IMG/VR virus record: IMGVR_UViG_3300005471_000015
Location: 1 to 63,230 of that record
Direction: 5' to 3' (one strand)
From: a virus
DNA length: 63,230 bases
Shown: positions 1-63,230 of the stretch, one piece after another
Position numbering within the stretch: the stretch's first letter is position 1
How the letters are laid out: each line of letters opens with the position of its first letter
The notes under the pieces: model-generated
Database searches by the model: none
What the model was told of the DNA's origin: nothing
The model's input: the letters and a program-made list of their open reading frames with translations, nothing else
Translations under genes and position numbers: made by a program

Positions 1-96
1 TGATCGATGGAGCGGGGGGCCGGGACAGGGAGCCTGATCAATGAAACAGGACACCTTGAGTCCTGGCATAGGGAGGGGTAGGGTGGGGGGATGGTC
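1..96. repeat. R1 inverted repeat, left copy (truncated by window start)
   Basis: These 96 bases are the exact reverse complement of 57161-57256. Identity ends just after the start codon of the first gene (ATG GTC in both copies), so the first gene of this arm and the first gene of the leftward arm at 57166 share promoter, ribosome binding site and first two codons. The repeat runs off the window edge, so its true length here is unknown. Confidence 0.97.
56..84 (+). promoter_or_regulatory. Putative promoter with G-rich spacer (R1 copy)
   Basis: TTGAGT at 56-61 and TAGGGT at 79-84 are separated by 17 bases ending in GGGAGGGG. The -10 box lies only six bases before the ATG at 91, so the transcript would be nearly leaderless. 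Similar boxes with a GGGAGGGG tract next to the -10 occur at 6339-6367 and 10544-10573. The mirrored copy is at 57173-57201. Confidence 0.5.
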
Positions 97-417
97 TCCT
101 TCGTTGCAGGGTTCCTGACGACAGCGTTCGGCTTCATCGTCGGCGCCCTCCTGGCCCGGATGAAGTACAAGGACCAGGCCCCCAGGGAACGCTGGGCGCA
201 GGGCTTCGCCTCCGGGCAGGTGTACGCGCTCAAGGAGGCCGAGGACGCCATGTGGGCGTACTCCATGCGACTGCGGGAGAGCCAGGCGCACATCCCCCGG
301 CCCCAGGAATGGTTCCTCGGGTTTGAGATGTGTTGCGCCAAAATGTCCGAATATGTGGAGAAGGTGACAACGGAGGATGACACATCAGAAGTGGCAGTCC
401 CTAGAACAACCGACTGA
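91..417 (+). CDS. Small membrane-anchored protein, first early gene
   Basis: 108 residues. Residues 3-22 form one hydrophobic segment followed by a basic residue cluster, so the protein probably sits in the membrane with its polar remainder in the cytoplasm. The rest is helical and charged. No family recognised. It is the first gene of the rightward early operon, and its promoter and start lie in repeat R1, shared with the membrane-protein gene at 57166. It overlaps the next gene by 41 bases. Confidence 0.75.
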   Translation: MVSFVAGFLTTAFGFIVGALLARMKYKDQAPRERWAQGFASGQVYALKEAEDAMWAYSMRLRESQAHIPRPQEWFLGFEMCCAKMSEYVEKVTTEDDTSEVAVPRTTD

Positions 418-700
418 TCCCAGCGCCATCCGGGAGACGGTCGCCTACACCCGTGGCTACATCCTGGCCCTGGAGGACGTGCTCGGAGACCTGAACCAAA
501 TGACCGAAGAAGCCCCCAAGGTCCCCTACGACACCCACACCCTGATGTTTGCCAAGGCCAGAGTTCATAGAGACCTGGACTCAGCCCACCGCACCCTGGC
601 CTCCTTGGAGGAGAAGCTCAATGATCCCAATGATCAAGATGGACCGGGAGACACTCCGGACCATGCTCGCGGACAAGATCCGAGCAGCCTGCCCCAGTGA
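377..700 (+). CDS. Hypothetical early protein
   Basis: 107 residues, no recognised family. The first 80 residues look helical; the last 25 are rich in Asp, Gly and Pro and overlap the next gene. The ATG at 377 lies inside the end of the preceding gene, directly behind a GGAGG, so translation is probably coupled. An internal methionine near residue 42 is a weaker alternative start. Confidence 0.6.
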   Translation: MTHQKWQSLEQPTDPSAIRETVAYTRGYILALEDVLGDLNQMTEEAPKVPYDTHTLMFAKARVHRDLDSAHRTLASLEEKLNDPNDQDGPGDTPDHARGQDPSSLPQ

Positions 701-848
701 AGAGGAATGCCTGAAGGATGAGGACGCCTGCTTCAAGATCCATCCTGTTCACCCGGCTGAGTGGCATGACGGCACCATCATCATGGTCTACGCCGACGTG
801 AACGGGCTCGTCAACCTGATCCTGGAGGCACTGTGGCCGACACCGTAG
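621..848 (+). CDS. Hypothetical early protein
   Basis: 75 residues. ATG at 621 is chosen because GGAGGAG lies about eight bases upstream; an upstream GTG in the same frame lacks such a site. The protein has two cysteines, an acidic centre and a hydrophobic C-terminal helix. It overlaps the previous gene by 80 bases and the next by 16, typical of tightly packed phage early operons. Function unknown. Confidence 0.6.
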   Translation: MIPMIKMDRETLRTMLADKIRAACPSEEECLKDEDACFKIHPVHPAEWHDGTIIMVYADVNGLVNLILEALWPTP

Positions 849-1018
849 ACCTTATAGTCCAGGCCGCCCTGGAGTGCGCAGAAGCCTGGAAGAGGCTCCC
901 GGACAGCTCCAGTGATCCCTGGGACTACCAGCAGGAATATCTAGCCGTGGAGCAGGCCCGGGACAAGCTCTACAAGATCATCGACCGCTACTGGGAGGAG
1001 AAGACCGATGGTGAATAA
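833..1018 (+). CDS. Hypothetical early protein
   Basis: 61 residues, GTG start at 833 with GGAGG five bases before it, overlapping the stop of the previous gene. Helical and rich in Asp, Glu and Tyr, with no cysteines beyond one. Its own stop overlaps the ATG of the next gene. Function unknown. Confidence 0.6.
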   Translation: MADTVDLIVQAALECAEAWKRLPDSSSDPWDYQQEYLAVEQARDKLYKIIDRYWEEKTDGE

Positions 1019-1406
1019 GGAACGCGTGGAGCTGTTCGCCGCCGCCCTGGAATCAGGGAACTACGAGCAGTGCAAGGGCACCCTGCGACGGAGCAGCGTG
1101 ACCCACGGAAAGGGCACCACTGTCCAGCGGATCGAGAGGTTCTGCGCCCTGGGGGTGGCGACCGAGGTCGCCCTGCAGAACGGGCTACAGCTCCGCAAGG
1201 ATGGGGATCCTTGGCTTACGAGTGCCCTGCACCCGGAGGTGGCCCGGTGGTACGGCTGGACCATTGATGGCTATGGTCCAATCGTTGATCCAACGATCAG
1301 GCGTGATGACGGCTACTCGGACTCCATCGCCATGTTCAATGACGATGGTGTCCCCTTCTGGGACCTGGCCCAGATGATCCGCCGCGAGTGGCTGAAGGAC
1401 GAGTGA
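1008..1406 (+). CDS. Conserved phage protein of the FCxLGV type
   Basis: 132 residues. The pattern of an N-terminal LESGNYEQ-like segment, a central FCALGVATE and a C-terminal IAMFNDDGVPFWDLAQMI matches a family of uncharacterised phage proteins that usually read FCCLGVLCD in the middle and end with a motif naming a short helix before an aromatic residue. Here the second cysteine is replaced by alanine. No enzymatic role is known. It sits within the early operon and overlaps its neighbours by a few bases. Confidence 0.7.
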   Translation: MVNKERVELFAAALESGNYEQCKGTLRRSSVTHGKGTTVQRIERFCALGVATEVALQNGLQLRKDGDPWLTSALHPEVARWYGWTIDGYGPIVDPTIRRDDGYSDSIAMFNDDGVPFWDLAQMIRREWLKDE

Positions 1407-1630
1407 TGGAAACCGGACGCGCACCCGGTTCACGCAGCCGGGTAGCTCTACTCAGGCGAGAGATAGCCGATTTGCGGCAAGAGGTGACGGCCTGGAGAGA
1501 GAGGTGCGTCGCACTAGATCAATTGTTGATCTGCTACCGCCTCGGTCGCGATCCCAGCGAAAGGCTGCACCGGGAGCTGGAACGCACCCGGGAAGCTGTT
1601 CACGGGCTACAGCGGAAGGACGAAGGATGA
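1406..1630 (+). CDS. Coiled-coil hypothetical protein
   Basis: 74 residues from the ATG that overlaps the preceding TGA at 1404-1406. Heptad-like leucines and alternating Arg/Glu from about residue 14 to the end predict a coiled coil. A GTG 18 bases upstream is an alternative start. Function unknown. Confidence 0.6.
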   Translation: METGRAPGSRSRVALLRREIADLRQEVTAWRERCVALDQLLICYRLGRDPSERLHRELERTREAVHGLQRKDEG

Positions 1631-1746
1631 CCGGCGGGCAGCAGCTTCTCGGCTGGATCTGCCTTCTGCTCACCTTCCTTGCCGGCTGGTTCATGTACCT
1701 GTACATGGTCTATGAGCACGACTTCAAGAAGGACAAGAAGCTATGA
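1627..1746 (+). CDS. 39-residue single-span membrane protein
   Basis: Starts at the ATGA overlap with the previous stop and ends in an ATGA-type overlap with the next gene. Residues 6-28 are a continuous hydrophobic stretch with several aromatic residues, followed by a Lys/Asp-rich tail. Too short for family assignment; the tight coupling on both sides supports it as a gene. Confidence 0.6.
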   Translation: MTGGQQLLGWICLLLTFLAGWFMYLYMVYEHDFKKDKKL

Positions 1747-2138
1747 GGCTCCTCGTCACCGGGTCCCGGGACTGGGAGGGCGTCTACGCCACCCAGCGGA
1801 TCCACACCATCCTCAACATGGTCCTCGCTCTCGCCGACATCCTCGGCCAGAAGCTCACCGTCGTCCACGGCAACTGCCCCACCGGGGCTGATCGGGTCAT
1901 TGACGCCTGGGCACTGCGCCGGGAAGATGCCGGTGTCAGCGTGGAACGACACCCCGCCGACTGGCGCCTGCACGGCAAAGCCGCCGGCCCCCGACGCAAC
2001 GAGGCCATGGTCGACCTGGGAGCGGACATGTGTATCGGGTTCCTGAAGGACAACTCGTCCGGCACCCGACACACCCTCGCCCTGGCCCGGAACAAGGGGA
2101 TCTCCACCTTCACCGTCCACTGGGAGATCATCACTTAA
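1743..2138 (+). CDS. DUF2493/SLOG-family nucleotide-binding protein
   Basis: 131 residues. The start MRLLVTGSRDW, the central HGNCPTGADRVIDAWA and the later HPADW...GKAAGPRRNEAM follow the DUF2493 (YspA-like) signature, a Rossmann-like SLOG domain. The glycine-rich GNCPTGAD loop is where this superfamily binds a nucleotide or nucleotide-sugar ligand. Family knowledge: SLOG proteins are suspected ligand sensors or nucleotide-processing enzymes in conflict systems. Which ligand this one binds cannot be seen. The start is fixed by overlap with the preceding stop. Confidence 0.85.
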   Translation: MRLLVTGSRDWEGVYATQRIHTILNMVLALADILGQKLTVVHGNCPTGADRVIDAWALRREDAGVSVERHPADWRLHGKAAGPRRNEAMVDLGADMCIGFLKDNSSGTRHTLALARNKGISTFTVHWEIIT

Positions 2139-2146
2139 GGAGAGTC

Positions 2147-2329
2147 TTGACCTCGCCATTTGACCCCACCCGGGTGCTGTCCGCCTGTATGGACGCCACC
2201 CGGGTGCTTGTTCTGCAACACGTACAGGACGACACGTACGTCATAATTGAGGAAGGGGAGGTATCCCTCTCCAGCGGTGAGACACTGCGGGAGATGATCA
2301 AAGACCTATCCGGAAGGAGTACACGATGA
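2147..2329 (+). CDS. Hypothetical early protein
   Basis: 60 residues from a TTG at 2147 preceded by AAGGAGA. Acidic and beta-rich in the middle. It ends in an ATGA overlap with the next gene. The TTG is inferred from the ribosome binding site; a GTG at 2174 would remove nine residues. Confidence 0.5.
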   Translation: MTSPFDPTRVLSACMDATRVLVLQHVQDDTYVIIEEGEVSLSSGETLREMIKDLSGRSTR

Positions 2330-2598
2330 ACTGGCAGGAGGCGCTGTGGGCTGAACTGGACGCCATGGACGATATCGAACAGATCAAGATGTCAGCCGCC
2401 TGGATCGAGGAGCTGACCCACGTCATCTCCCCCGCCCTGGCCATCCGTCGCCGGCAGAAGATCCATGCCAAGCTCCAGGAGGATGACATGGACGCCACCA
2501 CCCTGGCCGAGATGATCGGCACCCGGCGGGCCGCGATCAAGAGACTGGATGATGAACATCGTGCCAACCAGCGAGAACAAGACCGTCGGGTCGCCTGA
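2326..2598 (+). CDS. Hypothetical helical protein, possible HTH
   Basis: 90 residues. The second half, with MDATTLAEMIGTRRAAIKRL, has the spacing of a small helix-turn-helix (helix, turn with Gly, recognition helix rich in Arg). This is inference from pattern only. Starts in an ATGA overlap and is overlapped by the next gene. Confidence 0.6.
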   Translation: MNWQEALWAELDAMDDIEQIKMSAAWIEELTHVISPALAIRRRQKIHAKLQEDDMDATTLAEMIGTRRAAIKRLDDEHRANQREQDRRVA

Positions 2599-2794
2599 CA
2601 CCGGCGGCAAGTTGACCCTGCTCCGCGCCCTGGCCACTCGGAACCATGAGATCGCCAAGATCAGAAATGGGATCCTCACCCTGCACCTGATGGTGGGCCC
2701 GGAACCAATCTGTGTCCAATGTGGATGCTACTGGCCGTGCCCCACCGTCCGGGTCGTCTCCCCCGACTTGCCGAACCCCTCCCCTCCCCTGTAG
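2549..2794 (+). CDS. Small Cys-containing actinophage-type protein
   Basis: 81 residues. An N-terminal helical half is followed by CVQCGCYWPCPT, a cluster seen in short actinophage proteins that end in a C-x-x-C...W-P-C pattern and probably bind a metal. The two adjacent ATGs at 2549 and 2552 are both possible starts. The gene overlaps the previous one by 50 bases, and its last codons contain a putative promoter for the next gene. Confidence 0.55.
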   Translation: MMNIVPTSENKTVGSPDTGGKLTLLRALATRNHEIAKIRNGILTLHLMVGPEPICVQCGCYWPCPTVRVVSPDLPNPSPPL

Positions 2795-2797
2795 GCT
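2768..2797 (+). promoter_or_regulatory. Putative promoter with C-rich spacer
   Basis: TTGCCG at 2768-2773 and TAGGCT at 2792-2797 with an 18-base spacer made almost only of CCCCTCCCC. The same type of spacer occurs in promoters at 52327, 54885, 55542 and 60327. It would serve the gene starting at 2891. Confidence 0.4.
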
Positions 2798-2890
2798 TCA
2801 CGGAGGTGCTCAGCTCGACGGAGTACCACACGGCTGCGCCCGGCGGGTTGACCCCCAGATCCCCGCCGGGCACAGAGACAGGGAGTCTAC

Positions 2891-3202
2891 GTGTCCGACC
2901 AGCAGACCAATGAGCAGAAGGCCCGTCGGCATCTTGAGCGGGCCGAGAAGCGCAATGCCTTCATCGACCGGCTCGAAGACGACGCCAGGCAGAAGGTTGC
3001 ACGGATCTATGGTCCCGAGCTAACCGCCGCGGAACCAGGTGCCAGGGAACGGATCCTGGCCTACCGGATGAAGAAGGAGCTGGAAGGCGACGAACTGTAC
3101 AAGCAACGCGGAGCCACCCGGAACTATCACATCGCCATGGCCACCGCCTACGGGATCATGGCCCTGCTCGATCGGATGGATCAGCCGGAGCCCACATCAT
3201 GA
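2891..3202 (+). CDS. Hypothetical helical protein
   Basis: 103 residues, GTG start at 2891 after a purine-rich GAGACAGGGAG. Highly charged and helical throughout, with a slightly more hydrophobic C-terminal helix. No family recognised. The gap of almost 100 bases before it and the promoter-like boxes at 2768 suggest its own transcription start. Confidence 0.65.
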   Translation: MSDQQTNEQKARRHLERAEKRNAFIDRLEDDARQKVARIYGPELTAAEPGARERILAYRMKKELEGDELYKQRGATRNYHIAMATAYGIMALLDRMDQPEPTS

Positions 3203-3507
3203 AGACCGTGCTCATCCTGGACACCGAGACGTACGAACGAGTCACCAGGGTCCTGGCCGCCGCCCGGTGGCGTGGAGTGTCAGCCCCCGCCCTCCTCAAC
3301 CAGGAGGGCCTGCTGTGGACCCCCGACCGGGAGAAGCAGATCAGAGCGGACACGATCAAGTTCATCATCAACGAGATGGACACCTGGTCCCCAGCACAGT
3401 TCCTCCGCCGTAAGACCAAAAGCGTCAACGGAGGCACACCGGGAGACATGTACATGTGCATACGTGAATGGCTGCAGGATCACTTCGACCACGCTCAGAC
3501 ATCATGA
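3199..3507 (+). CDS. Hypothetical early protein
   Basis: 102 residues, ATGA overlap with the previous stop. Begins with a beta strand (MKTVLILDTETYERV) followed by helices. No family recognised. Its stop codon TGA is the first three bases of the anchor TGAC that opens the pentamer array downstream. Confidence 0.65.
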   Translation: MKTVLILDTETYERVTRVLAAARWRGVSAPALLNQEGLLWTPDREKQIRADTIKFIINEMDTWSPAQFLRRKTKSVNGGTPGDMYMCIREWLQDHFDHAQTS

Positions 3508-3810
3508 CGTCTCCAATCGGTTCAACTCCAGCCCGACGCCTCGCATCCCTTCACATCGACGAGCCATGTCTATTCGCTCCATACCGACGAGTCATCTCGC
3601 TGCCACCCGCTTCATACCGACGAATCAGGTCACTTCGCTTCCATATCGACGGATCAGATCACCCTCAGCCCGCCCCGCCTCGACACATCTAGTCAGTTCG
3701 CTTCATACCGACGAATCAGTTCAGCGCAAATCGCCTCCCCTCGCACCGACAGCTCCGCCCGTATCGCACCCGAGCGACTAGCCTAGTCACTCCGTATCTA
3801 GACCGACAAA
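3505..3810 (+). repeat. YGAC/pentamer array 1
   Basis: This 300-base gap between genes holds eleven anchors, TGAC at 3505 and CGAC at 3534, 3557, 3585, 3618, 3647, 3681, 3709, 3747, 3775 and 3804. After each anchor the sequence falls into five-base words ending in C, such as GAATC AGGTC ACTTC. Anchor spacings are 29, 23, 28, 33, 29, 34, 28, 38, 28 and 29, which equal 4+5n or 4+5n+4. Seven words end in TTC or ATC before an ATAC or GCTTC tail. No convincing gene is present; function unknown. Confidence 0.85.
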
Positions 3811-3821
3811 GAGGACGAAAG

Positions 3822-4355
3822 ATGAGGATAGCAATACGACGGGACCCGGTCAGAGAAGTCCGTAAATACGTGGATGATGTCCTTGACCGGGCCGGTGACA
3901 CCTACATCGTCGGAACCCTCGCCGCTCAAGTCGTAGAACAGCTACGCCGCGACGACCCAGGTCTCCTGACCGAGTTCCTCGACGCCCATGCCGCCTCGAT
4001 CATCGCCAAGATGCTCGGCGACGTGATCCGCATCGAACGGACCCGCGTCAAGCAACAGTCCGCCCACCGGGTGTTCAACGAGGCAGCTCAGCGGTTCGAA
4101 AACGGTGACACCACGGCCCTGTCCTCCTGGCTCGATGTGCTGTACGTCGTCAACACCGACGAACAGCGCAAACGGCTACGGGACATGGACAGGGACGACC
4201 TGGAGTTCGCGATCTCCGACTACACCGCCCGCGCCCGAGGAAACGCCCTCCAGGCGGCCTTCCTCCGCGCCCTGGCGGTGAAGGTGGGGGCCAGGAACGT
4301 GGGGGACGTGTTCACCGACGATGAGATCACCCGCATGTGGCAGAGCGTGCAGTAA
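3822..4355 (+). CDS. Hypothetical protein between two arrays
   Basis: 177 residues, ATG at 3822 with AGAGGA upstream. Almost entirely helical and rich in Asp and Arg, with no cysteines. The order of helices is reminiscent of uncharacterised actinophage early proteins, but I cannot name a family. It stands between pentamer arrays 1 and 2 and just upstream of the RAMP-like gene, so it is a candidate partner of that protein or of the arrays (inference from position only). Confidence 0.75.
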   Translation: MRIAIRRDPVREVRKYVDDVLDRAGDTYIVGTLAAQVVEQLRRDDPGLLTEFLDAHAASIIAKMLGDVIRIERTRVKQQSAHRVFNEAAQRFENGDTTALSSWLDVLYVVNTDEQRKRLRDMDRDDLEFAISDYTARARGNALQAAFLRALAVKVGARNVGDVFTDDEITRMWQSVQ

Positions 4356-4500
4356 CGACACTCCCGCTCAGCTCCGACCCTCTGCGACACTCCCACCCCG
4401 ATCCACCCCACCCCCACGACTACCCCGCACACGCCAGTGCATCCCGCTACGACAGCCCAACCCCCTCCACTGCTCACCCGTTTACCAAAGGAACATCATC
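4356..4500 (+). repeat. YGAC/pentamer array 2
   Basis: The 145-base gap begins one base after a stop codon with CGAC anchors at 4356, 4385, 4417 and 4450 (spacings 29, 32, 33). Words such as ACTCC CGCTC AGCTC follow the C-at-every-fifth-base rule. The strand is C-rich and G-poor. The last 30 bases carry the ribosome binding site of the next gene. Confidence 0.8.
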
Positions 4501-5304
4501 GTGACTGCGTCAGTGTTCGAAGGCATCAAGGATGCCTCATTCCCCTATAGGTACTACGGCACCATCGAAGTCGACACCCTCATCGGCGGCATCCCCAGCG
4601 ACCCGAACGTGGCCCGAGGCTGGATCGAGTCGAAGGCCGGGATCACCACAGAGGACCAGATCAACCGCATGGTCGCCGAAACCATGGTCGACCGGAAGGT
4701 TGGTGCCGACGAGGCCCTGGAGATCGTCAACAAGCTGAAGAACCTCAACGGGTTCATCCGCACCCCGGACGGCCAGTTCGTCTACCCGGCCCGGTGCTTG
4801 AAGGCGGCCATGAAGGAAGCTGTATCCGTGGCCGTGTCCTCCGGCAAGATCGAACAGCGGGGCTGGGGCAACACCAAGAAGTGGATCGGCGGCTTCTTCC
4901 CTGAGCACGTCTTCGTGGAAGAGGTCAACCTGCCCCTGTACGTCCGGATCCCGGGCCAGGAACCCGGCAGCGTCGACCTGGTGCCCGTGGAGAAGGAATC
5001 CGAGGTCAAGCAGCAGTTCGTCCACACCCGGTTCGGCTCCAGCATCCAGTACCAGGAAGCCGTACACGGGGCCGTGTTCGATTTCACCGTGGTCAGCGAC
5101 TTCCCCTTCACCGACGACTTTTGGGGGATGCTGTGGACCACCGGGCAGATGAACGGCCTCGGGGCCAGCCGCTCCCAGGGCTACGGCACCTACCGGGTCA
5201 CCCGGTGGGACAAGGAAACCGCCGGCATCATCAAGGCCGCCACCGTTCAGAACCCGGACGAGCTGCCCAGCGTCCGCACCCGGAGCCGGAGCAAGGCGGC
5301 ATGA
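4501..5304 (+). CDS. RAMP/Cas7-fold-like protein
   Basis: 267 residues, GTG start at 4501 with AAAGGA upstream. Three features follow the layout of single-domain RAMP (Cas7/Csm3-like) proteins: an N-terminal strand plus GG turn (TIEVDTLIGGIP, residues 18-29), a middle segment VYPARCLKAAMKEA (near residue 98) resembling the 'IPASSLKGALREA' segment, and a C-terminal glycine-rich loop GLGASRSQGYGTYRVTRW (near residue 226). Family knowledge: this fold binds RNA and can polymerise along it. No other effector-type cas gene is nearby. Pentamer arrays lie on both sides. Assignment rests on motif recognition by eye. Confidence 0.6.
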   Translation: MTASVFEGIKDASFPYRYYGTIEVDTLIGGIPSDPNVARGWIESKAGITTEDQINRMVAETMVDRKVGADEALEIVNKLKNLNGFIRTPDGQFVYPARCLKAAMKEAVSVAVSSGKIEQRGWGNTKKWIGGFFPEHVFVEEVNLPLYVRIPGQEPGSVDLVPVEKESEVKQQFVHTRFGSSIQYQEAVHGAVFDFTVVSDFPFTDDFWGMLWTTGQMNGLGASRSQGYGTYRVTRWDKETAGIIKAATVQNPDELPSVRTRSRSKAA

Positions 5305-5462
5305 ACAGGTACCTACCAGTTGTATCCCTGGCCATCCTGGGTGGCATAGCCACCTATGTGTTGCCTCATTTATCCGGATCAGGAGTCACGGTAGGAGTCA
5401 TCGTCACGGTATTAATTTCCTATTTCCTTGGTATCTGGAGAGGGGCAACCGATGAGACCTAG
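5301..5462 (+). CDS. 53-residue membrane protein, two spans
   Basis: ATG overlaps the stop of the RAMP-like gene (ATGA). Residues 4-22 and 28-47 are hydrophobic and separated by a Ser/Gly turn, giving a small hairpin membrane protein with a short charged tail. Possible roles such as holin-like or inhibitor are not distinguishable. Coupled translation with the RAMP-like gene is the main context. Confidence 0.65.
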   Translation: MNRYLPVVSLAILGGIATYVLPHLSGSGVTVGVIVTVLISYFLGIWRGATDET

Positions 5463-5562
5463 CTTCGTGTGCAAGGACTGCAAGACCGGCGACCATGGTA
5501 AGTGTCCCGGTGGGACCTGGTGTGACTGTCTTCATCGACCAGTCAACTCTTGTCGGCTCTGA
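5452..5562 (+). CDS. 36-residue Cys-rich zinc-ribbon-like protein
   Basis: Starts at ATG 5452 inside the end of the previous gene. It contains CKDC...HGKC...WCDCLH, a Cys/His arrangement that would bind a zinc ion and that recurs in short actinophage proteins. Stop at 5560-5562. The 3' half overlaps the first anchors of array 3. Confidence 0.6.
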   Translation: MRPSFVCKDCKTGDHGKCPGGTWCDCLHRPVNSCRL

Positions 5563-5752
5563 TCACAGCGACCAGTCAAGTCTCCTCCACCTCGGGTCAC
5601 ATCTGACTACCCGACCCTACGCAAGACTCCTACAAGCCCGACCATTCGACCCGACACGCATCCATCCGACTCATCATCGCGACTCAGACCTGTTCCAACC
5701 GTCTCGACTAATCATCCCTTCTCACTTCACCTCTCACCAAATAGGTAGATAC
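5536..5752 (+). repeat. YGAC/pentamer array 3
   Basis: CGAC anchors at 5536, 5569, 5612, 5639, 5667, 5680 and 5705 and a TGAC at 5604. The stretch 5536-5568 (33 bases) and the words after 5705, for example TAATC ATCCC TTCTC, follow the pentamer rule well; the centre (5612-5700) is more irregular. No gene in the part after 5562. Confidence 0.7.
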
Positions 5753-6004
5753 ATGAATCTCTACTGTGACCGGTTCTCCTCGTGCAACTCCATGATCCTC
5801 GACCGGGGCCCTGACACCGAGAACGTGGCCAGGGCCAAGGGCTGGCACCTGTGGAAGGGAACGACCATGGGCGGCCAGGAACAGGAGGTCACCTTGTGTG
5901 ACAAGTGCGTGGAGTCCGGGCGCAGGGTGACCAGGCCGAAGGTGGAGTTGCTCCCGGATCAGTACCCGATCCCCGAGCTGAGGATCATTCAACCGGGGGA
6001 GTGA
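5753..6004 (+). CDS. Small Cys-containing protein, possible zinc finger
   Basis: 83 residues; ATG at 5753 after AGGTAGATAC. Cysteines at the N-terminus (YCDRFSSC) and in the middle (LCDKCVESGRR) could form a four-cysteine zinc site, with a basic segment after the second pair. The C-terminal third is proline-rich. Flanked by arrays 3 and 4; its stop TGA begins the TGAC anchor of array 4. Function unknown. Confidence 0.65.
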   Translation: MNLYCDRFSSCNSMILDRGPDTENVARAKGWHLWKGTTMGGQEQEVTLCDKCVESGRRVTRPKVELLPDQYPIPELRIIQPGE

Positions 6005-6210
6005 CTTGCCTTGCCAAGACGCGTCTACGCTGAGCCCCTCACCCCCGACACGCCAGCCCAAGTCCTCTCCATCCCCGTCGACGAGCCAGGTCTATTCAAG
6101 CCTTCCCCGTTCGACCAGTCACGTCAGTCCTCCTCCCCTCGCCCCATCGACACGTCACCTCAAGTCCGATCCGACACGTCCACTCGTCCCCAGGTCATAG
6201 CGACATCTCC
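6002..6210 (+). repeat. YGAC/pentamer array 4
   Basis: Opens with TGAC at the stop codon of the preceding gene and continues with eight consecutive C-ending pentamers to CGAC at 6046, then anchors at 6079, 6112, 6148, 6172 and 6201 (spacings 33, 33, 36, 24, 29). Words such as ACGCC AGCCC AAGTC are regular. An open reading frame (6011-6364) runs through it. Confidence 0.8.
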
Positions 6211-6364
6211 GGAGGAGTGGGGCCGGGCACAGGCTGCCTTGGCCCCACCCTGGTCAGATCGACTGTGGCAGGAGGCTTTGGCCTGTCTGGGGCTAACGAC
6301 TAGCCAAGCCAGATCACCTCACTCCGCACCTGATCCAGTTGCTTCAGAGGGAGGGGAGGGGTAG
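6011..6364 (+). CDS. Doubtful ORF overlapping array 4
   Basis: 117 residues from a TTG. The first 65 residues are translated array and so are Pro/Ser/Thr-rich low complexity. The last 50 residues (from about SPEEWGRAQAALAPPW) look more protein-like, and a GGAGG at 6211-6215 could start a shorter product. No family recognised. Either a real gene whose 5' half carries the array or a chance frame; I favour the latter for the N-terminal half. Confidence 0.25.
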   Translation: MPRRVYAEPLTPDTPAQVLSIPVDEPGLFKPSPFDQSRQSSSPRPIDTSPQVRSDTSTRPQVIATSPEEWGRAQAALAPPWSDRLWQEALACLGLTTSQARSPHSAPDPVASEGGEG

Positions 6365-6367
6365 CAT
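6339..6367 (+). promoter_or_regulatory. Putative promoter with G-rich spacer
   Basis: TTGCTT at 6339-6344, 17-base spacer ending GGGAGGGG, TAGCAT at 6362-6367. A strong intrinsic terminator starts only about 18 bases downstream, so most transcripts from here would stop unless read-through is controlled. Confidence 0.5.
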
Positions 6368-6384
6368 CGAGTCATGATTCAAAC

Positions 6385-6420
6385 AAGGCGTCAGCGGACC
6401 ACGGTCCCTGACGCCTTTTT
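6385..6420 (+). terminator. Intrinsic terminator
   Basis: AAGGCGTCAG pairs with CTGACGCCTT across a 14-base loop, followed by TTTTT. It lies directly behind the promoter at 6339-6367 and before array 5. Confidence 0.85.
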
Positions 6421-6429
6421 CATGCCTAG

Positions 6430-6896
6430 TGACTTGTCGTGCCGGCTCTACTCATGTCGACATCTCGTTTCTACTCCTTACGTCCCGCACCGACTACCCG
6501 TACCTGCACGCCTCACGCCGACTCGTCGGATCACTGCCACACGGCTCAGTTCTTATCGACATCTCATCGCCTCACGTCCCGGATCCCTGCGACATCTCGC
6601 CTCTGATCTTCTCCTCGATCGACACGTCAACACGTCTCCAACGCGTCTCTGCCCGACTGTTCGGATCGTTTCGTCTCAACCCGACACCTCATCCCTTGCC
6701 TACCCACGACCGACGAGCCGAGTCAGCCCGTGGCACATCCCCCCAAGCCCGACATGCCACGTCTACTCTCCCCTGATCCGACACCTCCTGCCCCTACTGC
6801 TCCTACCCATGCCGACATGTCAACTGCAGCCCGCCGCCGCTACGCATCAGCCCACGTCGACAGTTCAGCTCGTTCCTCTTCAGCTCAGGAGTGCAC
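6430..6896 (+). repeat. YGAC/pentamer array 5 (longest)
   Basis: This 470-base gap holds TGAC at 6430 and CGAC at 6458, 6491, 6519, 6557, 6590, 6620, 6654, 6682, 6711, 6750, 6779, 6813 and 6858. Spacings are 28, 33, 28, 38, 33, 30, 34, 28, 29, 39, 29, 34 and 45. Between anchors nearly every five-base word ends in C; for example the 39-base unit at 6711 is CGAC plus seven such words. The bases at anchor +7/+8 are always YC. No gene seen. The array ends at the ribosome binding site of the gene at 6897. Confidence 0.9.
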
Positions 6897-7226
6897 ATGA
6901 CCGACGTTGACCTACGGATCCCCGACCTGGCCCCGGTGAACACCACCAGCGCCCAGGACATCGCCGCCCTCGGCGCCCTGCTCACCAGTGCGGGGATGAC
7001 CAAGCTGCAGGTCCAGGCGCTGATCGCCCGGATCCGTACCGTGGCCGAGACCGTGGCCATGGTGACGCTCAATGACACCCTGGAGGAGATCCGCAAGATC
7101 CAGGAGTCACGGATGTACCGGCTCGTCGGCATGGTTCAGGCCCTGCAAGCCATGGGCGGGTACGTCAACCGCAACTCCGTGCTCATGGCCATCAACACGG
7201 TCATGACCGAAACCCCGAGGCAGTAG
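6897..7226 (+). CDS. Hypothetical helical protein downstream of array 5
   Basis: 109 residues; ATG at 6897 is preferred over the GTG at 6891 because AGGAG sits six bases upstream. Helical throughout with an amphipathic middle and two methionine-rich segments near the C-terminus. No recognised family. Preceded by the longest array, so it may be controlled by it. Confidence 0.7.
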   Translation: MTDVDLRIPDLAPVNTTSAQDIAALGALLTSAGMTKLQVQALIARIRTVAETVAMVTLNDTLEEIRKIQESRMYRLVGMVQALQAMGGYVNRNSVLMAINTVMTETPRQ

Positions 7227-7228
7227 CC

Positions 7229-7627
7229 ATGTTGTGGTGGATCATTCCCCTGGTGTACGTGGCCGGGATCCTGGGAACGTTCAGGATCCAGTACCCCGTC
7301 ATGATTGAAGAGATACAGAGAATGATTGAAGAGAATAAGGAGAAAAGCAGTTACGAACGCATGAGTCAACCAGAGCTTAAGAGCCTAGAACGCTTTAACA
7401 AGTTCATCCTGGTGCTATTCGTGATGTTCTGGCCCCTGGTCGTTGTGGGCTTCTCCGCGTACCGCCTGGCCAAAGGCACCGGCAAGCTCACCATGAAGCT
7501 CCTGTTCCCTCGCGGCATAGTCACCAAGTTCGACCTGGAACAACGTGAGCTGGCACAGAAGAAAGAATATGAGACTGCCAGGAGAGCCCTGGAGGCTGAA
7601 GGAATCAAAGTTGAACTGGAGGAGTAG
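7229..7627 (+). CDS. Two-span membrane protein with coiled coil
   Basis: 132 residues. Residues 1-18 and about 60-82 are hydrophobic spans; between them lies a charged helical segment, and the C-terminal 40 residues form a Glu/Lys-rich coiled coil. The segment 7300-7400 uses more A/T-ending codons than its neighbours. Function unknown. Confidence 0.65.
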   Translation: MLWWIIPLVYVAGILGTFRIQYPVMIEEIQRMIEENKEKSSYERMSQPELKSLERFNKFILVLFVMFWPLVVVGFSAYRLAKGTGKLTMKLLFPRGIVTKFDLEQRELAQKKEYETARRALEAEGIKVELEE

Positions 7628-7794
7628 TGAATAAGAAGTTCATCAGTGCCACAGCAGTCACCGTGATCGTGATAGGCGGAGTCATCTACTACCGGCACGT
7701 ACTCCTGGAGAAACTGGAGCGCCTGCGTCAGGCACTCGACGACCTGGACGAGGCCCTGGTGGAAGAGGAAGAGGAACCCGATGCCCCTGCCTGA
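7627..7794 (+). CDS. 55-residue single-span membrane protein
   Basis: GTG at 7627 overlaps the preceding TAG. Residues 5-22 are hydrophobic, followed by a Leu-rich helix and a run of glutamates before the stop. Overlaps the next gene by 14 bases. Probably an anchored coiled-coil protein; function unknown. Confidence 0.6.
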   Translation: MNKKFISATAVTVIVIGGVIYYRHVLLEKLERLRQALDDLDEALVEEEEEPDAPA

Positions 7795-8143
7795 CAAGCA
7801 CGCTGGGGAGTCCACGGTCGAAGTGGACCGGGACATCCTCAAGCAGTATGAGGAAGCCCTGGCCAGCGTGAAAGCCTGGCAGGAGGAGGCTGATCGACTC
7901 AAGGCACGGATGCTGGAGCAGCTTGGGGATGCGTACGCCGGAACGGTGGACGGGAAGAAGGTCGTCGCCCACCGGCCCAAGGACCAGTACGCCATCTCCC
8001 GGCTCCGTCAGGACAACCCCGATCTGACCGAACACTTCCTGCGGTGGCAGACCACCGAAGTGTTCGACCTGGACCGGTTCCGGGAGGCGCACCCCGATAT
8101 CCTGGAGCCGTACCACGTCCGGGCATTCGTCGTGTTGGAGTGA
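7781..8143 (+). CDS. Conserved phage protein near recombination genes
   Basis: 120 residues. An N-terminal coiled coil is followed by GTVDGKKVVAHRP...and HPDILEPYHV, the layout of small phage proteins that normally accompany exonuclease or recombinase genes and end with a short R-x-F/V strand pair. I see no catalytic motif. The nearby RusA gene is consistent with a role in DNA metabolism (inference). Confidence 0.65.
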   Translation: MPLPDKHAGESTVEVDRDILKQYEEALASVKAWQEEADRLKARMLEQLGDAYAGTVDGKKVVAHRPKDQYAISRLRQDNPDLTEHFLRWQTTEVFDLDRFREAHPDILEPYHVRAFVVLE

Positions 8144-8145
8144 CC

Positions 8146-8904
8146 ATGGCCAAGGTTCTGTTCGCTGGTGCGCACCCTGACGATGAGGTCTTGATGGCCT
8201 GCGTCGCCATCGTGGAGCATGTGCTCGCCGGGCACGATGTTCACATCGTCACCCTGAGCCGCTCCCTCAGCTCCGTCGTGTTCGACTACCTGAACGGAAC
8301 CGACCCGGGACCAGGGCATTCCTCGATCTCCACCTGGTGGGGGGTGCCCCATGCCCCGGCTGATGAGGGCTACGAGATCCTGACCCCGGACGAGTTCGGT
8401 GCGGCCAGGATCCACGAGCGGGACACGGCGATCAATTGTCTCCGCAGCGGTATCGGGACAATCACCACGCATGAGACCCCAGACCTCCTGGGCGGGTTCA
8501 CCACGCAGCAGGTCACCGACGCTCTCCTCGTTGTGTGTGATCAGATCAATCCGGGGGGTCCGGTCTGGTTGAAGTCGCACTCACACCTTGTTGATGATCA
8601 CCCGGAGCATGTGGCCGTGGGTCAAGCCATCGAAGCGTTGAAATCTTCCGATGTGTCCAGATTCGGCAATGTGCGCCATTACGTCCTGCCCCGGTACTGG
8701 AACGACTCACGCCTGACCCAGGTGACGGAATCCTGGGACTGGCCCACCAACGCCTCAGTGGCCGCCAGAGCGGTCAACGCCCTGCGGGCCTATGGAGCCT
8801 GGGATCCGCCTATCTCGTACGCCATCGGCTATCACAGCGTGTACTCAGACATGTTCGCCCCCATGCTCACAGCACCAGGCGTGCGGAACATGTATCACCC
8901 GTAG
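8146..8904 (+). CDS. PIG-L (LmbE-like) family deacetylase
   Basis: 252 residues; ATG at 8146 chosen over a GTG six bases earlier. The metal-binding motif AHPDDE is at residues 9-14, and HPEHVAVGQAI near residue 149 supplies the further histidine. Family knowledge: PIG-L enzymes are zinc hydrolases that remove N-acetyl groups from GlcNAc-containing substrates, including MshB of actinomycete mycothiol synthesis. Substrate here is unknown. It could act on a cell-wall or virion glycan made by the module at 14-20 kb, or on a small thiol or nucleoside-type substrate. Confidence 0.85.
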   Translation: MAKVLFAGAHPDDEVLMACVAIVEHVLAGHDVHIVTLSRSLSSVVFDYLNGTDPGPGHSSISTWWGVPHAPADEGYEILTPDEFGAARIHERDTAINCLRSGIGTITTHETPDLLGGFTTQQVTDALLVVCDQINPGGPVWLKSHSHLVDDHPEHVAVGQAIEALKSSDVSRFGNVRHYVLPRYWNDSRLTQVTESWDWPTNASVAARAVNALRAYGAWDPPISYAIGYHSVYSDMFAPMLTAPGVRNMYHP

Positions 8905-8912
8905 GAGGAACA

Positions 8913-9173
8913 GTGCAGATCGCCTATGAGGAGCTGGTTCAGTACCTGGGCTTCCGCGACGATGTGATCAGGGCGGCCGTGGCCTGGGTCAATGAGTGTC
9001 GATCCTGGCGAGACGTTGACGTAGACGTAACCCTGATCCAGGCTGTGGATGCTCTACGCTCCTGGGATGCGGATCGTGGTCTACGGGGACCCGGCGCCAC
9101 AGGGGAGCAAAAGGTTCGTGAGAGCCCTGCCCAACGGGCGGGGGATCATGAAGGAGCAGAGCGCCAAGGTTGA
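8913..9173 (+). CDS. Small protein overlapping rusA
   Basis: 86 residues, GTG at 8913 with a strong GGAGGA. The first 50 residues look protein-like (helical, acidic). The last 35 are translated from the start of rusA in another frame, are Gly/Arg/Glu-rich and are unlikely to be conserved. The overlap of about 107 bases is long for this phage and could hide a frameshift. Confidence 0.5.
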   Translation: MQIAYEELVQYLGFRDDVIRAAVAWVNECRSWRDVDVDVTLIQAVDALRSWDADRGLRGPGATGEQKVRESPAQRAGDHEGAERQG

Positions 9174-9549
9174 CCCCTGGCGCCAGGATGTACGGCAGGC
9201 TGCACAGGCCGCCCTGTTTGACGCAGGGTGGCCTGAGCCGTTTCAAGGGGCCGTTGTGGTGCGCATGGTGTTCACGTTCAATAGACCGGCCACGGTGAAG
9301 CGGTCCAAGCGTCCCTGGCCCTCGGTGTCCCCTGACCTGTCGAAACTGGCCCGGAGCACTGAGGATGCGCTGACGGGGGCAGGGGTGTGGCGCGATGATG
9401 CGCTGGTGGTCGAGTACACCAGGCTGGCGAAGGTGTACGCCGGGGAGGACGAGGAGGCTCTGGACCGTCCGGGTGTCCTGATCTTGGTGGGCGAACTGAT
9501 AGACTTGGTTCCTGTAGAGGGAGGGATCCCTGGGAGGAATCTTGACTAG
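9067..9549 (+). CDS. rusA: RusA-type Holliday junction resolvase
   Basis: 160 residues. YGDPAPQGSKRF near the N-terminus and SPDLSKLARSTEDALTGAGVW...DD later match the RusA family, whose acidic residues in the DLDNL-type and DDxxV segments bind magnesium and cleave four-way junctions. Here the first segment reads PDLSKLARSTEDAL with conserved Asp, and WRDDALVVEY supplies the second pair. It would resolve replication or recombination intermediates before packaging. An ATG at 9049 is an alternative start; neither has a strong ribosome binding site, so coupling with the overlapping upstream gene is likely. Confidence 0.85.
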   Translation: MRIVVYGDPAPQGSKRFVRALPNGRGIMKEQSAKVDPWRQDVRQAAQAALFDAGWPEPFQGAVVVRMVFTFNRPATVKRSKRPWPSVSPDLSKLARSTEDALTGAGVWRDDALVVEYTRLAKVYAGEDEEALDRPGVLILVGELIDLVPVEGGIPGRNLD

Positions 9550-9994
9550 TCTGATCTTGACTCAGTATCAAGGAACCCTGATCGGCCTCCTGGTCGGGAT
9601 CACTGCCGGCTGGGCCCTGTGGCGCTACCCCGTCCTCCGAGCCCGCCGGCTACGCCGCATGGCCGAAGACATACGACGGATCAGAAGCGGTTACACGGGC
9701 CTCCACCGGGTCCCGGTCCCCAACCTCCGAGAACTCATGATCGCCAGGGTTCCCTACCGGATGCGGATCACGGAAGCCTGGGAGCAGTTCAAACGTGACA
9801 CCACCCCACGCACACCCGAAGAGGTGGCATTGAAAGTTCAACACGAGGAGATGGAGAATGCGCGTACGAAGAAGCAGCCGCGCCCTCGGCTGGTGCGCAG
9901 CCTGCCGAAAACTGCTCTACCCCAGCCGGAAGGCAGCCCGGAAGGTGGCCCGGGAGCACCGGGACCACAAGAACGAGTACCCGTGCCCTGTTAA
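9542..9994 (+). CDS. Membrane-anchored basic protein
   Basis: 150 residues from TTG 9542 preceded by GGGAGGAATC. Residues 10-28 form a membrane span, followed by an Arg-rich helical segment. The last 45 residues, rich in Pro and Gly, are encoded where the next gene runs in another frame and may not be conserved. Function unknown. Confidence 0.55.
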   Translation: MTSLILTQYQGTLIGLLVGITAGWALWRYPVLRARRLRRMAEDIRRIRSGYTGLHRVPVPNLRELMIARVPYRMRITEAWEQFKRDTTPRTPEEVALKVQHEEMENARTKKQPRPRLVRSLPKTALPQPEGSPEGGPGAPGPQERVPVPC

Positions 9995-10082
9995 CTCGGC
10001 CATGTTCCATGTCGGCGGCCTCCCCGAATCCGTGATCCGGGGGGAGGTCACCCGGGGAGAGTACTACCGGCAGAGCGCCTGA
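9858..10082 (+). CDS. Small zinc-ribbon-like actinophage protein
   Basis: 74 residues, ATG at 9858 after GAGGAGATGGAG. CAACRKLLYPSRKAARKVAR...YPC followed by MFHVGGLP matches short actinophage proteins in which C-x-x-C, a basic helix and a late Cys/His form one zinc site. These are usually annotated without function; the basic helix suggests nucleic-acid contact. Confidence 0.7.
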   Translation: MRVRRSSRALGWCAACRKLLYPSRKAARKVAREHRDHKNEYPCPVNSAMFHVGGLPESVIRGEVTRGEYYRQSA

Positions 10083-10084
10083 TT

Positions 10085-10125
10085 GACAAGTCCCCTCCCG
10101 TCAGCCCAACTCAACTAGACTGATC
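10085..10125 (+). repeat. Short YGAC/pentamer array 6
   Basis: TGAC at 10085, three bases after a stop codon, is followed by words such as AAGTC CCCTC CCGTC in the same grammar as the long arrays. The first bases read TTGACA and imitate a -35 box, but no -10 box stands at a suitable distance. Confidence 0.6.
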
Positions 10126-10146
10126 AGAACCCCTTCACCGGGATCC

Positions 10147-10189
10147 CCAGGGACCGTGCCGCCTTCCCCCGAGTTTGCACGGTCCCTGG
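10147..10189 (+). terminator. Terminator-like hairpin in a gene leader
   Basis: CCAGGGACCGTGC pairs perfectly (13 bp) with GCACGGTCCCTGG over a 17-base loop. No T-run follows, so it may be a processing or attenuation structure. It lies 18 bases before the DUF397 gene. Confidence 0.6.
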
Positions 10190-10206
10190 TCCTATACTCA
10201 GAGGCT

Positions 10207-10551
10207 GTGACCTGGACCAGAAGCAGCAAGTGTGACAGTAGTCAATTTGTGGAGGTTCTGTTGTTTCACAAGTCCAGCTTCAGTGCCGGCAACGGTGCCT
10301 GTGTCCAGGTGGCCTACAACAAGTCCAGCTTCAGCGGCCCCGATGGCTGTTGCGTAGAGGTCGGATTCCACAAGGCCGCCGCCAGCTCCAGCAACAACGG
10401 CTGCGTGGAGACACGGATCTGCGACTGCGACGAGATCCTGGTCCGTGACTCCAAGAACCCTAGCGGCCCGGTGCTGTCGTTCACCCGCAACGAGTGGGCC
10501 GCGTTCCTGGCCGGAGTGAAGGCCGAGGAGTTCGAGCTACCGGTTGCCTGA
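10207..10551 (+). CDS. DUF397 protein with fourfold internal repeat
   Basis: 114 residues, GTG at 10207. The C-terminal half, ILVRDSKNPSGPVLSFTRNEW and AAFLAGVKAEEF, is canonical DUF397. The N-terminal half, normally one KSS-S-G-N-CVEV module, is present about four times in a 17-residue period, with two near-identical copies starting KSSFS. Family knowledge: DUF397 proteins are actinomycete-specific and usually encoded next to XRE-family regulators of the WhiJ/AbaA type that affect development and antibiotic production. None is next to this gene, so it may interfere with host pairs (inference). Confidence 0.85.
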   Translation: MTWTRSSKCDSSQFVEVLLFHKSSFSAGNGACVQVAYNKSSFSGPDGCCVEVGFHKAAASSSNNGCVETRICDCDEILVRDSKNPSGPVLSFTRNEWAAFLAGVKAEEFELPVA

Positions 10552-10573
10552 TCCCCCAGGGGAGGGGTACGAT
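10544..10573 (+). promoter_or_regulatory. Putative promoter with G-rich spacer
   Basis: TTGCCT at 10544-10549, 18-base spacer ending in GGGGAGGGG, TACGAT at 10568-10573. It starts in the last codons of the DUF397 gene, points at the tRNA cluster and is followed directly by a hairpin. Confidence 0.5.
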
Positions 10574-10599
10574 GGGGTCCTGTTCCCATACAGGACCCC
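10574..10599 (+). terminator. Hairpin between promoter and tRNA
   Basis: GGGGTCCTG pairs with CAGGACCCC over eight bases. No T-run follows. It begins right after the -10 box of the promoter at 10544, so it would form the first bases of the transcript that carries the tRNA at 10615. Confidence 0.6.
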
Positions 10600-10614
10600 T
10601 CAACTGAACAGCGG

Positions 10615-10685
10615 TGCGGGATAGTGGAGCAGTACCATGCTGGGCTCATAACCCAGAGACCCCAGTGCGAATCTGGGTCCCGCCA
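10615..10685 (+). tRNA. tRNA-Met (CAT), initiator-like
   Basis: The anticodon arm CTGGG-CTCATAA-CCCAG gives anticodon CAT. The T arm is CCCAG/CTGGG with loop TGCGAAT, and GCGGGA/TCCCGC forms most of the acceptor stem. Three consecutive G-C pairs next to the anticodon loop and a mismatch at the end of the acceptor stem (T with C) are initiator hallmarks. The D arm is short and irregular. CCA is not encoded. Initiator identity is inference; the Met anticodon is directly visible. Confidence 0.8.
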
Positions 10686-10696
10686 CGAAGGGCACT

Positions 10697-10780
10697 AGAG
10701 GGGTGTCCGGCTCTCTTGTGTGGCCACATGGGAGGCTAAGCCTGGGATACTTCGCCTGATCAGCGACTCAGGCACCCTCT
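10697..10780 (+). ncRNA. Degenerate tRNA-like structure
   Basis: AGAGGG at the 5' end pairs with CCCTCT at the 3' end, and GCCTGA/TCAGGC forms a stem with an eight-base loop where a T arm would be. The total is 84 bases. No acceptable anticodon arm or T-loop consensus is visible, so this is either a decayed tRNA or another structured RNA. Confidence 0.3.
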
Positions 10781-10784
10781 GCTC

Positions 10785-10863
10785 GGTAAGGGAGTGCGGA
10801 TAGCTGCACACCAGGGGGCTGGGATCTCTCCTGGAGGCGCAGGTGCAACTCCTGCCCTTACCA
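10785..10863 (+). tRNA. tRNA-like gene, possible tRNA-Pro (GGG), extended anticodon stem
   Basis: Acceptor GGTAAGG/CCTTACC, D arm GTGC/GCAC, T arm GCAGG/CCTGC with loop TGCAACT and discriminator A are all well formed. The anticodon arm is too long: CCA plus GGGGG pairs with CTCTC plus TGG around a seven-base loop CTGGGAT, with one bulged C. That loop would give anticodon GGG (Pro) with U33 and A37. Functionality with an eight-pair stem is uncertain. Confidence 0.5.
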
Positions 10864-10901
10864 CGGTGCGCATGAAACGACTGGTGCCGTGATGGAGCAC
10901 A

Positions 10902-10953
10902 GACTATGGCTGCTGCGCCGGCTCGATAGTCATGAGGCAGCCGGGTGGCTGCC
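10902..10953 (+). ncRNA. Two hairpins downstream of tRNA-like genes
   Basis: GACTAT (10902-10907) pairs with ATAGTC (10926-10931), and GGCAGCC pairs with GGCTGCC over GGGT (10936-10953). They may mark the end or processing of the tRNA transcript. The rest of 10864-11056 holds no recognisable gene. Confidence 0.4.
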
Positions 10954-11056
10954 GACATGCCTGTAGTTGCCAGACTTGTCAGGAAGTAAAGCCCGATGGG
11001 GGTTAACTGGCCAAACCACCGGGCACCACCCACCCCTCCCCTGGTACCATGGGGGA

Positions 11057-11440
11057 GTGCCCTACAAGGACCTCGACAGTCAACGCCAATACCAGCTCGA
11101 ATGGATGTGGCGTCGCCGGCTGACCTGGATCCTTGAGAACGGGCCCTGCCGCTGGTGCGGCTCCTGCAACAACCTCAGCGTCAGCTTCCGCAACCCGTCC
11201 AAGAAGACGGTCAAGGTCGCCAGCATCTGGGGACGCTCCGATGAGAGACGGGCTGAGATCCTCGCCGACTGTGAAGTCCTGTGCGAACACTGCCACAAAG
11301 TCAAAATGGCCATCTGGAGCGCCGTCAGAACACACGTAAAAGGAGATTCCATGAGATCCCCAGGTCCATCCTCCCCACACCCACCGAACCCACGGCCAAC
11401 CGGACCAACGAGTCCGGCGCCGCATCCGTATCCACGATGA
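11057..11440 (+). CDS. HNH-like protein lacking the catalytic histidine region
   Basis: 127 residues; GTG at 11057 chosen because homologues of this layout begin M-P-Y-K-D. The zinc-binding pairs CRWCGS and CEHCHK are kept, but the segment that normally reads L-E-V-D/H-H-x-x-P between them is LSVSFRNP, so the active-site His is missing. It may be an inactive DNA-binding remnant. The last 30 residues are Pro/Ser-rich and encoded by pentamer-like DNA; an AAGGAG plus ATG at 11351 within the frame could start a separate peptide. Confidence 0.65.
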   Translation: MPYKDLDSQRQYQLEWMWRRRLTWILENGPCRWCGSCNNLSVSFRNPSKKTVKVASIWGRSDERRAEILADCEVLCEHCHKVKMAIWSAVRTHVKGDSMRSPGPSSPHPPNPRPTGPTSPAPHPYPR

Positions 11441-11559
11441 GAGACACACTCAGGCCGGAGGGACCGGCTGGGGTGCGACCTCAAGGTCCACCGCCACCTA
11501 GTCCAGATCTCCGGCAACATGTGATCATTGTGATCAAAGACCGGACAGAACCCCGATAA
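11437..11559 (+). CDS. Short ORF at end of early operon
   Basis: 40 residues beginning in an ATGA overlap with the stop of the HNH-like gene and ending just before the bidirectional terminator. The N-terminal half is Pro/Gly-rich, the C-terminal HVIIVIKDR beta-like. No family. Supported only by position and coupling. Confidence 0.35.
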   Translation: MRDTLRPEGPAGVRPQGPPPPSPDLRQHVIIVIKDRTEPR

Positions 11560-11560
11560 C

Positions 11561-11597
11561 AAAGAAGGCCCCTGACATCGCGTCAGGGGCCTTCTTT
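11561..11597. terminator. Bidirectional terminator between converging operons
   Basis: AAAGAAGGCCCCTGAC pairs with GTCAGGGGCCTTCTTT around a five-base loop; A and T tracts at both ends serve both strands. It separates the rightward early operon from the 3' end of the leftward late operon. Confidence 0.9.
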
Positions 11598-11601
11598 GTG
11601 T

Positions 11602-12705
11602 CTACTGTCCCTTGCCCCCACCACAGGGCAGCGCCATGGAGCTGACCGGCTGATAGTTGCTGTCGATGGCCCCCATGTGCCCGTTGCTGTACGCCACCAC
11701 GGCACAGTCCACCGCCATGGCCCCATACACCGCTGAACCGGCCACGTAGAAGTAGTTGTCCACGCTGCCCGGGATCGCGTCCGTCAACGCGAACCCGCCG
11801 CCCTTGAGCAGCAGCCGCTTGACGTTCACTGGACCACCGGCCGCCTCACCCGAGGGGGCGAAGAATGCCGTGGTCCCGGCCACGGTCACGGCCCAGTCCA
11901 CCGTGAGCCCGTCCACCGTCAGCCCGGCCCCGTCGTAGACCTGCACCCCGTCACAGTGGCAGTCATCGCCACGGATCAACGCGAACGAATCCCGGATGGT
12001 CACCGGACCACAGCCCACACTGCCCCCACCGGCCCGGAAGCCCTCCGTCAGGTTCTTCACCTTCACCCGGGTGGCCGTGTACCCCCCAGGGGTCACGGCA
12101 CCGTTGGTCGCGTCGAAGGGCGCGTTACCGGACGAGCGGATGGTCACCTGGTCCAGGGCTGTTCCGTGCCGGCAGCCGCTGGCTGTCTCCGTGTTCACCA
12201 CCCCATCGATCACCTCAACCCGCAGCAGGCTGACGTTGTCCACAGCCACATGGATCCCACCAGTGACCCGGACGTCTGTGTAGACGCCAGGAGCGGTGAT
12301 GGTCCAGCCTCCGGTACGGATCGTGGCCGGCACCCAACCGGCGGGGACTCCAGTGGTGGCCTGGTTCGGGAACCCGGCCACCGGTGGCGGTGTCGTAGGG
12401 GGTGGAGTGGCAGTGGGTTGAAAGGTCACTGAGGGGTGTGCGGAGCTGGCAAGAGCTGTCGTTGTGGTCTGAGTCGTTTGGAGCGGAGATGTCGACATGG
12501 CGCTGACACAGTCCCTCAACCAGGTTCTCAGTCTAGCTGCAGGGGGAGGGTTGGTGTCCAAACGCCCCTGGCAGACATCCCGCAGGTCCCCGGCACTGAG
12601 CCCGTCCGGGCTGCCGGAGACCGGCGCCATGGTCGTGAACGCCAGGACAATCCCCACAATCCCGGCCACAGCGGACCCTACAACAAGTGCGCGGCGATTT
12701 GTCAT
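11602..12705 (-). CDS. Secreted or anchored beta-helix protein, possible depolymerase
   Basis: 367 residues. An N-terminal hydrophobic segment (residues 7-26) acts as signal or anchor, then come a Cys-containing region, a Thr/Pro linker (about 75-110) and from GFPNQATTGVPAGW onward repeated short strands typical of a right-handed parallel beta-helix (pectate-lyase-like). Family knowledge: such domains in phage proteins bind or cut polysaccharide. Four cysteines in the helix domain suggest export. It is the last gene of the late operon, overlapping the previous one by four bases. Catalytic residues cannot be assigned. Confidence 0.7.
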   Translation of the reverse strand: MTNRRALVVGSAVAGIVGIVLAFTTMAPVSGSPDGLSAGDLRDVCQGRLDTNPPPAARLRTWLRDCVSAMSTSPLQTTQTTTTALASSAHPSVTFQPTATPPPTTPPPVAGFPNQATTGVPAGWVPATIRTGGWTITAPGVYTDVRVTGGIHVAVDNVSLLRVEVIDGVVNTETASGCRHGTALDQVTIRSSGNAPFDATNGAVTPGGYTATRVKVKNLTEGFRAGGGSVGCGPVTIRDSFALIRGDDCHCDGVQVYDGAGLTVDGLTVDWAVTVAGTTAFFAPSGEAAGGPVNVKRLLLKGGGFALTDAIPGSVDNYFYVAGSAVYGAMAVDCAVVAYSNGHMGAIDSNYQPVSSMALPCGGGKGQ

Positions 12706-13031
12706 GGTACCTCCGCCTTACCCGATCTCCCGTACCCCCGGTTGGTGTGAGGAGGCAACGGTTCCCAGATCGGTTCTGGGACATCGGCCTCCCTCATGCC
12801 TAGTGCATAGAAGCAGTCCAACGCCAGTCGCATGGCTCGATGGTGGGTGAACCACTTGTCCCGGGCGGAGGCCGTGAACGAGAAGGACAGCCGGTTGTAC
12901 GGCTGCCCTTCCACGCGAGGGTCCCGGAACCACCAGTACTGGTTGCAGGCGGTCTGGAGGATCTGCAGGACTACATCGTGCCCTCCGTGGGGCAGCGGGT
13001 ATACGAAGCTGTATCTACGATGCGTTGTCAA
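12702..13031 (-). CDS. Hypothetical late protein next to lysis genes
   Basis: 109 residues from a TTG at 13031 with AAGGA eight bases upstream; an ATG at 13052 is the alternative. Mixed alpha/beta, rich in aromatic and basic residues, with WWFRDPRVEGQPYNRLSFSF in the middle. No family recognised. It lies between the holin-like and beta-helix genes and may belong to lysis or adsorption. Confidence 0.6.
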   Translation of the reverse strand: MTTHRRYSFVYPLPHGGHDVVLQILQTACNQYWWFRDPRVEGQPYNRLSFSFTASARDKWFTHHRAMRLALDCFYALGMREADVPEPIWEPLPPHTNRGYGRSGKAEVP

Positions 13032-13287
13032 TCGATTCGTCCTTGGGGACATGTACTCCCGCCCGTTGAAGGGCTTTGATCAGACTGTCCTGATACGTCA
13101 CCAGGTCGGTGTGCTGCTGATTGACGATCTCATGAACTGCCTGCACATCTTCCCGGAGAGTTGCCTTAGTCTCTTCAACCTGTCCCTTTATGGCATCTAC
13201 CTGACGTAAAGTCTTCACTGCTCCGGCAATAGAGGTGGTCAATATGCCCACCGCTCCGAGGATGATGGCGATGTCTGTTGCTGTCAT
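13015..13287 (-). CDS. Holin-like membrane protein
   Basis: 90 residues; ATG at 13287 with GGAGAG upstream is preferred to the ATG at 13341. One membrane span at residues 5-25, then a coiled coil and a C-terminal segment HEIVNQQHTDLVTYQDSL...GVHVPKDES. This N-terminal span plus 'VNQQxTD...Y' tail is shared by actinophage proteins annotated as holins. Directly downstream of the endolysin gene, consistent with a lysis cassette. Confidence 0.65.
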   Translation of the reverse strand: MTATDIAIILGAVGILTTSIAGAVKTLRQVDAIKGQVEETKATLREDVQAVHEIVNQQHTDLVTYQDSLIKALQRAGVHVPKDESIDNAS

Positions 13288-13347
13288 GATCTCTCCAGAT
13301 GTAAGGGGTGCTACCTCCAGTTTCCCGTACACCCCTGACATCTGAGA

Positions 13348-14100
13348 TCACCCGGATGGCGTTACAGGACCCGTGCTCCCGGACAGCTCATGAACATGCT
13401 CCCCAGTCCCCCCGGTGCAGTTGCACACCAGCTCAGGGAACAGCGGGCCGGCCACCGAATCCAGGTAGTTGCCCCAGGTATCCGCGCCCCGCAGCGCATC
13501 CGTCAACAGGACCTCGGTAGCCCCGGCCCTGGCCGGAGTCTGGATACTGCCAGGACTACGCAGCTTGCGGCGATGAATACGGTTGCTGACGAACACCTGC
13601 CCGTTCCAGGCGACGTCGGTGCTCTGCACCCGATAGAAGACATCGGCCATGTAACCCTCCCCTAGTGCGAGTACGGATTGCCAATCCGCACCATTCTCAT
13701 CATCGGTGGAGTACCCGGACACATGAACATGGTTGGTGTGCGGATCCACGCCGGTGTAATCATCTGCCCGGAACCCGGTGGACCGCTTATAGATCTTATG
13801 GTTGTAGATGACGTAGTACAGCCTGAACCGGTCCACACCCGTGATCAGCGCCTGCACCAGGGCTACTGCGTCGGAGACCCTGAACCGAGTCCCGATCATG
13901 AAGTCCAGGGCACGGACCTCGGGGTCGGAGTCAGCGTCAACCAGCTCGGCCCGGACCCGGGGGTAGTCGTCCGGATTGTGCCCGGATACCTCACCCTGGT
14001 GGCCCAGGTCGCCGATCCACCCGATCGTCATCCCTGGCCACACGGTCAGCCCGTTGTGGTACAGGGCGTTCATGCTCGCTGACCTGTGTGGCTGCACCAT
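13348..14100 (-). CDS. Endolysin, M15-type peptidase
   Basis: 250 residues. GHQGEVSGHNPDD, EVRALDF and HTNHVHVSG are the spaced zinc-ligand motifs (H...D...H-x-H) of the M15-like peptidase domain common in actinophage endolysins, which cuts peptide cross-links of peptidoglycan. The catalytic domain covers residues 1-150; the rest (from about ADVFYRVQSTD) is a probable wall-binding part ending in a Cys and Gly/Ser-rich tail. Placed upstream of the holin-like gene. Confidence 0.8.
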   Translation of the reverse strand: MVQPHRSASMNALYHNGLTVWPGMTIGWIGDLGHQGEVSGHNPDDYPRVRAELVDADSDPEVRALDFMIGTRFRVSDAVALVQALITGVDRFRLYYVIYNHKIYKRSTGFRADDYTGVDPHTNHVHVSGYSTDDENGADWQSVLALGEGYMADVFYRVQSTDVAWNGQVFVSNRIHRRKLRSPGSIQTPARAGATEVLLTDALRGADTWGNYLDSVAGPLFPELVCNCTGGTGEHVHELSGSTGPVTPSG

Positions 14101-14114
14101 GACCTCAGGATCTC

Positions 14115-14696
14115 CTACCAGCGGTCAGGGCGTCCAGAGCTGTTGGCGCCATGGTGATGCCAGATCCACGTCTTCTGCGGCACGTGCTTGAACCTGGCGC
14201 CCTGGTCCAGGAGGCCCAGGTAGAAGCCCCAGTCGTCGTACTCTGAGCCAGGAGGAGCCTGGAAGGAGGACAGCTTGGCCAGGTGCGTGCGCACGAGGGA
14301 CGTCACCGGCAGGTAACTCTTCTTCCGCAGCAGGTTCTCACTGAACGGCTTCCCGTACCGGCCCCACTCCTCGTGGTAGCCCAGATCCTGGCCCTGGGGC
14401 CCGATCACCGTGCACCCGGTGTAGATCACATCCGCATCGGAGGAGTTCTGCAACAGGACCAGCAGATGGTTCGGCAGCAGCTCATCGTCATCGTCGAGGA
14501 ACGCCACCCAGTCTGTCGACACCCACGGCAGCATCCGGTTCCGGTTCTTGGCTGCCCCCAACCGTTCGTTGTCCACCCCCACCATGACCATGTCCGGCAA
14601 GTGGTGCTGGGTCATCACCGACAGTAGGGCCCGCCCCAGCATCTCCCTACGGGGCGGGATGGTGGGGACCAGGACGGTGACCGTGGCCCCTACCAT
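14115..14696 (-). CDS. Family 2 glycosyltransferase
   Basis: 193 residues, ATG 14696 overlapping the upstream stop. VTVLVPTIPPR at the start, GAAKNRNRML and WVAFLDDDDELLP give the GT-A fold with the DxD-type metal/nucleotide-sugar motif. A C-terminal WIWHHHGANSSGRP repeats in similar form in the next gene, so the two arose by duplication. Part of the glycan module; acceptor unknown, virion proteins or cell-surface sugar are both possible. Confidence 0.85.
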   Translation of the reverse strand: MVGATVTVLVPTIPPRREMLGRALLSVMTQHHLPDMVMVGVDNERLGAAKNRNRMLPWVSTDWVAFLDDDDELLPNHLLVLLQNSSDADVIYTGCTVIGPQGQDLGYHEEWGRYGKPFSENLLRKKSYLPVTSLVRTHLAKLSSFQAPPGSEYDDWGFYLGLLDQGARFKHVPQKTWIWHHHGANSSGRPDRW

Positions 14697-15307
14697 CGTG
14701 GCCTGCCGCTGGTGTTGCTCCCGTGCACGTAGTAGGTCCACGTCACCTCCGGGGACCCGGCGAACAGGGTGGTAGTCACCTCATCCCCGAACTCCTCCCG
14801 CAGGAGTTCAATGCACCGCAGCTCATGCCACCAGTCCTCGCCAGCCCACTCGGGTGGGGCTTCCGGGTGCGGCATGAACCCGGCCCGCAGCGACAGCTCC
14901 CGTTTGACCATGATGCCCATCGTGGTGTGGTGAGGATCATCGATGTTCATCTGTCGGCCCCGGTGCATCGGGAACGGGTTGTTCCCATCGAACCACGACC
15001 ACACATACCAGGCACCTCTGTCCTCGGCCAGGTTCCACAGGGTCTCCAGGTGATGCGGGTGCCAGGCGTCGTCATCGTCCAGGTAGGCCACCCACTCGGT
15101 ATCCGCCGCCCGGAGTGCCTTCTCCCGGGTCGCGGCCGCACCCTGCCGTTCCGTGTCCAGGACACAGTTGATCGCGGCCGGCTGCAGCGTCTGCTCCCGG
15201 ATGCCTCGGAGGGCCCGGTCCAGCATCCCGTTGCCCACCCGGGGCGGGATGACGGGCAGGCACACGGTCACCGGGATGATGCGCCGCCCGATGTGGTCCA
15301 CGATCAC
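14690..15307 (-). CDS. Family 2 glycosyltransferase
   Basis: 205 residues from GTG 15307 with AAGGAGG upstream. VTVCLPVIPPR, GAAATREKAL and WVAYLDDDDAWHP mark a GT-A enzyme like the neighbouring one at 14115. C-terminal YYVHGSNTSGRP parallels that neighbour. Probably transfers a nucleotide-activated sugar in the same pathway. Confidence 0.85.
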   Translation of the reverse strand: MIVDHIGRRIIPVTVCLPVIPPRVGNGMLDRALRGIREQTLQPAAINCVLDTERQGAAATREKALRAADTEWVAYLDDDDAWHPHHLETLWNLAEDRGAWYVWSWFDGNNPFPMHRGRQMNIDDPHHTTMGIMVKRELSLRAGFMPHPEAPPEWAGEDWWHELRCIELLREEFGDEVTTTLFAGSPEVTWTYYVHGSNTSGRPRW

Positions 15308-15804
15308 AGGACCCTCCTTGCACTGATGGCGCACTGCCACTGTGGCCGGCGGTCAGCCACCGGCCACATCATCGGAACACTGTTGATGCCCACGTTGGTC
15401 ACATCAGACCACCCGGTGCGCTCCAGCAGGATCCGGATATCCAACTGTGAGCATGCCCAGCGGTGCTCGTCCCCTGGCCACCTGGACGCTCCATACTTCA
15501 GCGAGTCCAGGGTGACGTCCAGGGTGCCGGCGAAGGCCATACCTTCAGCCACCACACAGTCCGGACCCACAACCATCAGCTCCCCACCCGGGGCCATGCA
15601 CTGCAGCAGCCGCTCCAGGAGCACGATGGCGTTGCCCACCCGCAGATGCTCCAACAGGTGCCCGGCATAGGCGTACTGAACATCGGTCCAGGGCAAGTAG
15701 TCCCGCAGGTCGTGCGCTTCATCCTTGGCGTGGGGACAGTCAGCCCGGTCCACGTTGTGCCAGCCGGGAGCGTACCGGTCACCGCAGCCAAGGTTCAGTC
15801 GCAT
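15304..15804 (-). CDS. Class I SAM-dependent methyltransferase
   Basis: 166 residues; ATG 15804 after GGGGGAAATC. LNLGCGDRYAPGWHNVD is the SAM-binding motif I with the following acidic residue, and AGHLLEHL is the typical motif IV/post-II of the Methyltransf_11 type. Located between glycosyltransferases, so sugar or glycolipid methylation is likely, but the substrate is not visible. Confidence 0.85.
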   Translation of the reverse strand: MRLNLGCGDRYAPGWHNVDRADCPHAKDEAHDLRDYLPWTDVQYAYAGHLLEHLRVGNAIVLLERLLQCMAPGGELMVVGPDCVVAEGMAFAGTLDVTLDSLKYGASRWPGDEHRWACSQLDIRILLERTGWSDVTNVGINSVPMMWPVADRRPQWQCAISARRVL

Positions 15805-16193
15805 GATTTCCCCCATCTCACCCGGGCTGCAGCAAGACCCCCCTTACGCGCATTGATGCGCCCTGGTGCATGGTTCATCTTGTTTGTAACCAGTGTCATG
15901 TGGAGGGGGTTACAACAGGCTCTGTGAGGACAGTCTTCTCCCTTGTTACATGAGAGAGGATCATGACAGGTATGATCAACATGAAGCCCTGGAGGAATTG
16001 GGCCATGTTCAAACTCGTACGCTTGACGGTGAGACCTGGTCACGCATTGCTTGCCATATAGGTCAATGAACCTAAATTGACCATAGCCACGCCACATCTT
16101 ACTAGCGAGCCAAGGCCAGCATCGTTCCTGATTCATTAGGTCCCAGTCAACATTTGCCCAGAACCTGGACTCAAGTTCCATTCGATTGGTCAC
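15795..16193 (-). CDS. Free-standing HNH homing-type endonuclease
   Basis: 132 residues. HVDHTCHDPLSC...CPHRACCNPLHMTLVT shows the H-N-H core with zinc-binding cysteines. Family knowledge: such genes are mobile and cut phage DNA lacking the insertion. It is squeezed between the C-methyltransferase and methyltransferase genes, overlapping both by a few bases, and its DNA uses visibly more A and T than the flanking genes, suggesting recent arrival. Confidence 0.8.
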   Translation of the reverse strand: MTNRMELESRFWANVDWDLMNQERCWPWLASKMWRGYGQFRFIDLYGKQCVTRSHRQAYEFEHGPIPPGLHVDHTCHDPLSCNKGEDCPHRACCNPLHMTLVTNKMNHAPGRINARKGGLAAARVRWGKSCD

Positions 16194-17443
16194 ATTATCA
16201 TCGGACTAGGTATTGGAATGATCCATCTTCCCTCAAAGCTTTTTTCCTTTCTAAGGATCTCAGGCAAGTAATTATGCGCCAGGAGCAGGTATGTGTCGGG
16301 CATCTGTTTGTACGTAGATGTAGCTTCATGTACATGCCCCATGCCGCGTGGATACGGATCAGTACAAAGAGGGGCCCTGATCTGCGCCACCGTGCCCGGA
16401 ATGTAGCGCCCCTGCTTGGCCGGCGTCGTGTCCACTACATGGTCCAGGACCGTGCCCATGCGGCAGTAGTTCAGCAGCGTGGTCGCCTTGGCCGGGGCCC
16501 CGTACCCGGCGATCATCCGGTCCCCCTCGGCCGCCACCAGGTCCCACAGCCGCTCCCGGATCCGCTCCACCCGACCCTGGAACCCTTCATAGGGGCCCAT
16601 GGTCTGCAGCCAGCGTTCCGTGTGGGTGACCGTGGCCCCGATGTAGTTGTTCTCCACCGGGTGCCCCTTGGTGAAGGTGGCCCGCAGGGAGCCGCCCTGG
16701 CGGGAGGTGAACCGAACATCGATGAGGTGCAGACCGTGCCGCAGGGCGGCGGATTCCAGGCTGGTCAGGGAGAAGAAGTTCCGGTGCTCGTGGTACACCA
16801 GGTCGAAAGCATTGTTAACCAATAGGTCAGGTAGGTATTGCACCTCGATCAGGGCCACACCGTCCCAGTCCAGCATGATCGAGATCCCGGCCAGCATGTC
16901 CGATACATCCTCCACATGGGCCAGGACATGGTTGGCGATGATCAGTGTGGCGGGGCCCTGAGCGTCATACAGGTCCTTGGCGAACGTCCTACCGAACGGC
17001 CGGACCCGAACGTCCAGGCCACGGTCCCGGGCCACGGCCACCGGGCCCGCCGCCGGGTCTATGCCCACCGTCACGCACCCGGCTGCGTTCAGGTGCCGCA
17101 GCAGGTCCCCGTCATTGCACCCGATCTCCAGGGTGTACCTCCTGGCCTCCATCGGATACCGGGCCAGAATCTCCCGGGCGTACTGCTCGTGGTAGCGGGA
17201 CAGGGGTGGGGAGGCGGAGGTATAGAACGAGTATCCGGTACCGAACAGCAGTTCCCCCGGCAGAACCTCCAGCAACTGCGCCAGGTAACACCGGGCGCAC
17301 ACGGCCACCGACAGTGAGTACCGGTCCAGGTTCATGGATTCTTCGGGCGTGGCGGCGTAGGCGTCAGCCACCGGGGAGGTCCCCAGGTCCAGGAACTTAA
17401 CCAGGATGTCATGACCACAGGCGCTGCAGTGTTCACGGATCAT
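16190..17443 (-). CDS. Sugar C-methyltransferase (TylC3/NovU type)
   Basis: 417 residues; ATG 17443 chosen over an upstream one. The order is an N-terminal zinc-binding domain (CSACG, residues 6-10; CARC near 49), a SAM-binding domain with LEIGCNDGDLLRHL (near 105), and a C-terminal Methyltransf_14-like domain with GYGAPAKATTLLN (near 313). This three-part plan is that of NDP-sugar C-methyltransferases in antibiotic sugar pathways. Likely makes a branched sugar that the neighbouring transferases use. Confidence 0.85.
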   Translation of the reverse strand: MIREHCSACGHDILVKFLDLGTSPVADAYAATPEESMNLDRYSLSVAVCARCYLAQLLEVLPGELLFGTGYSFYTSASPPLSRYHEQYAREILARYPMEARRYTLEIGCNDGDLLRHLNAAGCVTVGIDPAAGPVAVARDRGLDVRVRPFGRTFAKDLYDAQGPATLIIANHVLAHVEDVSDMLAGISIMLDWDGVALIEVQYLPDLLVNNAFDLVYHEHRNFFSLTSLESAALRHGLHLIDVRFTSRQGGSLRATFTKGHPVENNYIGATVTHTERWLQTMGPYEGFQGRVERIRERLWDLVAAEGDRMIAGYGAPAKATTLLNYCRMGTVLDHVVDTTPAKQGRYIPGTVAQIRAPLCTDPYPRGMGHVHEATSTYKQMPDTYLLLAHNYLPEILRKEKSFEGRWIIPIPSPMIM

Positions 17444-18063
17444 AGCCACTTCTCCCGGAACCTCTTGTCGGCTTGGAGCCACTCATGCTCACTGGCCACC
17501 GAGTCGAAGCCGACCTTGGTGTGGTGGTGTGTGTCCAGGTCGATGACCAGGCACCGTTTGCCTTTGAACTTGACCTGCATGCTGATCTCGTCGTAGCCGT
17601 GGAACCCGGGGAATCCTGTATCGAACCTCATCCATTGAATGGCCCATGGGGAGAAGGCCAGGAAGCTGCCCTCCAGGGAATCCACGTAGCCAGTCCGGGG
17701 CCCGAAATCGATGTTCATCGAATCGGTGAGCTGGTGCCCGACCGGGTCCACGTTCCACCACGCCAGGCCCTGAGCTGAACCACCACCAGCCACCCCCACC
17801 AGGGCCACATCCGGGTCCTGGAACGCCTCCAGGATCTTCTCCTCGGCGTAGAGGTCGGTGATCTCCAGGTCGTCATGCTGCAGGATCAGGGCGCTAGGCA
17901 GGGGACGCATGGGGCTGGCGTAGGCGGCCAGGATCTTGTTGTAGGCCACCGCGATCGACGGCTGCCCGTACAGAGCCACGATCTCGCTGTCGTAGGTATG
18001 CGGCACCACGTTGGCCTGGAACCTGTCCCAGGAGCCGACGCACACGCCATAGGCCACTACCAC
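17440..18063 (-). CDS. StrF-like glycosyltransferase
   Basis: 207 residues from GTG 18063 behind GGAGGG. ALILQHDDLEI in the first half and GYDEISMQVKFKGKR followed by DLDTHHH near the C-terminus match the StrF/Glyco_tranf_2_5 family, a GT-A-like group often found in surface-glycan clusters. Overlaps both neighbours by a few bases. Confidence 0.75.
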   Translation of the reverse strand: MVVAYGVCVGSWDRFQANVVPHTYDSEIVALYGQPSIAVAYNKILAAYASPMRPLPSALILQHDDLEITDLYAEEKILEAFQDPDVALVGVAGGGSAQGLAWWNVDPVGHQLTDSMNIDFGPRTGYVDSLEGSFLAFSPWAIQWMRFDTGFPGFHGYDEISMQVKFKGKRCLVIDLDTHHHTKVGFDSVASEHEWLQADKRFREKWL

Positions 18064-18734
18064 GGGCGCCCTCCGTACTTAGCGGCGAACGTCAGCCCGT
18101 CCATGCCTGACTGATGGTTCAGGAACGAGTTACGCATGGTCCAGTCATTCGGGTGAATGTTGTGGGCCACCGGTCCGGGGCAGATGACCATGCCCCCGTT
18201 GGCCCGTGCCTGCCAGTCGATGGCCGTGTCACACCACCACCAGAGCAGGTCCTCATCCGCCCTGATCCCCTTCTCCCCGGCCAGGATGAACGCCCACCCA
18301 CACATGCGCCCATTCAGGTCCTGGTCGGGTGCCTGCTTCAGGGTGGGCTGGTCCACCGGATGCCACTGGTGCGTGCTCCCAGCAGCGGCACCATGGGCCC
18401 GCATGCAGGAGCTGACCGCCTCGTACCAGCCGTCCGGGACCACGACGTCATCACACAGGATGGCTACATCCCATTCGGGACTCTGGTTCATGACACCACT
18501 GATGTAGTCAAGCCCACGGTTCCATAGGTAGCTGAGGTTGGTGGGCTGAAGATCATCCTGGACCAGGCCGACAGGGTTACCCTCGGGGGAAAAGCTGTCC
18601 AGGGCGACCGGAGGATTGGAGGCGTTGTCGATCACGATGGTCAGGTCGGCCTGCGCCCTGATCGCCTTGACACAGTCGGCCAGGAGTTCCGGACGGTCGT
18701 GCGTGAGAACGATGCTGTAGCGGGGGATGGTCAT
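18057..18734 (-). CDS. Family 2-like glycosyltransferase
   Basis: 225 residues. YSIVLTHDRPELLADCVKAI at the start and VAILCDDVVVPDGWYEAV in the middle resemble a GT-A domain with a D-D metal motif; a Trp-rich segment near residue 165 may be the acceptor region. Part of the same operon. Confidence 0.75.
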   Translation of the reverse strand: MTIPRYSIVLTHDRPELLADCVKAIRAQADLTIVIDNASNPPVALDSFSPEGNPVGLVQDDLQPTNLSYLWNRGLDYISGVMNQSPEWDVAILCDDVVVPDGWYEAVSSCMRAHGAAAGSTHQWHPVDQPTLKQAPDQDLNGRMCGWAFILAGEKGIRADEDLLWWWCDTAIDWQARANGGMVICPGPVAHNIHPNDWTMRNSFLNHQSGMDGLTFAAKYGGRPW

Positions 18735-18949
18735 CAGTCCTCCGGGGCAACGTGCCGATCAATGCTGATCACGTTGGTCAAGTGCACTGAGCGGAGCACG
18801 TTCCCGTGCCGCGCAGTCCGGACGAAGATCGTTGCCTTCCGGCGCTTCAACTGAACCGTGATGTAGGGACCGGTGATCACCGGGTAGTTCTGTACAATGT
18901 CATTGACCAGATAGACAACATTGACCCTGGCGCCCTGCTTATCAGCCAC
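18734..18949 (-). CDS. Small hypothetical protein in glycan module
   Basis: 71 residues; GTG 18949 with GGAGA six bases upstream preferred over TTG 18955. Predicted all-beta with basic strands (QLKRRKATIFVRTARHG). Resembles small OB/SH3-like phage proteins, without a firm match. Confidence 0.55.
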   Translation of the reverse strand: MADKQGARVNVVYLVNDIVQNYPVITGPYITVQLKRRKATIFVRTARHGNVLRSVHLTNVISIDRHVAPED

Positions 18950-20000
18950 GTTCAATCTCCAGGGCTCGGGTCCAAGCTTCCGCCCACCGCCACGCGTTGA
19001 CCTGGAGCGTCTGATCTTTCATGTACTCCCTGCCCGCCTCGGCCTGCTCCTTGCGCAGGACGTCATCGGTCATGAGCCGCTTGAGCTGCATGGCCCACTC
19101 CTTCGGGGTATCGGCCATAAGCCCGCACCCGGACTCACGGTGCAGGCGACGATACTCTTCACGAGGGGAGCCTACCCAGGGGACCCCTACCGCCATGTAC
19201 TCGATCGGTTTCAGCCTGGACTTCGACATGTTGAACGCCGTCGCAGCCAACGGAGCCATGCCCACATCCAACCGTTCCCCGATCGTCTTGGCCCACTCCA
19301 CCAGGGGCACGGACCCGGTGCACTCGGGTGGTTCAGGTAGCCGCAGCGCCTCCTTCACGCTGGACTTGCCGCCAACCACCTGAAACCTGAACCCTTCAGC
19401 CTGAAGCTGTTGAACAGCGCGCCCGGTCACCTGAAGATCGTTGGGATGGGACTTGGTGGTGCCGGCCCACCCGAACGTTCCCGCCTCCGGCTTGTCGAAT
19501 CTCAGGTACGCCTCCGGCACGTAGTTATCCAGAACCTGCCCCCGCCCATGCTTGGCGTACACCCGCAGAAGCTGCTTCGTGGACGCGGTAACCAAGGTGG
19601 CCAGTTTGCAGGACTCCGTGGCCCATTTCCAGGACAGCGGGGTCCCGGTGTTGTGCCGGTAGGTCTGGAAGGCGATGTTGTCCGGGTGGATGGATGACAT
19701 GTCATCGTCCATGTCCACCACAACCGCGATCCGGTTAGCCCGTAAGGCTTGGATCAACTGGGGCTGCAGCTCATGCGCCGGGCGCTGCACCACGATCACG
19801 TCAGCATCCTCCGGGACACTGGCCCCCACCAGCGTCTTACTGCCGTCCGGGTTGTCGCGGATCTTCACCATGAACCCGGAGTCCCGCTTCGGTGGCAGGA
19901 TCACCACATCCATGCCCTGCTGCTTCAACAGGCTGCCTGGCCAGATGAGCCGGTAGTGTCCGCACCCCATGGCGTCGGAGGGGATGACGTACACCTTCAT
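18942..20000 (-). CDS. GT-B fold glycosyltransferase (GT4-like)
   Basis: 352 residues, ATG 20000. MGCGHYRLIWPG near the start is an N-terminal Rossmann loop. FGWAGTTKSHPNDL (near 180) and the later KSRLKPIEYMAVGVPWVGS (near 270) give the nucleotide-sugar site, with E-Y-x-x-x-G as in GT4 enzymes. First gene of the glycan module after the tail genes, so it may be expressed with the virion proteins it could modify. Confidence 0.8.
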   Translation of the reverse strand: MKVYVIPSDAMGCGHYRLIWPGSLLKQQGMDVVILPPKRDSGFMVKIRDNPDGSKTLVGASVPEDADVIVVQRPAHELQPQLIQALRANRIAVVVDMDDDMSSIHPDNIAFQTYRHNTGTPLSWKWATESCKLATLVTASTKQLLRVYAKHGRGQVLDNYVPEAYLRFDKPEAGTFGWAGTTKSHPNDLQVTGRAVQQLQAEGFRFQVVGGKSSVKEALRLPEPPECTGSVPLVEWAKTIGERLDVGMAPLAATAFNMSKSRLKPIEYMAVGVPWVGSPREEYRRLHRESGCGLMADTPKEWAMQLKRLMTDDVLRKEQAEAGREYMKDQTLQVNAWRWAEAWTRALEIERG

Positions 20001-20007
20001 GGCCACC

Positions 20008-20556
20008 TCAGATCCCGGAGAATGCGCCCCACTGGACAGGAACAGCCACCCAGGTAGCCGCTGTAGCGCTGGTCACCCACAGGGTGAACCCGGTGGTGCT
20101 GACGCCGAAGGCACGAGACCACCACTGGGACACGGCACCAGCGGAACTGTCAACGTTCGTGAACACCACAGGGGTTGAGGCGAAAGGAGTAGCAAAGGTT
20201 ACCGCCTGCGTCACCGAGGTCTGGGTGGTGAATGACAGGGTGACGGTTCCGGTTTCCCCGTAGAAGACCTGATGCTCGTAGCTGACCCAGCCCACCGCGA
20301 AGTTGCCCGAGGGCGGGATGCTGATCACGTACACACGCTTCGTAGCCGGCACCAGGCCGATCATCGACACGATGGTGATCGAGGTGTCATCCCCGTCCAA
20401 CTGGACCAGTAGCTGGTTACCACTGATCGCATCAACCACTGTGGCCAGACGCAACTGCCAGGTCAGCCCAAGACGCTTGGCATTGTCGATGAGTGCCTGG
20501 GCCCCTAGCCCAATGAGGCTGGCAGCGGGATCGTTGGTGGGTAGCGGTTCGGTCAT
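20008..20556 (-). CDS. Tail protein with H-type-lectin-like C-terminus
   Basis: 182 residues; ATG 20556 overlaps the upstream stop. The N-terminal half resembles the baseplate/tail-hub beta domain (QLLVQLDGDDTSITIVSMIG). The C-terminal half, TFATPFASTPVVFTNVDSS...STTGFTLWVTS...VAVPVQW, is the H-type lectin pattern found in receptor-binding tail proteins. It probably touches a host carbohydrate. Confidence 0.7.
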   Translation of the reverse strand: MTEPLPTNDPAASLIGLGAQALIDNAKRLGLTWQLRLATVVDAISGNQLLVQLDGDDTSITIVSMIGLVPATKRVYVISIPPSGNFAVGWVSYEHQVFYGETGTVTLSFTTQTSVTQAVTFATPFASTPVVFTNVDSSAGAVSQWWSRAFGVSTTGFTLWVTSATAATWVAVPVQWGAFSGI

Positions 20557-21644
20557 GGCGTGTACGTCTTCCGGAGCACATGGGCCATCGCCCCACCGGC
20601 GGTCAGGGTCAGGCTCCAGCCCAGCTCCAGCCAGATGTCCCCGCGCCAACGGATGATGTTGTAGGAGTCATGGCGAGGATCCGGGGGGGTGCTCAACGTA
20701 ATCCGTTCGAAGATATTGAACCGCTCCATCAGTCCCTGCGCCACCGCCTGAACCTGCGTGCTGGTCCCCACCTGAAGGTCGAAGGTTCGAGGTAGCCGGA
20801 AGCCCCGGTTGGCGATCGAATGGGGAGCGGTGGCAGGGACCTCCGCCCGGCCCACATTCTCCACATCGGGATCCTCGGAGGCATTGGACACCACAATGAA
20901 CACGTTGGGTGCGGTGAGCAGGTCGTCGGTCTCCACGATCGGGTCCCTGATGACTTTCATGTTGGCGTCGAAGTCGAAGTCAGGGATCAGGCCGAACGGG
21001 TTGAACGTGCGGATGCAGTGGAACTTGTTGTCGTTGCCGAACCAGGGAGAGAAGTAGTCCCCTTCCACCGCCAGGGACTCCAAAATGGACCCTCGGGTGG
21101 TTCCGATGGTCCAGGAACCCTGAGAAAGGTATGGGGTAGGGTCGATCTCCAGGTCCAGGGCGAAGTCTTCCAGGACCTCCCGCATGACCACCGAGACGTT
21201 CTTGTTAGTGCCATCGATCCCGGCCTCAATCTCCTGGTCCACCATGAACATCTCATCGGACAGCGTCATGCTGCCCAGGCCACCGGCCGTGTGTGGGCCC
21301 GGGATCCCGGAGGTGAACACCTGGCGCGAGGCGTCGGTGAACATGTAGCGTCCCAGGGGGTATTCCACGCCCGAGGGGAAGGTCATGAACACACTGACCC
21401 GATGAGTCAGAGCGTCTACAATGGACGTATCGAAGACCCCTAGGTCCAAGGTCAACTGACGTTTGATCGTTCTTGTGGTGTCATGGGACAGTGTGGCGGT
21501 ACGGAACGGGGTAATGTCCCCCAAGTTCTCCCCGGTAGCCCCATCAGTCAGCGCAAACCGGTACGACGCCTGGCGCTGACCCACCCACGGGTCCAGATCC
21601 AGAATCGGATCATGGGGGAAGTTGGTGATCAGTTGGTGGCTCAC
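20553..21644 (-). CDS. Minor tail (tail-tip) protein
   Basis: 363 residues. Beta-rich throughout, with GRYMFTDAS and late GWSLTLTAGGAMAHVL segments typical of actinophage minor tail proteins downstream of the tape measure. Position between the large tail protein and the lectin-like protein supports a hub or baseplate role. No catalytic motif seen. Confidence 0.75.
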   Translation of the reverse strand: MSHQLITNFPHDPILDLDPWVGQRQASYRFALTDGATGENLGDITPFRTATLSHDTTRTIKRQLTLDLGVFDTSIVDALTHRVSVFMTFPSGVEYPLGRYMFTDASRQVFTSGIPGPHTAGGLGSMTLSDEMFMVDQEIEAGIDGTNKNVSVVMREVLEDFALDLEIDPTPYLSQGSWTIGTTRGSILESLAVEGDYFSPWFGNDNKFHCIRTFNPFGLIPDFDFDANMKVIRDPIVETDDLLTAPNVFIVVSNASEDPDVENVGRAEVPATAPHSIANRGFRLPRTFDLQVGTSTQVQAVAQGLMERFNIFERITLSTPPDPRHDSYNIIRWRGDIWLELGWSLTLTAGGAMAHVLRKTYTP

Positions 21645-24600
21645 GGGTCCACCTCACTGGGAGTGTCAGTCACCTCGATGATGTTCACCGGAGCCATGTA
21701 CAGGCGCCGGTCCCGCAACACCCGACCGCTCGGAACAAGCACAGTCGTGAACCAGCGGTTACCGTCCTCATCCCGGACACAGATGTAGGACACGTTGGAC
21801 CAGGCCATGTCCCGCAGACCGGTGAAGTCCGCCAGGCTCTGCGGAGAGATCGCCGCTGCCTGGACCAGCACCGTGCGGCTGAACTGCTCCCCGCCCCGCT
21901 CCGTGGGCCGGAACGCGGTGAAGAAGTCACGGTTGTACATGGCCTGCATCTCAACGAAGCTGGCCTCCGGGAAGCTGAACGCCTCCTCAACGTTGCCCTC
22001 CCACACCGACGAGTAGGCCAGGTTGATCGACCCGTCCTGCTCCTCGTTGGACGTGAAGATGAGCAGGTGCCCGCCCGTGCACCCGATGGTCACACCGGGG
22101 CTAGGAACAGTAGCGGTCACCGTGGCCGACCAGGGTCCGGCGAAGTCGTAGGCGTCCACCGACCGGATCCGGTAGGAGGACAGCACCCCCACCCGAGCCT
22201 CGAAGTCGTTGAACCCGGTAGTGGCCGGGTTGGTCGCTGCCATGATGGTTTGCCAGTCGGTGGTGACCGTGTCCATCCGCTGCAGCTCGTAGTGCCCGAA
22301 CCAGTACTGCGGTGGAGTGATCAGTAGGTTGTCGAAGGCGACCACGTTGTTGACACCGGCCGACTCGTCCCGGGCCATGGCCCCCGCCCGGGAGCCTGTA
22401 GTCAGGGCGGAGTCGGTTGTTTCAATGTCCCAGTAGGCTGGCTCCGGGTACCCGGTCCGCCATGCTTTCGCCTTCAGGAACTGCCCAAACGCAGTGAGAC
22501 GCACAGTGATCGTGGCATCAGGGCCACCGGCCAATGGGCCCAGGGCTACGGTGCCCAGGGTGGTGGCGACTCCAGCTACCCGTTTCTCCATGCGCAGGGT
22601 GACGGCGCCGGTGGGGCCCACGTCGGCGGTAGCCGAGTAGTTGTTGAGTTGGTCGGTGTATCGACCGGTTACTCCACCTCGTAGGAGGTTGCTGGTGACA
22701 AGATTCCGGAATTGGATGTCCGCCTGGATATCGAAGTCGATGGATCCAGTGTTGGCCGTGGCAAAGTGTGTAGTCCCACCAGCACTCAGGGTGATAAGTC
22801 CCTGGTGCCCGTCCACAGAGAAGTCTGTAGCCGTGCCCACAAGGGTGTACCCGACACCACCCCATGACCCAGCCGCCACCGTCCGCTCAAAGTCATCCGT
22901 GAGCGCCCCCGTGTTCGGCGGCAGGCCCCAGGTGAGCCTGGTGTACTTGATGGCGCTGGGAACGCAGCACGGGTTGACCCCGCAGTCCAGGCCAATGCCC
23001 ACCACCGTCTGAGAGGCGTTGGCCGAGGCGAACCCGGTGATCGTAGGCATGTCCAAGGCGAACATGAGCGCCGCGTCAGCGGTCTGATCATCAGTGGTGG
23101 CGGTGACCGCAGGGGCATAGCCAGGTACCCAGCCCAAGTTGACCGTGGCCCCGGCCGCCGGCTGCCCGTACGTGGCAGCAGAGAGCTGCTGAGGGCTCGG
23201 AACCAGGTTCTTCAGGTTCCCGGTGATGCCGGACAGAGCGGGAGCAATGACGCCGAGGACTTCCCAGCGGTTGCCGATCAGTTCACCGGTGGCCGACCAC
23301 CGCCACTGTGGCGTGGTCCCGGCCCCCATGGTGGGGGCGGTGGTGAACCGGAGGGTGACCTCCTTCCAGCCGTCCACGATCTCGTCCAGGGCGTCAAACG
23401 CGATCGGGGTGATCTCGGCGTTGACCCCGGCGCCGGTAATGGTGGTGGAGTCCAGACGCAGGGGGACAGTGGTGTCCCCGAACCGGCGGGCGTAGAACCG
23501 GGCCCACGGGTAGGACCGGGCCGCCAGGGCAGCCGAGTCAAGAATCTCCTGGGTGGCGGTGACCGTGCCGTACACCTGAGCAGCGGCCTGGCGCCCGTAG
23601 ACGTGGACCTCGTTGATCGGGCCACCGGAGGTGTGCAGGCTGAGCTGGGGGAGGATCTGGACTTCCTCCTTGGAGAACTGTTCCCCCACGGTCTGAGTGA
23701 TGTTGACCTGGACGCCAGGATGTGGGGTCATGGCGTAGAGCTGCCGGAGCCCATTGAGGTCTGGATACAGGCTTAGATCGATCTTCCGGTTGGTGATCGT
23801 GTTGGCAGAGTCCCCAAGATTGGCGGATTCAATAACGAGTGTGTAGTTCCCAGCCGTCAGGACCGGAAGCAGGTTATAGGCGAAATCCCGGATTGGAATA
23901 AGGTTGGCGCCCATGGTGTAACGAGTGTTGTAAGCAGGGGTGCCGGCTTCGCCAAAGGCTCGTGCGCCACAGTACAGACGATTCTCTTCACAGAAGAGAA
24001 CCTGAAGGGCGGCGTAGCTCATATAGCCGTCCCAGGTGGCATTTAGGATGTGGTAGTACCGCATCGAGATCCGGCCCAGGGCACTGATCTCAAACTTCTG
24101 GAGACCGGTATAGATCCAGGGCATTCGGTCCGGAGAGGTGGGAGAGTTGGCAGTCCAGTAATGGTCAATCTCCCCCAGCTCAGCCTTGAAGATCTCAGAG
24201 TTGCCGATGAGCGACCCGGACGCCTGAGCCAGGCCAAAGTTGTAGTCAAACGCTCCCGGCGCAGCTCTTTCGATATACCAGGCCCCCAGGTCCGCTTCAA
24301 TGGGCGCGGTACCTAAGATACCGGCATTAGCAGCAAGCGTATACAAGAGGTTAACTCCGACGATACGTTTGCCGCTCAACTCGTTCTGATAGGAGTTGGT
24401 GGCGAACCCGAGACGGACACCTGCCGCCACGCCACCGCTGCCGGCGCGAGGAAACGTAATATACTGGTTGTCCGAAGGATCCGCTAACGCATCCGGTACA
24501 GTGCCTCCGGCGCCACCCGACAACTGCGCCGAGTTGCACGGAATGATGACCGACCTAATCGGCCCGGTCTCCGCCTCCTTGCCAGCCGGGTAAATGGACG

Positions 24601-24805
24601 CCATGTAGACCTGGCCCAGGGCCCGGCCAGGGGGCCAGTCGTTGATGTAGAACCTGGCGTCCTGCAACGTGTAGGACGCCAGTGTCGTGAACCCGTGCCC
24701 AACCTCGACCACGTTGACGGCGGGACTGAAGGTCATGTCCTCTTCGCGGATGCCGACCCATTCCTGGCCCAGGATCTGTGGCGTGTGCGGGTTGTAGACG
24801 CCCAT
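21641..24805 (-). CDS. Large minor tail protein with carbohydrate-binding-like domain
   Basis: 1054 residues; ATG 24805 with AAGGA upstream (GTG three bases earlier also possible). The first 500 residues are beta-rich tail-tip material. About residues 640-830 from TDDFERTVAAGSWG look like a concanavalin A/LamG-type sandwich. A fibronectin-III-like segment (YELQRMDTVTTDW...YRIRSVDAYDFAGPWS) follows, then a conserved C-terminal domain. Follows the tape measure gene; probably part of the adsorption apparatus. Confidence 0.75.
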   Translation of the reverse strand: MGVYNPHTPQILGQEWVGIREEDMTFSPAVNVVEVGHGFTTLASYTLQDARFYINDWPPGRALGQVYMASIYPAGKEAETGPIRSVIIPCNSAQLSGGAGGTVPDALADPSDNQYITFPRAGSGGVAAGVRLGFATNSYQNELSGKRIVGVNLLYTLAANAGILGTAPIEADLGAWYIERAAPGAFDYNFGLAQASGSLIGNSEIFKAELGEIDHYWTANSPTSPDRMPWIYTGLQKFEISALGRISMRYYHILNATWDGYMSYAALQVLFCEENRLYCGARAFGEAGTPAYNTRYTMGANLIPIRDFAYNLLPVLTAGNYTLVIESANLGDSANTITNRKIDLSLYPDLNGLRQLYAMTPHPGVQVNITQTVGEQFSKEEVQILPQLSLHTSGGPINEVHVYGRQAAAQVYGTVTATQEILDSAALAARSYPWARFYARRFGDTTVPLRLDSTTITGAGVNAEITPIAFDALDEIVDGWKEVTLRFTTAPTMGAGTTPQWRWSATGELIGNRWEVLGVIAPALSGITGNLKNLVPSPQQLSAATYGQPAAGATVNLGWVPGYAPAVTATTDDQTADAALMFALDMPTITGFASANASQTVVGIGLDCGVNPCCVPSAIKYTRLTWGLPPNTGALTDDFERTVAAGSWGGVGYTLVGTATDFSVDGHQGLITLSAGGTTHFATANTGSIDFDIQADIQFRNLVTSNLLRGGVTGRYTDQLNNYSATADVGPTGAVTLRMEKRVAGVATTLGTVALGPLAGGPDATITVRLTAFGQFLKAKAWRTGYPEPAYWDIETTDSALTTGSRAGAMARDESAGVNNVVAFDNLLITPPQYWFGHYELQRMDTVTTDWQTIMAATNPATTGFNDFEARVGVLSSYRIRSVDAYDFAGPWSATVTATVPSPGVTIGCTGGHLLIFTSNEEQDGSINLAYSSVWEGNVEEAFSFPEASFVEMQAMYNRDFFTAFRPTERGGEQFSRTVLVQAAAISPQSLADFTGLRDMAWSNVSYICVRDEDGNRWFTTVLVPSGRVLRDRRLYMAPVNIIEVTDTPSEVDP

Positions 24806-26871
24806 CACAAGGTCCTTACGACGAGTCGGGTGTTCCGGGCGGCGATCAGGTCAGCGGCCGAGTTACCCATGGCCGCTCCCACGGTCTTGGCCTGAGCCTG
24901 GGTGGGTGGGGCGCCCTGGAAGGTCATCTGAATCGAGTCACGACTGAAGATGATGTTGTTGACCGCGTCCATGGTGGTCTTACGGAGGTCGGGGACCTCC
25001 ATCTTCATACCCTTGACCAGGTCTTCGATGAGATGCTGGCCCCGGTAGCGGGTCCATCCGCGCCCGGACAAGGGGCCCTCTTTAGCCGGGGAGCCCGGGA
25101 AGATGCCACCTATACGAGCAGCAATGGATAGAAGCAGGCTGAATAGACCTGGCAGCTTATCTTTGATTCCTTGGATCAATCCATTAATCAACGACCGTCC
25201 CGCGTTGATGAGGAGGCTGCCAAAGTTGCTGAAGGCGCTCTTGACCAGGGGTGGGATCCCCTTGATCCGATTGATCCATTCGATGATCTTTGCGATGATG
25301 TCAGAGATCCATTTGGCCGTCGCCTGACCAGCGCTGCGAACAACTCCGAGCATGGACGCGAAGAAGTGGCCTATCCAGCCGACAATTCGTCCTATCCAAA
25401 CCGCAACAAAGGTACCAAAAGCCGCAACAGCTTCGCCCATGATCTTCAGGTTTTCCAAGAAGCGAGGGACGAGTGTGGTCTTGATCCATTCACCCAGGGT
25501 TTCGAAGGCGGCCAGCACCAGGAACACTGCGATGATCAGACCGGTGAGAAGTTTGATGCTGATGATTCCCAGGTCCACGAGACCCTCAAGGGCCTTCTTG
25601 CCTACCGGGGAGGCTAGTACAAAGTTGATCCGGTCGATGGCCTCGATGAGCGCCTTAAACAGCTCCTGGCCCCCGGCGGCATCTAACTGGGCCAGGAGGA
25701 TGAACAGGAACTCGCCGACCTTGAACAGTAGGTCGAAGACCAATTGCAGGGTGGCGGCCATCCGGTCCAACCAAGCCGTGGTTGCCGGGTCGTGAGCGAT
25801 CCGGAAGAAGAAGCCGGCCACCTCGTCCAGGTTGCGCAGGATGATGTCACCGAACTTGACCATGAACGGCATCAGGGCGGTGGCCATCTCCAGGATGCCG
25901 GTGATGAACCCCCGCTTCCCGAACAGGGTCTTAGACAACATGTCCAGCCAGTGAGTGGTGGCCGGGACTAGTGCCTTGAAGAAGTTAATGAAAGCGGGGG
26001 AAGCCAGCAGTTTCCCGAAGTCGCGGAAGAACTTACCGAGCTGCCCGGCCACCGACCCTACGCCCTTGACCAGTAGTGGTCCCAGGGCTCTTTGGATCGC
26101 GGGGATCACACCCAGGAGCTGCTTGAAGAACTTCTCCTGAGCCGTCTTCTGAAGATCAGAGAACAGCTTGCGGAGCGGAAGAAGCTCCCTGACGAATCTC
26201 GCGGCTGGATGGCTAAGGCCCTTGATAGCCTCCCTGAACTCTTTAGCGTTCTTAGCTGCGAAAGCTTTCTGGATCGCCCCTCCGAGGCCATGGAAGGCCA
26301 GAAACAGGACTCCGACCTGGAGCCCGATCGAGGCCAGAAGCCCTGGCACGATGAGCAGCACGGCCACGGCCGCGTTGATGGCCTGGGCCAGGGCGGTGAA
26401 CAAACCGATCAGGGCGCCGATGGCCGGTATCAGGATCAGGATCAGCGGGGACTTGCCGGAGACGTTGAACCCGGCCCCTACCGCATCAGCGATACCTTGC
26501 CCGATCTTGGTGAAGGCGGGGGTAGCGGCCTCGAAGGCGTTGGCCGTCTCCTCGGCCAGGGTGTCCCCGATGTCTCGGCGGAAGTGCCGCCGGATACTGT
26601 CCCGGAGCCGGTCGAACCGGAAGATGCTCTTGACCCGGATGACCGTGCGAGCAGTGGCCTTCTCGACTTCCTTGCCGAAGTTCTTACTCCGGGAGCGCAG
26701 CTTGTTGGTGATGCCATCCGACATCTTGTTCCCGAGAAGCTGACCGGCCTTGTCGAAGTCCTTCTCGGCAGCATGGGCGATACCTTCAACCTCACGGGGT
26801 AGCTCACGGTGGAAGGGTCCCGTGTTGGCGTGGACATCGATGTAGGCATCACCGATGCTGTTTAACGCCAC
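24805..26871 (-). CDS. Tape measure protein
   Basis: 688 residues from GTG 26871, the start that gives the usual opening IGDAYIDVHANTGPF. Long helical protein with several hydrophobic stretches (about residues 145-195 and 400-470) and the C-terminal FPGSPAKEGPLSGRGW...G motif common to tape measures. About 690 residues imply a tail near 100 nm by the usual 1.5 A per residue. Overlaps the downstream tail gene by one base. An ATG at 26922 is a longer alternative. Confidence 0.9.
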   Translation of the reverse strand: MALNSIGDAYIDVHANTGPFHRELPREVEGIAHAAEKDFDKAGQLLGNKMSDGITNKLRSRSKNFGKEVEKATARTVIRVKSIFRFDRLRDSIRRHFRRDIGDTLAEETANAFEAATPAFTKIGQGIADAVGAGFNVSGKSPLILILIPAIGALIGLFTALAQAINAAVAVLLIVPGLLASIGLQVGVLFLAFHGLGGAIQKAFAAKNAKEFREAIKGLSHPAARFVRELLPLRKLFSDLQKTAQEKFFKQLLGVIPAIQRALGPLLVKGVGSVAGQLGKFFRDFGKLLASPAFINFFKALVPATTHWLDMLSKTLFGKRGFITGILEMATALMPFMVKFGDIILRNLDEVAGFFFRIAHDPATTAWLDRMAATLQLVFDLLFKVGEFLFILLAQLDAAGGQELFKALIEAIDRINFVLASPVGKKALEGLVDLGIISIKLLTGLIIAVFLVLAAFETLGEWIKTTLVPRFLENLKIMGEAVAAFGTFVAVWIGRIVGWIGHFFASMLGVVRSAGQATAKWISDIIAKIIEWINRIKGIPPLVKSAFSNFGSLLINAGRSLINGLIQGIKDKLPGLFSLLLSIAARIGGIFPGSPAKEGPLSGRGWTRYRGQHLIEDLVKGMKMEVPDLRKTTMDAVNNIIFSRDSIQMTFQGAPPTQAQAKTVGAAMGNSAADLIAARNTRLVVRTL

Positions 26872-26937
26872 GAAGCCACCACCCTCCGACCCGCGAGAGG
26901 TAGGCTTCGCGCGCGCTACCAAAGGTCATCATAAGGG

Positions 26938-27531
26938 TCAGTCGCGCCCGAGGGCCAGGAAGGCTGAGTTGTCCATCTCCGGCTCCGGTTCGCCCTCCTC
27001 GTCGGGCGCCCGTTCCAGCCGCATGGTGAACATCTGGGTGTCCTTGGGCTCCATGTTCTCCAGGATGGTGATCAAGGCGATGTCCAGCCAGGCCGACAGG
27101 GACAGCTTGCTGGCGTCAACCCCCCGCAAGATCAGGCGAGATCCCAGCACATCCCAGGACGCCTTCATCACGCCCACCAGGCGTAAGGTCACCCACCACC
27201 GGCGCGCTGACACTGTCTCCAGGATGGCCAGGGCAGTCTCCCGGAACTCGTCAAAGTCCAGGGCCCCATGGAGTATCTGCTCCTCCACCCAGGTCTCATC
27301 GTCTGCGCTCAGGAGCCCGGGGAAGATGTCGTCAAACTGCACCGGTTCAGCCATCAGGACAGCCAGCCAGTCCGTAGCGGGCAAGGCCGGGATCTCCACA
27401 TCCGCGCCGGCACAATGCACCACAACCGCCCACGGCTGCAGCGATTGGACTGGGTCCCGGTTCAGGGAAGGGACAATGACCTTCGATGTGTCCGGTACCG
27501 ACAGGTCAGGTGCGCTTGGCTGGGCGACCAC
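26938..27531 (-). CDS. Tail assembly chaperone, second frame
   Basis: 197 residues, lying between the tube region and the tape measure and overlapping the first chaperone gene by 26 bases. Helical with WLDIALITILENM in the second half and a Glu/Pro-rich C-terminus, as usual for the second chaperone product. It may start at GTG 27531 (GAGGG six bases upstream) or be made by a +1 or -2 frameshift from the upstream gene, since the frame is open before the GTG. Confidence 0.75.
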   Translation of the reverse strand: MVAQPSAPDLSVPDTSKVIVPSLNRDPVQSLQPWAVVVHCAGADVEIPALPATDWLAVLMAEPVQFDDIFPGLLSADDETWVEEQILHGALDFDEFRETALAILETVSARRWWVTLRLVGVMKASWDVLGSRLILRGVDASKLSLSAWLDIALITILENMEPKDTQMFTMRLERAPDEEGEPEPEMDNSAFLALGRD

Positions 27532-27868
27532 GACGCGCCCTCGGCTTCTCGTCCTCCTCCGCGTCCCCGAACACGGAGATGAAGCCGGTCATGTCGGTCA
27601 GCGTCAGCGTCCCCTTCACCGTCAGGTCCATGAGGTATTCCTTGTCCGCATCCTGCACGATGGCGTTTTCCAGGATGTCGAAAATCCGGGATACGGCGAC
27701 CAGGCGACGCTCTGAGGTGGTTTCGGGGCTCTGAGCAAGGCGCGCTTCCCTGGCGATGAGCAGGAGCTGTGCGTCGTTGAGCTGACGGACCACTACATTG
27801 CGTCCGTGCACGTCAACGATGCGCGTCTCCTTACCAGGGTCCAGTGGGGCTGTCATGGTCGGGATCAT
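27506..27868 (-). CDS. Tail assembly chaperone, first frame
   Basis: 120 residues; ATG 27868 or 27856. Acidic helical protein with a basic C-terminus (PRARRGRPAKRT) that lies in the overlap with the next frame. Position directly upstream of the second chaperone and tape measure defines the role. Confidence 0.75.
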   Translation of the reverse strand: MIPTMTAPLDPGKETRIVDVHGRNVVVRQLNDAQLLLIAREARLAQSPETTSERRLVAVSRIFDILENAIVQDADKEYLMDLTVKGTLTLTDMTGFISVFGDAEEDEKPRARRGRPAKRT

Positions 27869-28314
27869 AACTCATGGCTAATGAACAACATGTTGTAGCG
27901 ACGAGCCGCGATACGAGCAGCATTGAGCAGGAAGTGCTTGCCTCGTTGGCCCGGGTGCCGGACTTTCTCCAGGTAGACGACGTGGCCCACCCGGCGCCAA
28001 TAGAACTTCATGAACCGGCGCCGAACCGGCCGGATCGGGTACTTGCTGTGGGTCGGGCCGTAGAGCCCTGAACCCCGCTCCACCACCCGCGAGTAGGGCA
28101 GATCCGTACCAACGGAGCCATGGATCCGGTTCCCGTCGACGAAGGGACCCTTGTCTTTGATGCTGGCCGCCAGGCGCCCGGTGGTGTACGGGCCGTGGGA
28201 TACCGTGAGCCTGGCCTGGAAGCGGATCTCCCGGAGCACCTTCCGGATGAAGATGATCGTGTCTTCAGTGCTCTCCCGGTGGGCCTTGAAGTAGGAGATC
28301 GTTACCCTAACCAC
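27865..28314 (-). CDS. HK97 gp10-like head-tail or tail completion protein
   Basis: 149 residues. TTGRLAASIKDKGPF...GSVGTDLPYSRVVERGSG followed by P-rich IRPVRR has the layout of the HK97-gp10 family (G-x-L-x-x-S, then Y-A-x-x-x-E-x-G). Basic C-terminus. Part of the connector block. Confidence 0.75.
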   Translation of the reverse strand: MVRVTISYFKAHRESTEDTIIFIRKVLREIRFQARLTVSHGPYTTGRLAASIKDKGPFVDGNRIHGSVGTDLPYSRVVERGSGLYGPTHSKYPIRPVRRRFMKFYWRRVGHVVYLEKVRHPGQRGKHFLLNAARIAARRYNMLFISHEL

Positions 28315-28849
28315 AGCCGCAGTCCTGGTTGGGGATCTGCGCCACGATGTTCACATACCGCTCAGTACAGCCTCCGGACGTGGATCCCTGCACTTGTCGT
28401 TCGATGACCAGGGACATGCCCATGAACGTGGTGGACGTGCGGACGAACTCCAGGAAGCAGCACATCGCGTCGTTGATCGACTGCATGTCGTACAGGTTCT
28501 GGGTGAAGGCCGCGTTGTTCTCGGTGCACTTGGAGGTGGCGGGGGCACAGCGGACGATGCCGAGCCGGAACGCTACGCCGTAGGTAGGAAACGGGCACCG
28601 GGACTCGGCCTGGCGAACGATGTCGTTGTCCGGGAACGACTGGCTGGACGGGTACGTATCACCGAGGAGGACGTAGGCTAAGCCCTCGCAGCACAGGTCG
28701 ATGTTCGTCTCAAGGTCCACATCGTGTACAGGTTCCGTACCGACCCGGTAGCAGCAGTGCTGCGGCGGGTCAGGGTGCCCGGAGACAGCGGTGCACAGGC
28801 AGCCCAGGAGGGCGGCGGACAGCTCGCTGACCAGGGTGAAGCTGCTCAC
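28307..28849 (-). CDS. Cys-rich head-tail connector or tail terminator
   Basis: 180 residues with about a dozen cysteines, including CCYRVG, CCEGLAYV and a C-terminal QDCGCG. The position between the adaptor and the gp10-like gene, and the size, fit a tail terminator or connector. The cysteines may form disulfides or metal sites stabilising the virion. Family not certain. Confidence 0.55.
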   Translation of the reverse strand: MSSFTLVSELSAALLGCLCTAVSGHPDPPQHCCYRVGTEPVHDVDLETNIDLCCEGLAYVLLGDTYPSSQSFPDNDIVRQAESRCPFPTYGVAFRLGIVRCAPATSKCTENNAAFTQNLYDMQSINDAMCCFLEFVRTSTTFMGMSLVIERQVQGSTSGGCTERYVNIVAQIPNQDCGCG

Positions 28850-29655
28850 GGGAAGGTCACTGTCCGCTGTATCGGCGGCCAGTCAGGTGACGCGATGCTC
28901 ATGCGTGATGGCAGCCGGTAAGGGTTGAACTGACGGATCACCTGGTCCACCGTGGTGAGCCCGGTGAGCCCATCCTTCAGTAGCGCGTCTACATCAGCCA
29001 GGGTTACGGACACACCCTGCCGGGAGATAGAGGTGACCCGTTGCGGCAGTCGACAGGTCGCCCCGGTACAGCTCCGAGCCCACTCACAGGCCAGCTCACC
29101 GGCCGCGTTGGACAGGACACTGGGGACCGGTTGGCCCTTGAAGTAGGTGACCGTGAACGTCCCCGTGTCCACGTTGTAGTCCTGGCAGTCCGGCCAGCAG
29201 TCACCGTCGGTACGGACCAGCCACTGTCCGTCATCCACCCGCCAGGCGTCCACCGGGATGATCACATCACTGACGCTGACCCCGGTGGCCGGCAAGGACC
29301 AGACAGGTCCGGGCAGCCACACCTGGCACGCTGGCTCACACGAGCAGCAGCCGAACGAGCCGGCGCACCCGGCACAGTTACGCCAGACGCCCTGGAACAC
29401 GTACGGCAGCCAGTAGCCGTCGGACCAGTAGTAGCCGTTGATCATCGTGTTGACGACGGTCCGGCCACACGGACGAACTGTCCGCTCACACAGCCCGAAC
29501 CGGCGCCCGGTAGCCGCCCACACCACCAGGGCCGCATAGTCCACGGCGGCCTGCTGAAGTTCAGTTGAGTAGGTGTCCCACTCGTCGCAGCAGACCCCGG
29601 TGATATCCCAGCCGCACGGTAGGGAGGGCAGCCCGTCTGGATTGGCCAGAACCAT
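28846..29655 (-). CDS. Head-to-tail adaptor
   Basis: 269 residues. The C-terminal part, RVTSISRQGVSVTLADVDALLKDGLTG...VDQVIRQFNPYRL, is the pattern of actinophage head-tail connector (gp6/gp15-like) proteins. The middle is Cys- and Trp-rich. Overlaps the next gene by four bases. Confidence 0.75.
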   Translation of the reverse strand: MVLANPDGLPSLPCGWDITGVCCDEWDTYSTELQQAAVDYAALVVWAATGRRFGLCERTVRPCGRTVVNTMINGYYWSDGYWLPYVFQGVWRNCAGCAGSFGCCSCEPACQVWLPGPVWSLPATGVSVSDVIIPVDAWRVDDGQWLVRTDGDCWPDCQDYNVDTGTFTVTYFKGQPVPSVLSNAAGELACEWARSCTGATCRLPQRVTSISRQGVSVTLADVDALLKDGLTGLTTVDQVIRQFNPYRLPSRMSIASPDWPPIQRTVTFP

Positions 29656-29682
29656 GCCACCCTCCCTAACTCATGACGTCTC

Positions 29683-30402
29683 TTACAGTGGTCCGGCCGG
29701 CGTCAAGCTGGCCAACTGTGCACAGCCACAGAACGCCGTTGGCGGGGGCTTTCGAGTCATGAACTGCCGCATATGCGATGTGGGCTGGACAGGTGTCAAC
29801 AGTGCGATGTTGTTCGTGGATCCGGCTGGGTTGTCGGAGTAGTCCACGAAGAACGGTCCGGTGCCCCACAAGCTGTTCGACCGGGTCCGGGCGTTGACGG
29901 TGTAGCTGACCGCTCCGTTCTCGAAGGTCACGTCACCAATGGTGCCCTCGACGACCCATGGCCAGAGCATGTAGCCGTACTCCACGCCACCGGTGCAAGG
30001 AACCGACAGGTTGGTCAGTCGGGTCCAGCCTTCGAGGGCGAAGTTGGAGTTTGCGGCCGAGTTCTCCTGAGTCATCCATCCGGTGTTGACCGGCGAGGCG
30101 GCGTCGTCGGCGACCAGGGGTTCAGCCGTCATGATGTTGTACATCTCGGGGTCCACGTTGCACATGGTCAACGTCAGGTTGATCCACTTCAGGACCGGTG
30201 GGTTGGTCTCCTTGACGCAGAAGACGCCGTCACCGTTCTTGATGAAGAACTCCTGGCGGTCCTCGTACTCCTTGCTCATTTCCACCGAGATGATGGCGTC
30301 GGAAACCACATACGAGCACCCGGTTACCGCCTGCCCACAGGAGTTGAGCTGCGTCACCCGGATCCGTGGCAGTTTGAAGGGGGTATAGCACCGAGAAGCC
30401 AT
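29683..30402 (-). CDS. Major tail (tube) protein
   Basis: 239 residues. VEMSKEYEDRQEFFIKNGDG, LKWINLTLTMCNVDPEMYNIM and later TFENGAVSYTVNARTRSN follow the two-layer beta pattern of actinophage tube proteins. It stands unusually between the capsid-associated and adaptor genes rather than after the connectors. A role as major tail protein is favoured but rests on pattern only. Confidence 0.65.
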   Translation of the reverse strand: MASRCYTPFKLPRIRVTQLNSCGQAVTGCSYVVSDAIISVEMSKEYEDRQEFFIKNGDGVFCVKETNPPVLKWINLTLTMCNVDPEMYNIMTAEPLVADDAASPVNTGWMTQENSAANSNFALEGWTRLTNLSVPCTGGVEYGYMLWPWVVEGTIGDVTFENGAVSYTVNARTRSNSLWGTGPFFVDYSDNPAGSTNNIALLTPVQPTSHMRQFMTRKPPPTAFCGCAQLASLTPAGPL

Positions 30403-30405
30403 GGG

Positions 30406-30579
30406 TTACTCCCCTTCCGCCGTGAGGCCCTGGTAGGTCTCGTACTTTGTCCACAGCTCATCGGGCACCACGAGCGAGAACGTGGGACCCTGCGTATCTG
30501 TTTTCACGACCTTGGGGTTGTCGGCTAGGTCCATGAGGACCCGGGCCACCCCAGGATCAAAGTCCACACGCTTACTCAT
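30406..30579 (-). CDS. Small protein between capsid and tube genes
   Basis: 57 residues; ATG 30579 with AGGAG upstream. Acidic, with KVVKTDTQGPTFSLVVPDELW. Overlaps the preceding gene by four bases. Similar short proteins occur in actinophage head-tail regions; function unknown. Confidence 0.6.
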   Translation of the reverse strand: MSKRVDFDPGVARVLMDLADNPKVVKTDTQGPTFSLVVPDELWTKYETYQGLTAEGE

Positions 30580-31433
30580 GTCGCTCCTGTCGTTGCACAG
30601 GTGCGGGTGACCTCGACAGCCCACACGCCGCATTCCACAGCGGCTGCGTAGATCTGCTCAGCCACCGTTGTGACCTGGTTCGTTGCCCGGTTCAGGGTCT
30701 GCCCCTGGGGCGGGACAAAGATCTCGGGATCCTGCCAGATCAGGACCCGCCCGGAGGCGTAGATCCACTCCGTGGTTGCTGTGACCGCTTGCCCGGTGGG
30801 ACCCGTCCCGTCGAATCCCTGCCCCAGGCAGATCCTGGTGCCGTTGCAGGTCACCAGGCGCCCGCCGGTCCCGTACTCGTACAGGTGAGACTGAGCCATG
30901 TACGGGCCCATGCCGGAGCGGGCGAAGATGGTCCCGCCCATGATCCCGTTGTCGGCTAGCGCCTGCTCCAGGAGGCGGAACCCTTCGGTGATACACAGGG
31001 CCGCACCCAGGTTGGTGGCGTTGCGGAACAAGCCCACAATGGGCCCCTGGCCCTGGTTGGGAGCCTGCCCCTGCCACACCCGGCGTTCCACCGCCCGCTG
31101 GGCGAACAACTGGGCCCGCAGCCGGACCCGGCGTTCGACCTCATCGAAGCTGTAGCCGATGCTGCCGCAGGTGTAGGACGTGATGACGGCGAACGGGGAC
31201 CCGGACACCGCTGTATCGATGGGACTGAAAGTCTTGCTGCCGGTGACCGGCGGGCAGGTCAGGTCGTACAGGAAAACGTCTTCCACGCACGAGTCAGGGA
31301 CGTAGATGACCCCGCCGCCCTGGGCCTCGGTCTGCGGGAACGGCATCGGCCCCAGGGCCACGTTGAAAATGCCATAGGGAGGTGGAGGCGGTGTCGGCGG
31401 CTCAATGAGCGTCGGGCCGTTGAACAGGGCCAC
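30576..31433 (-). CDS. Capsid-associated protein, possible second HK97-fold or penton protein
   Basis: 285 residues. A Pro-rich N-terminus is followed by FDEVERRVRLRAQLFAQRAVERRVWQG, a long helix like the spine region preceding A-domain strands, then LGAALCITEGFRLLEQALAD and GGTIFARSGMGPYMA. The arrangement resembles small capsid or encapsulin-like proteins in actinophages. It is directly downstream of the major capsid gene. Decoration protein is the other option. Confidence 0.55.
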   Translation of the reverse strand: MALFNGPTLIEPPTPPPPPYGIFNVALGPMPFPQTEAQGGGVIYVPDSCVEDVFLYDLTCPPVTGSKTFSPIDTAVSGSPFAVITSYTCGSIGYSFDEVERRVRLRAQLFAQRAVERRVWQGQAPNQGQGPIVGLFRNATNLGAALCITEGFRLLEQALADNGIMGGTIFARSGMGPYMAQSHLYEYGTGGRLVTCNGTRICLGQGFDGTGPTGQAVTATTEWIYASGRVLIWQDPEIFVPPQGQTLNRATNQVTTVAEQIYAAAVECGVWAVEVTRTCATTGAT

Positions 31434-31493
31434 GCGGTCTCCTTTCCCTACCTCAGTGGCCTAAGGGGGCCGGTTGCCCGGCCCCCGTCAAGC

Positions 31494-33218
31494 TCACGGG
31501 CAGGTCACGTCGCGCTGGAGACCGGTCTTACCGTTCGGGCAAATGCTGACCGTGTACACCCGAGACAGTGGGCACATCCGGACCATTGCCCACCCGGTTT
31601 CAGTGAACAGGTGGGTGACCTGGTTGGTGGCCAGCTTCGTGGAGTCGTACACCGAGTTCAGGGTGATGACGTCGCTGACGGCCCGGATCCAGGTGCCGGC
31701 CGGGTAGACCAGGAACTGCAGGGATCCCGGCAGCGCGCCCACCGGAGTATCCGAGCCCATGCCGGTGGCTGCACACGTGGCGAAGGCGTCCTGCCAGTCG
31801 TAGATGTACTGGACCCGGGCGCCACGGCAGGTGAACGCGGCCGTGATGGCGCTGTCGGCCAGGCACAGGACGTCAGGTCCGCTGCCGGTGCCGTTGCGCC
31901 GGATCCAGTCGGCCCGCATCTGGGCGAGGATCCAGAACGGCATGATCACTTCGAGGGTGGCGGACTGCTGCAGCCGCAGCCGGTACTTGATGTCGACGAT
32001 GGCCATTTCCACGGCACTGAACACCTGGGAGACCACCGACAGGTCCGTGGACCAGGGTGCTCCAGACAGGTTGACAGCGGTGGAGTCGGCGATGACGTCG
32101 CCGATCTGCTCCCGGTTGATCTGGTGGGCGGAGGAGGCGATCGCACCCCGGGTGAAGGTGGCCGTGAACTCTGGGTAGCCACGGATCGACAGGATGTTAC
32201 CGGTCAGACAGAGCCCGGTCACTCCGAGCCGGGTGTCGATGAAGCTGGGGCAAGGAATCTCCAGACACGTCTTCGTGGTACCGGAGGCCACCTGAGCCTC
32301 GGTCAGGTCGAAGAACCCGGTCGGCGTGGCACAGTTGCCGCCACCGAAGATCGAGTCGAACTCGATACCGGTGTTGTGCCGGATACCGCCCCGGCGGGCT
32401 TGCACCTCGGGGAAGTCGGCCAGGCCGTCGGTGGTGATCTGCAGACAGATGCTGTAGTCGGTCTCCGACGGGGCACACCACCCGGCCGCCGCGACCAGAG
32501 CGTCCCGGGTCGGGTCCTCCGCCAGGATCTCCTTGCGCCGGATCTCGGCTGACCGGAGCAGGGAGCCGCCCGGGAGACGCTTCTCGTCAGCAACGGCCAG
32601 GAGCTTGGCGTAGTCGGTGGCGTCCCCGTCGACGGAGAACTCGGCCGGGTAGTCCCGGACGAGCTGCGCCACCGGGTACATGATCGGGCCCTGGCCCTGC
32701 CGGTTGCCTACGGCGCCGTGGCTGGCGGAGCGGGCCTCGAAGGCTTTGGCCACGTCCAGCATGGTGTCCAGGCGCTGCCCGGCGGAGTAGTTGGGGACAC
32801 CGGCCGCCGCGACCAGGGTGGAGTAGCGGGGACGTTCGGAGGCAGCGGGCAGGTTCGGTTCAGGGGCCCGGTCGACGATGTCCGACAGGTTGACCTTGAT
32901 GACCTCGTTGCTGCTGGCGGTGACGGCCGCCGGCTCGTCTTCCTCGCCATCGGGTTCCGGCTCGTCGGGCTGGGTCTGCGGCTCCTCGGTGAGAGCGGAG
33001 AAGCGGCTGTTGCGCTTCTTGCGACCTTCCAGCTCCTCGGGCACGGTCACCCGGTGGAAGGTCTGCAGCTCCTCGGCATAGTCCAGGTCTTCGTCGGAGC
33101 AGGTGTCCGCCGACAGGGAGGCGATCAGGGTGTCGTATTCGGCCTTGGCCTGCTTACCCAGGTCCTGGAGGCCGGAGAAGGAAAACTGGCTAAGGTCTTC
33201 CGGAATCTGGAAAGACAT
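31494..33218 (-). CDS. Major capsid protein with N-terminal scaffold-like region
   Basis: 574 residues. Residues 1-130 are acidic and helical, like the delta/scaffold domain that is removed during maturation in HK97-type capsids. The remainder from about RYSTLVAAAGVPNYSAG holds the capsid domain with GGNCATPTGFFDL and a C-terminal TLNSVYDSTKLATNQVTHLFTETGWAM segment. Gene position and length fit the major capsid protein. Confidence 0.75.
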   Translation of the reverse strand: MSFQIPEDLSQFSFSGLQDLGKQAKAEYDTLIASLSADTCSDEDLDYAEELQTFHRVTVPEELEGRKKRNSRFSALTEEPQTQPDEPEPDGEEDEPAAVTASSNEVIKVNLSDIVDRAPEPNLPAASERPRYSTLVAAAGVPNYSAGQRLDTMLDVAKAFEARSASHGAVGNRQGQGPIMYPVAQLVRDYPAEFSVDGDATDYAKLLAVADEKRLPGGSLLRSAEIRRKEILAEDPTRDALVAAAGWCAPSETDYSICLQITTDGLADFPEVQARRGGIRHNTGIEFDSIFGGGNCATPTGFFDLTEAQVASGTTKTCLEIPCPSFIDTRLGVTGLCLTGNILSIRGYPEFTATFTRGAIASSAHQINREQIGDVIADSTAVNLSGAPWSTDLSVVSQVFSAVEMAIVDIKYRLRLQQSATLEVIMPFWILAQMRADWIRRNGTGSGPDVLCLADSAITAAFTCRGARVQYIYDWQDAFATCAATGMGSDTPVGALPGSLQFLVYPAGTWIRAVSDVITLNSVYDSTKLATNQVTHLFTETGWAMVRMCPLSRVYTVSICPNGKTGLQRDVTCP

Positions 33219-33355
33219 GCGTAGGGCCCTTTCGGGAGCGTCAGCGATTCAACACCCCCGGTGCAGGCCCACAGCATCAGCCACCGGAGTCCGGTTCGTA
33301 TGAAGGTACGGCCTACAAGCCAGCTACCTGATCTTTGCGTGACTATAACACCAGC

Positions 33356-33517
33356 TCAGATGCGAGAGAAGGTTCCGCCGCCTGCGCGTGTTACCGCCAC
33401 CCGTGCTTCATGCTCACTGTTGACGATCTCGGTTTGCCCACTGGGGAGTTTCACCTCGTACCGTTGCACGGACGTGCTGGTGGAGGGGCTGCTGTTCGGA
33501 TTTCCGCAGTTGCACAT
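33356..33517 (-). CDS. 53-residue protein between capsid and giant gene
   Basis: A short frame with a strong site, GGCAGGAG, before ATG 33517. It starts MCNCGNPN, continues with VQRYEVKLPSGQTEIVNSEHEA and ends in GGGTFSRI. Short proteins of this build (Cys-rich tip, one beta-hairpin, late Gly cluster) are common next to actinophage capsid genes. Too small for automatic detection thresholds but well supported by start site and codon use. Confidence 0.7.
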   Translation of the reverse strand: MCNCGNPNSSPSTSTSVQRYEVKLPSGQTEIVNSEHEARVAVTRAGGGTFSRI

Positions 33518-33519
33518 GA

Positions 33520-36500
33520 TCAAACTCCTGCCAGTGAGAACTCACCCTTTACCCGGGGAATGAGTTGATCTCTAGTGTCCTTGTCCTCCCACAGTTTCTC
33601 AAGTTCCCGAATAGCCTGAGAGATGGCCCGACTAGCTTGGAATCTCCCCTCCTGGCTCTCATGAGGCAAGTTGAGCTGTATGTCCCGAAGCCCAGCGATA
33701 AGCCGTAGCCCGCGAAGACGACCACCCTGGAAGTCCTGAGCGATTTTCAGCAGCTTGTCGACCTCGCTGTCCTCCTGGCTTCGATGGAACCCGGGACGAT
33801 CGACCGCCCCCCGGGCTACCGGGATCTTGAGCAGCTCGTCCATCAGCGTGCGCAGGGGGCCGGGTGTTCCGTCCGGGAGGCTGACACTCCGCTTCGGAGC
33901 GTCCAGTTCCCGAACCATCCCAGTAACACCACGACGAGCAGCCGAGCCCTCAGGAAGTCTCTGCTCCAGACGTTTCAATTCTTCGATGAGTTGGTCCTGG
34001 GAGATGTCGCCTCGGACGGCACGAGTGGCCAGCTTCCCAACCACGTTGGACAACGGCTCCCCGTTCACGTCCATGAGGCGATCCTGGCCCATGTCTTCCA
34101 AGCCGGTGCCGATGACGCCGTCAGAGTGGAACTCCACCGGGCCACCCGTGCCCAACATGCCCCAGTCATTATGGATCTCGGGAGCAGTGGACCGGGCACC
34201 GGAGACCACTCCCCTGGCACTAGGCGCCTCGGGTGCACTGGGTGCCGCCTTCTTGGCCGGGGTGCGACCCTTGCCTTCCTGTTGAATGAAGGTGCCGAGG
34301 CGGCGCAGGTAGTCGGCGCTGGCCTTGCGCCGTGCGATCAAGGTGTCACGGTCATAGTCGACCTTGTAGCGACGTCCTTCCTCGTTCAGGTCGGCCCGGG
34401 ACACTTGAGCGGCACGCTCCCGCAGCCACCGGGCCACATCAGTCGGGGACTCCCCACCCTGGAGCCGGCGATTGGCCTCATCGGTGGCGCCAGCGGCTCC
34501 GCTGAACATGGGGAAGTCCGGTGCACTGATCCCAGCCTCCTTGGCCCGGACTCCCAGGGACACCCGGACAGGGGTGACGCTTTCACGGATCGCTGCCGAG
34601 TTCAGCCGTGGCTGAACATGCCGGTCCAGGATGGCGTCCCGCAGTCCACGCTTAGTCCGTGGTGCCTTGATCCCGGACTGTGTGGCCAGGCGCCGTAGCT
34701 CGACCATGGTCAAGCCTTCCAGGGCGTTGTCGCCCTGGTCCCTGGTCTTGGCCCGGCTCATCTCCTCCAGGGCGTTGTCGATGATCCGTTTCTGCAGGTC
34801 GTCGATCTGCTGGTCCCTGGTGCGGACCTCCGGGGCCACCTTGGCGGGGGCAGCCTTCCGGGGTGGTGCCACCATCCGCCACTGGCCTCTTGGCTGACGG
34901 CTGGTGATGTCCCTGGGCGTGTTGCCGGTCCCGAGCGACGGGTCATCCCGCCATTCACCCGAAGCACGATGCTGTCGCTGGCCGATGTACCCACCGTTCC
35001 CGTCGGCCACGACCCGGACGTCTGTGTTGGCGGCCGACAGGTAGCCCTCCGCCCGCACAGTTCCCTTGGGCTCTGGTGCTTTGGCGGGGGCAGTCTTCTT
35101 GGCGGACCGGCGTCGGACCCCACGGATCCGCTCAGCGAAGTCACGGAGACCCTGAGCCCTGGATCTACCTTCCTGAAGGTTCCGCTCCCGTAGGGCGTTC
35201 TCCTCTGGAGTGCGCCGCTCCCCGCCACCGATCTCCCAGTTGCCGTACAAGATGCCCGTGCTGTCGGCCCGAGCCCTCGCATGCCCATCTACCCGTTCAG
35301 CAATCTGTCGAGGTGTCAGTTTGCCCTGGTCAAGATCGCCTTGAACATCGGAGATCGTCTTCGGGTCAACGTCCAGGCCCTGGGCCAGGAGCCCGGCGTC
35401 GACCCGCTCCCGTTCACGAGGAACCTCGGGTGCCGCCTTCTTCGCTACCTTGGCTGGGATCGCCTTGGCGGCCTTCTTCGCCGCCCGCCGGTCCACCTCT
35501 CGCTGAAGCACCTGACGCAGAAGGTCCTGAAACATTTCGTTCGGGTTGTTACCGTTCGGCGGGTCCAGGCCAGCCTCCTTGGCCGCCGCCCGCATGTCAT
35601 CAGGGGTGGCGTCCTTGAGGAACTCAAACTCGACCGGGTTGGTGACCTTCGCTTCCTCAAGCGTGGGGACATCCTGCTGCTGGTGGCCACGCAGCCACCG
35701 GGCGTGGGCCTCGTGAGCGTTGATGGCGGCCTGAAGGTTGGCCCGGTGCCGCTCCAGCCGGCTCCGCTCGTCAGGGCTCAGGTCGGTCTGGTTCAGGTTG
35801 GCGTCAACTTCGATCAGGTCTTCCTTGTTGAACGCCACCTCACTTTCGAACCGACGGACGGCCTCCTCCGGGGTGATGCGCCCGGCCAACAGGTCGCCGG
35901 TGATCTCTTCCTGGCTCTTGCGGGCGGAGCCGGGGGGCGCTTGCGGGAGCCCGGCTTCGCTGATGGCCTGGCGTAGTTCCTTGCGGCGGGGGGCGTTGTC
36001 GACAGGGGTGTCAGCCCGGGGCCCGGCTACGGACCCTTCAGGGACGAGCCTGGCGCCACGTGCCTCTTTGGCGTCGACCTTCTCCACGGTGGCCTTGCGC
36101 AGTTGAACGTCTTCACCGGGACCGACACGGGCCGTGTAGCCGGGTCGGACGATACGGACCGTGTCCCCTTCACGCAGCCCTTTGCCTTCATGGACCCTCG
36201 GGTTGAAGGCGATCGTGTCCCCGACGTGGCCAACGTGGAACACGCCTTCACGGTCGGTGAGCCGCTGCGCCTCCAACAGGATCCGGTCGTTGTTGTTGGT
36301 GTCCACCGCATCGAGGAGCGGCTGAAGGTCCGCCTCGGGGATCCCTGCCTGCTTGGCCCGATTGCGGATCCGAGACACCAGGGCGGTGGAGGACGCTTCG
36401 TCGTGGACCAGTTGCTCGACCTCGGTGCCAAGATCCCCGAAGCCACGGGCCCGGTCGATGTGAGCCTGACGCGTACGGGCACGTTCTTCTGCTGTAGTCG

Positions 36501-39500
36501 GCAACAGGCCACCCTCACCTGGGCGCCGACCCCTGAAGCCACGGGTGGCAATGGAGTCGCGACGTCGGCCAACGGTAGCTTCAACAATCTCGTGCCGTAG
36601 CTCAGGAATCGTTTTACCACTAGCTCCTGGCACATTCAGCTCTTTGGCCATTTCCAGGAGCTGAGCCTTGCGGGTATTGGCGAGGAGAGCTGCCGCCTCC
36701 TCGCGACTCATCGGGTTTTCCCAGTTGGCATTCAATTGATCAAGGAGACCTGTTGCGGGAGTCTCGGGGCCCCCGGCGCCTCGGAAATGCTCCCTGATTG
36801 CATCGAGCACTTCGCCCTGATGCGTGGACCGGCCCATGGTCTTGATCCCAAGCTCACGGGCCAGGGTGCGACGTTGCGGCTGCGTCAACGGGGCCAGGAC
36901 CCCGTCGAGATAGTCTCCTCGCTGGTTCTCGGGGGTGGCCAGGATCCGTTGACGAACGGTGGAGGCGTTGGGGACGCCGCCGACGCCACGGCCGCCACTG
37001 AACCTGCGTTCACCCTCGTTGCCGCTCAGGATCAGACTGACAAGCTCATCGCGACGCATCCGGCTCAACGGCTTCATGTAGCCCTGTTTGACTACCGCCT
37101 CATTGGGCTCCATGCCGTTGATGCGGGCGTACTCGCGAAGCTGGGTGACGGTCGGCTTCTCGCCCTCGAACAGCTCCCGGATCCGCTGCTCGTTGGCCGG
37201 TAGCTCAGGGGCAGCCTTCTTGGCCGGGGGTACCTTCCTGGCGGGTGCCGGTGCCTGCTCCCCGCGCAGGTGTGCCTTGATCCGGTCCTTGGTCCAGCTT
37301 TGAGGGACCTTGAGGTCGCGCTTCTTGGCCTCGTCCAGAAGCTGCGCCTTGGTCATCTTGTCCAGGGGGTCACCCGGAGCCTCGGGTGCCGCCTTCTTGG
37401 CTGCCTTTTTCCCTGGGATCAGGTCGGCGGCGGACTTCATCAGCACCTCATGGGTGCGGCGCAACTCCTCACGGTTGGGTTCCTTCGGGGCACTTGGGAC
37501 CTCTTTGCGTACTGCCTGACGAACTGCCGCGCGGGAGGCAGTTTCCTCCGGGGTCAGGCCCCCGGGTGCCGCCTTCTTGGCTGCCGGGGCCTTGGCCGCC
37601 TTCTTGGCAGGGGCCTCGGGGGCAGAGACCTCCGGCGTTCCCTCCACCCTGTAGAAGGTGTTCTGCCCGTAGTAACCGGCGGTACTTGCCTCTGTCCCGT
37701 CAGGCAGGGTGCCATGAAGGATGTAGTTGTTGCCACTCTCCCGTTCGTTACGGGTGACCGTAAGTGGAACCGAGCCAGTCTTCTTCCTGGTGCGTAGCCA
37801 TGTCGGTTTGCCATCAGCCGTCTTGCCGGGTTCGACCCAGACCACATCTCCCGGTTTGATCCGGGTGGCACTGACGCCCTCTCCGATTTTGAGGCCAGCG
37901 GTACTTGGAGCCGCTTCCGGTACAGCCTTCTTGACCGCTGGAGCCTTGGCCACCTTGGCGGGGACGACGGGTACCTCGGGAGCAGGGGGCACTTTACCTT
38001 CGCGCTTGTCCCTGATGGCCTGTTGAATGGTGGCCTTGGTGGCTCGTTTGGGCAGGTCGACGTTCTCATCCAGGGCGATCTTGCGCAGTTCACTGACCGT
38101 AGTATCAAGATCAGTCTTAGGCTCGGGTGCAGCCTTCTTGACCGCCTTCTTCCTCGGGGTCAGCCCCTCCTGCTTCGGCAGTCCGGCCTGCGTGCGGGGG
38201 ACAGCCTTCTTGGCTACCTTCTTCTCCGGTGCCGGACTCGGGGCGACCTCCTCCAGGCCGTACTGCTTCGCGATCACATCCCGCAGACCTTGGAACGCCT
38301 GAATATCGGCCTCTTTGTTGACCTCTTCCTCGTGCATGCGACGAGGAAGCATCCCCGTCGTGTCACCGACTATCTCGCCTCGCCTCATGCGGGCGATGTC
38401 GGCGTCCAGCTCCCGGAGCGCATCGACCGGGTCCTTCCTCCCGTTCTGGACCCCCAGGTATGCCTCGTTCCACGTCCGACGGCGTGGACCGACAGTCGGG
38501 GACTGGACCTTGGCGTCGAGGACGGCCCGCTTCAGGTCCACGGTCCGCTGAGGCAAAGGTGCCTGCTCCGGTGCTGTCGGCGCGGGCGCTGGTTGGGCTC
38601 CTCCGGCCGGCGCCCCTCCAACCCGCCCTACATGAGGTTCCGTGCGAGGCTCCGGTTGCCCGGTGAGCTGGGCAACGCGTCGCTCCTCGGCAAGCTGAGC
38701 CGGGGACCTCTGCACGGGTCCGGCCTGTGCTGCCGCCTCCCGACGTAGCTGCTCAGCCCGCTGCTGCTTCGCCTCGTCCGGCTGACCTTCTCGCTTACCC
38801 AGGCTCTGGCTGACGTCACGGATGCGTTGCTCACGCTGCGCAGAGGGCACATGGCCTTCACCAATGGGCCCGCCGATGGGTTCCGGGGTGTCATGGCCAC
38901 CGTGAGGTTCGGCCATGACGTACATGGTCCAGCCGCCGGTGCCATCCTGACGGATTTTGGTGATCCGTAAGGGCTGGTTGCGGTCGAGCAGGATCGAGCT
39001 GTCACTGGGCCCGGCGGCCGGGACAACAACCTTGGTCCCCTTCTTCGCGGCCACCACGATCCGCACACTGCCCTGGGGCGCTCCGGCCGGGGGCTCCCCC
39101 ATGGTGTGCAGGCTGTAGCCACGGTCAGCGACCAGGCGTCCCGACAGGCCCCGGATGCCCGGGTTGGTGTCGGCGTCGGTACCGGCGGCCGTCTCCGGGC
39201 TGAACCCGAACGCATCCACGCCAACGACCCGGGACAGGATGGCGTCGTCGGGCAGCTCGGTCGCCGACCGGTCCATCATGTCGACGAACTTCTTCGTCGA
39301 CGGCTCGTCGGGGGTGCCGTCGAACAGGTCGGCGTTGGTGTGGATCAGGTCATGGCGTAGCCGGATATGGTCCAGGCGGCCCATGCGTCGGGCGCCCTGG
39401 CGGCTGGCGATGTTCTGCAGGTACTGGTTGGCTTGGCCCTGGTTCTGGAAGGTGCGCGGCCGGAAGTTGCGCAGGAAGTCCAGCACTGCGCCCAGGATGC

Positions 39501-39597
39501 CTTTGGAGATACCAGCCTTGTGGATCCAGCGCCCATTGGGGCCCCGAGGGTGTTCCAGTTCCTCGGCAGCGCCCCAGGCGTCACCAATACCTGCCAC
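33520..39597 (-). CDS. Giant head-operon protein: ADP-ribosyltransferase-like domain, SAP-like repeats, K/A/P linkers
   Basis: 2025 residues. About residues 115-235 resemble an exotoxin-type ADP-ribosyltransferase (LSRVVG, RGYSLHTMGEPPAG, VRIVVAAKKGTKV, SSILLDRNQPLRI), but the E-x-E before the last strand reads S-S, so activity is doubtful. Six short helix pairs with LRxxA...L patterns near residues 500, 750, 815, 915, 975 and 1630 look like SAP/Rho-N domains, which bind nucleic acid. Between them are AKKAAPAKKA linkers like histone H1 tails. Encoded between prohead genes and capsid, it is probably packaged and perhaps injected (inference). Confidence 0.7.
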   Translation of the reverse strand: MAGIGDAWGAAEELEHPRGPNGRWIHKAGISKGILGAVLDFLRNFRPRTFQNQGQANQYLQNIASRQGARRMGRLDHIRLRHDLIHTNADLFDGTPDEPSTKKFVDMMDRSATELPDDAILSRVVGVDAFGFSPETAAGTDADTNPGIRGLSGRLVADRGYSLHTMGEPPAGAPQGSVRIVVAAKKGTKVVVPAAGPSDSSILLDRNQPLRITKIRQDGTGGWTMYVMAEPHGGHDTPEPIGGPIGEGHVPSAQREQRIRDVSQSLGKREGQPDEAKQQRAEQLRREAAAQAGPVQRSPAQLAEERRVAQLTGQPEPRTEPHVGRVGGAPAGGAQPAPAPTAPEQAPLPQRTVDLKRAVLDAKVQSPTVGPRRRTWNEAYLGVQNGRKDPVDALRELDADIARMRRGEIVGDTTGMLPRRMHEEEVNKEADIQAFQGLRDVIAKQYGLEEVAPSPAPEKKVAKKAVPRTQAGLPKQEGLTPRKKAVKKAAPEPKTDLDTTVSELRKIALDENVDLPKRATKATIQQAIRDKREGKVPPAPEVPVVPAKVAKAPAVKKAVPEAAPSTAGLKIGEGVSATRIKPGDVVWVEPGKTADGKPTWLRTRKKTGSVPLTVTRNERESGNNYILHGTLPDGTEASTAGYYGQNTFYRVEGTPEVSAPEAPAKKAAKAPAAKKAAPGGLTPEETASRAAVRQAVRKEVPSAPKEPNREELRRTHEVLMKSAADLIPGKKAAKKAAPEAPGDPLDKMTKAQLLDEAKKRDLKVPQSWTKDRIKAHLRGEQAPAPARKVPPAKKAAPELPANEQRIRELFEGEKPTVTQLREYARINGMEPNEAVVKQGYMKPLSRMRRDELVSLILSGNEGERRFSGGRGVGGVPNASTVRQRILATPENQRGDYLDGVLAPLTQPQRRTLARELGIKTMGRSTHQGEVLDAIREHFRGAGGPETPATGLLDQLNANWENPMSREEAAALLANTRKAQLLEMAKELNVPGASGKTIPELRHEIVEATVGRRRDSIATRGFRGRRPGEGGLLPTTAEERARTRQAHIDRARGFGDLGTEVEQLVHDEASSTALVSRIRNRAKQAGIPEADLQPLLDAVDTNNNDRILLEAQRLTDREGVFHVGHVGDTIAFNPRVHEGKGLREGDTVRIVRPGYTARVGPGEDVQLRKATVEKVDAKEARGARLVPEGSVAGPRADTPVDNAPRRKELRQAISEAGLPQAPPGSARKSQEEITGDLLAGRITPEEAVRRFESEVAFNKEDLIEVDANLNQTDLSPDERSRLERHRANLQAAINAHEAHARWLRGHQQQDVPTLEEAKVTNPVEFEFLKDATPDDMRAAAKEAGLDPPNGNNPNEMFQDLLRQVLQREVDRRAAKKAAKAIPAKVAKKAAPEVPRERERVDAGLLAQGLDVDPKTISDVQGDLDQGKLTPRQIAERVDGHARARADSTGILYGNWEIGGGERRTPEENALRERNLQEGRSRAQGLRDFAERIRGVRRRSAKKTAPAKAPEPKGTVRAEGYLSAANTDVRVVADGNGGYIGQRQHRASGEWRDDPSLGTGNTPRDITSRQPRGQWRMVAPPRKAAPAKVAPEVRTRDQQIDDLQKRIIDNALEEMSRAKTRDQGDNALEGLTMVELRRLATQSGIKAPRTKRGLRDAILDRHVQPRLNSAAIRESVTPVRVSLGVRAKEAGISAPDFPMFSGAAGATDEANRRLQGGESPTDVARWLRERAAQVSRADLNEEGRRYKVDYDRDTLIARRKASADYLRRLGTFIQQEGKGRTPAKKAAPSAPEAPSARGVVSGARSTAPEIHNDWGMLGTGGPVEFHSDGVIGTGLEDMGQDRLMDVNGEPLSNVVGKLATRAVRGDISQDQLIEELKRLEQRLPEGSAARRGVTGMVRELDAPKRSVSLPDGTPGPLRTLMDELLKIPVARGAVDRPGFHRSQEDSEVDKLLKIAQDFQGGRLRGLRLIAGLRDIQLNLPHESQEGRFQASRAISQAIRELEKLWEDKDTRDQLIPRVKGEFSLAGV

Positions 39598-39600
39598 AAC

Positions 39601-39888
39601 TCACCCCTGGGGTTGCGCCTGAGCCTGTGGCTGCGGGGGCGGGGCACCGGCTGGCGACCCTCCCTGGTCCGCGCCCTGGACAACATTCTGTTCGCCAGCC
39701 GGCTCGTCCAGGATAGAGAAGCGGGCGAACATCATCATTTTCAACATCTCATCCGGGGGCGGTGGCCACGGGTTGTTGGGATCAATGTCGGCCTCGGTGT
39801 CCGGGGGCGCCATCGTGGCGCCCGGCTGCGGTGGTGGTTGTTCCGGGGGCGGCACCGCAGCCGGGGCCGGCTGTACGGGAGCGGTCAC
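39601..39888 (-). CDS. Pro/Gln-rich small head-operon protein
   Basis: 95 residues, starting in an overlap with the preceding gene. Dominated by Pro, Ala and Gln at both ends, with one helical segment DEMLKMMMFARFSILDEP in the centre. Possibly a scaffold or tether. No family. Confidence 0.55.
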   Translation of the reverse strand: MTAPVQPAPAAVPPPEQPPPQPGATMAPPDTEADIDPNNPWPPPPDEMLKMMMFARFSILDEPAGEQNVVQGADQGGSPAGAPPPQPQAQAQPQG

Positions 39889-42272
39889 TGGTTACCGACC
39901 AGGGCGGCGAAGCGGGCCTCCCGCTCCCGTTGTGCGTAGATCTCCTCGTCTTCGGCCAGGTCACCCAGGCGTCCGGCCCGTTCGACCCGGTCGGCGGCAG
40001 CGTTCAGTTCGACGATGACCTGAGCGGCCACCTGGGAGGCGATGAGACTGGCGTCCATGGGGACGTGGGGGTCGATGCCGGTGGGGATCTCCTCATACGG
40101 CTCCAGGGTGCCGGCGGCGACCAGGGCGGTCTGGTCCCCGTTGTCCATCGCGTACACCGGGAACGCGGGGACATTCACCGCCAACGCTGCCGTCAGTTCC
40201 AGGCTGCCGTTGACCCGGCGCCAGTCACCGGAGATCGGGGACCGGCGCAGCTTGGCGACCTTGCGGTTATCGGCTTCCGGGACCACAGCCCCGGCCACCC
40301 AGACGCCGAACTCTCCGTCGGTGGCCCGGACCACGGCGGCCTCGTCGCCGGTGTGGTCGTAGTGGATGGCGGCGGCAGTGTAGCCGAGGCCGATGTCGGC
40401 GTGCCGGGTGTCCATGACGATCTTCCCGACCTTCACATAGTCACCCTCAGCCGTGTAGACGGTGCCCAGGTGGAAGGGCGCGTAGTCCTGGTGCGAGCGG
40501 GGGGCCAGGACGCATTCGTTGCGGGAGGCGAAGTCACGGTGGCATTCCCCCCAGGCTGCGATGTGCCCGAACACCTGACCTTCGGGGGTGACGGTGAGCG
40601 GGGTCTTCTGCGGCAGCTCGGATTTGAAGAACCACGCCTTCGGGGGCTCGACGGGGTACCCGTCGCTGATGGAGTAGGTGTCCTGGCGCCGTTTCTTGGT
40701 GGTCATGCCACCGTCCCCACTACTGGAGTCGGAGATCTCGATCCCGGCCTTCTGAGCGGCGGCCTTGATCTTGGCCTTGATGTTGGCGAGCTGCTTCTCG
40801 TCGTAGAACTTCGCGTTCTTTGCTTGATTGATATATGCCCATGCAGCTCTGATGTGCTCCGGGGTGTCGATCGGGTACCGCTTACGACTGTCCCGGTAGC
40901 CGGGGTCGGCGTATTTCACATCGCCATAGGGCTGATCGGCGGCAAAGCCGCCCTGCTCCTCGTGCGAAGGAGCACTCCAGCCCCCAGTTGCGTCCGTGGA
41001 CATTTGCACTCCTTCCTGTGCCGACCGGTCCCAGGGGGCCCGGATAGATGCGTCATTGAACGTCTTGGCCATCTCCGGGTAGATGTCACTGATCACGTTG
41101 CGGAGCTGAGCCATGTCGTGGTCCGGAACTCCGGGCAGGCCACCGTGGGCCCCTGAGAGTAGGGCGGCGGCCGCGTAGATGGCGTGGTAGACCATGGTCA
41201 GCTCGCCGCTGATGATGTCTCCGACCGGCAGCCGGTAGGAGGTGACAGCAGTGGGGGGCTGGGTGGCGTCGTACCACATGAACGCCTTACGCAGCTTCTC
41301 CACGTCGGCACCCTGAGCGTTCACGTTGGCCCAGGCCGCGATCCGTTTCACGGCGTCGTCGTTGTCGAACACAGCATCCCGGGGGGCCAGGGGCAGGCCC
41401 CGCCACCCGGCTGTGTTGACCGTGAACGTGTTGTCCGGGTCGTCGTTCATGGTCATCTGGGGGCCGCAGCCGCAGCCCTCCTCCTCCGGTCCCATGATCA
41501 TGTCCGGGTCGTCATCCGGCCAGTCCGCATCCCCGCTGAAGCTGTACAACCGGGTGCCGGAGAAGGCGGGGATGCTCACCAGGGTGGCCCCACCGATGGT
41601 GAAGGACATGACATGCTCCACCCCGGTCTGTGGGTCCACCTGGACCTTCATGTTGCCGCCGGGGTCGATGCTGGCCCCGGCCACTCCCTGCTCGACCAGG
41701 TACCGGGCCCGCCCGACTTCCGGGATGATGCTGTCATCGAGCCAGTCCCCCCAGGCGTAGGCGAACGGTTCCCCTTTCTCGTTGGGGCCGTAGCCAATGC
41801 CGAGGATCCGGGCCACGGTGATAGCCCCCATGTGGCCGGGGGCGCCACGCTCACGGGAGTCCAGGGGTAGGGGCAGGGCCCGGTGCCGCATGCCGCCGGG
41901 GTCGAGGATGCGGATGCGGTTGGGTTCTTCGGTGGGGCGGCCGAGGGCGGCCAGGGGCCCGGCCCACACGGCGCCGAGCTTGGGTTGGCGGTCCATGAGT
42001 TCTTGGGCGGCGACCAGGGAATCATGGTCGTAGACGGCCATGGCGCCGGAGTAGCTGATGCTGTGCTCCTGGCCGGGAGGTACGCCCAGGGCCTTAGTGT
42101 GCAGGATGTTGCACAGGCCCTTGGGATCCTTGGGGAAGTATTTGCGAAGCTGCCGGACGCATCGGTAGAAGTCTCTGGGCATACCCCAACGGATCTTGGC
42201 AGCACCTTTGCCAGCCAGCCAGTAACGCTGAAGCTGTAATGGCATCCCCCTGGCCGGGTTCGGGTCCACCAT
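39885..42272 (-). CDS. Capsid maturation protease-type protein
   Basis: 795 residues; ATG 42272 overlaps the MuF stop. The N-terminal third carries GAITVARILGIGYGP-like and TIGGATLVSIPAFSGT segments, the strand and serine context of actinophage prohead proteases. The middle holds a helical DUF-like region with AYINQAKNAKFYDEKQLANIKAKI. The C-terminal third contains GQVFGHIAAWGECHRDF...CVLAPRS and TRHADIGLGYTAAAIHYDHTGDEAA, a conserved block of many actinophage maturation proteins. Exact catalytic residues not proven. Confidence 0.7.
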   Translation of the reverse strand: MVDPNPARGMPLQLQRYWLAGKGAAKIRWGMPRDFYRCVRQLRKYFPKDPKGLCNILHTKALGVPPGQEHSISYSGAMAVYDHDSLVAAQELMDRQPKLGAVWAGPLAALGRPTEEPNRIRILDPGGMRHRALPLPLDSRERGAPGHMGAITVARILGIGYGPNEKGEPFAYAWGDWLDDSIIPEVGRARYLVEQGVAGASIDPGGNMKVQVDPQTGVEHVMSFTIGGATLVSIPAFSGTRLYSFSGDADWPDDDPDMIMGPEEEGCGCGPQMTMNDDPDNTFTVNTAGWRGLPLAPRDAVFDNDDAVKRIAAWANVNAQGADVEKLRKAFMWYDATQPPTAVTSYRLPVGDIISGELTMVYHAIYAAAALLSGAHGGLPGVPDHDMAQLRNVISDIYPEMAKTFNDASIRAPWDRSAQEGVQMSTDATGGWSAPSHEEQGGFAADQPYGDVKYADPGYRDSRKRYPIDTPEHIRAAWAYINQAKNAKFYDEKQLANIKAKIKAAAQKAGIEISDSSSGDGGMTTKKRRQDTYSISDGYPVEPPKAWFFKSELPQKTPLTVTPEGQVFGHIAAWGECHRDFASRNECVLAPRSHQDYAPFHLGTVYTAEGDYVKVGKIVMDTRHADIGLGYTAAAIHYDHTGDEAAVVRATDGEFGVWVAGAVVPEADNRKVAKLRRSPISGDWRRVNGSLELTAALAVNVPAFPVYAMDNGDQTALVAAGTLEPYEEIPTGIDPHVPMDASLIASQVAAQVIVELNAAADRVERAGRLGDLAEDEEIYAQREREARFAALVGNQ

Positions 42273-42997
42273 CACCGTCCCCTTTCGTTCACGATCACCA
42301 GGTCGCATCGGCAGTTAATCACGGCCTCCGGGGGGGCGGTGGGATCTCCCGGAAACATGAGCGGGGTGCCATCAACATAGAAGGGCATGCCCAGGTCACG
42401 GACCTGACCGTCTACTGCTCGATGGGATATTCGGACTCGTTCATCATGTTCGGTGTCCCAGCGCTTTTGAAGTAGGCGACCGGACACCCTGGATTGCTCC
42501 AGACCGCCGGCCAGGGTGCCGGCTCCGTAGGCTCGGGTGACTTCGGTCTGGGCGATGGTACGAGCACGGGCGGGCCATCGCTCAGACCCTGAGTAGTGCA
42601 GAACCCTGTCCACCCGGGCTGCGACTCCGTCAAGATCCTCGCCTCCATTCACGGCATCGGTGATCTCTGCGAAGATCAGGTTGTAGACCTCATCCGGGAG
42701 CCGGGCGAGGAGGTTCTGCGTCTGGGCGAGCTGGGCCATGACGAAGGCGTGCCGGGATACCGGGAGGACATCCACCGCCTCGGACCAGGCGGCCATGGAG
42801 ATCTGGCCGATCGTGGTCATTATGGTGTCGACTTCGGCGTTCCAGGCCCCCTGTTCCTGGAACACTGCATTAGGATCCGGCTGGAGCTTGTAGCGACGCC
42901 ACGGCTCCAACACCCTTTCCCGCACCCTGTCCAGCCACCGGCGTAACGCTGCCCCCACAACCCCGGTGAGCCGGCTCTCGTCACCCTGTCGGCTCAT
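42272..42997 (-). CDS. MuF-like minor head protein
   Basis: 241 residues. ARTIAQTEVTRAYGAG and, at the C-terminus, KRWDTEHDERVRISHRAVDG...FYVDG followed by NCRCDL are the signatures of the phage Mu F / SPP1 gp7 head-morphogenesis family. Located right after the portal gene, overlapping it by four bases. Minor capsid component involved in assembly or DNA ejection. Confidence 0.9.
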   Translation of the reverse strand: MSRQGDESRLTGVVGAALRRWLDRVRERVLEPWRRYKLQPDPNAVFQEQGAWNAEVDTIMTTIGQISMAAWSEAVDVLPVSRHAFVMAQLAQTQNLLARLPDEVYNLIFAEITDAVNGGEDLDGVAARVDRVLHYSGSERWPARARTIAQTEVTRAYGAGTLAGGLEQSRVSGRLLQKRWDTEHDERVRISHRAVDGQVRDLGMPFYVDGTPLMFPGDPTAPPEAVINCRCDLVIVNERGR

Positions 42998-44883
42998 AGG
43001 AGTCCTTGACTCGTCAAATATTGACCAAGCAACTTCACGTCGTGAAGCTGCTCCTGCAGGAGAAGGGTCATGCAGTAATGCTTCAGCGAGTCCTGCAAGG
43101 GCTGTATCTCTACCCGTTGACCAAGCGCCGCCACAAGGGCTGGGAGGCTGTCCCAGGCCCCGTCCAGCAGCCGGTCGGCATGGTCCGCGTCCCCCACCCG
43201 GATCCGTGTGTGCAGCTCATACGCCGGTACGTCTGGCCACCGGTCCCGATTGTGCCGGTTCAGCAAACGATTCCCAGCCCGTTCCAGGGCGCGGAGTACG
43301 GCGGCGTTGGACACTACGAACGTGTTCACTGAGGCGGGGACGGTGGCTGAAGCGGTGACCCCGGCGGGAGCTGGTGGCGGTCCGGCCGGATTGTTCTGAG
43401 CCACCGACTCCAGCGGCATGGGTCCACCGGGGGTGGCCTGGATACCGGTGGGCGGCGGTGGTGGGGGCGGAGGTCCGGCCCCTGGCTGTCCGGGCTGCTG
43501 GGGGGTGACGACGGTCTCCGGTGGGAGGATGTCGTCGGTGTACCCGGCGACCTTCCGGACGGCAGCGATCTGGAAGAGGTTGGGGTCGCGGAGCATCAGT
43601 TCCCGGGTGAACCGTCTCAGGTCCTCTTCGTCCTCGGGCAGGTCGCTGATCTTGTAGTCACCGGCGAGAAGCACTGTTTCACGTGAAACAACGTTCTTGT
43701 CGTACAGCTCCAGGGTGTCTTTGAGCCGCTCCGGTCGCACAGTCAGCGGCGCGGTGTCGTACCAGAAGACGAACCGGTCCGGGTCCTCTTTGATGGTGTC
43801 CAGGGCCGGGCGCAGGTAGGCCACGCTCAGGGCGTCACAGATCCTGGTCATCAACGGCACGATGTGCACGTTGATCTGACCTTCCATGATCTGCCAGGCC
43901 CCCCAGTGGTTGGCCTCACCCATGCCCGAGAGGATGCTCGGCTCGATGTCCATGGCCAGGGCGAACCGGCGGATGGCCTCACTGCGCAGGTCCAGGGCCT
44001 GTTTGGACAGCTCGCTGGTGAACTGGATCAGGTTGATCTTCCCGAGGGCCTCGATGGGCATCTCAACGATGGTGGGGACCACCCCAGCCGCCGTCCCCTC
44101 ACCCTGCAGGGAGGCTTGGCCCGTCTTCAGGAGTCGCTGGGTGAGCTGATCCGCGCCGGAGGTCTCCGGGTCCTCGTCCGGGAACGAGACCTCCTTGGGG
44201 ATGGGCAGGAGCCCGGCCGACACCAACCGGGAGTCGATCTGAGCGAACACATATCGGGTAAGTCGTTCTATTTCCCACAACATCGGCATAGCTGCCTTAG
44301 TGGGGGAGTCAGCCCACAGGTTGCGACGAGGGTGCGGCGTCCACACCCTGATCACCAGGTCGGTGGTCGGATCCAGCTCCTCCTTACTCCCATCGGCATT
44401 GAGCTGATGGAGTCGGCTACCCCACCGTTTCAGCTCAGAGGTGGAGACCACATACCACTCATCCGACTTAGGGTCGTCGGTTCCGCGGCCGATGATGAAA
44501 CAGTCCCCGGCAATGGTCAGGTTGATTCCCAGCATGCGCAGAGCCTCAGCCTTTGCTGAAGGGGACCCGAACAAGGTGTCCGCCAGCCCAGCGACCTTCT
44601 TGTTCGTCACCTCCTTCTGGACCCGGCCGTTCTCATCCACCTGAGCGACATAGATGCGCACCCGGGAGCAGGCCGCTCCGATCCAGTTGGCCACGAACCG
44701 CAGCTCGCCCACGATGTCGTAGAGCCGCCACGCCTCCTGTTGCCAGGTGTCGTCGCCGAACTTGTATGTGCGCCAGCCGATGTTGTCCAGCTTGATCCTG
44801 GCCGCTGACGCCACCAGGCTCTGGGTGGCATGGATGGTTGGCTGCGCCTCGGTGGGCGTTCGGACCCTTCGGGATAGACGCAC
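42994..44883 (-). CDS. Portal protein
   Basis: 629 residues. LGINLTIAGDCFIIGRGTDD, the long stem helices around residues 330-360 and the crown region follow the SPP1/HK97-type portal plan; a Pro/Gly-rich stretch (about 480-510) precedes the C-terminal crown. It sits between terminase and MuF genes. Codons for VVSRETV (near residue 400) contain a perfect parS site. Confidence 0.9.
   Translation of the reverse strand: MRLSRRVRTPTEAQPTIHATQSLVASAARIKLDNIGWRTYKFGDDTWQQEAWRLYDIVGELRFVANWIGAACSRVRIYVAQVDENGRVQKEVTNKKVAGLADTLFGSPSAKAEALRMLGINLTIAGDCFIIGRGTDDPKSDEWYVVSTSELKRWGSRLHQLNADGSKEELDPTTDLVIRVWTPHPRRNLWADSPTKAAMPMLWEIERLTRYVFAQIDSRLVSAGLLPIPKEVSFPDEDPETSGADQLTQRLLKTGQASLQGEGTAAGVVPTIVEMPIEALGKINLIQFTSELSKQALDLRSEAIRRFALAMDIEPSILSGMGEANHWGAWQIMEGQINVHIVPLMTRICDALSVAYLRPALDTIKEDPDRFVFWYDTAPLTVRPERLKDTLELYDKNVVSRETVLLAGDYKISDLPEDEEDLRRFTRELMLRDPNLFQIAAVRKVAGYTDDILPPETVVTPQQPGQPGAGPPPPPPPPTGIQATPGGPMPLESVAQNNPAGPPPAPAGVTASATVPASVNTFVVSNAAVLRALERAGNRLLNRHNRDRWPDVPAYELHTRIRVGDADHADRLLDGAWDSLPALVAALGQRVEIQPLQDSLKHYCMTLLLQEQLHDVKLLGQYLTSQGLL
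43675..43690. promoter_or_regulatory. parS: Perfect parS site inside the portal gene
   Basis: TGTTTCACGTGAAACA, the 16-bp palindrome bound by chromosomal ParB in Streptomyces, Bacillus and most bacteria, without mismatch. It is translated as VVSRETV on the minus strand. A second perfect copy is at 60089-60104. Confidence 0.95.
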
Positions 44884-44886
44884 TGG

Positions 44887-45180
44887 TTACCCCTTATCGC
44901 CCTTCTGGTCAATAAGAAGGCCGCTCACCATGGATGCGGCCGGTATCGAGTAGGCCATGACGACCCAGATATTCGGGAACAGTGCGGCGGGTGGCATGAC
45001 GAGGGCGCCGACCCAGATTGATGTACACCAGGGACAGTGGGCAAGGTAGGAGGGCTTGGATTCCGAGCCCCACCGTTTCACGACCCATCGCCGGTAGGGG
45101 TCGGCGAGGAAATCCTCCACCAGGAACCGCGTTACCCGGGCTACACATAACGCGGCCACCACCAGCGATACAACGATCAC
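44887..45180 (-). CDS. DUF1360-like membrane protein
   Basis: 97 residues with two membrane spans (1-22 and about 55-88). RVTRFLVEDFLADPYRRWV...YLAHCPWCTSIWVG matches the DUF1360 signature, with conserved R-x-T and C-P-W-C-x-x-x-W. Family function unknown. Its place between terminase and portal genes is unusual for a membrane protein. Confidence 0.7.
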   Translation of the reverse strand: MIVVSLVVAALCVARVTRFLVEDFLADPYRRWVVKRWGSESKPSYLAHCPWCTSIWVGALVMPPAALFPNIWVVMAYSIPAASMVSGLLIDQKGDKG

Positions 45181-45272
45181 GCGTATAGGCTAAGCGGAAA
45201 CGTGTGTCAAGAGGAAGAACACCACGAACCGGGACCAGTCGCCCAGGGGTCCCTGGTAAGCTAACCTGAGGC

Positions 45273-45400
45273 CGACTGATCCGATCTGCCCGGCCCGATA
45301 TGACTACTCGAACCTTGTCTCTTCACATCCCACCGACAGCCCAACCCACATCCGGTCGCATCCCATGACCCACCTACCCGCTTCGCATCGCGGCGTGGTC
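45273..45400 (+). repeat. YGAC/pentamer array 7, within the late operon
   Basis: Anchors CGAC 45273, TGAC 45301, CGAC 45334 and TGAC 45366 (spacings 28, 33, 32) with C-ending words such as CCACC TACCC GCTTC. The array reads on the plus strand although the surrounding late genes read leftward, and a hairpin terminator follows at 45411. The rest of the gap 45181-45456 holds no gene. Confidence 0.75.
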
Positions 45401-45410
45401 ACAACGACAA

Positions 45411-45439
45411 GGGCACCTGGTGCTGGCTGCCAGGTGCCC
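45411..45439. terminator. Hairpin terminator
   Basis: GGGCACCTGG pairs with CCAGGTGCCC around nine bases. It follows array 7 on the plus strand and the stop of the Ig-like gene on the minus strand. T-runs are weak on both sides. Confidence 0.6.
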
Positions 45440-45456
45440 TTGCTGGTTGGCGAGGG

Positions 45457-45951
45457 TTACGGACCAGCGTCCGGGGTGACTTCCTCGGGGGCGCCGGCTA
45501 CCACGTTCAGACGCTCGGCGAGACCGGCCACGACCACGAGCTGCAGGTCGCCGGTCAGGGTCTGGCCACCGGCTGCAGCCTCTACGTGCACGTTGGCGGT
45601 GCCCAGGGTGCCGGTAGCGGCGGCTTCAGCGGTGCCGTCACCGTTGTCCGTCAGGTTGATGATGGTGGGGTCGTCCACGGTGTACGTGACGACGGCACCG
45701 GCCGGAGCGTCCGCAGGGTTACCAACCTCGTCGGTGTATTCGACGGATAGGGCAACCTTCTTGTCGGCTTGAAGGTCCATGATCAGGTCAATCCTTCCTG
45801 TGGGGGTGTGATAGGGAGGGCCTTTGATCACACGATCGGATTCGTCGGTGTCACGAGGTGCGCCAACCCGCAGAACCAGCCTCAGCGGTTGACAACATTT
45901 GACCCGGACCGTCCAGTCAAGTGCCACCTGACCAAGGTCCCAAGTGGGCAT
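45457..45951 (-). CDS. Ig-like (BIG2-type) structural protein
   Basis: 164 residues from ATG 45951, which has GGAGG six bases upstream; ATG 45780, with AGGAAGGA upstream, would give a 107-residue form in the same frame. The C-terminal 100 residues (VALSVEYTDEVGNPAD...VTYTVDDPTIINLTDNGDGTAEAAA) are a bacterial Ig-like group 2 domain, used on phage surfaces for decoration or weak adhesion. Two in-frame starts suggest two products. Confidence 0.65.
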   Translation of the reverse strand: MPTWDLGQVALDWTVRVKCCQPLRLVLRVGAPRDTDESDRVIKGPPYHTPTGRIDLIMDLQADKKVALSVEYTDEVGNPADAPAGAVVTYTVDDPTIINLTDNGDGTAEAAATGTLGTANVHVEAAAGGQTLTGDLQLVVVAGLAERLNVVAGAPEEVTPDAGP

Positions 45952-45965
45952 CCGGCGCCTCCAGG

Positions 45966-47402
45966 TTACTGAAATAGGTTGTTCAGATCGTATAGCTGCT
46001 GGCTGAGCCGGAAGTCGTACTTCGACGGGTCGCTGACCCGCATCACCTTCCGTTCACCGGCCATCAGGTTGATGGACGCATGGACCATGGCGTCCATCCG
46101 GTCTGGACTCTCCCTGGTGGACTGCGGATCGAACAGCACCATCTGATCCTCCAGTTCGGGCCAGTCCCCCACAACGTGCAAACGACCCTGTTCACAGCGC
46201 ATGGCCACAGGCTCAGCCCGGGTCTTCTTTCCATGGCGCGCATGAACAGGCTTCATAGGGGGGGTGGTCCCCCTGGGGAACATTCCAAGCTCCACGCATT
46301 CCTGATACGCATCCTGCAGAACCTCCTGCAGGTAACGCTTACCCAGGTTTTCCTCATATACGACCAGGTCGACCATGAACTCGGCCGCTGCCCGCCAGAT
46401 AGCCAGAGCCGCCGCGCGCCCTGAGTCCGGGACGGACCGGTCGGCCAGGATGTACTGCTCGTTGTCCCGGGTGCGGCACATGATCACGATGCCGGTCAGG
46501 TTCTCCTCACCGGTAAGGTTGGGGTCCACGCCGATGACGGTGACTACCACGTCGGCGGGATCAGGGGGCTCCAGGACACGATGACGAACGATGTCGACGC
46601 GTTTGAACAGGCCACCGCTCTGCAGCTCCAGCAGTTTGCCGTACAGCTCCTGCTCGCCGAGGGCGGTGCCGTGGTAGCGCAGCTTCAACTCCCGCAGGGC
46701 GTGGGAGCTGAGGTTGACGGAGTTGTCGAATGTGGAGCCGGTGATGACGTGAATGGTGGCGTCCTCGCGGGCCAGCCATTCGATCAGCAGCTTGATCGGC
46801 TTCGGGGTGGTGGTGACGAACGCCCGAGGATGGTCACCGATCAGGTCAGCTCGCAGGGACGGCAGCAGACCCTCATACCAGGTCTCATAAGGCTTGACCC
46901 ATTTGGCCATCTCGTCGCACAGGACCCCGGCCGCGTTGTATCCACGCCCGGTGTTCTCGTCGTCGGCACCCTCCAGGTAGATCTTCGCCCCGTCGGGGAA
47001 CAACACCATGGGGCGTGGGCTCTGCTTGTAGCGGTGTTCGATCCGACGCCGGATCAGAATGTTCAGGATGCCGCTCGGGCCTTCAGCGTTGATGGTCCGA
47101 GCGTCAGCGAGGGTGTCGGCGACCACCAGCCATTCGGTGGGGACCCCGTGCCGGTCGAACGGGTGCCGGACAGCCTGATCCACGATCCATTCGGAGCCGG
47201 CTCGCGACTTCCCGGCCCCACGGCCGGCCATGAACAGGTAAATCAGCTCATCGCCTTCGGGTGGGATCTGTTCCGGCCGGGCTACATACCACCATTCCCC
47301 CCGGTTCATCTCCAGGAGGACGGCTTCGGGCAGGGTGCGGACATACTCCTCACGCACGCGGGCGGGGAGCTTGGCCATCCGTTGGGCGAGTGACAGGCCC
47401 AC
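45966..47402 (-). CDS. terL: Terminase large subunit
   Basis: 478 residues. Walker A is AGRGAGKSRAGSEW (near residue 58), Walker B is AAGVLCDEMAKW (near 165) and the coupling motif is TTTPKPIKLL (near 200). The nuclease domain has VIGVDPN (near 290), VVYEEN (near 345) and a final SPDRMDAMVHA. The ATPase drives packaging and the RNase H-like nuclease cuts concatemers. First gene of the late operon. Its small-subunit partner appears to lie 10 kb away at 57769. Confidence 0.95.
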   Translation of the reverse strand: MGLSLAQRMAKLPARVREEYVRTLPEAVLLEMNRGEWWYVARPEQIPPEGDELIYLFMAGRGAGKSRAGSEWIVDQAVRHPFDRHGVPTEWLVVADTLADARTINAEGPSGILNILIRRRIEHRYKQSPRPMVLFPDGAKIYLEGADDENTGRGYNAAGVLCDEMAKWVKPYETWYEGLLPSLRADLIGDHPRAFVTTTPKPIKLLIEWLAREDATIHVITGSTFDNSVNLSSHALRELKLRYHGTALGEQELYGKLLELQSGGLFKRVDIVRHRVLEPPDPADVVVTVIGVDPNLTGEENLTGIVIMCRTRDNEQYILADRSVPDSGRAAALAIWRAAAEFMVDLVVYEENLGKRYLQEVLQDAYQECVELGMFPRGTTPPMKPVHARHGKKTRAEPVAMRCEQGRLHVVGDWPELEDQMVLFDPQSTRESPDRMDAMVHASINLMAGERKVMRVSDPSKYDFRLSQQLYDLNNLFQ

Positions 47403-47422
47403 GGGGGACAGGGTAGATCAAA

Positions 47423-47457
47423 TTGGGCAAAAAGAAAGGCGCCCGCAGAGCGGACGC
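47423..47457 (-). terminator. Terminator-like hairpin in the late-operon leader
   Basis: On the minus strand AGGCGTCCGC pairs with GCGGGCGCCT over three bases with one mismatch, followed by TTCTTTTT. It stands between a putative late promoter and the terminase start, so late transcription may depend on read-through. Confidence 0.7.
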
Positions 47458-47556
47458 CTGGTGTGTGTGGTCCTGGTCCCGAGTAACGAAGGCCAAAGAT
47501 CTTTTTGCCGAAGATAAGCGTGTAGGCACTCGTCGGCTGGAACCTGAACCAGATCC

Positions 47557-47585
47557 AGGATACCGGATGTCGGACCCCTGGTCTA
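47557..47585 (-). promoter_or_regulatory. Putative late promoter
   Basis: On the minus strand TAGACC and TATCCT are separated by 17 bases, pointing at the terminase gene. No other good candidate lies in 47403-47600. Prediction by eye only. Confidence 0.35.
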
Positions 47586-47595
47586 CCGTGTCGGC

Positions 47596-48054
47596 ATGCC
47601 TGAGCTTAAACCGGGAGGAGTACCCTCACGAACCGTGCTCACTGACCCCCAAGAAGCCATCACGCTGGGACGTGAGGTAGTAGCTGACGGTCGCCTTAAA
47701 GAGCTGAGGGTGAATCTCGGGATCACCAGGAGCGCCATGGCGGAGTTACTCCACACCAACCTGGTCTCCTACGCCGACTGGGAGCGACGGCCCCAGGTTC
47801 AGCTTCGACCAACCACCGCTGAACGGGTGGGCCGGTTCTACTCGATCGCCATCGAGGAGCTGACCGTCCTGAAGGAGTTCGGCCTGGATCCAGGGGGGAT
47901 GTTGCCTTTCCATGTGGTCGCGGGGCAGCTCGGGGTACCACAGGAGGTCCTGCTCGACTGGTACCGGGGGGGTCGCTTCGAGGCCGTTGATGCTGGGATC
48001 TTGGGGCTGTGGGTGTCGCGGGGGACGATGCGCCGGCTGCAGAGGCAGCGGTGA
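47596..48054 (+). CDS. DNA-binding protein with two HTH-like segments
   Basis: 152 residues. LKELRVNLGITRSAMAELL (near residue 34) is an XRE-like helix-turn-helix, and VVAGQLGVPQEVLLDWYRGG (near 104) resembles a MerR/excisionase-type recognition segment. There is no clear ribosome binding site; a TACCGT box ends six bases before the ATG, so the transcript may be leaderless. It heads the replication operon and faces the late operon, making it a candidate regulator of either. Confidence 0.65.
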   Translation: MPELKPGGVPSRTVLTDPQEAITLGREVVADGRLKELRVNLGITRSAMAELLHTNLVSYADWERRPQVQLRPTTAERVGRFYSIAIEELTVLKEFGLDPGGMLPFHVVAGQLGVPQEVLLDWYRGGRFEAVDAGILGLWVSRGTMRRLQRQR

Positions 48055-48881
48055 ACTGCACGATCTGCGGCACGCTACTCGACCCGGTGGTGGAGAACTC
48101 CACCACTCATCCGGGTTGCTTCCCGTTCGCTGAGCTGGACGAGGGGGACCCGTTTGTTACGCAGATGAAGACCCTCCTCATCGATGTGATCTTGTGGGCG
48201 GAGAAGCAGCATCCCCGCCGGACCCAGGCTCCCATCGGCCCCTCTGAGCTGGGGTCGGGCTGCGACCGGCGGATCGGGTACCGGCTAGCGGGGGTGGAGC
48301 CCTGCAACACGGAGTTCGACCCCTGGCCCATGATCATGGGGACCGCCATACATTCCTGGTTGGACAACGCATTCACGAATTGGAATAGACAGAACAAAGA
48401 ATCCTGGATGACGGAGACGGCCCTCCACCTGGACGACTACGTCCGGGGCCATGCCGACCTGTACAACCGGGAGCTGGAGACGGTGATCGACTGGAAGGGG
48501 GTCGGCACCGACGTCATGCGCAAGATCAAACGGGACGGGGTGCCGGTCGGCTACCAGATCCAAACCCACCTCTACGGCTACGGCTTCACCCTCAAAGGTT
48601 TACCGGTAAAGAAGGTGTGCCTGGCGTTCCTGCCCCGCTCCGGCTGGCTCAAGGACATGTACGTCTGGTGCGACGACTACAACCAGGACATAGCCATAGG
48701 GTCCATCTACCGGTTGTACGACATCGCCGACAAGATCCTTCAGCTTGGGGTCACCACCAACCCGCACCGCTGGGAGCAGGTCGACAACATGCCATCCAAC
48801 GACTGCGGGTGGTGCCCGTGGTACAACCCCAGCCAGAGCACAGAGCTGGGGGCCAACGACAAGGGATGCCCAGGGAGGTGA
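48051..48881 (+). CDS. Cas4/RecB-like PD-(D/E)XK nuclease
   Basis: 276 residues, GTG 48051 in a four-base overlap. GTAIHSWL, GHADLY followed by VIDWKG and YQIQTHLYGYG are the H, D, D-x-K and Q-x-x-x-Y motifs of the RecB nuclease family. CGWCPWYN and a final CPG, with CTICG...HPGC at the N-terminus, could bind an Fe-S cluster or zinc as in Cas4. Likely processes DNA ends during replication or recombination; there is no cas1/cas2. Confidence 0.8.
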   Translation: MNCTICGTLLDPVVENSTTHPGCFPFAELDEGDPFVTQMKTLLIDVILWAEKQHPRRTQAPIGPSELGSGCDRRIGYRLAGVEPCNTEFDPWPMIMGTAIHSWLDNAFTNWNRQNKESWMTETALHLDDYVRGHADLYNRELETVIDWKGVGTDVMRKIKRDGVPVGYQIQTHLYGYGFTLKGLPVKKVCLAFLPRSGWLKDMYVWCDDYNQDIAIGSIYRLYDIADKILQLGVTTNPHRWEQVDNMPSNDCGWCPWYNPSQSTELGANDKGCPGR

Positions 48882-48882
48882 A

Positions 48883-49074
48883 ATGACAGCAGAGTGGTAT
48901 GTGGCCATGGGGGAAGCCGTGGGCCAGCGCAACCGTGCGCTGAGCATGGTGAACCAGTGGCAGAAGAAGGTGAACGCCGCCGAGACCCGGATCCAGAACC
49001 TGGCCGAACAGCGACGTGCAGACGACACAGGAAACGTTCCCTTTGAGCAGGTGCAGGTACAGGAGCAACCGTGA
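48883..49074 (+). CDS. Small coiled-coil protein in replication operon
   Basis: 63 residues, ATG 48883 after GGGAGGTGAA. Helical with heptads from about residue 15 to 45 and a polar Gln-rich tail. No family. Coupled to the next gene by a four-base overlap. Confidence 0.6.
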   Translation: MTAEWYVAMGEAVGQRNRALSMVNQWQKKVNAAETRIQNLAEQRRADDTGNVPFEQVQVQEQP

Positions 49075-49685
49075 CCATGCCTCAGTTCTCGGAACCCGGT
49101 GAAGACTTTTCGGGCGTCCGCATCAACCCGGCCGACGCGATCGGCCACCTCCTCCTGGTGTGGGTCGTGGAGTACATCGCCCACAGCCCAACCCGGCACA
49201 CCCGAGCCGACAAGCCCTCCGACGTGATCGTGGTGGACGTTGTCGACCTGGACGTGGAGGACCCCGGCACCGGACAACCCGGCTTCCTGGCCCGGCACTC
49301 CTGGTGGCGGCAGTCGAAGTTGATCCAGTCGCTACGACCCCGGGTGGGTGACCCCAACCCGCTCCTGGCCTACATGAGCAAGGGCGGAGCCAACCCTGGC
49401 TTCAACGCTCCGTTCATTCTGACCAGCGCGACGAAGGAGCCGGCTGCCCAGCAGCGGGCACTTGAGTGGCTGGGGCGCAACCCTGGGTTCATCCCGAGCG
49501 AGCCGTTCAATTCAGCCCAGGTGCAACAGGGTGCCGGTCAGGCGCCCATGGTCCAGGAGCCGGCGGTGGACAAGCCGCCGCCGAGCCTGCTGGAGCGGAT
49601 GGCCCTGGGTGGACAACGGGGCGCTGATCGGCTGGCCCATCTGCGGCCCCCTCCGCAAGAGGGTCAGGGACCAATTCCGTTCTGA
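49071..49685 (+). CDS. Conserved actinophage replication-region protein
   Basis: 204 residues. DAIGHLLLVWVVEYIAHSPTRH, DVIVVDVVDLD and PFILTSATKEPAAQQRALEWL follow a protein widely found beside Cas4-like nuclease and primase genes in actinophages. A beta-barrel core with a disordered Pro-rich, PF-ended tail (GPIPF) resembles single-stranded DNA-binding proteins, whose C-terminal tip recruits partners. That role is inference. Confidence 0.65.
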   Translation: MTMPQFSEPGEDFSGVRINPADAIGHLLLVWVVEYIAHSPTRHTRADKPSDVIVVDVVDLDVEDPGTGQPGFLARHSWWRQSKLIQSLRPRVGDPNPLLAYMSKGGANPGFNAPFILTSATKEPAAQQRALEWLGRNPGFIPSEPFNSAQVQQGAGQAPMVQEPAVDKPPPSLLERMALGGQRGADRLAHLRPPPQEGQGPIPF

Positions 49686-49693
49686 TGTGAAAA

Positions 49694-49734
49694 GTCACCG
49701 CTCCCAGGGCCACCCAGATCCTGGGAGCGGTGAC
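49694..49734 (+). terminator. Strong hairpin after the nuclease operon
   Basis: GTCACCGCTCCCAGG pairs perfectly (15 bp) with CCTGGGAGCGGTGAC around 11 bases. The following bases contain only scattered T, so it may be a weak terminator or a 3'-end stabiliser. Confidence 0.6.
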
Positions 49735-49757
49735 ATTCCTACCAACCAACTCGACGG

Positions 49758-49870
49758 TAAGTCTAGGTGACGGTGTGCCCCCTAGACCGGAACAAGACCC
49801 TGTGGCAGCATGAGCGTCACCCTAAGAGGCCACGCTGCCGCAAGGGCCTACACCTCCCCCTGAAGGAGGG
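49758..49870 (+). promoter_or_regulatory. Structured leader of the primase-helicase gene
   Basis: GTCTAGG/CCTAGAC form one hairpin; GGTGACG, which overlaps it, can instead pair with CGTCACC further on; GGCAGC/GCTGCC and AGGCC/GGCCT add further helices. At the end CCTCC pairs with the ribosome binding site GGAGG. Mutually exclusive pairings and a hidden binding site suggest translational or attenuation control. Confidence 0.45.
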
Positions 49871-52315
49871 ATGAGATTGAGGCTAGCAGATGTCGCCGCG
49901 ATCTGGGTTAACAGTGGGGTGTCGGTCACCCCGATCAAGCCTGACCAGACCAAGCGGCCGAGCGTGCGCTGGGGCGAGTTCCAGGTCAAACCCCCGACGA
50001 TCCCGGTGGTCGAGGAGTGGTGGGGCAACGGGCAGCAGTACGGCCTGGCCCTGATCTGTGGGGCGGTCTCCGGGAACCTGGAGATGGTGGAGCTGGAGGG
50101 TCGGGGGTGCACCTCTGCACACTTGACTGAGGTCCAGAACCGGATGGATGAGGCGGGGATCGGGCACATCTGGGACCTGCTCAACAGTCCCAGCGGCTAC
50201 TCGGAGATGTCCCCGTCGGGCGGCATCCACCTGCTTTATCGGATTACCGATCACAAGGTGCCCGGTAATACGAAAATCGCCAAGGACGATGAGGGTCTGG
50301 TCCTGTGCGAGACCCGAGGCGAAGGCGGCTACGTCATCGTGGCCCCCACCTCGGGCCTGTGCCACCCCAGCGGGGAGAGCTGGCTCCTGCTGCAGGGAAC
50401 TTATGGTGTCCTACCTGAGCTGACCTGGTACGAACGGTGCCAGCTTCATGAGGCGCTTCGCTCCGCGCTGGACTGTTCACCGGAGCCCGCCCCAATTACA
50501 CTGCCAGCAGTACCCGAGGTTCCCGCCGCGCTCCCCGGTTCCCCCCGAACTGGGTCGAGCGCGGCGGTTCTTACCCCCGGCGATGACTTCGAGCAGCGCA
50601 CCGACTGGCTGGACATCCTGGGCCCGCATGGCTGGACCCTGGAGTCTGACCGTGGCCGGGAGCGGCAGTGGACTCGCCCTGACAAGGACCCTCGGCTGGG
50701 GTCCTCGGCCACGACGGGTCATGCCGGCGACCGGGACCGGTTGTACGTGTTCAGTACCAGCACACTGTTCAGGGCGCAGACGCCGTACACCAAGTTCGGC
50801 GCCTACACACTGCTGAACCATGGTGGGGACTTCCATGCCGCTGCGGCCGCTCTCCGGGCGCAGGGTTACGGCAGCAGAGGCCCGTCGGAACTGGAGCCAT
50901 GGGTCCCCGGTGACAACGATATTCAACAGGTCCTTTTTGACGCGTATGACATGAGCGATGCCGGCAACAGTCAGCATTTGCACAATCGCATAAAAGGGTC
51001 ATTCCGGTACTTGTTGGAGGAAAAGTCCTATATCTGTTGGGATGGTGTGCAATGGGCGACTGACCAGCGATTCCGGGTGGAGTACGAGTTCACCACCATG
51101 GCCCTGGAGCTGTCTCAGGAGGCGTCCCGGGCCGGCAATGAAATGTGGGCCAAGTGGTGGGTCCGGGCCCGTAACCAGGCCCGGACCGAGGCCGCCGTGC
51201 GGGGCCTGCGGAAGATCCCGGGCTTCACGGTGACAGCGGCCGACCTGAACCATGATCGTCGGGTGCTGAACCTGAAGAACGGGATCTTCGACCTGATGAC
51301 GGCCGAGCTGCTTCCGCACGACCCGGAGCGGATGATGACCCGGACGATGGGCGTGTCCTACGACCCGGAGGCGACCTGTCCCCGGTTCGACAGCTTCATG
51401 TCGAAGGTGCTGCCGGACGACACGATGCGGGCATACGTACAACGGGCGCTTGGTTACAGCCTGTTGGGAGACGCGGATCAGCGCTCCCTGTTCCTTGTGT
51501 GCGGTCCCTCGGGAACGGGCAAGTCCACCCTGATGGCGATCATGGAGATGGTGTTCGGAGGCTACGGGCTCGCGGCACCCTCAGGTACGTTGCGGGCCAA
51601 CTACAAGGAACAATCCGGTCCATCGTTAGATTTACATATGTTGCGTGGGCGTCGGTTCGTGTCCACCTCCGAGACGAACGAGCACACCGCCTACAACGAG
51701 GACCTGATCAAACGGCTGACTGGCCGGGACACGATACAGTCCCGCAGCCTGTACGAGTCGTTCCAAGCCTGGTCCCCGGTGTGCACTCTGTGGCTGGCCA
51801 CCAACCACCCGCCCAAGTTCAGCTCGGATGACGACGCCCTGTGGCGTCGAGTCAAGATCCTTCCGTTCAACACGGTCCTCCTGGGCGAGGGCGAGGTGTC
51901 TGACTACGCTCACAACGTCCTGGCCGATGAGCGGGATGGGATCTTCACCTGGCTGGTGGCCGGGCTACGGGAGTACCTGATCCACGGCCTGGGGGAGCCG
52001 GAGGAAGTGCAGCAGGTGGCCCGGGAGACCCGGCTGCAGACCGACTCGGTGGCCCGGTACATCGAAGACCAGGTGGCCGACGGGATCCTGGTCCAGGAGG
52101 AGATGTGCCAGATCCGGTCCAGTGAGCTGTACCAGATGTACAGCACATGGGCTCGAACGATGGGGGAGCGCCCGCTGGGCAACCGTCGATTCAGCAACCG
52201 GATCCAGGTCGGGTTCCCGGAGCTGGAGCTGGTCCGGTTGCAGGGCAACTACTTCTGGACGGGTCTGGGGCGGGCGGCCACGGCGAGTGTGTTGGGGACG
52301 TTCCAGGCCCCCTGA
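49871..52315 (+). CDS. Primase-polymerase and SF3 helicase
   Basis: 814 residues. About residues 1-190 are an AEP-type primase-polymerase domain (GLALICGAVSGNLEMVELE, then SPSGGIHLLYR with the S-x-H motif). A linker, then about 420-480, gives a D5-N-like region (RVLNLKNGIFDLMT). Residues 540-680 are a superfamily 3 helicase with Walker A CGPSGTGKST, B and C motifs in VSTSETNE and WLATNHPPKF. This is the only replicase found and probably opens and primes the origin, using host polymerase for elongation. Confidence 0.9.
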   Translation: MRLRLADVAAIWVNSGVSVTPIKPDQTKRPSVRWGEFQVKPPTIPVVEEWWGNGQQYGLALICGAVSGNLEMVELEGRGCTSAHLTEVQNRMDEAGIGHIWDLLNSPSGYSEMSPSGGIHLLYRITDHKVPGNTKIAKDDEGLVLCETRGEGGYVIVAPTSGLCHPSGESWLLLQGTYGVLPELTWYERCQLHEALRSALDCSPEPAPITLPAVPEVPAALPGSPRTGSSAAVLTPGDDFEQRTDWLDILGPHGWTLESDRGRERQWTRPDKDPRLGSSATTGHAGDRDRLYVFSTSTLFRAQTPYTKFGAYTLLNHGGDFHAAAAALRAQGYGSRGPSELEPWVPGDNDIQQVLFDAYDMSDAGNSQHLHNRIKGSFRYLLEEKSYICWDGVQWATDQRFRVEYEFTTMALELSQEASRAGNEMWAKWWVRARNQARTEAAVRGLRKIPGFTVTAADLNHDRRVLNLKNGIFDLMTAELLPHDPERMMTRTMGVSYDPEATCPRFDSFMSKVLPDDTMRAYVQRALGYSLLGDADQRSLFLVCGPSGTGKSTLMAIMEMVFGGYGLAAPSGTLRANYKEQSGPSLDLHMLRGRRFVSTSETNEHTAYNEDLIKRLTGRDTIQSRSLYESFQAWSPVCTLWLATNHPPKFSSDDDALWRRVKILPFNTVLLGEGEVSDYAHNVLADERDGIFTWLVAGLREYLIHGLGEPEEVQQVARETRLQTDSVARYIEDQVADGILVQEEMCQIRSSELYQMYSTWARTMGERPLGNRRFSNRIQVGFPELELVRLQGNYFWTGLGRAATASVLGTFQAP

Positions 52316-52326
52316 CCCGGAAAAAC

Positions 52327-52354
52327 TTGCACCCACCCCTCCCTGTGCTACTCT
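52327..52354 (+). promoter_or_regulatory. Putative promoter with C-rich spacer
   Basis: TTGCAC at 52327-52332, 16-base spacer with CCACCCCTCCC, TACTCT at 52349-52354. Drives the two ParB-like genes. The first transcribed bases can form a hairpin CTTGCG/CGCAAG (52353-52376) just before the ribosome binding site. Confidence 0.5.
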
Positions 52355-52386
52355 TGCGGTAGACCCCGACGCAAGAAGGGAGGAAA

Positions 52387-53169
52387 ATGGGACAACGAGT
52401 GCCTTTGTCCAGCATTTGGACAAATAGGGCACTGGACCCTGATGACGATATCAGCAAACTTGCTGAGCACATCAATGATTCAGGTCTCCAGGTACCTATC
52501 CTAGTCAGCAGCGACTACATACTCATCGATGGTCTCCGTCGCCTGAAGGCTGTTGCCAGTCTCGATCAGACCACTATCGAAGTGGTCGCTGTGAATCTGT
52601 TCGATCAGGCAATGGCCTGGATCAAGCGGGCCCGGGAGCATGGTGTCGAGGCTCGCCCACTGGTACCTCGACGGATCGCGGAACTGTATGCAGCTTGTCG
52701 CCCGTTGATGAACCTGTCGCGGTCGCTCAAGATGCGCGGAGTCCAGTACGGGACCGGGGTCCGCGTTGGCGGAAGACCAAGTTTCCTCGACGCTATTGGA
52801 CTGGAGTCAGAGTCATACCTGCAGGCTGTCACCCAGATCTACCGAATGGCCGAACGGGACGATGACAAAGGTCGATGGGCCCGGGACATGTTGCCATTGG
52901 TGGACAACGAAACCGTGTCACCGTACATGGCCCTGGACTACGTCCGGAGACGTACCGAGAAGGGCAACGTCGTCAAGCTGGAGGAACAACGACTGGTCGT
53001 CATGAACACGAGGGCGGCCTTGACGGGAATCCTGTACAGCCTGCGGCAACTGGGTCCCCTGGACCCGGAACTCAACCGGGACACCGAAGGACTCATCGAT
53101 GATCTACGAAGGATGCGACGCACCCTCCACCAACTCATCAACCGACTCACCAAGGAGCAAACGCAGTGA
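52387..53169 (+). CDS. ParB-fold protein 1
   Basis: 260 residues, ATG after GGGAGGAAA. VPLSSIWTNRALDPDDDISKLAEHI and ILIDGLRRLKA match the ParB/Srx N-terminal domain; the CTP-binding box G-E-R-R reads G-L-R-R. A helical middle, SFLDAIGLESESYLQAVTQIYRMA, might include a DNA-binding helix pair, and the C-terminus is a coiled coil. No ParA is encoded. It may regulate replication, bind DNA, or cooperate with the parS sites (unproven). Confidence 0.7.
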   Translation: MGQRVPLSSIWTNRALDPDDDISKLAEHINDSGLQVPILVSSDYILIDGLRRLKAVASLDQTTIEVVAVNLFDQAMAWIKRAREHGVEARPLVPRRIAELYAACRPLMNLSRSLKMRGVQYGTGVRVGGRPSFLDAIGLESESYLQAVTQIYRMAERDDDKGRWARDMLPLVDNETVSPYMALDYVRRRTEKGNVVKLEEQRLVVMNTRAALTGILYSLRQLGPLDPELNRDTEGLIDDLRRMRRTLHQLINRLTKEQTQ

Positions 53170-53966
53170 GTGAAACCACCTACACCGTGGAGAAGATCCC
53201 GGTAAAACTTCTTGAGGTGGATCCTCGCGTACAACGGGATCAGCTCAAGATGAAGAAGGTCATGGAGATCGAAAAGAACTTCAATGACGATGCCGCTGGC
53301 GTGCTGTACATCTCCCGGCGCAAGGACTCCGGGCTGTACATCATCGACGGCTGGCACCGTAAGGAAGCCATGTTCCGCAAGAACCCGGACTACGAGGCGA
53401 CCTGCCACGTGTTCGAGGGCCTGACCCTGGCCCAGGAGGCGCTCATGTTCCTGGACCTGAACTACGCCGACAAGCCGACGCAGCTCGACAAGTACAAGGT
53501 GCGGCTGGCGGCCGAAGACGCGGAGTCCATGCTCATCGAGCAGATCACCACATCCCGCGGGTGGAAGGTCCACCCGGTGCCGGCGCCCAGCCACATTCAG
53601 GCGGTCAGCGCCCTGTACCGCATCCTTCTCCTGTCGGAGAAGGTGCACGCGGAACCGCACCTGCTCGACGCCACGCTCCTGGTCATCACCCGGGCGTGGG
53701 GCAACGATCAGCATGGATCTCAGGCAGTCATCCTGGAGGGCATCGCGGCGGTCATCGCCGAGTACGGGGACAAGCTGAACCTCGGTGTCCTGGTCGAGAA
53801 GCTGCGGGACCGTGGTGGAGGGCCCCGGGAGCTGCACACCAACGCAACAGCGTTGGCGGCTACTCGCAACGGTCGAGTGGTCAATGCGGTGTCCGAGCTG
53901 GTGGTGGCGACCTACAACCGCAGCCTGCGTGGCCGTGGTGTGACGCCGTGGCGGAAGCAGACCTAG
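53166..53966 (+). CDS. ParB-fold protein 2 (ParB-like nuclease type)
   Basis: 266 residues, ATGA-type overlap with protein 1. VEKIPVKLLEVDPRVQRDQLK and LYIIDGWHRKEAMF are the paired motifs of actinophage ParB-like nuclease-domain proteins (D-G-x-H-R). The rest is helical. Family knowledge: related phage proteins are uncharacterised or act in DNA metabolism. It shares an operon with ParB-fold protein 1. Confidence 0.75.
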   Translation: MSETTYTVEKIPVKLLEVDPRVQRDQLKMKKVMEIEKNFNDDAAGVLYISRRKDSGLYIIDGWHRKEAMFRKNPDYEATCHVFEGLTLAQEALMFLDLNYADKPTQLDKYKVRLAAEDAESMLIEQITTSRGWKVHPVPAPSHIQAVSALYRILLLSEKVHAEPHLLDATLLVITRAWGNDQHGSQAVILEGIAAVIAEYGDKLNLGVLVEKLRDRGGGPRELHTNATALAATRNGRVVNAVSELVVATYNRSLRGRGVTPWRKQT

Positions 53967-53967
53967 C

Positions 53968-54042
53968 CGACGTCTCACGTCAGCACAGATCGGATCCATG
54001 CTGACATGTCACTCCAGTTGCAACCCATGTCGAATCTGACAT
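53968..54042 (+). repeat. Short YGAC/pentamer array 8
   Basis: CGAC at 53968 and TGAC at 54002 (spacing 34) with words such as GTCTC ACGTC AGCAC, just behind the stop codon of ParB-fold protein 2 and before a terminator. Confidence 0.6.
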
Positions 54043-54049
54043 GACAAAC

Positions 54050-54088
54050 AAAAAAGGCGCCCTGCCACTGCGGCAGGGCGCCTTTTTT
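54050..54088. terminator. Bidirectional terminator
   Basis: AAAAAAGGCGCCCTGCC pairs with GGCAGGGCGCCTTTTTT around five bases. Separates the rightward replication operon from the leftward gene ending at 54099. Confidence 0.95.
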
Positions 54089-54098
54089 GTGTCTTCGG

Positions 54099-54794
54099 TT
54101 AGCTCAGGTGCACCTCGGTCTGGGTGTGGTACCCGTTCCCGTTGAAAGTCGGAACCGGCTTGTTCTTCAGCTCCGACTTGACGGTGGCGACGTAGCCGGG
54201 GCTCGCCTCAGCGAGCCGCGCCAGTTCGTCCACCGTAGCTTCGGGACGCTCCCGGAGCAGGATGTGGATCCGCTCCCGTTTGGTCAGCTTCTTCTCGGTC
54301 GGGACCACGTCGACAACACGTTCCCTGGTTGCTCGTGCATCCTTGAGGCCGTCGACTTTGACTTCCAGGTCCCGCATCTGGGACTGGACTTCCATGACCC
54401 CCACGGATCCAGTGATCATGAAGGCGTCGATGGCACCAGGGAGCAGGAACGCCTGAGTCTCATCGTGCCCCCAGCGAAGGAACGCGTCCTTCTGGTGGAA
54501 GTACGAGACATAGGCGGTCACTCCCGCAATGCACACGGTGGCGCCGATCCTGACCCCGATACCGATCCAGCGTAGGACGCCGGGCTTCTCGGGGATGGGG
54601 ATCCTGCTTCCGACCTCGAAGGAGATGAGCAGCAGGGACGGGGAGACGATCGCGATGAGGATCGAGAAGAAGTTGAGTTCTGCGTGGAGCACGTTGAACG
54701 TGGCTGACACAAGGTAGCCGACAACCACCATGCTCCGGTTGGCCCACAGGAGCCATTGGAGGTGTTTGAGCTTTTTCTGAAGTCGTTCGAGCAT
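54099..54794 (-). CDS. DUF2637/SpdB-like membrane protein with C-terminal HTH
   Basis: 231 residues. Four membrane spans (about 14-33, 38-60, 75-97 and 112-135), with SYFHQKDAFLRWG...LLPGAIDAFMI as in DUF2637, the family of Streptomyces plasmid spread proteins. A coiled segment and a helix-turn-helix, KRERIHILLRERPEATVDELARL, follow. Family knowledge: Spd proteins assist intramycelial plasmid spreading. In a phage it could help spread or membrane-link DNA in hyphae (inference). Confidence 0.75.
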   Translation of the reverse strand: MLERLQKKLKHLQWLLWANRSMVVVGYLVSATFNVLHAELNFFSILIAIVSPSLLLISFEVGSRIPIPEKPGVLRWIGIGVRIGATVCIAGVTAYVSYFHQKDAFLRWGHDETQAFLLPGAIDAFMITGSVGVMEVQSQMRDLEVKVDGLKDARATRERVVDVVPTEKKLTKRERIHILLRERPEATVDELARLAEASPGYVATVKSELKNKPVPTFNGNGYHTQTEVHLS

Positions 54795-54884
54795 GGTTCA
54801 TCCCTCCCTAAAGGGTTGAATAAGGGTGATTGTTCGGGGCCGACGGGGGCGTAGCCTCATCCGTCCGGTCACCCGGATTACACA

Positions 54885-54913
54885 ACAGTACCCGAGGGAG
54901 GGGTGGGTGTCAA
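54885..54913 (-). promoter_or_regulatory. Putative promoter with C-rich spacer
   Basis: On the minus strand TTGACA, a 17-base spacer with CCCACCCCTCCC, and TACTGT. Points at the SpdB-like gene, about 90 bases upstream of its ATG. One of the best matches to the consensus in the window. Confidence 0.65.
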
Positions 54914-54917
54914 GGGG

Positions 54918-55157
54918 TTAGGGAGTTTTCCTGAACACTCCCCGTGCGAGCCGGCACCAGAAGCACCGGCAGGAACACCGAGGTGGCGGGTAGGTGATGT
55001 GCATCCAACAGCCACCTTGTGTCATGCAGTGTGGCCAGGCTCCCCAGTTCTCGTCCCACTCGGTCCTTGCCAGGAGCGGCAGGAACACCCTCGGCTTGCT
55101 GTACCAGTAGATGTACTCCCACACGAGCCGGAGCCCGCGTGGCTCTTGCTGTTCCAT
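54918..55157 (-). CDS. Small Cys/Trp-rich protein
   Basis: 79 residues; ATG 55157 with GAAGGAGGG upstream. VWEYIYWYSKPRVFLPLLA at the N-terminus and a C-terminal half with six cysteines (CMTQGGCWMH, CSCRCFWC) that may bind a metal. No family. A perfect 16-bp hairpin precedes it. Confidence 0.55.
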   Translation of the reverse strand: MEQQEPRGLRLVWEYIYWYSKPRVFLPLLARTEWDENWGAWPHCMTQGGCWMHITYPPPRCSCRCFWCRLARGVFRKTP

Positions 55158-55171
55158 GATCCCTCCTTCGA

Positions 55172-55210
55172 GTAACACGGGCGTAGGGTTTCGGCCTACG
55201 CCCGTGTTAC
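55172..55210. terminator. Perfect 16-bp hairpin between small genes
   Basis: GTAACACGGGCGTAGG pairs with CCTACGCCCGTGTTAC around seven bases. It lies after the stop of the gene at 55221 and 14 bases before the start of the next. No T-run; may be an attenuator or processing site. Confidence 0.7.
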
Positions 55211-55220
55211 CTCTTGAGAA

Positions 55221-55457
55221 CTAGTGGTACCGATGGTCAGGATCCGACACCCAGACGTAGCCGGTGTTGTTCGTGATCCTGCCCTTGAGCATCAACTCAA
55301 GTTGATCATCGGTGGCCTCGTCCAACGGGACATACTCACCGGTCACGCACTCCGTGCAGCCACAGCCAGGTGGATCTATGGCTATGGGCAGCTTCGGCAC
55401 CAGGTGCTCTGGCACCAGGGCCAGGTCACCGAGTCGCCGGATGTTGTCCTTGTTCAT
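55221..55457 (-). CDS. Small acidic protein with Cys pair
   Basis: 78 residues, ATG 55457 with AAGGAGGAATC. A Cys cluster CGCTEC in the middle and a beta-like C-terminus GYVWVSDPDHRYH. No family. Its leader contains a terminator behind the promoter at 55542. Confidence 0.6.
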   Translation of the reverse strand: MNKDNIRRLGDLALVPEHLVPKLPIAIDPPGCGCTECVTGEYVPLDEATDDQLELMLKGRITNNTGYVWVSDPDHRYH

Positions 55458-55470
55458 GATTCCTCCTTGA

Positions 55471-55516
55471 GGAAAAGGAATCCGGCCCCAGGGCTTCCGT
55501 ATGCCTGGGGCCGGAT
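55471..55516 (-). terminator. Terminator between promoter and gene
   Basis: ATCCGGCCCCAGG pairs with CCTGGGGCCGGAT over an 11-base loop, and on the minus strand is followed by TTCCTTTTCC. It lies between the promoter at 55542 and the gene at 55457, so expression must need read-through. Confidence 0.75.
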
Positions 55517-55541
55517 CCGTGGTGCTCTTTCTATCTCCTCT

Positions 55542-55569
55542 ACTGTAGCACGGGAGGGGAGGGTGTCAA
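55542..55569 (-). promoter_or_regulatory. Putative promoter with C-rich spacer
   Basis: On the minus strand TTGACA, a 16-base spacer with CCCTCCCCTCCC, and TACAGT. It drives the gene at 55457 through a terminator. Confidence 0.65.
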
Positions 55570-55757
55570 GAAGACTTGGGCTTCGGTTTCAGGATCACCT
55601 TGGCGCAGTCCTCGCACAAGGCCGCTACGCCGTACAACTTGGCTGGCTTGTGGCACTTGATGCCAACCGGCGCCCCGGCCCATGTCTCCCAGTCGATGAT
55701 CGCCTCGCATCTGTATTCAGCAGCCAACGTCGCAGTCCTCCACGTCGAGTCGTACAT
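55566..55757 (-). CDS. Small zinc-finger-like protein
   Basis: 63 residues, ATG 55757. Cysteines in YRCEAI, IKCHKP and ALCEDCAKV form a C-C-C-C set typical of short zinc ribbons; Lys-rich C-terminus. Overlaps the preceding gene by 41 bases. Confidence 0.6.
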   Translation of the reverse strand: MYDSTWRTATLAAEYRCEAIIDWETWAGAPVGIKCHKPAKLYGVAALCEDCAKVILKPKPKSS

Positions 55758-55968
55758 CGTGGCGACACCGGGCACCACGAGGTTCGACCTGCATCGCCTT
55801 GAGCATGTACTGCAGGAACGAGCAGGCGGTGCAGGTGTGGGGCAGGAACCCCATGACTCCGTGCCCCACGTGCGTGTACAGCTCGGCGTAGAGCAGGCTC
55901 CTGGCGGGCTGAGTCTCCCGCCAGGAGTCGTACTCTGCCTCGGTGAGGAACCAGCGGGTGGTGGCCAT
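55717..55968 (-). CDS. Small Cys-containing protein
   Basis: 83 residues; ATG 55968 in a TGATG overlap with the upstream stop. TTRWFLTEAEYDSWRETQPA is a common opening of short phage proteins. CTACSF and a C-terminal C-x-V-G-C could bind metal, but the tail lies in the overlap with the next gene. Function unknown. Confidence 0.5.
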   Translation of the reverse strand: MATTRWFLTEAEYDSWRETQPARSLLYAELYTHVGHGVMGFLPHTCTACSFLQYMLKAMQVEPRGARCRHDVRLDVEDCDVGC

Positions 55969-56450
55969 CAGTGGGAGTAGTGGAACAGGCACCAGCGGTT
56001 CTGGTTGTTGATCGCTGGATAGTGTGACCGACATTCGAGGATTTGTGGCTGGTTGAGTATTTCAAACCCATAGATCCGGATTTGGCTGCCGTAGCCGCAC
56101 ACCGTGTCCCAGCCGGTCGGCGGGTCAACGTGATCTGTGTGCCCGTGACTGTTCAGGAACCGCACCCGGACGTCGGCACACTCGTTCCGGTCGCTGCTGA
56201 ACCCATAGGTGGTGAACGTGCCGGAGTGGTGGCAGGTGACGAAGTTGCCGAACTGGAACCAGTAGTAGGGGGCCGGGAGCCAGGTCCCCCAGTCCGGCAG
56301 CATGTTGGGGTCGGTCCAGGAGTGCGAGCACGAGTAGGCGACGGCGGGGCTGCTGGTGGCGGCGTTGACGACGGCAGCGGTTCCCCCGATGAGGGTCAGT
56401 GCAGCGAAGATCGTCAATGCCTTGTTGCGGAGTTGGTTGGGGAATCTCAC
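55968..56450 (-). CDS. Secreted Cys-containing protein
   Basis: 160 residues; GTG 56450 with GGAGGAAAA upstream. Residues 1-30 are a clear signal peptide (basic start, ALTIFAALTLIGGTAAVVNA, then SSPAVA). The mature part has six cysteines and many aromatic residues, fitting an exported protein with disulfides. A secreted early-type phage protein could act on the cell surface, for instance in exclusion of other phages (inference). Confidence 0.7.
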   Translation of the reverse strand: MRFPNQLRNKALTIFAALTLIGGTAAVVNAATSSPAVAYSCSHSWTDPNMLPDWGTWLPAPYYWFQFGNFVTCHHSGTFTTYGFSSDRNECADVRVRFLNSHGHTDHVDPPTGWDTVCGYGSQIRIYGFEILNQPQILECRSHYPAINNQNRWCLFHYSH

Positions 56451-56671
56451 TTTTCCTCCGGTTTGTAGTCCTCCCACGCGGGGATGTGGCGGTGGACGAG
56501 GGTCAACCCGGTCCAGGTGAACCAGGTGCCCTCGGGGGTCATGATGGTTTGTCCTTCCATACGTTCCTGGAAGGTGGCGGCCTTGTCCAGGCTGCCGAAC
56601 TCTCTGATCTTGCCGCCGGGGAGAACAACACCCCAGGCGTCGTAGTCCCCGTCTTCAGCTCGTCTCATCAT
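56447..56671 (-). CDS. Small hypothetical protein
   Basis: 74 residues; tandem ATGs at 56671/56668 after CCAGGAGC. Beta-rich, with DAWGVVLPGGKIREF and TPEGTWFTWTGL. No family. Ends in an overlap with the secreted-protein start. Confidence 0.55.
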   Translation of the reverse strand: MMRRAEDGDYDAWGVVLPGGKIREFGSLDKAATFQERMEGQTIMTPEGTWFTWTGLTLVHRHIPAWEDYKPEEK

Positions 56672-56876
56672 GCTCCTGGGTCCGGACTCCTGCCTGATGA
56701 TCGATGACGAATCGTTGATCTTTAACGTGACCCTTGGCCATCCACCCATCGTCCAGGCACACGGCCACCATGTGTTGGTCATCGGCCAGGAGCCGCCCCC
56801 GACGGTCTACCCGGACTGTTGGCTGGGATTCCAGCGGGATGTCCTGGTCACAGTTGGGGCAGGTCACCACTCTCAT
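56655..56876 (-). CDS. Small zinc-ribbon-type protein
   Basis: 73 residues, ATG 56876. Opens MRVVTCPNCDQDIPL, one Cys pair of a ribbon, followed by a basic strand and a later cysteine (VAVCLDDG). Overlaps both neighbours by a few bases. Function unknown. Confidence 0.6.
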   Translation of the reverse strand: MRVVTCPNCDQDIPLESQPTVRVDRRGRLLADDQHMVAVCLDDGWMAKGHVKDQRFVIDHQAGVRTQEHDETS

Positions 56877-57166
56877 GTCTTGATCACCTTCGCCTTCTCT
56901 GCCGCTATCCCGATCCATCGGAAGATGATCGGGACCCAGATGATGGCCGCGAACCTCCACTCGTGGACCTGGTACGCGTACAGGCTCCAGAGCCCGGCCA
57001 CGATGAGCTTGCTGGTCATCCAGACCATAGTGAGGGAGCACCCTGCCCATCCGTACTGCTTCACGGTGGACTTGATGGCATGGGACACCTCCCTATTGAC
57101 CATGACCATGGCGGTACTGAGGGCTGAGGACAGGGTCACGAGGGCCAGGATGAGGTTCAGGACCAT
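56873..57166 (-). CDS. Membrane protein, first gene of the leftward arm
   Basis: 97 residues with three hydrophobic spans (about 2-22, 44-63 and 69-88). Its promoter, start codon and second codon lie in repeat R1, identical to those of the gene at 91, but the proteins differ from residue 3 on. The two membrane-protein genes are thus expressed from the same control sequence in opposite directions. Confidence 0.7.
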   Translation of the reverse strand: MVLNLILALVTLSSALSTAMVMVNREVSHAIKSTVKQYGWAGCSLTMVWMTSKLIVAGLWSLYAYQVHEWRFAAIIWVPIIFRWIGIAAEKAKVIKT

Positions 57167-57172
57167 CCCCCC

Positions 57173-57201
57173 ACCCTACCCCTCCCTATGCCAGGACTCA
57201 A
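57173..57201 (-). promoter_or_regulatory. Putative promoter (R1 mirrored copy)
   Basis: Same boxes as at 56-84 (TTGAGT, 17 bases, TAGGGT), here pointing left into the gene at 57166. Confidence 0.5.
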
Positions 57202-57215
57202 GGTGTCCTGTTTCA

Positions 57216-57461
57216 TTGATCAGGCTCCCTGTCCCGGCCCCCCGCTCCATCGATCAGGCTCCCTGTCCCCGCCCCCTGAACCCTTGATCACCGATATATA
57301 CAGTTGATCATTAGGTGGCGCATGTGGCGCATCGTTTCCTAACCCTGGACCCTTTTTCCTGAACCTGTTACATATGGTATTTTTTTTTTCTGGGGACCTT
57401 TTCCGAAACTCACTACGCCACCTACAGATCAACTTACTATTGACAAAAGGGGACATTTTAC
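57216..57461. other. AT-richer region with GATCA-type repeats, origin candidate
   Basis: GATCAGGCTCCCTGTCCC occurs twice as a direct repeat (near 57219 and 57252), and TTGATCA occurs twice near 57284 and 57303. GTGGCGCAT is tandemly repeated near 57317, and a run of ten T lies near 57377. The stretch 57280-57450 is the most AT-rich part of the window. Together these could be an origin or a control region; direct evidence is lacking. Confidence 0.35.
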
Positions 57462-57920
57462 ATGAAACCGGAGTACGGGGAGGTCGTGCGGAGGTTCCTA
57501 GCCGATCAAGGCGGCCTGTACCGCTACCTTCAGATGCGCTGGTGGCACCTGGACGATGGATACTGGACCAGGGAATCAGGTAGAGGGGCCCTGGAACGAG
57601 ACTTGATCAACTGGATGTACGGGTACGCTCCCGGCCCCCTGAAGAACATGACCATCGCCGACATGAACCACATGTGCGCGGCCATGTCTCGCACCCTGAC
57701 CACCACCAGGCTCCCCGCCCGGTACATCGATGCGGATCAGGACCCCGCGATCATAAACTGGAGATCCTTCACAGCGTCCCCTCGTTCATCCGAGCCTCCA
57801 GCTCAGCCAGACCCCGGATCACCAGCTCCGCCTTCGGCACCAGGTCCCCGTCCGGCTGATCCGCACCCGGCTGCGGAAGGTCAAGCCGGTACAGTTTCGC
57901 CAGCCGGTCACACACCCTGA
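57462..57920 (+). CDS. Hypothetical protein with Pro-rich tail
   Basis: 152 residues, ATG after AAAAGGGGACATTTTAC. The first 105 residues look genuine: helical, with YRYLQMRWWHLDDGYWTRESG and a methionine-rich segment. The last 45 are Pro/Ala/Ser-rich and read antisense to the small terminase gene, so conservation probably ends near residue 105. Function unknown. Confidence 0.6.
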   Translation: MKPEYGEVVRRFLADQGGLYRYLQMRWWHLDDGYWTRESGRGALERDLINWMYGYAPGPLKNMTIADMNHMCAAMSRTLTTTRLPARYIDADQDPAIINWRSFTASPRSSEPPAQPDPGSPAPPSAPGPRPADPHPAAEGQAGTVSPAGHTP

Positions 57921-58086
57921 TCCCGGCTTCGATGAAGCGTGGATCAGGCTTCCCGGCGGCTCCGATGATCCAGGGTTCGCAGGTGCGCCAGATCTTCTCC
58001 AGCCGTTCCACGACCAGGGCCCGGACGAGGGGTGCGGATTCACTGATCTGGTCGTCGGCGATGCCTCGGGTGGTCAACTCGTCCAT
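57769..58086 (-). CDS. Probable terminase small subunit
   Basis: 105 residues, ATG 58086. VRALVVERLEKIWRTCEPWIIGAAG followed by PDPRFIEAGIRVCDRLAKLYRLD resembles short actinophage small-terminase-like proteins with a G-K-P-D-P-R-F turn and a helix giving DNA contact and ring formation. It lies 10 kb from the large subunit and inside the inferred inverted repeat, as if next to the packaging site. Assignment is tentative. Confidence 0.5.
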   Translation of the reverse strand: MDELTTRGIADDQISESAPLVRALVVERLEKIWRTCEPWIIGAAGKPDPRFIEAGIRVCDRLAKLYRLDLPQPGADQPDGDLVPKAELVIRGLAELEARMNEGTL

Positions 58087-58112
58087 GCCAACAGCATGCA
58101 GACCCGGGTTCC

Positions 58113-58157
58113 TGCATATCAACATGCACCAGGGCAAAGATGCATATCAACATGCAC
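58113..58157. promoter_or_regulatory. Tandem operator-like sites
   Basis: TGCATATCAACATGCAC occurs exactly twice, at 58113-58129 and 58141-58157, 28 bp apart. Each contains TGCAT and its complement ATGCA separated by six bases. They lie 27 bases upstream of the small-terminase-like start and are good candidates for binding of a dimeric regulator or the packaging protein. Confidence 0.6.
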
Positions 58158-58402
58158 AGAAGGACTGTGTGCTCGTGCCAGGGTCCCTGACACCTCACGG
58201 GCACCTGAGCCTGGTCCACTCAACTAAGACATCGAAGAGGAGTCATGGACCATTGCGTCAGGGTTCAGGCACCCTTTTCTTAGCGGGGGCCGGGTGCGAT
58301 GATCCACTGATTCCTCGGGTGCCTGCTCCCTGTGGGGGGTCAAGGGCGCCATGGATCTTGGCTGCGCAGGGCCCCAGGGGGCTGGCCATGGGGCGGGGCG
58401 AG
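58158..58402. other. Gap without a recognised gene
   Basis: Contains inverted GGGTGCC/GGCACCC elements and a 12-codon frame at 58225 preceded by GAGGAG that might be a leader peptide. Otherwise nothing identifiable. Confidence 0.3.
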
Positions 58403-58513
58403 GGGGCAAGATCAAGGATCATGGGGGCCTTGATCAGGGATCATGAGACAGGGTGCCCCTGCCCCCTGGCCCGGGTGCGGGCACAGGGGGCAAGGGGGGA
58501 GGGGGCTAGTGGG
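58403..58513. repeat. R2 inverted repeat, inner copy
   Basis: 111 bases identical to the reverse complement of 63120-63230. Contains GATCA-rich and G-rich tracts. The stop of the gene at 58506 and, in the other copy, the end of the gene at 63054 both touch the inner border. Confidence 0.97.
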
Positions 58514-58769
58514 CTGCCCGCCACTCATCCACGCGAGCCGCGAACCCAGTCAAGGTCCGCGGACACCCGGTCATGTCGATCAGGTCACCGGTGGCCAGGA
58601 TGAGGAGCTGCCCGGTCTCGGCGTGTAGCTCGTGCCGGTACACGGTGGCGTACGCTCCGCCGTCCCATACGTACGTGTGCCGGTCGCCCGGGCTGTACCG
58701 GTAGGCTGGCACCGTCCCATCATCGGGCACGGTCGATGTGACCCTCTCGATCATCTTCCGTCGAGGCAT
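58506..58769 (-). CDS. Small hypothetical protein with leader stem-loop
   Basis: 87 residues, ATG 58769 with GGAGGCGATC. Mixed alpha/beta (HTYVWDGGAYATVYRHELHAETGQLLILATGDL). Upstream CCGTCCACCGTGGACGG (gene sense) forms a hairpin identical to the one before the gene at 62101. The last codons lie in R2. Function unknown. Confidence 0.6.
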   Translation of the reverse strand: MPRRKMIERVTSTVPDDGTVPAYRYSPGDRHTYVWDGGAYATVYRHELHAETGQLLILATGDLIDMTGCPRTLTGFAARVDEWRAAH

Positions 58770-58784
58770 GATCGCCTCCATTCT

Positions 58785-58801
58785 CCGTCCACGGTGGACG
58801 G
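58785..58801 (-). promoter_or_regulatory. Leader stem-loop
   Basis: CCGTCCACCGTGGACGG in gene sense, an eight-pair palindrome, 16 bases before the ATG at 58769. Same 17 bases in gene sense at 62068-62084. Confidence 0.7.
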
Positions 58802-58842
58802 TCACCGCACCCGGGGTCCTGTGTGGACACCGGGTGCCGTGA

Positions 58843-58974
58843 TCACTCCACAGTGGGCTTCCCGATCTTGTGCTCGATCCGTCCGAGCGTCCGCCTGATC
58901 GCACCCAGTGACCAGGCGATGATCTCTAACTGAAACGTGATCAACACCATGATGATCATTATTGCTTTGATCAT
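58843..58974 (-). CDS. 43-residue membrane protein
   Basis: ATG 58974 overlaps the stop of the preceding gene. Residues 2-24 are a membrane span rich in Ile and Met, followed by a basic helix (RRTLGRIEHKIG). Function unknown. Confidence 0.55.
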   Translation of the reverse strand: MIKAIMIIMVLITFQLEIIAWSLGAIRRTLGRIEHKIGKPTVE

Positions 58975-59144
58975 CAGGCATCCCACTCCACCGACACGGT
59001 GATCGAGTCGGGCCGTGGGAGCGGCAGCGCCGCCTTCGGCACGTACAGCGTGCGCAGGGCACCGGTGTCGCTGCCTGGCATGTCGTACCGGTGCGTACCC
59101 TTGGTCTCCTTGGTCCACACCAGCGTGACCTTGATCGGCTCCAT
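58974..59144 (-). CDS. Small protein whose start lies in a hairpin loop
   Basis: 56 residues; ATG 59144 preceded by AAGGGAGG. GGCTCCA (just before) pairs with TGGAGCC (just after) so that the start codon is in the loop. The product is beta-rich and polar (KVTLVWTKETKGTHRYDM). Function unknown; translation control by this hairpin is inference. Confidence 0.6.
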   Translation of the reverse strand: MEPIKVTLVWTKETKGTHRYDMPGSDTGALRTLYVPKAALPLPRPDSITVSVEWDA

Positions 59145-59153
59145 TGTGGAGCC
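59137..59153 (-). promoter_or_regulatory. Start-codon stem-loop
   Basis: GGCTCCA and TGGAGCC enclose the ATG of the gene at 59144; part of the ribosome binding site is in the stem. Confidence 0.6.
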
Positions 59154-59238
59154 TCCCTTCATGATCCGTTCACCCGACCATCGGGTGCCACGGTGCCGGG
59201 CGCAGGGCTCCCGGCGCCATGGGTGGCGATGGTCAAGC

Positions 59239-59355
59239 TCACCAGTACCAGCGACCGGTCAGCCGGCCCCACCGGGCTCCCAGCTTGCGCTGGACCCACC
59301 GGGGGGCCCGGTAGAACCGGGTGTCGCCGTACTGGTCGGTGCACTGCACTACCAT
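59239..59355 (-). CDS. 38-residue basic protein
   Basis: ATG 59355 after GAGCAAGGATC. Product is rich in Arg and Trp (FYRAPRWVQRKLGARWGRLT). Found by inspection; codon pattern and ribosome binding site agree with the neighbours. Function unknown. Confidence 0.5.
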   Translation of the reverse strand: MVVQCTDQYGDTRFYRAPRWVQRKLGARWGRLTGRWYW

Positions 59356-59373
59356 GATCCTTGCTCCGTTCCT

Positions 59374-59422
59374 CGTCCGACCGTCGGACGTGACCGTACA
59401 CTGTGGAGTGTCCACAGTGTAC
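59374..59422 (-). promoter_or_regulatory. Two palindromes upstream of a small gene
   Basis: CGTCCGAC/GTCGGACG (59374-59390) and GTACACTGTGGA/TCCACAGTGTAC (59396-59422, 12-bp arms, three-base centre). The second belongs to the GTCCAC...GTGGAC leader family of this arm; it could also be a protein-binding site. Confidence 0.6.
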
Positions 59423-59441
59423 GATCATGCTCGGTGGTCGG

Positions 59442-59588
59442 CTACTCGATCGTGATCTCAAGCCCGGAGGCGGTAGCCTCGCTCTCAGAGATCGTGATCT
59501 CATCGGCCTTGATCGTGACCGTCTTCCCGTTCTCGATCGCCTGGTGGAGCACGTCGAGGATCTTGGTCAAGTGCTCGGACTCGGACAT
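59442..59588 (-). CDS. 48-residue hypothetical protein
   Basis: ATG 59588 after AGGAGTGATC. Acidic helix then beta strands (TVTIKADEITISESEA). Upstream ACTGCCCA...TGGACAGT is a member of the leader stem-loop family. Function unknown. Confidence 0.55.
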   Translation of the reverse strand: MSESEHLTKILDVLHQAIENGKTVTIKADEITISESEATASGLEITIE

Positions 59589-59678
59589 GATCACTCCTAA
59601 CTCGACTGTCCACGCTGGGCAGTCGGCAGGGATCATCGATCACGGGGGGATGCCCCGGGTGCGCGTGCCCGGCCCGAG

Positions 59679-59741
59679 TTACACGGTTGCCCGCGGCGGG
59701 ACTCGGCCAACGGCGGCAGGGTGCCTGCCTCGCACGGCCAT
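59679..59741 (-). CDS. Possible 20-residue peptide
   Basis: ATG 59741 with a weak GAGG upstream; product is basic and Pro/Arg-rich. A GTCCACCCTGGAC palindrome lies upstream as for other genes in this arm, the only reason to list it. Confidence 0.25.
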   Translation of the reverse strand: MAVRGRHPAAVGRVPPRATV

Positions 59742-59812
59742 GATGTTGAGCCTCGATGATCCCTGCTCACTGTCCAGGGTGGACGGCCCCCGGTCGCCCG
59801 GGGGCCTGTACC

Positions 59813-60028
59813 CTAGTCGTACTCGACGCTGACCCACCCGTTCTCCATGAGGTCCCGCAGGACCCCGGAGGTCGTCCGACACACGTCCGCGACGCCCATG
59901 CCGGTCGCCCGGAGGTCGATCATTGCCTGCGCCACCCGGGCGCTCATGTACCGACCAAGGTCGTTACGGAGCGCGTTTCGGATAGCTCGCTGCTCGTCCG
60001 TGATACGGATCTTGCTTCCCTCGGCCAT
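59813..60028 (-). CDS. Small helical protein near parS
   Basis: 71 residues, ATG 60028 after GGGAGGCCAGCG. Helical with ITDEQRAIRNALRNDLGRYMS and VADVCRTTSGVLRDLM; might hold a short DNA-binding helix pair. The perfect parS at 60089 is 61 bases upstream of its start. Function unknown. Confidence 0.6.
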   Translation of the reverse strand: MAEGSKIRITDEQRAIRNALRNDLGRYMSARVAQAMIDLRATGMGVADVCRTTSGVLRDLMENGWVSVEYD

Positions 60029-60088
60029 CGCTGGCCTCCCGTTCGTGCCTGCTGTCCAGGGGGTTCCTGGGCAGTCACGGCGTGGCCA

Positions 60089-60104
60089 TGTTTCACGTGA
60101 AACA
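60089..60104. promoter_or_regulatory. parS: Perfect parS site, intergenic
   Basis: TGTTTCACGTGAAACA without mismatch; the palindrome extends by two more bases on each side (CA/TG). Lies between two small leftward genes, not in a coding sequence. Confidence 0.95.
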
Positions 60105-60123
60105 TGACCCACCGTGATGTTGG

Positions 60124-60300
60124 CTAGATCATGCCGGCCACCATGACCAGCGACGCGCACCCGTACGGGCAGGTGCCATCAGGCTCAACTTCACACCCGT
60201 CCACGCAGTAGTACTCGTCTTCGGCCATCATGTCGTACACCTCATCCATGTCCACCTCGACAGGGTTGCCGTTGTGGTCGGTAGTGAACAGTGCGGGCAT
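60124..60300 (-). CDS. Small acidic Cys-containing protein
   Basis: 58 residues, ATG 60300 with GAAGGGAGGG. Very acidic centre and CVDGCEVEPDGTCPYGC, a four-cysteine set. Driven by the promoter at 60327. Function unknown. Confidence 0.6.
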   Translation of the reverse strand: MPALFTTDHNGNPVEVDMDEVYDMMAEDEYYCVDGCEVEPDGTCPYGCASLVMVAGMI

Positions 60301-60326
60301 GGGGCCCTCCCTTCGTTCGAGCCTCA

Positions 60327-60355
60327 AGTGTACCCCGGGGAGGGGTGGGTGTCTA
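60327..60355 (-). promoter_or_regulatory. Putative promoter with C-rich spacer
   Basis: On the minus strand TAGACA, 17 bases with CCCACCCCTCCCC, TACACT. Leftward promoter of the divergent pair at 60.35 kb. Confidence 0.6.
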
Positions 60356-60380
60356 TGACGTAGGTCACACCCTAGTGATC

Positions 60381-60408
60381 AACTTACCGGGGAGGGGTGG
60401 GGTACGCT
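60381..60408 (+). promoter_or_regulatory. Weak rightward promoter candidate
   Basis: TACGCT at 60403-60408 is preceded by a GGGGAGGGGTGGGG spacer, but the -35 position reads AACTTA. Listed because the spacer matches other candidates and a rightward start is needed here. Confidence 0.3.
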
Positions 60409-60452
60409 GGACCCCGGTCGGGCACGGTGCCCGGCCAGGAAGGAAGTGTGCG

Positions 60453-60836
60453 ATGAGCACATCGAGCAGAGACGCGATGGCGCGCGGGGACACCCGGGCG
60501 TGGCTCGACAGCATGGGCCCGGATGAGTCCGAGCGTGTGGACGTCGTGACCCCCCTCGGGGAGGCGCACGGCACCTTCGCGCGGGTCGGCCTGGCCGTGG
60601 TGATCGTGACCGACAGCGGCGACGTTGACGCGCACGGGCACCCGGACGAGGCTACCGCGCACGAGTGCTACCAGGCACGCGTGGACGAGGCGCAGGGCAT
60701 GATCAACATGCTGGCCGAGTCCGGTGCGCTGGTCACGTCGGAGGATCTCGACGTGGCCCCGGGTCTGTCGTCCATGCCGGCGTACGTCCCGCTGCACAGG
60801 GCCCCGGATGACGGGCCGGGCTTCATGGTCATCTAG
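60453..60836 (+). CDS. Hypothetical protein, first rightward gene of the short arm
   Basis: 127 residues, ATG 60453 after AGGAAGGAAG. SSRDAMARGDTRAWLDSMGPD then strand-rich GTFARVGLAVVIVTDSGDV and a helical acidic part. No family recognised. No leader palindrome precedes it, unlike its downstream neighbours. Confidence 0.65.
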   Translation: MSTSSRDAMARGDTRAWLDSMGPDESERVDVVTPLGEAHGTFARVGLAVVIVTDSGDVDAHGHPDEATAHECYQARVDEAQGMINMLAESGALVTSEDLDVAPGLSSMPAYVPLHRAPDDGPGFMVI

Positions 60837-60875
60837 CACGGAACGCACCCTGGTCACGGGGGTCAGGGTGCGCGC

Positions 60876-60968
60876 GGAGGGTTAGCTCAACGGGAGAGCG
60901 ACCGTGGTCCTGTGAGATCCAGTGACCATCACCCACGGTACACGGCGGTTCGACTCCGCCACCCTCCA
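60876..60968 (+). tRNA. tRNA-like gene with enlarged anticodon arm
   Basis: Acceptor GGAGGGT/ACCCTCC, D arm GCTC/GAGC, T arm GGCGG/CCGCC with loop TTCGACT and discriminator A are canonical. The anticodon arm is a 39-base hairpin, stem ACCGTGG/CCACGGT with an inner GTGA/TCAC, instead of 17 bases. No seven-base anticodon loop is evident; CTGTGAG inside could present GTG (His) but pairs badly. Either an intron-like insertion or a non-translating tRNA mimic. Confidence 0.55.
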
Positions 60969-60974
60969 CGGTAG

Positions 60975-61010
60975 ACAGTCCAATGGGGACAGTCACCAGT
61001 CCAGAGAGGA
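60975..61010 (+). promoter_or_regulatory. Leader inverted elements
   Basis: AGTCC...GGACAGT occurs twice (AGTCCAATGGGGACAGT and AGTCCAGAGAGGACAGT), the second overlapping the ribosome binding site of the gene at 61018. Members of the short-arm leader family. Confidence 0.5.
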
Positions 61011-61017
61011 CAGTACC

Positions 61018-61260
61018 ATGGTCCAGTTCAACGAGAGCCGCTCGGCCAACGTCACCGTGTCCGGCACCATCACCAACCACGGCGCGACCGTGACCGTGTG
61101 GGACGTGGAGCAGGCACTCCAGCGCACCGCCCGGGACAACGGCTTCACGCTCACCGGGCTCACGGTCACCGTGGAGCCGGGGGAGCGCACCGTGACCCTC
61201 ACCGAGTCGGAGTACAGCGCCCTGACCAGCCCGAGCGAGGCCAGCACCACCGAGGCGTGA
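61018..61260 (+). CDS. 80-residue hypothetical protein
   Basis: ATG 61018 after GAGAGGACAGTACC. Beta-rich with regularly spaced Val/Thr (SANVTVSGTITNHGATVTVWD), a helix, and further strands. No family. Followed by a 10-bp hairpin at 61268. Confidence 0.6.
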   Translation: MVQFNESRSANVTVSGTITNHGATVTVWDVEQALQRTARDNGFTLTGLTVTVEPGERTVTLTESEYSALTSPSEASTTEA

Positions 61261-61267
61261 GCCTCCG

Positions 61268-61295
61268 CCCCGGTACCCGTCGAACGGTACCGGGG
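61268..61295 (+). terminator. Perfect 10-bp hairpin
   Basis: CCCCGGTACC pairs with GGTACCGGGG over eight bases. No T-run follows. Confidence 0.5.
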
Positions 61296-61305
61296 CCCTA
61301 GTCCG

Positions 61306-61322
61306 ATGTGGAGGGTCCACAT
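61306..61322 (+). promoter_or_regulatory. Leader stem-loop
   Basis: ATGTGGA and TCCACAT flank GGG, about 22 bases before the ATG at 61345. Confidence 0.6.
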
Positions 61323-61344
61323 AGGACGGAAGGGAGATCGGGCC

Positions 61345-62016
61345 ATGTCCGATCAAGCAACGACCGTAGATCAGGAAGTCCTCGCGGTACAGATGGCGAT
61401 CATCGATCGCGCTGTGCGTGAGGCACGGCGGCGGGGATGGTGTGACGCCTTCAATGGGGCCATGGCTCGGATCTTCCCGGACGGCCCGCCGGACGGCTCC
61501 ACGACGTTCGTGGACTCGGACGGGTGGTCCTGCCACTGGTACGACCGGGAAGGGTTCCACCGCGACAGTGGGTGCAACCGTGACGGTTACGACCGTGACG
61601 GATACGACGCGGCCGGGTACGACCGTCAAGGGCTCAACCGTCAAGGGTTGAACCGGTACGGGCGTGACGCGGACGGGTACGACGCGGACGGGTACGACGC
61701 TGGCGGCTGGGGCCGTGACGGCGTGCACCGCGACGGGTACCGGCGCGACAGCGACGAGTACCGGGCCCGGTTCCGGTTCGACCGGTGGGGCTACGACCGT
61801 GACGGCTACGACCGCAACGGGCGTGACCGTCAGTCGCTCACCAGGGAGCAGCGTGCCACCCTGGGGGACGCCATCTACCGGTACGACTACGACCCTGCGT
61901 ATGGGCTCGTGGACGTTGACGGCCGAGACACGGCCGGGTACCCGACGCGTGGCGTTGACGCGCCGCGCGTGGAGCCGGCCGACCGGCAGGCCCTTCGGGC
62001 GGCCGGGGTCTACTGA
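61345..62016 (+). CDS. Protein with GYDRDGYD tandem repeats
   Basis: 223 residues, ATG 61345 after AGGGAGATCGGGCC. An N-terminal helical part (1-60) is followed from about 65 to 160 by a five-residue repeat of the form R/A-D/Q-G-Y/L-D/N, with more than 15 copies. A charged C-terminal part follows. Such DGYDR repeats form extended, Asp/Tyr/Arg-rich surfaces; a role in binding metal, RNA or protein cannot be told from sequence. Confidence 0.7.
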   Translation: MSDQATTVDQEVLAVQMAIIDRAVREARRRGWCDAFNGAMARIFPDGPPDGSTTFVDSDGWSCHWYDREGFHRDSGCNRDGYDRDGYDAAGYDRQGLNRQGLNRYGRDADGYDADGYDAGGWGRDGVHRDGYRRDSDEYRARFRFDRWGYDRDGYDRNGRDRQSLTREQRATLGDAIYRYDYDPAYGLVDVDGRDTAGYPTRGVDAPRVEPADRQALRAAGVY

Positions 62017-62067
62017 TCAACGGTGGTAGAGCATCGTGATCAGTCCCATGTGGACTGATCACGGTGT

Positions 62068-62084
62068 CCGTCCACCGTGGACGG
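62068..62084 (+). promoter_or_regulatory. Leader stem-loop
   Basis: CCGTCCACCGTGGACGG, 16 bases before the ATG at 62101; identical in gene sense to 58801-58785. Confidence 0.7.
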
Positions 62085-62100
62085 AGAAAGGCGGTCAGTG

Positions 62101-62739
62101 ATGACCGAGCAAGTATTGGTGACCTTGAATGTGTCACCGGCCGTAGAGGCAGAGCTACGGCGCATCGTGGTCGACACCGAGAGGGTTGTCGGCCCCGGTG
62201 GCGACTACCGGTCGTACCGGCCGTGGGTGTACCGGATCATCCGGGACGCCGTGCCCGGCATGACCCGGGCCCTGTGGCGTGAGTGGGCCGGGCGTGAGCC
62301 TGACCTGTCACAGGAGCCCGGAGGCGAGCAGCACGCCCGGGAGCAGTACATCCGTGACCATGCGCTGCTGCGACACCATGGGCGCCCTACGTGCTGCCGG
62401 GACTGCGACAGGGACAGTGCTGATGTGCTCCGTCTGGAGCTAGCCGGCCGGGGCGAGCCCACCGAGGCACCCGAGTACCAGGCGCCCACAGAGGCGCCCG
62501 TGGAGCCTGTGCAGGAGCGCACCTGTGAGTGCGACGACTGCATCGACGACCGGTGCCAGGGTGATTGTGATCATTGCGATGATCACGGGTGCGAGCAGTG
62601 CTACGGTGATCACAACATTTACGACTGTTGTGGCTACTGTGAGGATTGCGACACACACCCTGATTCGGCGGATAGTCCGCATTACCACCGATGCGAGTCA
62701 TGCGACCATTGTTCCGATTGCGATCACTACTGCCGGTGA
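62101..62739 (+). CDS. Cys/Asp/His-rich protein with helical N-terminus
   Basis: 213 residues. Residues 1-80 are helical (YRSYRPWVYRIIRDAVPGM), 80-140 contain C-C-x-x-C and a Pro/Glu linker, and 140-213 hold more than 20 cysteines in CxxC and CxC pairs with many Asp and His (CECDDCIDD, CDHCDDHGCEQC). This could bind several zinc or other metal ions. The Cys-rich end uses more A/T in third positions (GAT, TGT) than the rest, suggesting separate origin. Confidence 0.7.
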   Translation: MTEQVLVTLNVSPAVEAELRRIVVDTERVVGPGGDYRSYRPWVYRIIRDAVPGMTRALWREWAGREPDLSQEPGGEQHAREQYIRDHALLRHHGRPTCCRDCDRDSADVLRLELAGRGEPTEAPEYQAPTEAPVEPVQERTCECDDCIDDRCQGDCDHCDDHGCEQCYGDHNIYDCCGYCEDCDTHPDSADSPHYHRCESCDHCSDCDHYCR

Positions 62740-62770
62740 TCGCCGGGCGGGCGTCTATCAAGCGGCGTCC

Positions 62771-62800
62771 GTCCACGGTGGACAGTCCATAGGGGACTGT
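62771..62800 (+). promoter_or_regulatory. Leader inverted elements
   Basis: GTCCACGGTGGAC (62771-62783) and, overlapping, ACAGTCC/GGGACTGT (62782-62800), just before GGAAAGGAG and the ATG at 62820. Confidence 0.55.
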
Positions 62801-62819
62801 CCCGGAAAGGAGAGCACCA

Positions 62820-62864
62820 ATGATCAAAGAAACCATGATCGACACCATCACCGTGGGGCCCTGA
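62820..62864 (+). CDS. Possible 14-residue peptide
   Basis: ATG 62820 with a strong AAAGGAG and a leader stem-loop, stop at 62862-62864. Product is Ile/Thr-rich. Could be a leader peptide for the next gene, or a chance frame. Confidence 0.3.
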   Translation: MIKETMIDTITVGP

Positions 62865-62886
62865 ACCGGTCCCCCTGAGTCGATCC

Positions 62887-63057
62887 GTGCGCACCAGGGC
62901 GCTCCGCAAGGCCGCCCGGGCATGGGAGGCCGGTCATCCGCACCAGGCATGGGAGATCCTGACCGATGCTGGGATGGGTGAGGCCTGGCCTGTGTTCCGG
63001 GACGAGGCATTGCGGCGAGCCCGGCGCCGGTTCGAGACAAGGATGGCGCGATCATGA
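62887..63057 (+). CDS. 56-residue basic helical protein
   Basis: GTG 62887, no strong ribosome binding site. Rich in Ala, Arg and Trp (RKAARAWEAGHPHQAWEIL), amphipathic helices. Ends in an ATGA overlap with the next gene, which supports it. Function unknown. Confidence 0.5.
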   Translation: MRTRALRKAARAWEAGHPHQAWEILTDAGMGEAWPVFRDEALRRARRRFETRMARS

Positions 63058-63119
63058 AGCGTTCTACCCTGGCCTGGTGGTTGGCAGCTCTGGCTCTGCT
63101 CCTCGCCACCTTGGCCTGA
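63054..63119 (+). CDS. 21-residue membrane peptide
   Basis: ATGA overlap with the previous stop. Sequence MKRSTLAWWLAALALLLA plus three residues is a single membrane span. Its stop codon ends exactly one base before repeat R2. Confidence 0.5.
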   Translation: MKRSTLAWWLAALALLLATLA

Positions 63120-63230
63120 CCCACTAGCCCCCTCCCCCCTTGCCCCCTGTGCCCGCACCCGGGCCAGGGGGCAGGGGCACCCTGTCTCATGATCCCTGAT
63201 CAAGGCCCCCATGATCCTTGATCTTGCCCC
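63120..63230. repeat. R2 inverted repeat, right copy (truncated by window end)
   Basis: Exact reverse complement of 58403-58513 and running off the window. Its inner border is the stop of the gene at 63054. Confidence 0.97.

Follow-up and report, generated by a model that had tools for sequence, protein, structure and literature searches.

Two chromosomal-type parS sites on a phage contig without a detected ParA, and a possible role for host ParB

Why does a phage carry perfect copies of a bacterial centromere when no ParA can be found in its genome? The question is raised by a viral contig of 63,230 nucleotides, the whole of which is referred to here as the window, in which the parS palindrome TGTTTCACGTGAAACA occurs exactly twice without mismatch, at 43675-43690 (site 1) and at 60089-60104 (site 2). 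As a preliminary description of this DNA had stated, both are perfect chromosomal-type sites, the first within the portal protein gene (42994-44883, minus strand; PHROG 776, E = 4.1e-152) and the second intergenic. The two exact copies have the form of a chromosomal parS, a 16-bp palindrome with the 14-bp core GTTTCACGTGAAAC, and this core is also present in four actinobacterial genomes (6-26 copies each), each of which has a ParB above the TIGR00180 cut-off. Moreover, TGTTTCACGTGAAACA is the consensus parS of a study in which 17 ParBs of varied clades favoured parS over NBS (PMC7383237). Read on the minus strand, site 1 forms the codons GTT TCA CGT GAA ACA (VSRET). The 16-mer of site 2 is part of a 20-nt perfect palindrome, CATGTTTCACGTGAAACATG (60087-60106), flanked by small ORFs at 59813-60028 and 60124-60300 (both minus strand). 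No other perfect palindrome in the window is as long as these two (16 and 20 nt). We considered that extended palindromic flanks might be a peculiarity of the phage sites, but rejected this, since chromosomal parS have such flanks too.

These sites are not expected from the composition of the DNA. Composition models of order 0-3 predict 2.0e-6 to 4.4e-6 exact copies, and two exact copies were found in 0 of 100 dinucleotide shuffles of the window. Thus, the earlier claim that the sites lie beyond chance stands, but the figure of ~1e-5 given with it was too high. We found no further matches with up to three mismatches elsewhere in the window (0.13 expected by chance, from dinucleotide shuffles).

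Even if the sites did not arise by chance, site 1 might reflect selection on the VSRET peptide instead of on DNA. We scanned IMG/VR with the window's portal protein, which yielded 80 relatives in viral contigs, and we took as the closest clade eight other records, seven of them the closest by the portal scan (portals ~75-80% identical) and the eighth found by pattern search; some are near copies, and the eight comprise six distinct phages besides the window. All eight records have GTTTCACGTGAAACA in the same five portal codons; the outermost T is substituted in two clade records, with the 14-bp core unbroken. Portal DNA identity is 71-80% between distinct complete clade genes and synonymous identity is 0.43-0.62, yet GTT TCA CGT GAA ACA is constant. 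Among 375 degenerate codons with an invariant residue in the clade portals, 53 are codon-invariant; VSRET is the sole invariant run of five codons (the next longest has three), and the per-residue codon-invariance rates at VSRET multiply to ~4e-7. The longest invariant DNA stretch in the clade portal gene is likewise the 17-nt run at site 1. Outside the clade, VSRET is often kept, but in other codons (GTC AGC CGG GAA ACG and similar) that form no palindrome. Since the codons are invariant amid ~50% synonymous identity and VSRET is written in other codons outside the clade, we conclude from the comparison of sequences that site 1 is kept in the window's clade by selection on DNA, beyond the encoded peptide. 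Selection on the peptide has in its favour that VSRET is old at this portal position, but it does not account for the use of other VSRET codons outside the clade or for site 2, which does not encode VSRET. We therefore rejected both chance and peptide selection, on the sequence statistics and on codon invariance in the clade, and regard them as scarcely credible. The likeliest history, as far as the alignments tell, is that the VSRET peptide is older and that synonymous changes later turned its codons into parS. In two distinct phages of the clade (four records), the portal gene contains another in-frame parS, close to the N-terminus of the protein, which is missing from the other clade members.

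Across the wider family, parS sites were found in 11 of 50 records and not in the other 39, while the reversed control pattern gave 0 matches across the 50. Where a site in these records departs from the 16-mer, only the outermost base differs and the 14-bp core is unbroken. Five changes of the parS label (present or absent) are required on the portal tree, and the family data suggest that parS was gained separately elsewhere in the family. The absence of parS is weak evidence because the negative records are mostly fragments, often without the repeat-flanked segment described below, and fragmentary records are also part of the reason why near-identical portals can differ in this label. The preliminary description had named conservation of VSRET and parS in related portal genes as the point to check, and loss of the palindrome in most relatives as evidence against the sites. 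Taken literally, the palindrome is lost in most relatives, since the wider family often has VSRET without it, but it is invariant in the clade, and the pattern as a whole is one of DNA selection within the clade and separate gains elsewhere.

The location of the family's sites follows two themes, in that they recur near terminase, portal and protease genes and in a repeat-flanked segment. In the window, the terminase large subunit is encoded at 45966-47402 (minus strand; PHROG 2, E = 8e-20), and site 2 lies in a segment of ~4.6 kb (58514-63119) that appears, from inverted copies at the contig ends, to be flanked by repeats: positions 1-96 are an inverted copy of 57161-57256, and positions 63120-63230 of 58403-58513. 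The simplest reading of these assembly ends is a circular map in which a collapsed inverted repeat of ~1.35 kb flanks the 4.6-kb segment. This segment also encodes a tRNA-His (gtg) according to ARAGORN (60876-60969), which at 94 nt is long for a tRNA. A similar layout is found in relatives G027 and G025, and at one end only in G015, with segments of 4.3-4.8 kb. G015 has eight parS sites inside 5 kb and G027 has four inside 1.6 kb, and in these two the segment contains all or most of the sites; in G025 it contains none, and the single parS lies directly past the terminase 3' end (parS at L222:5452, terminase match at L222:5471-6904). A further relative, G013, has one parS close to its right end. 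Such recurrence would be compatible with a role in transcription or topology, in which ParB spreading silences or insulates the small-gene segment or neighbouring late genes, or SMC is recruited for replication or packaging; the ParB of some species represses promoters near parS (PMC5521831). We consider this role unlikely, however, as site positions differ widely among phages and the promoter context is not established.

The occurrence of parS extends to isolated phages. Two 30-mers that contain parS but differ in their flanks had matches in 361 and 360 records of isolated phages, compared to 7 and 3 for two shuffled palindromes (none at full identity), such that parS-like matches are ~50-100 fold commoner in these records, which are redundant. 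The near absence of shuffled palindromes from phages again argues against chance. The hosts of the matching phages include Listeria, Microbacterium, Arthrobacter, Gordonia, Bacillus, Lactobacillus, Pseudomonas and Curtobacterium. Phages of Escherichia, Salmonella and Klebsiella, enterobacteria without chromosomal ParABS, were found neither among the ten leading genera nor among the matches sampled. Mycobacterium phages were not among the leading genera either, and Mycobacterium hosts do have ParABS. When eight isolated phage genomes were searched whole, parS was present in all eight and a ParA match (PF13614) in none. The Arthrobacter phages Ranunculus and Beagle, with portals ~33-34% identical to that of the window, have three and one in-frame parS sites, respectively, in portal/protease genes, all of which read VSRET. 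The phi29-like phage Goe1 has one perfect parS in the endolysin gene and one site with a single mismatch, and in B103 and Chedec 11 the parS match is likewise in the endolysin gene. Pseudomonas phage phiPsa374 has a one-base parS variant in its terminal repeats; the parS-like sites of both this phage and Vibrio phage phi 3 lie in direct terminal repeats. We also noted that bajarodino virus 3, 6 and 7 (~6 kb) have 10-12 parS places each, counted on both strands (~5-6 sites per genome). No isolated phage gave a near-identity DNA match to the window. A search of open-access full texts gave no survey of parS in phages.

Which ParB would read these sites? In line with the earlier statement that the phage has no ParA, neither the window nor its relatives gave a match to PF13614 or PF01656, and the phage thus lacks the ParA-family ATPase of a self-contained ParABS system. 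Two adjacent plus-strand genes encode proteins with ParB-like folds. The product of 52387-53169 matches ParB-like PHROGs, and most of its predicted model matches Noc/ParB (Foldseek E = 1e-5), although with low TM-scores of 0.25-0.36; the product of 53166-53966 is a DUF6551 protein (PF20188, E = 2.3e-14; ParB-like PHROG 1033), and a DUF6551 fusion of a ParB-like fold is reported to bind ATP (PMC12704722). The first of these proteins, whose gene is widespread in the family, might read the sites for partition without a ParA, or in replication, condensation or packaging. We regard this as improbable. Its profile aligns to known ParBs over the N-terminal domain only, leaving the DNA-binding region unaligned, and the recognition motif common to Streptomyces chromosomal ParBs was not seen in it; its homologues across the family are only 28-48% identical, a sign of fast divergence, and occur in relatives G034 and G047, which have no detected parS (although these records may be incomplete); a PF02195 match is absent from most of the other phages with parS that we checked. 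A stronger argument, that the parS-richest relatives lack the ParB-fold protein by the PF02195 search, was tried and rejected. The G027 homologue had escaped the Pfam model, and the G015 contig stops inside the primase gene, ahead of the place of the ParB-fold gene, so that we kept only the weaker argument from ParB-fold proteins where parS is undetected. Since the phage ParB-fold protein is also found in relatives with no detected parS and is without the chromosomal recognition motif, host ParB appears from sequence to be the likelier reader of the sites. In Streptomyces sp. NRRL WC-3618, the parB gene (L392) has a frame containing VSRET, with the parS core just upstream of the ParB-domain match; the VSRET reading of parS is thus common to this parB frame and the phage portal.

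As the host, the preliminary description pointed to Streptomyces, which is possible but not established: the 16-mer is found in bacterial chromosomes of many phyla among the matches listed, the isolated phages with the nearest portals infect Microbacterium, Gordonia, Arthrobacter, Curtobacterium and Actinoplanes, and no prophage relative was found among bacterial genomes, a pattern scan of 84,980 genomes for prophages having returned no portal relatives. The gene content (terminase, portal, head morphogenesis, major head protein, tail tube, tape measure and primase/polymerase) is ~30-35% identical to that of phages of Arthrobacter, Gordonia, Microbacterium and Actinoplanes; the phage is siphovirus-like and its host is probably actinobacterial. 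Neither the window nor 11 relatives gave a match to PF00589 or PF00239, and the phage thus has no detected integrase or serine recombinase that would mark it as a temperate integrating phage. Other cargo includes a PIG-L type deacetylase (8044-8904; PF02585), which is unusual for a phage. The tail genes are separated from the early region by a minus-strand block (11602-21644) in which we noted a methyltransferase, a lectin-like match and several glycosyltransferases.

We favour the reading, with a probability of about 0.55, that the host centromere is present here in two functional copies, at which host ParB would load to bring about tethering, positioning or partition of phage DNA. In this scheme, host ParB-CTP would load at the phage parS after infection or during replication of the phage genome and would slide onto the adjoining phage DNA; host ParA and/or the SMC machinery would then handle the phage genomes in cis. 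Phage genomes might thereby be anchored close to the nucleoid or a pole and moved away from one another, and might be inherited under delayed lysis, in a putative carrier state, in slow growth, or in the spore if the host sporulates. The binding and spreading of ParB, and a benefit in positioning or partition, are steps that we infer; what is observed here is the identity of the sites, their non-randomness, their conservation as DNA in the clade, their recurrence elsewhere, and the lack of ParA and integrase matches. Against host ParB acting in cis, parS was not detected in the majority of the family records (which are for the most part fragments), many virulent phages lack parS, and Mycobacterium phages are not among the leading genera.

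Alternatively, the sites could be decoys, such that replicating phage genomes draw ParB off the host origin and disturb chromosome segregation. At 2-8 sites per genome, numerous phage copies could together present more sites than the 6-26 core sites of the four actinobacterial genomes. However, most records have few sites (1-2), titration would be effective only late in infection, and it would not need a fixed position, yet the clade keeps site 1 fixed; this makes the decoy rather improbable. Thus, among three options raised earlier, hitch-hiking on host ParB is the one that the sequence comparisons favour, titration of host ParB is possible but weaker, and loading of a phage ParB-fold protein is disfavoured.

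More broadly, the use of a host centromere in cis without ParA could be a common and repeatedly evolved phage strategy where hosts have ParABS, one that includes apparently virulent phages of non-sporulating bacteria and whose benefit (positioning, segregation or SMC recruitment) is other than spore entrapment; we hold this wider reading tentatively, at a little less than an even chance. Spore entrapment itself was rejected as the general benefit, because many of the isolated phages with parS have hosts in genera without spore formation. The finding suggests that the centromere of bacteria is open to common use by phages. The role of host ParB for a lytic virus, and the shaping of viral DNA by ParB loading or SMC, are directly testable, and the Arthrobacter globiformis phages Beagle and Ranunculus are laboratory-tractable relatives whose 1-3 in-frame sites could be removed synonymously.

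Several known systems resemble this one in part. P1 and the extrachromosomal mycobacterial prophages also carry centromere-like sites on phage DNA, where they serve partition, but these phages supply ParA and ParB themselves and rely on sites of their own, whereas the present sites match the chromosomal consensus and the search for a ParA was negative. The ParBs of the Streptomyces plasmid SCP1 similarly bind sites that differ from the chromosomal one (PMC13245405). Phages that co-opt the host regulators CtrA, LexA and Spo0A via sites on phage DNA (PMC9437464) are a further parallel, since a host DNA-binding protein would be recruited to phage DNA sites here as well; there the protein is a transcription factor, whereas here it would be a chromosome-segregation clamp. 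The phi29 family is similar in having phage parS without a ParABS of its own, and handling by host ParB, which we propose here, would extend the likeness: PMC9437464, citing Meijer et al. 2005, has host Spo0J (ParB) taking part in spore entrapment. In contrast to that endospore-forming host and its entrapment of phage DNA, the sites described here lie in a portal gene and a repeat-flanked segment, the host is probably actinobacterial, and the window's relatives and other parS carriers infect non-sporulating genera.

Follow-up and report, generated by a model that had tools for sequence, protein, structure and literature searches.

Inverted repeats very probably divide the circular map of an uncultured soil phage and its relatives into a long and a short arm

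Results

Organization of the window and gene content of the arms

The stretch of DNA analysed here, referred to as the window, comprises the 63,230 bases of record IMGVR_UViG_3300005471_000015 and belongs to an uncultured soil phage; no end repeats are recorded for it. It consists of a long arm, L (97–57160), with head, tail, replication and recombination genes, a fully assembled repeat of 1353 bp, R (57161–58513), and a short arm, S (58514–63119), in addition to the two ends of a second repeat copy, R'. The genes of S are small, diverge from its centre and point at R and R'. The gene adjoining R (58506–58904, minus strand) has its stop codon within R and has relatives in contigs G011 and G014, and a gene for a protein of 55 residues (62887–63057, plus strand) adjoins R'. 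The short arm also contains a tRNA-His gene (60876–60969) and a gene (61306–62016) whose protein has repeated DRDGYDRDGYD-like units and relatives in G010 and G011. In the long arm, tRNA-Met and tRNA-Pro genes are located at 10615–10864 and several glycosyltransferase-like genes (phrog_14775, phrog_7162) at 14115–20006 on the minus strand. A protein of 807 residues (39885–42308, minus strand) matches both portal-like and head maturation protease families, and a portal gene lies nearby.

A very probable circular map with two inverted copies of R

The outer end of R', on the side of the long arm, occupies positions 1–96 (minus strand) and is the exact reverse complement of 57161–57256. Its inner end, on the side of the short arm, lies at 63120–63230 (minus strand) and is the exact reverse complement of 58403–58513. 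Both matches had been reported in a sequence-only reading of the window and were confirmed, ending at exactly those bases. A search for inverted repeats of at least 40 bp (seed 20) returned just these two in the window, each 100% complementary, and perfect matches of 96 and 111 bp far exceed what chance would produce. Of the 1353 bp, the window contains just 207 in duplicate; we infer the central 1146 bp of R' and, with them, the identity of the whole second copy. Both matches are the outer ends of one and the same segment, entered from either contig end, as a second inverted copy requires: the left contig end continues into R from its outer end and the right contig end from its inner end. The outer end of R thus has two long-arm neighbours and the inner end two short-arm neighbours, and therefore the map is read as a circle, L-R-S-R', with two inverted copies. 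A linear genome with terminal inverted repeats was also considered and was rejected, since both ends of S join the inner end of R as well. With L of 57 kb and S of 4.6 kb, the map would measure about 64.4 kb (64,376 bp assuming a complete second copy). The window hence has the layout of an inverted-repeat genome with a large and a small unique region, the middle of the second copy being taken from the first.

Recurrence of the repeat in related contigs

Relatives were fetched with the terminase large subunit TerL (45966–47402, minus strand) and with the protein encoded in R, and further ones were found through the box motif of R described below. The comparison covered 15 contigs, this window included, and the portal proteins of the relatives are 60–81% identical to that of this phage. 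In G013 and G022, the match to TerL is split in two by about 0.8 kb of the contig, perhaps owing to an insertion in the gene. Neither a DNA match of the window to isolates nor the same species in other samples was found.

Homologous repeats, of 1.0–1.4 kb within the clade, are present in 13 of the 15 contigs, in which 34–123 bp at the contig end overlap the equivalent repeat, always inverted. G000 and G010 have such an overlap at both ends, G002 and G003 are long arms bounded on either side by the outer end of R, and G011–G016, G021, G022 and G027 have an overlap at one junction; no inverted end overlap was found in G001 and G017. The overlaps are 100% identical except in G021 (99%), the least clear case, where the overlap sits in repeat-rich sequence. 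Dense short direct repeats are found in G021 at 58351–59746, close to the right end of the contig. Inverted internal sequence at contig ends is a typical form of chimera, which would speak for an assembly or amplification artefact. However, the overlap recurs at the same place, with conserved parts, in 13 contigs that have diverged to the portal identities given above, which is not expected of an artefact, and we regard this explanation as negligible.

The second copy of R was never assembled past about 123 bp in any contig, as happens when an assembler gives a node present in two copies to one path. No contig centred on S with R on either side was found. Judged by gene order, R is complete or almost so at the right end of L in seven contigs (G000, G001, G010, G011, G013, G022 and G027), whereas six (G012, G014, G015, G016, G017 and G021) have it at the left end, thus R belongs at both; in each contig the opposite end of L, where it reaches R, bears merely about 100 bp of it. 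Since just the ends of R are seen twice in any one genome, the matches of 96 and 111 bp might also be short inverted repeats unrelated to each other, with a second locus that has a different middle. In that case contigs would extend into the unique middle, which none of the 13 does, and the full R at either end of L in different relatives, with about 100 bp at the other, argues against such a locus; this explanation is very improbable. The proposal of the sequence-only reading that a second inverted copy is missing from a circular map is therefore well supported: it is the sole simple arrangement that fits the neighbours of R, its signature recurs across the clade, and relatives carry the full repeat at either end of L. 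The recurrence and the contents of the repeat go beyond what that reading noted. We consider the two-copy inverted-repeat structure as close to certain: two inverted copies of R very probably separate a long from a short arm on a circular map, both in this phage and in a dozen or more of its relatives.

A predicted outward promoter at the outer edge of R

At its outer edge R contains a predicted outward promoter for a leaderless message (57164–57201, minus strand; TTGAGT-N17-TAGGGT-N6-ATG), and the identical predicted promoter in R' (56–93, plus strand) is directed into the left end of L. The first open reading frame at the right end of L (56873–57166, minus strand) has its start codon within R, and that at the left end (91–417, plus strand) within R'. 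The pattern TANNNT-N6/7-[AG]TG was present at nine of ten outer edges of R, compared with 1.9% of random 110-nt windows. Beyond the start codon the copies of R stay alike for no more than about 45 nt, thus two different first genes of L would share a promoter and a start codon. A consensus sigma-70 scan of R gave no promoter, and the leaderless reading uses the actinobacterial TANNNT form. Leaderless messages are known in actinobacteria, and the phage is probably actinobacterial, because its portal relatives are. The spacing between promoter and ATG suggests that leaderless transcription may start from the outer edges of R. Both edges of the repeat (57161–57190 and 58480–58513, and likewise in G010 and G011) are G-rich on the strand leaving R; an example is GGTTAGGGG near the inner edge in G010 and G011. 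Possibly, these edges are stopping points of gene conversion tracts.

A protein related to terminase small subunits is encoded in R

R encodes a protein (57769–58086, minus strand) related to terminase small subunits (TerS) and lacking a helix-turn-helix. Across the clade it has 105–120 residues with invariant core residues. Phrog_645, labelled RNase E in PHROGs, was matched by 11 of 12 members (best E-value 2.4e-5). The nearest isolate protein is gp1 of the Gordonia phage Lilbeanie, deposited as terminase small subunit. This relationship to a known TerS is present in the sequence and remote (tblastn 7e-3; profile 1.6e-8 for one target). The profile aligns to residues 66–140 of gp1 and leaves out its N-terminal part, in which a helix-turn-helix was recognized by eye. 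The R protein of this window itself had no match among isolates, those of the relatives reached just Lilbeanie, and a pattern scan of bacterial genomes returned none. The protein has no room for a helix-turn-helix, and its predicted structure (pLDDT 81) is a helical hairpin with short strands. Searches against solved structures and folds gave no significant match; Foldseek with the model listed the TerS of phage 44RR weakly (E 1.2). In contrast to the R protein, Lilbeanie gp1 has an extra N-terminal part and adjoins terL, and long inverted repeats were found neither in the Lilbeanie nor in the Polewnik genome. A second open reading frame in R (57462–57920, plus strand), of uncertain status, has a relative, recognized by eye, in G011 alone.

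A two-box site upstream of the R protein gene

Box 1, TGCATATCAACATGCA, is present in two copies (58113–58128 and 58141–58156, plus strand), and box 2, ACATCGAAGAGGAGTCATG, follows about 77 bp from it (58229–58247, plus strand). In the clade the boxes read GATGCATATCAACATGCA and ACATCGAAGAGGAGTCATG, separated by 75–79 bp of unconserved sequence. All 13 contigs that cover this section of R have both boxes immediately upstream of the R protein gene, two of them with a variant first box. Outside the clade, the exact 18-bp first box was found in viral_contigs in just one unrelated group of AT-rich sequences. The two-box block gave no sign of RNA structure (consensus fold of just −3.8 kcal/mol, no covariation), and an Rfam search yielded a single sub-threshold riboswitch match, located elsewhere.

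Box 1 has dyad symmetry around a 6-bp centre, like some recombinase core sites, and might accordingly be read as part of an invertase switch as in phages P1 or Mu, in which a recombinase flips S and varies a gene product. However, tyrosine (PF00589) or serine (PF00239) recombinase domains were detected in none of 14 contigs, with controls giving matches, which makes such switching unlikely; moreover, S has no recognized tail-fibre gene and no gene split into constant and variable parts. We see only a very slight chance for this explanation.

The fixed spacing and the position just upstream of a TerS-like gene make the two-box site most likely a putative packaging start of the terminase. In SPP1, pac overlaps the promoter, the ribosome site and the start of terS, and TerS binds pacL and pacR around the cut (PMC6316719). 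The likeness lies in two recognition regions that flank a spacer beside terS (PMC6316719), and the TerS-like gene together with the two-box site led us to propose R as a doubled packaging and early-promoter module. The difference is that one pac region is described for SPP1, whereas here the whole unit would be doubled and inverted and the putative pac is known from position and geometry. A packaging role of R has about even odds, and the boxes could be operators or an origin instead. TGATCA enrichment was considered as a sign of a P1-like pac; it is present in R and was rejected as such, being part of a general GATC richness that reaches into S.

As operators for the R protein gene, the boxes would fit a static repeat, namely a doubled cassette of early promoter and regulator that gene conversion keeps uniform; in this reading S does not turn and the repeat takes no part in packaging. 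The outward promoter at either end of L, the place of the boxes immediately upstream of the gene and the missing counterpart of the N-terminal part of Lilbeanie TerS all agree with this. Yet gene conversion between long inverted repeats normally brings crossovers too, and a spacing of 75–79 bp kept over unconserved sequence beside a TerS-related gene fits pac better than a plain operator. We regard the static cassette as possible but doubtful.

AT-rich sequence and GATC in R

The most AT-rich 120 bp of the window (57351–57470, 39% GC) lie in R, and in nine of ten genomes R likewise contains the contig's GC minimum over 120 bp. In each of the ten, R is richer in GATC than the remaining sequence, in most of them by a factor of about two. 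In the window, the region 57161–60000, which covers R and the start of S, has about twice the GATC frequency found elsewhere. Just four contigs (G011, G014, G016 and G017) clearly have a perfect hairpin of terminator type at the inner edge of R. The GC minimum and the raised GATC would also suit a replication origin in each copy, formed by the two boxes and the AT-rich stretch, with the repeats driving double rolling-circle amplification as in the yeast 2-micron plasmid; in known systems this mode of replication links inverted repeats to inversion (PMC3147054). Against this, no Flp-like recombinase was found, AT-richness is common in intergenic DNA, and no iteron array common to the genomes was seen. 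An origin is therefore a rather unlikely function of R.

Orientation of the short arm

S measures about 3–6 kb in the clade, and the gene for the 55-residue protein, found in this clade alone, is common to all seven short arms seen, invariably at one and the same end. S is joined to L one way in five contigs (G000, G010, G011, G014 and G021) and the opposite way in two (G012 and G015); the pair of sister phages G010 and G015 shows one of each. These differences were rejected as proof of flipping, because short reads cannot phase across an R of 1.0–1.4 kb. As the genes of S point outward from its middle and gene boundaries coincide with the repeat edges, an inversion would break no gene. Flipping of S was raised as a possibility in the sequence-only reading. 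Both joinings fit a short arm that flips, and we consider it probable that S does so.

Discussion

Taken together, we propose that R is a duplicated, inverted module for packaging and early transcription. It would supply both ends of L with an identical outward promoter and with the start codon of a leaderless first gene, as the conserved pattern indicates, and two inverted copies of a packaging start would allow packaging from either end of L. Genes that match an exonuclease family and a RusA resolvase are present in the phage. Through gene conversion, homologous recombination would maintain the identity of the inverted copies, and the same exchange would invert S, so that two isomers should coexist. 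We assign this overall explanation, an L-R-S-R' map with a doubled packaging and early-promoter module, gene conversion and an inverting S, a probability of roughly 60%.

Inverted-repeat genomes with two isomers are already known outside tailed phages. In chloroplast DNA, HSV-1 and the 2-micron plasmid, inverted repeats accompany isomers (PMC3147054). Chloroplast genomes and HSV-1 resemble the phage in having two unique regions parted by inverted repeats, and their isomers occur in equal amounts (PMC3147054); here, in contrast, R is about 1 kb, the genome is that of a tailed phage, the repeat includes a predicted promoter and a packaging-like gene, and the isomers are putative. The yeast 2-micron plasmid is likewise circular, with two unique regions parted by inverted repeats of 599 bp (PMC3147054), but the present genome is a tailed phage of 64 kb in which no Flp-like recombinase was found. 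Phage P1 inverts its C segment by the Cin recombinase and thereby switches tail fibres (PMC6906374). An invertible genome segment would be common to both phages, the inversion being putative here; in contrast to P1, neither a recombinase nor a tail-fibre gene was found. Literature searches of incomplete coverage returned no earlier description of this layout for a whole family of tailed phages, which is weak evidence of novelty.

Tentatively, these phages may represent a tailed-phage family built as long arm, repeat, short arm and inverted repeat, in which terS, packaging site and early promoter are doubled, packaging and early transcription proceed from either end of L, and two isomers exist. 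More genomes of this kind can be sought by the same signature, in which the ends of a contig match the reverse complement of sequence inside it. A single packaging site and a single terS are the norm among tailed phages. A clade in which a short arm is flanked by two inverted copies of each would shed light on what determines the direction of packaging, on the means by which phages prevent long repeats from diverging, and on the listing of such genomes in virus catalogues as linear fragments; the contigs of this clade stop at the repeat, and their records show no end repeats.
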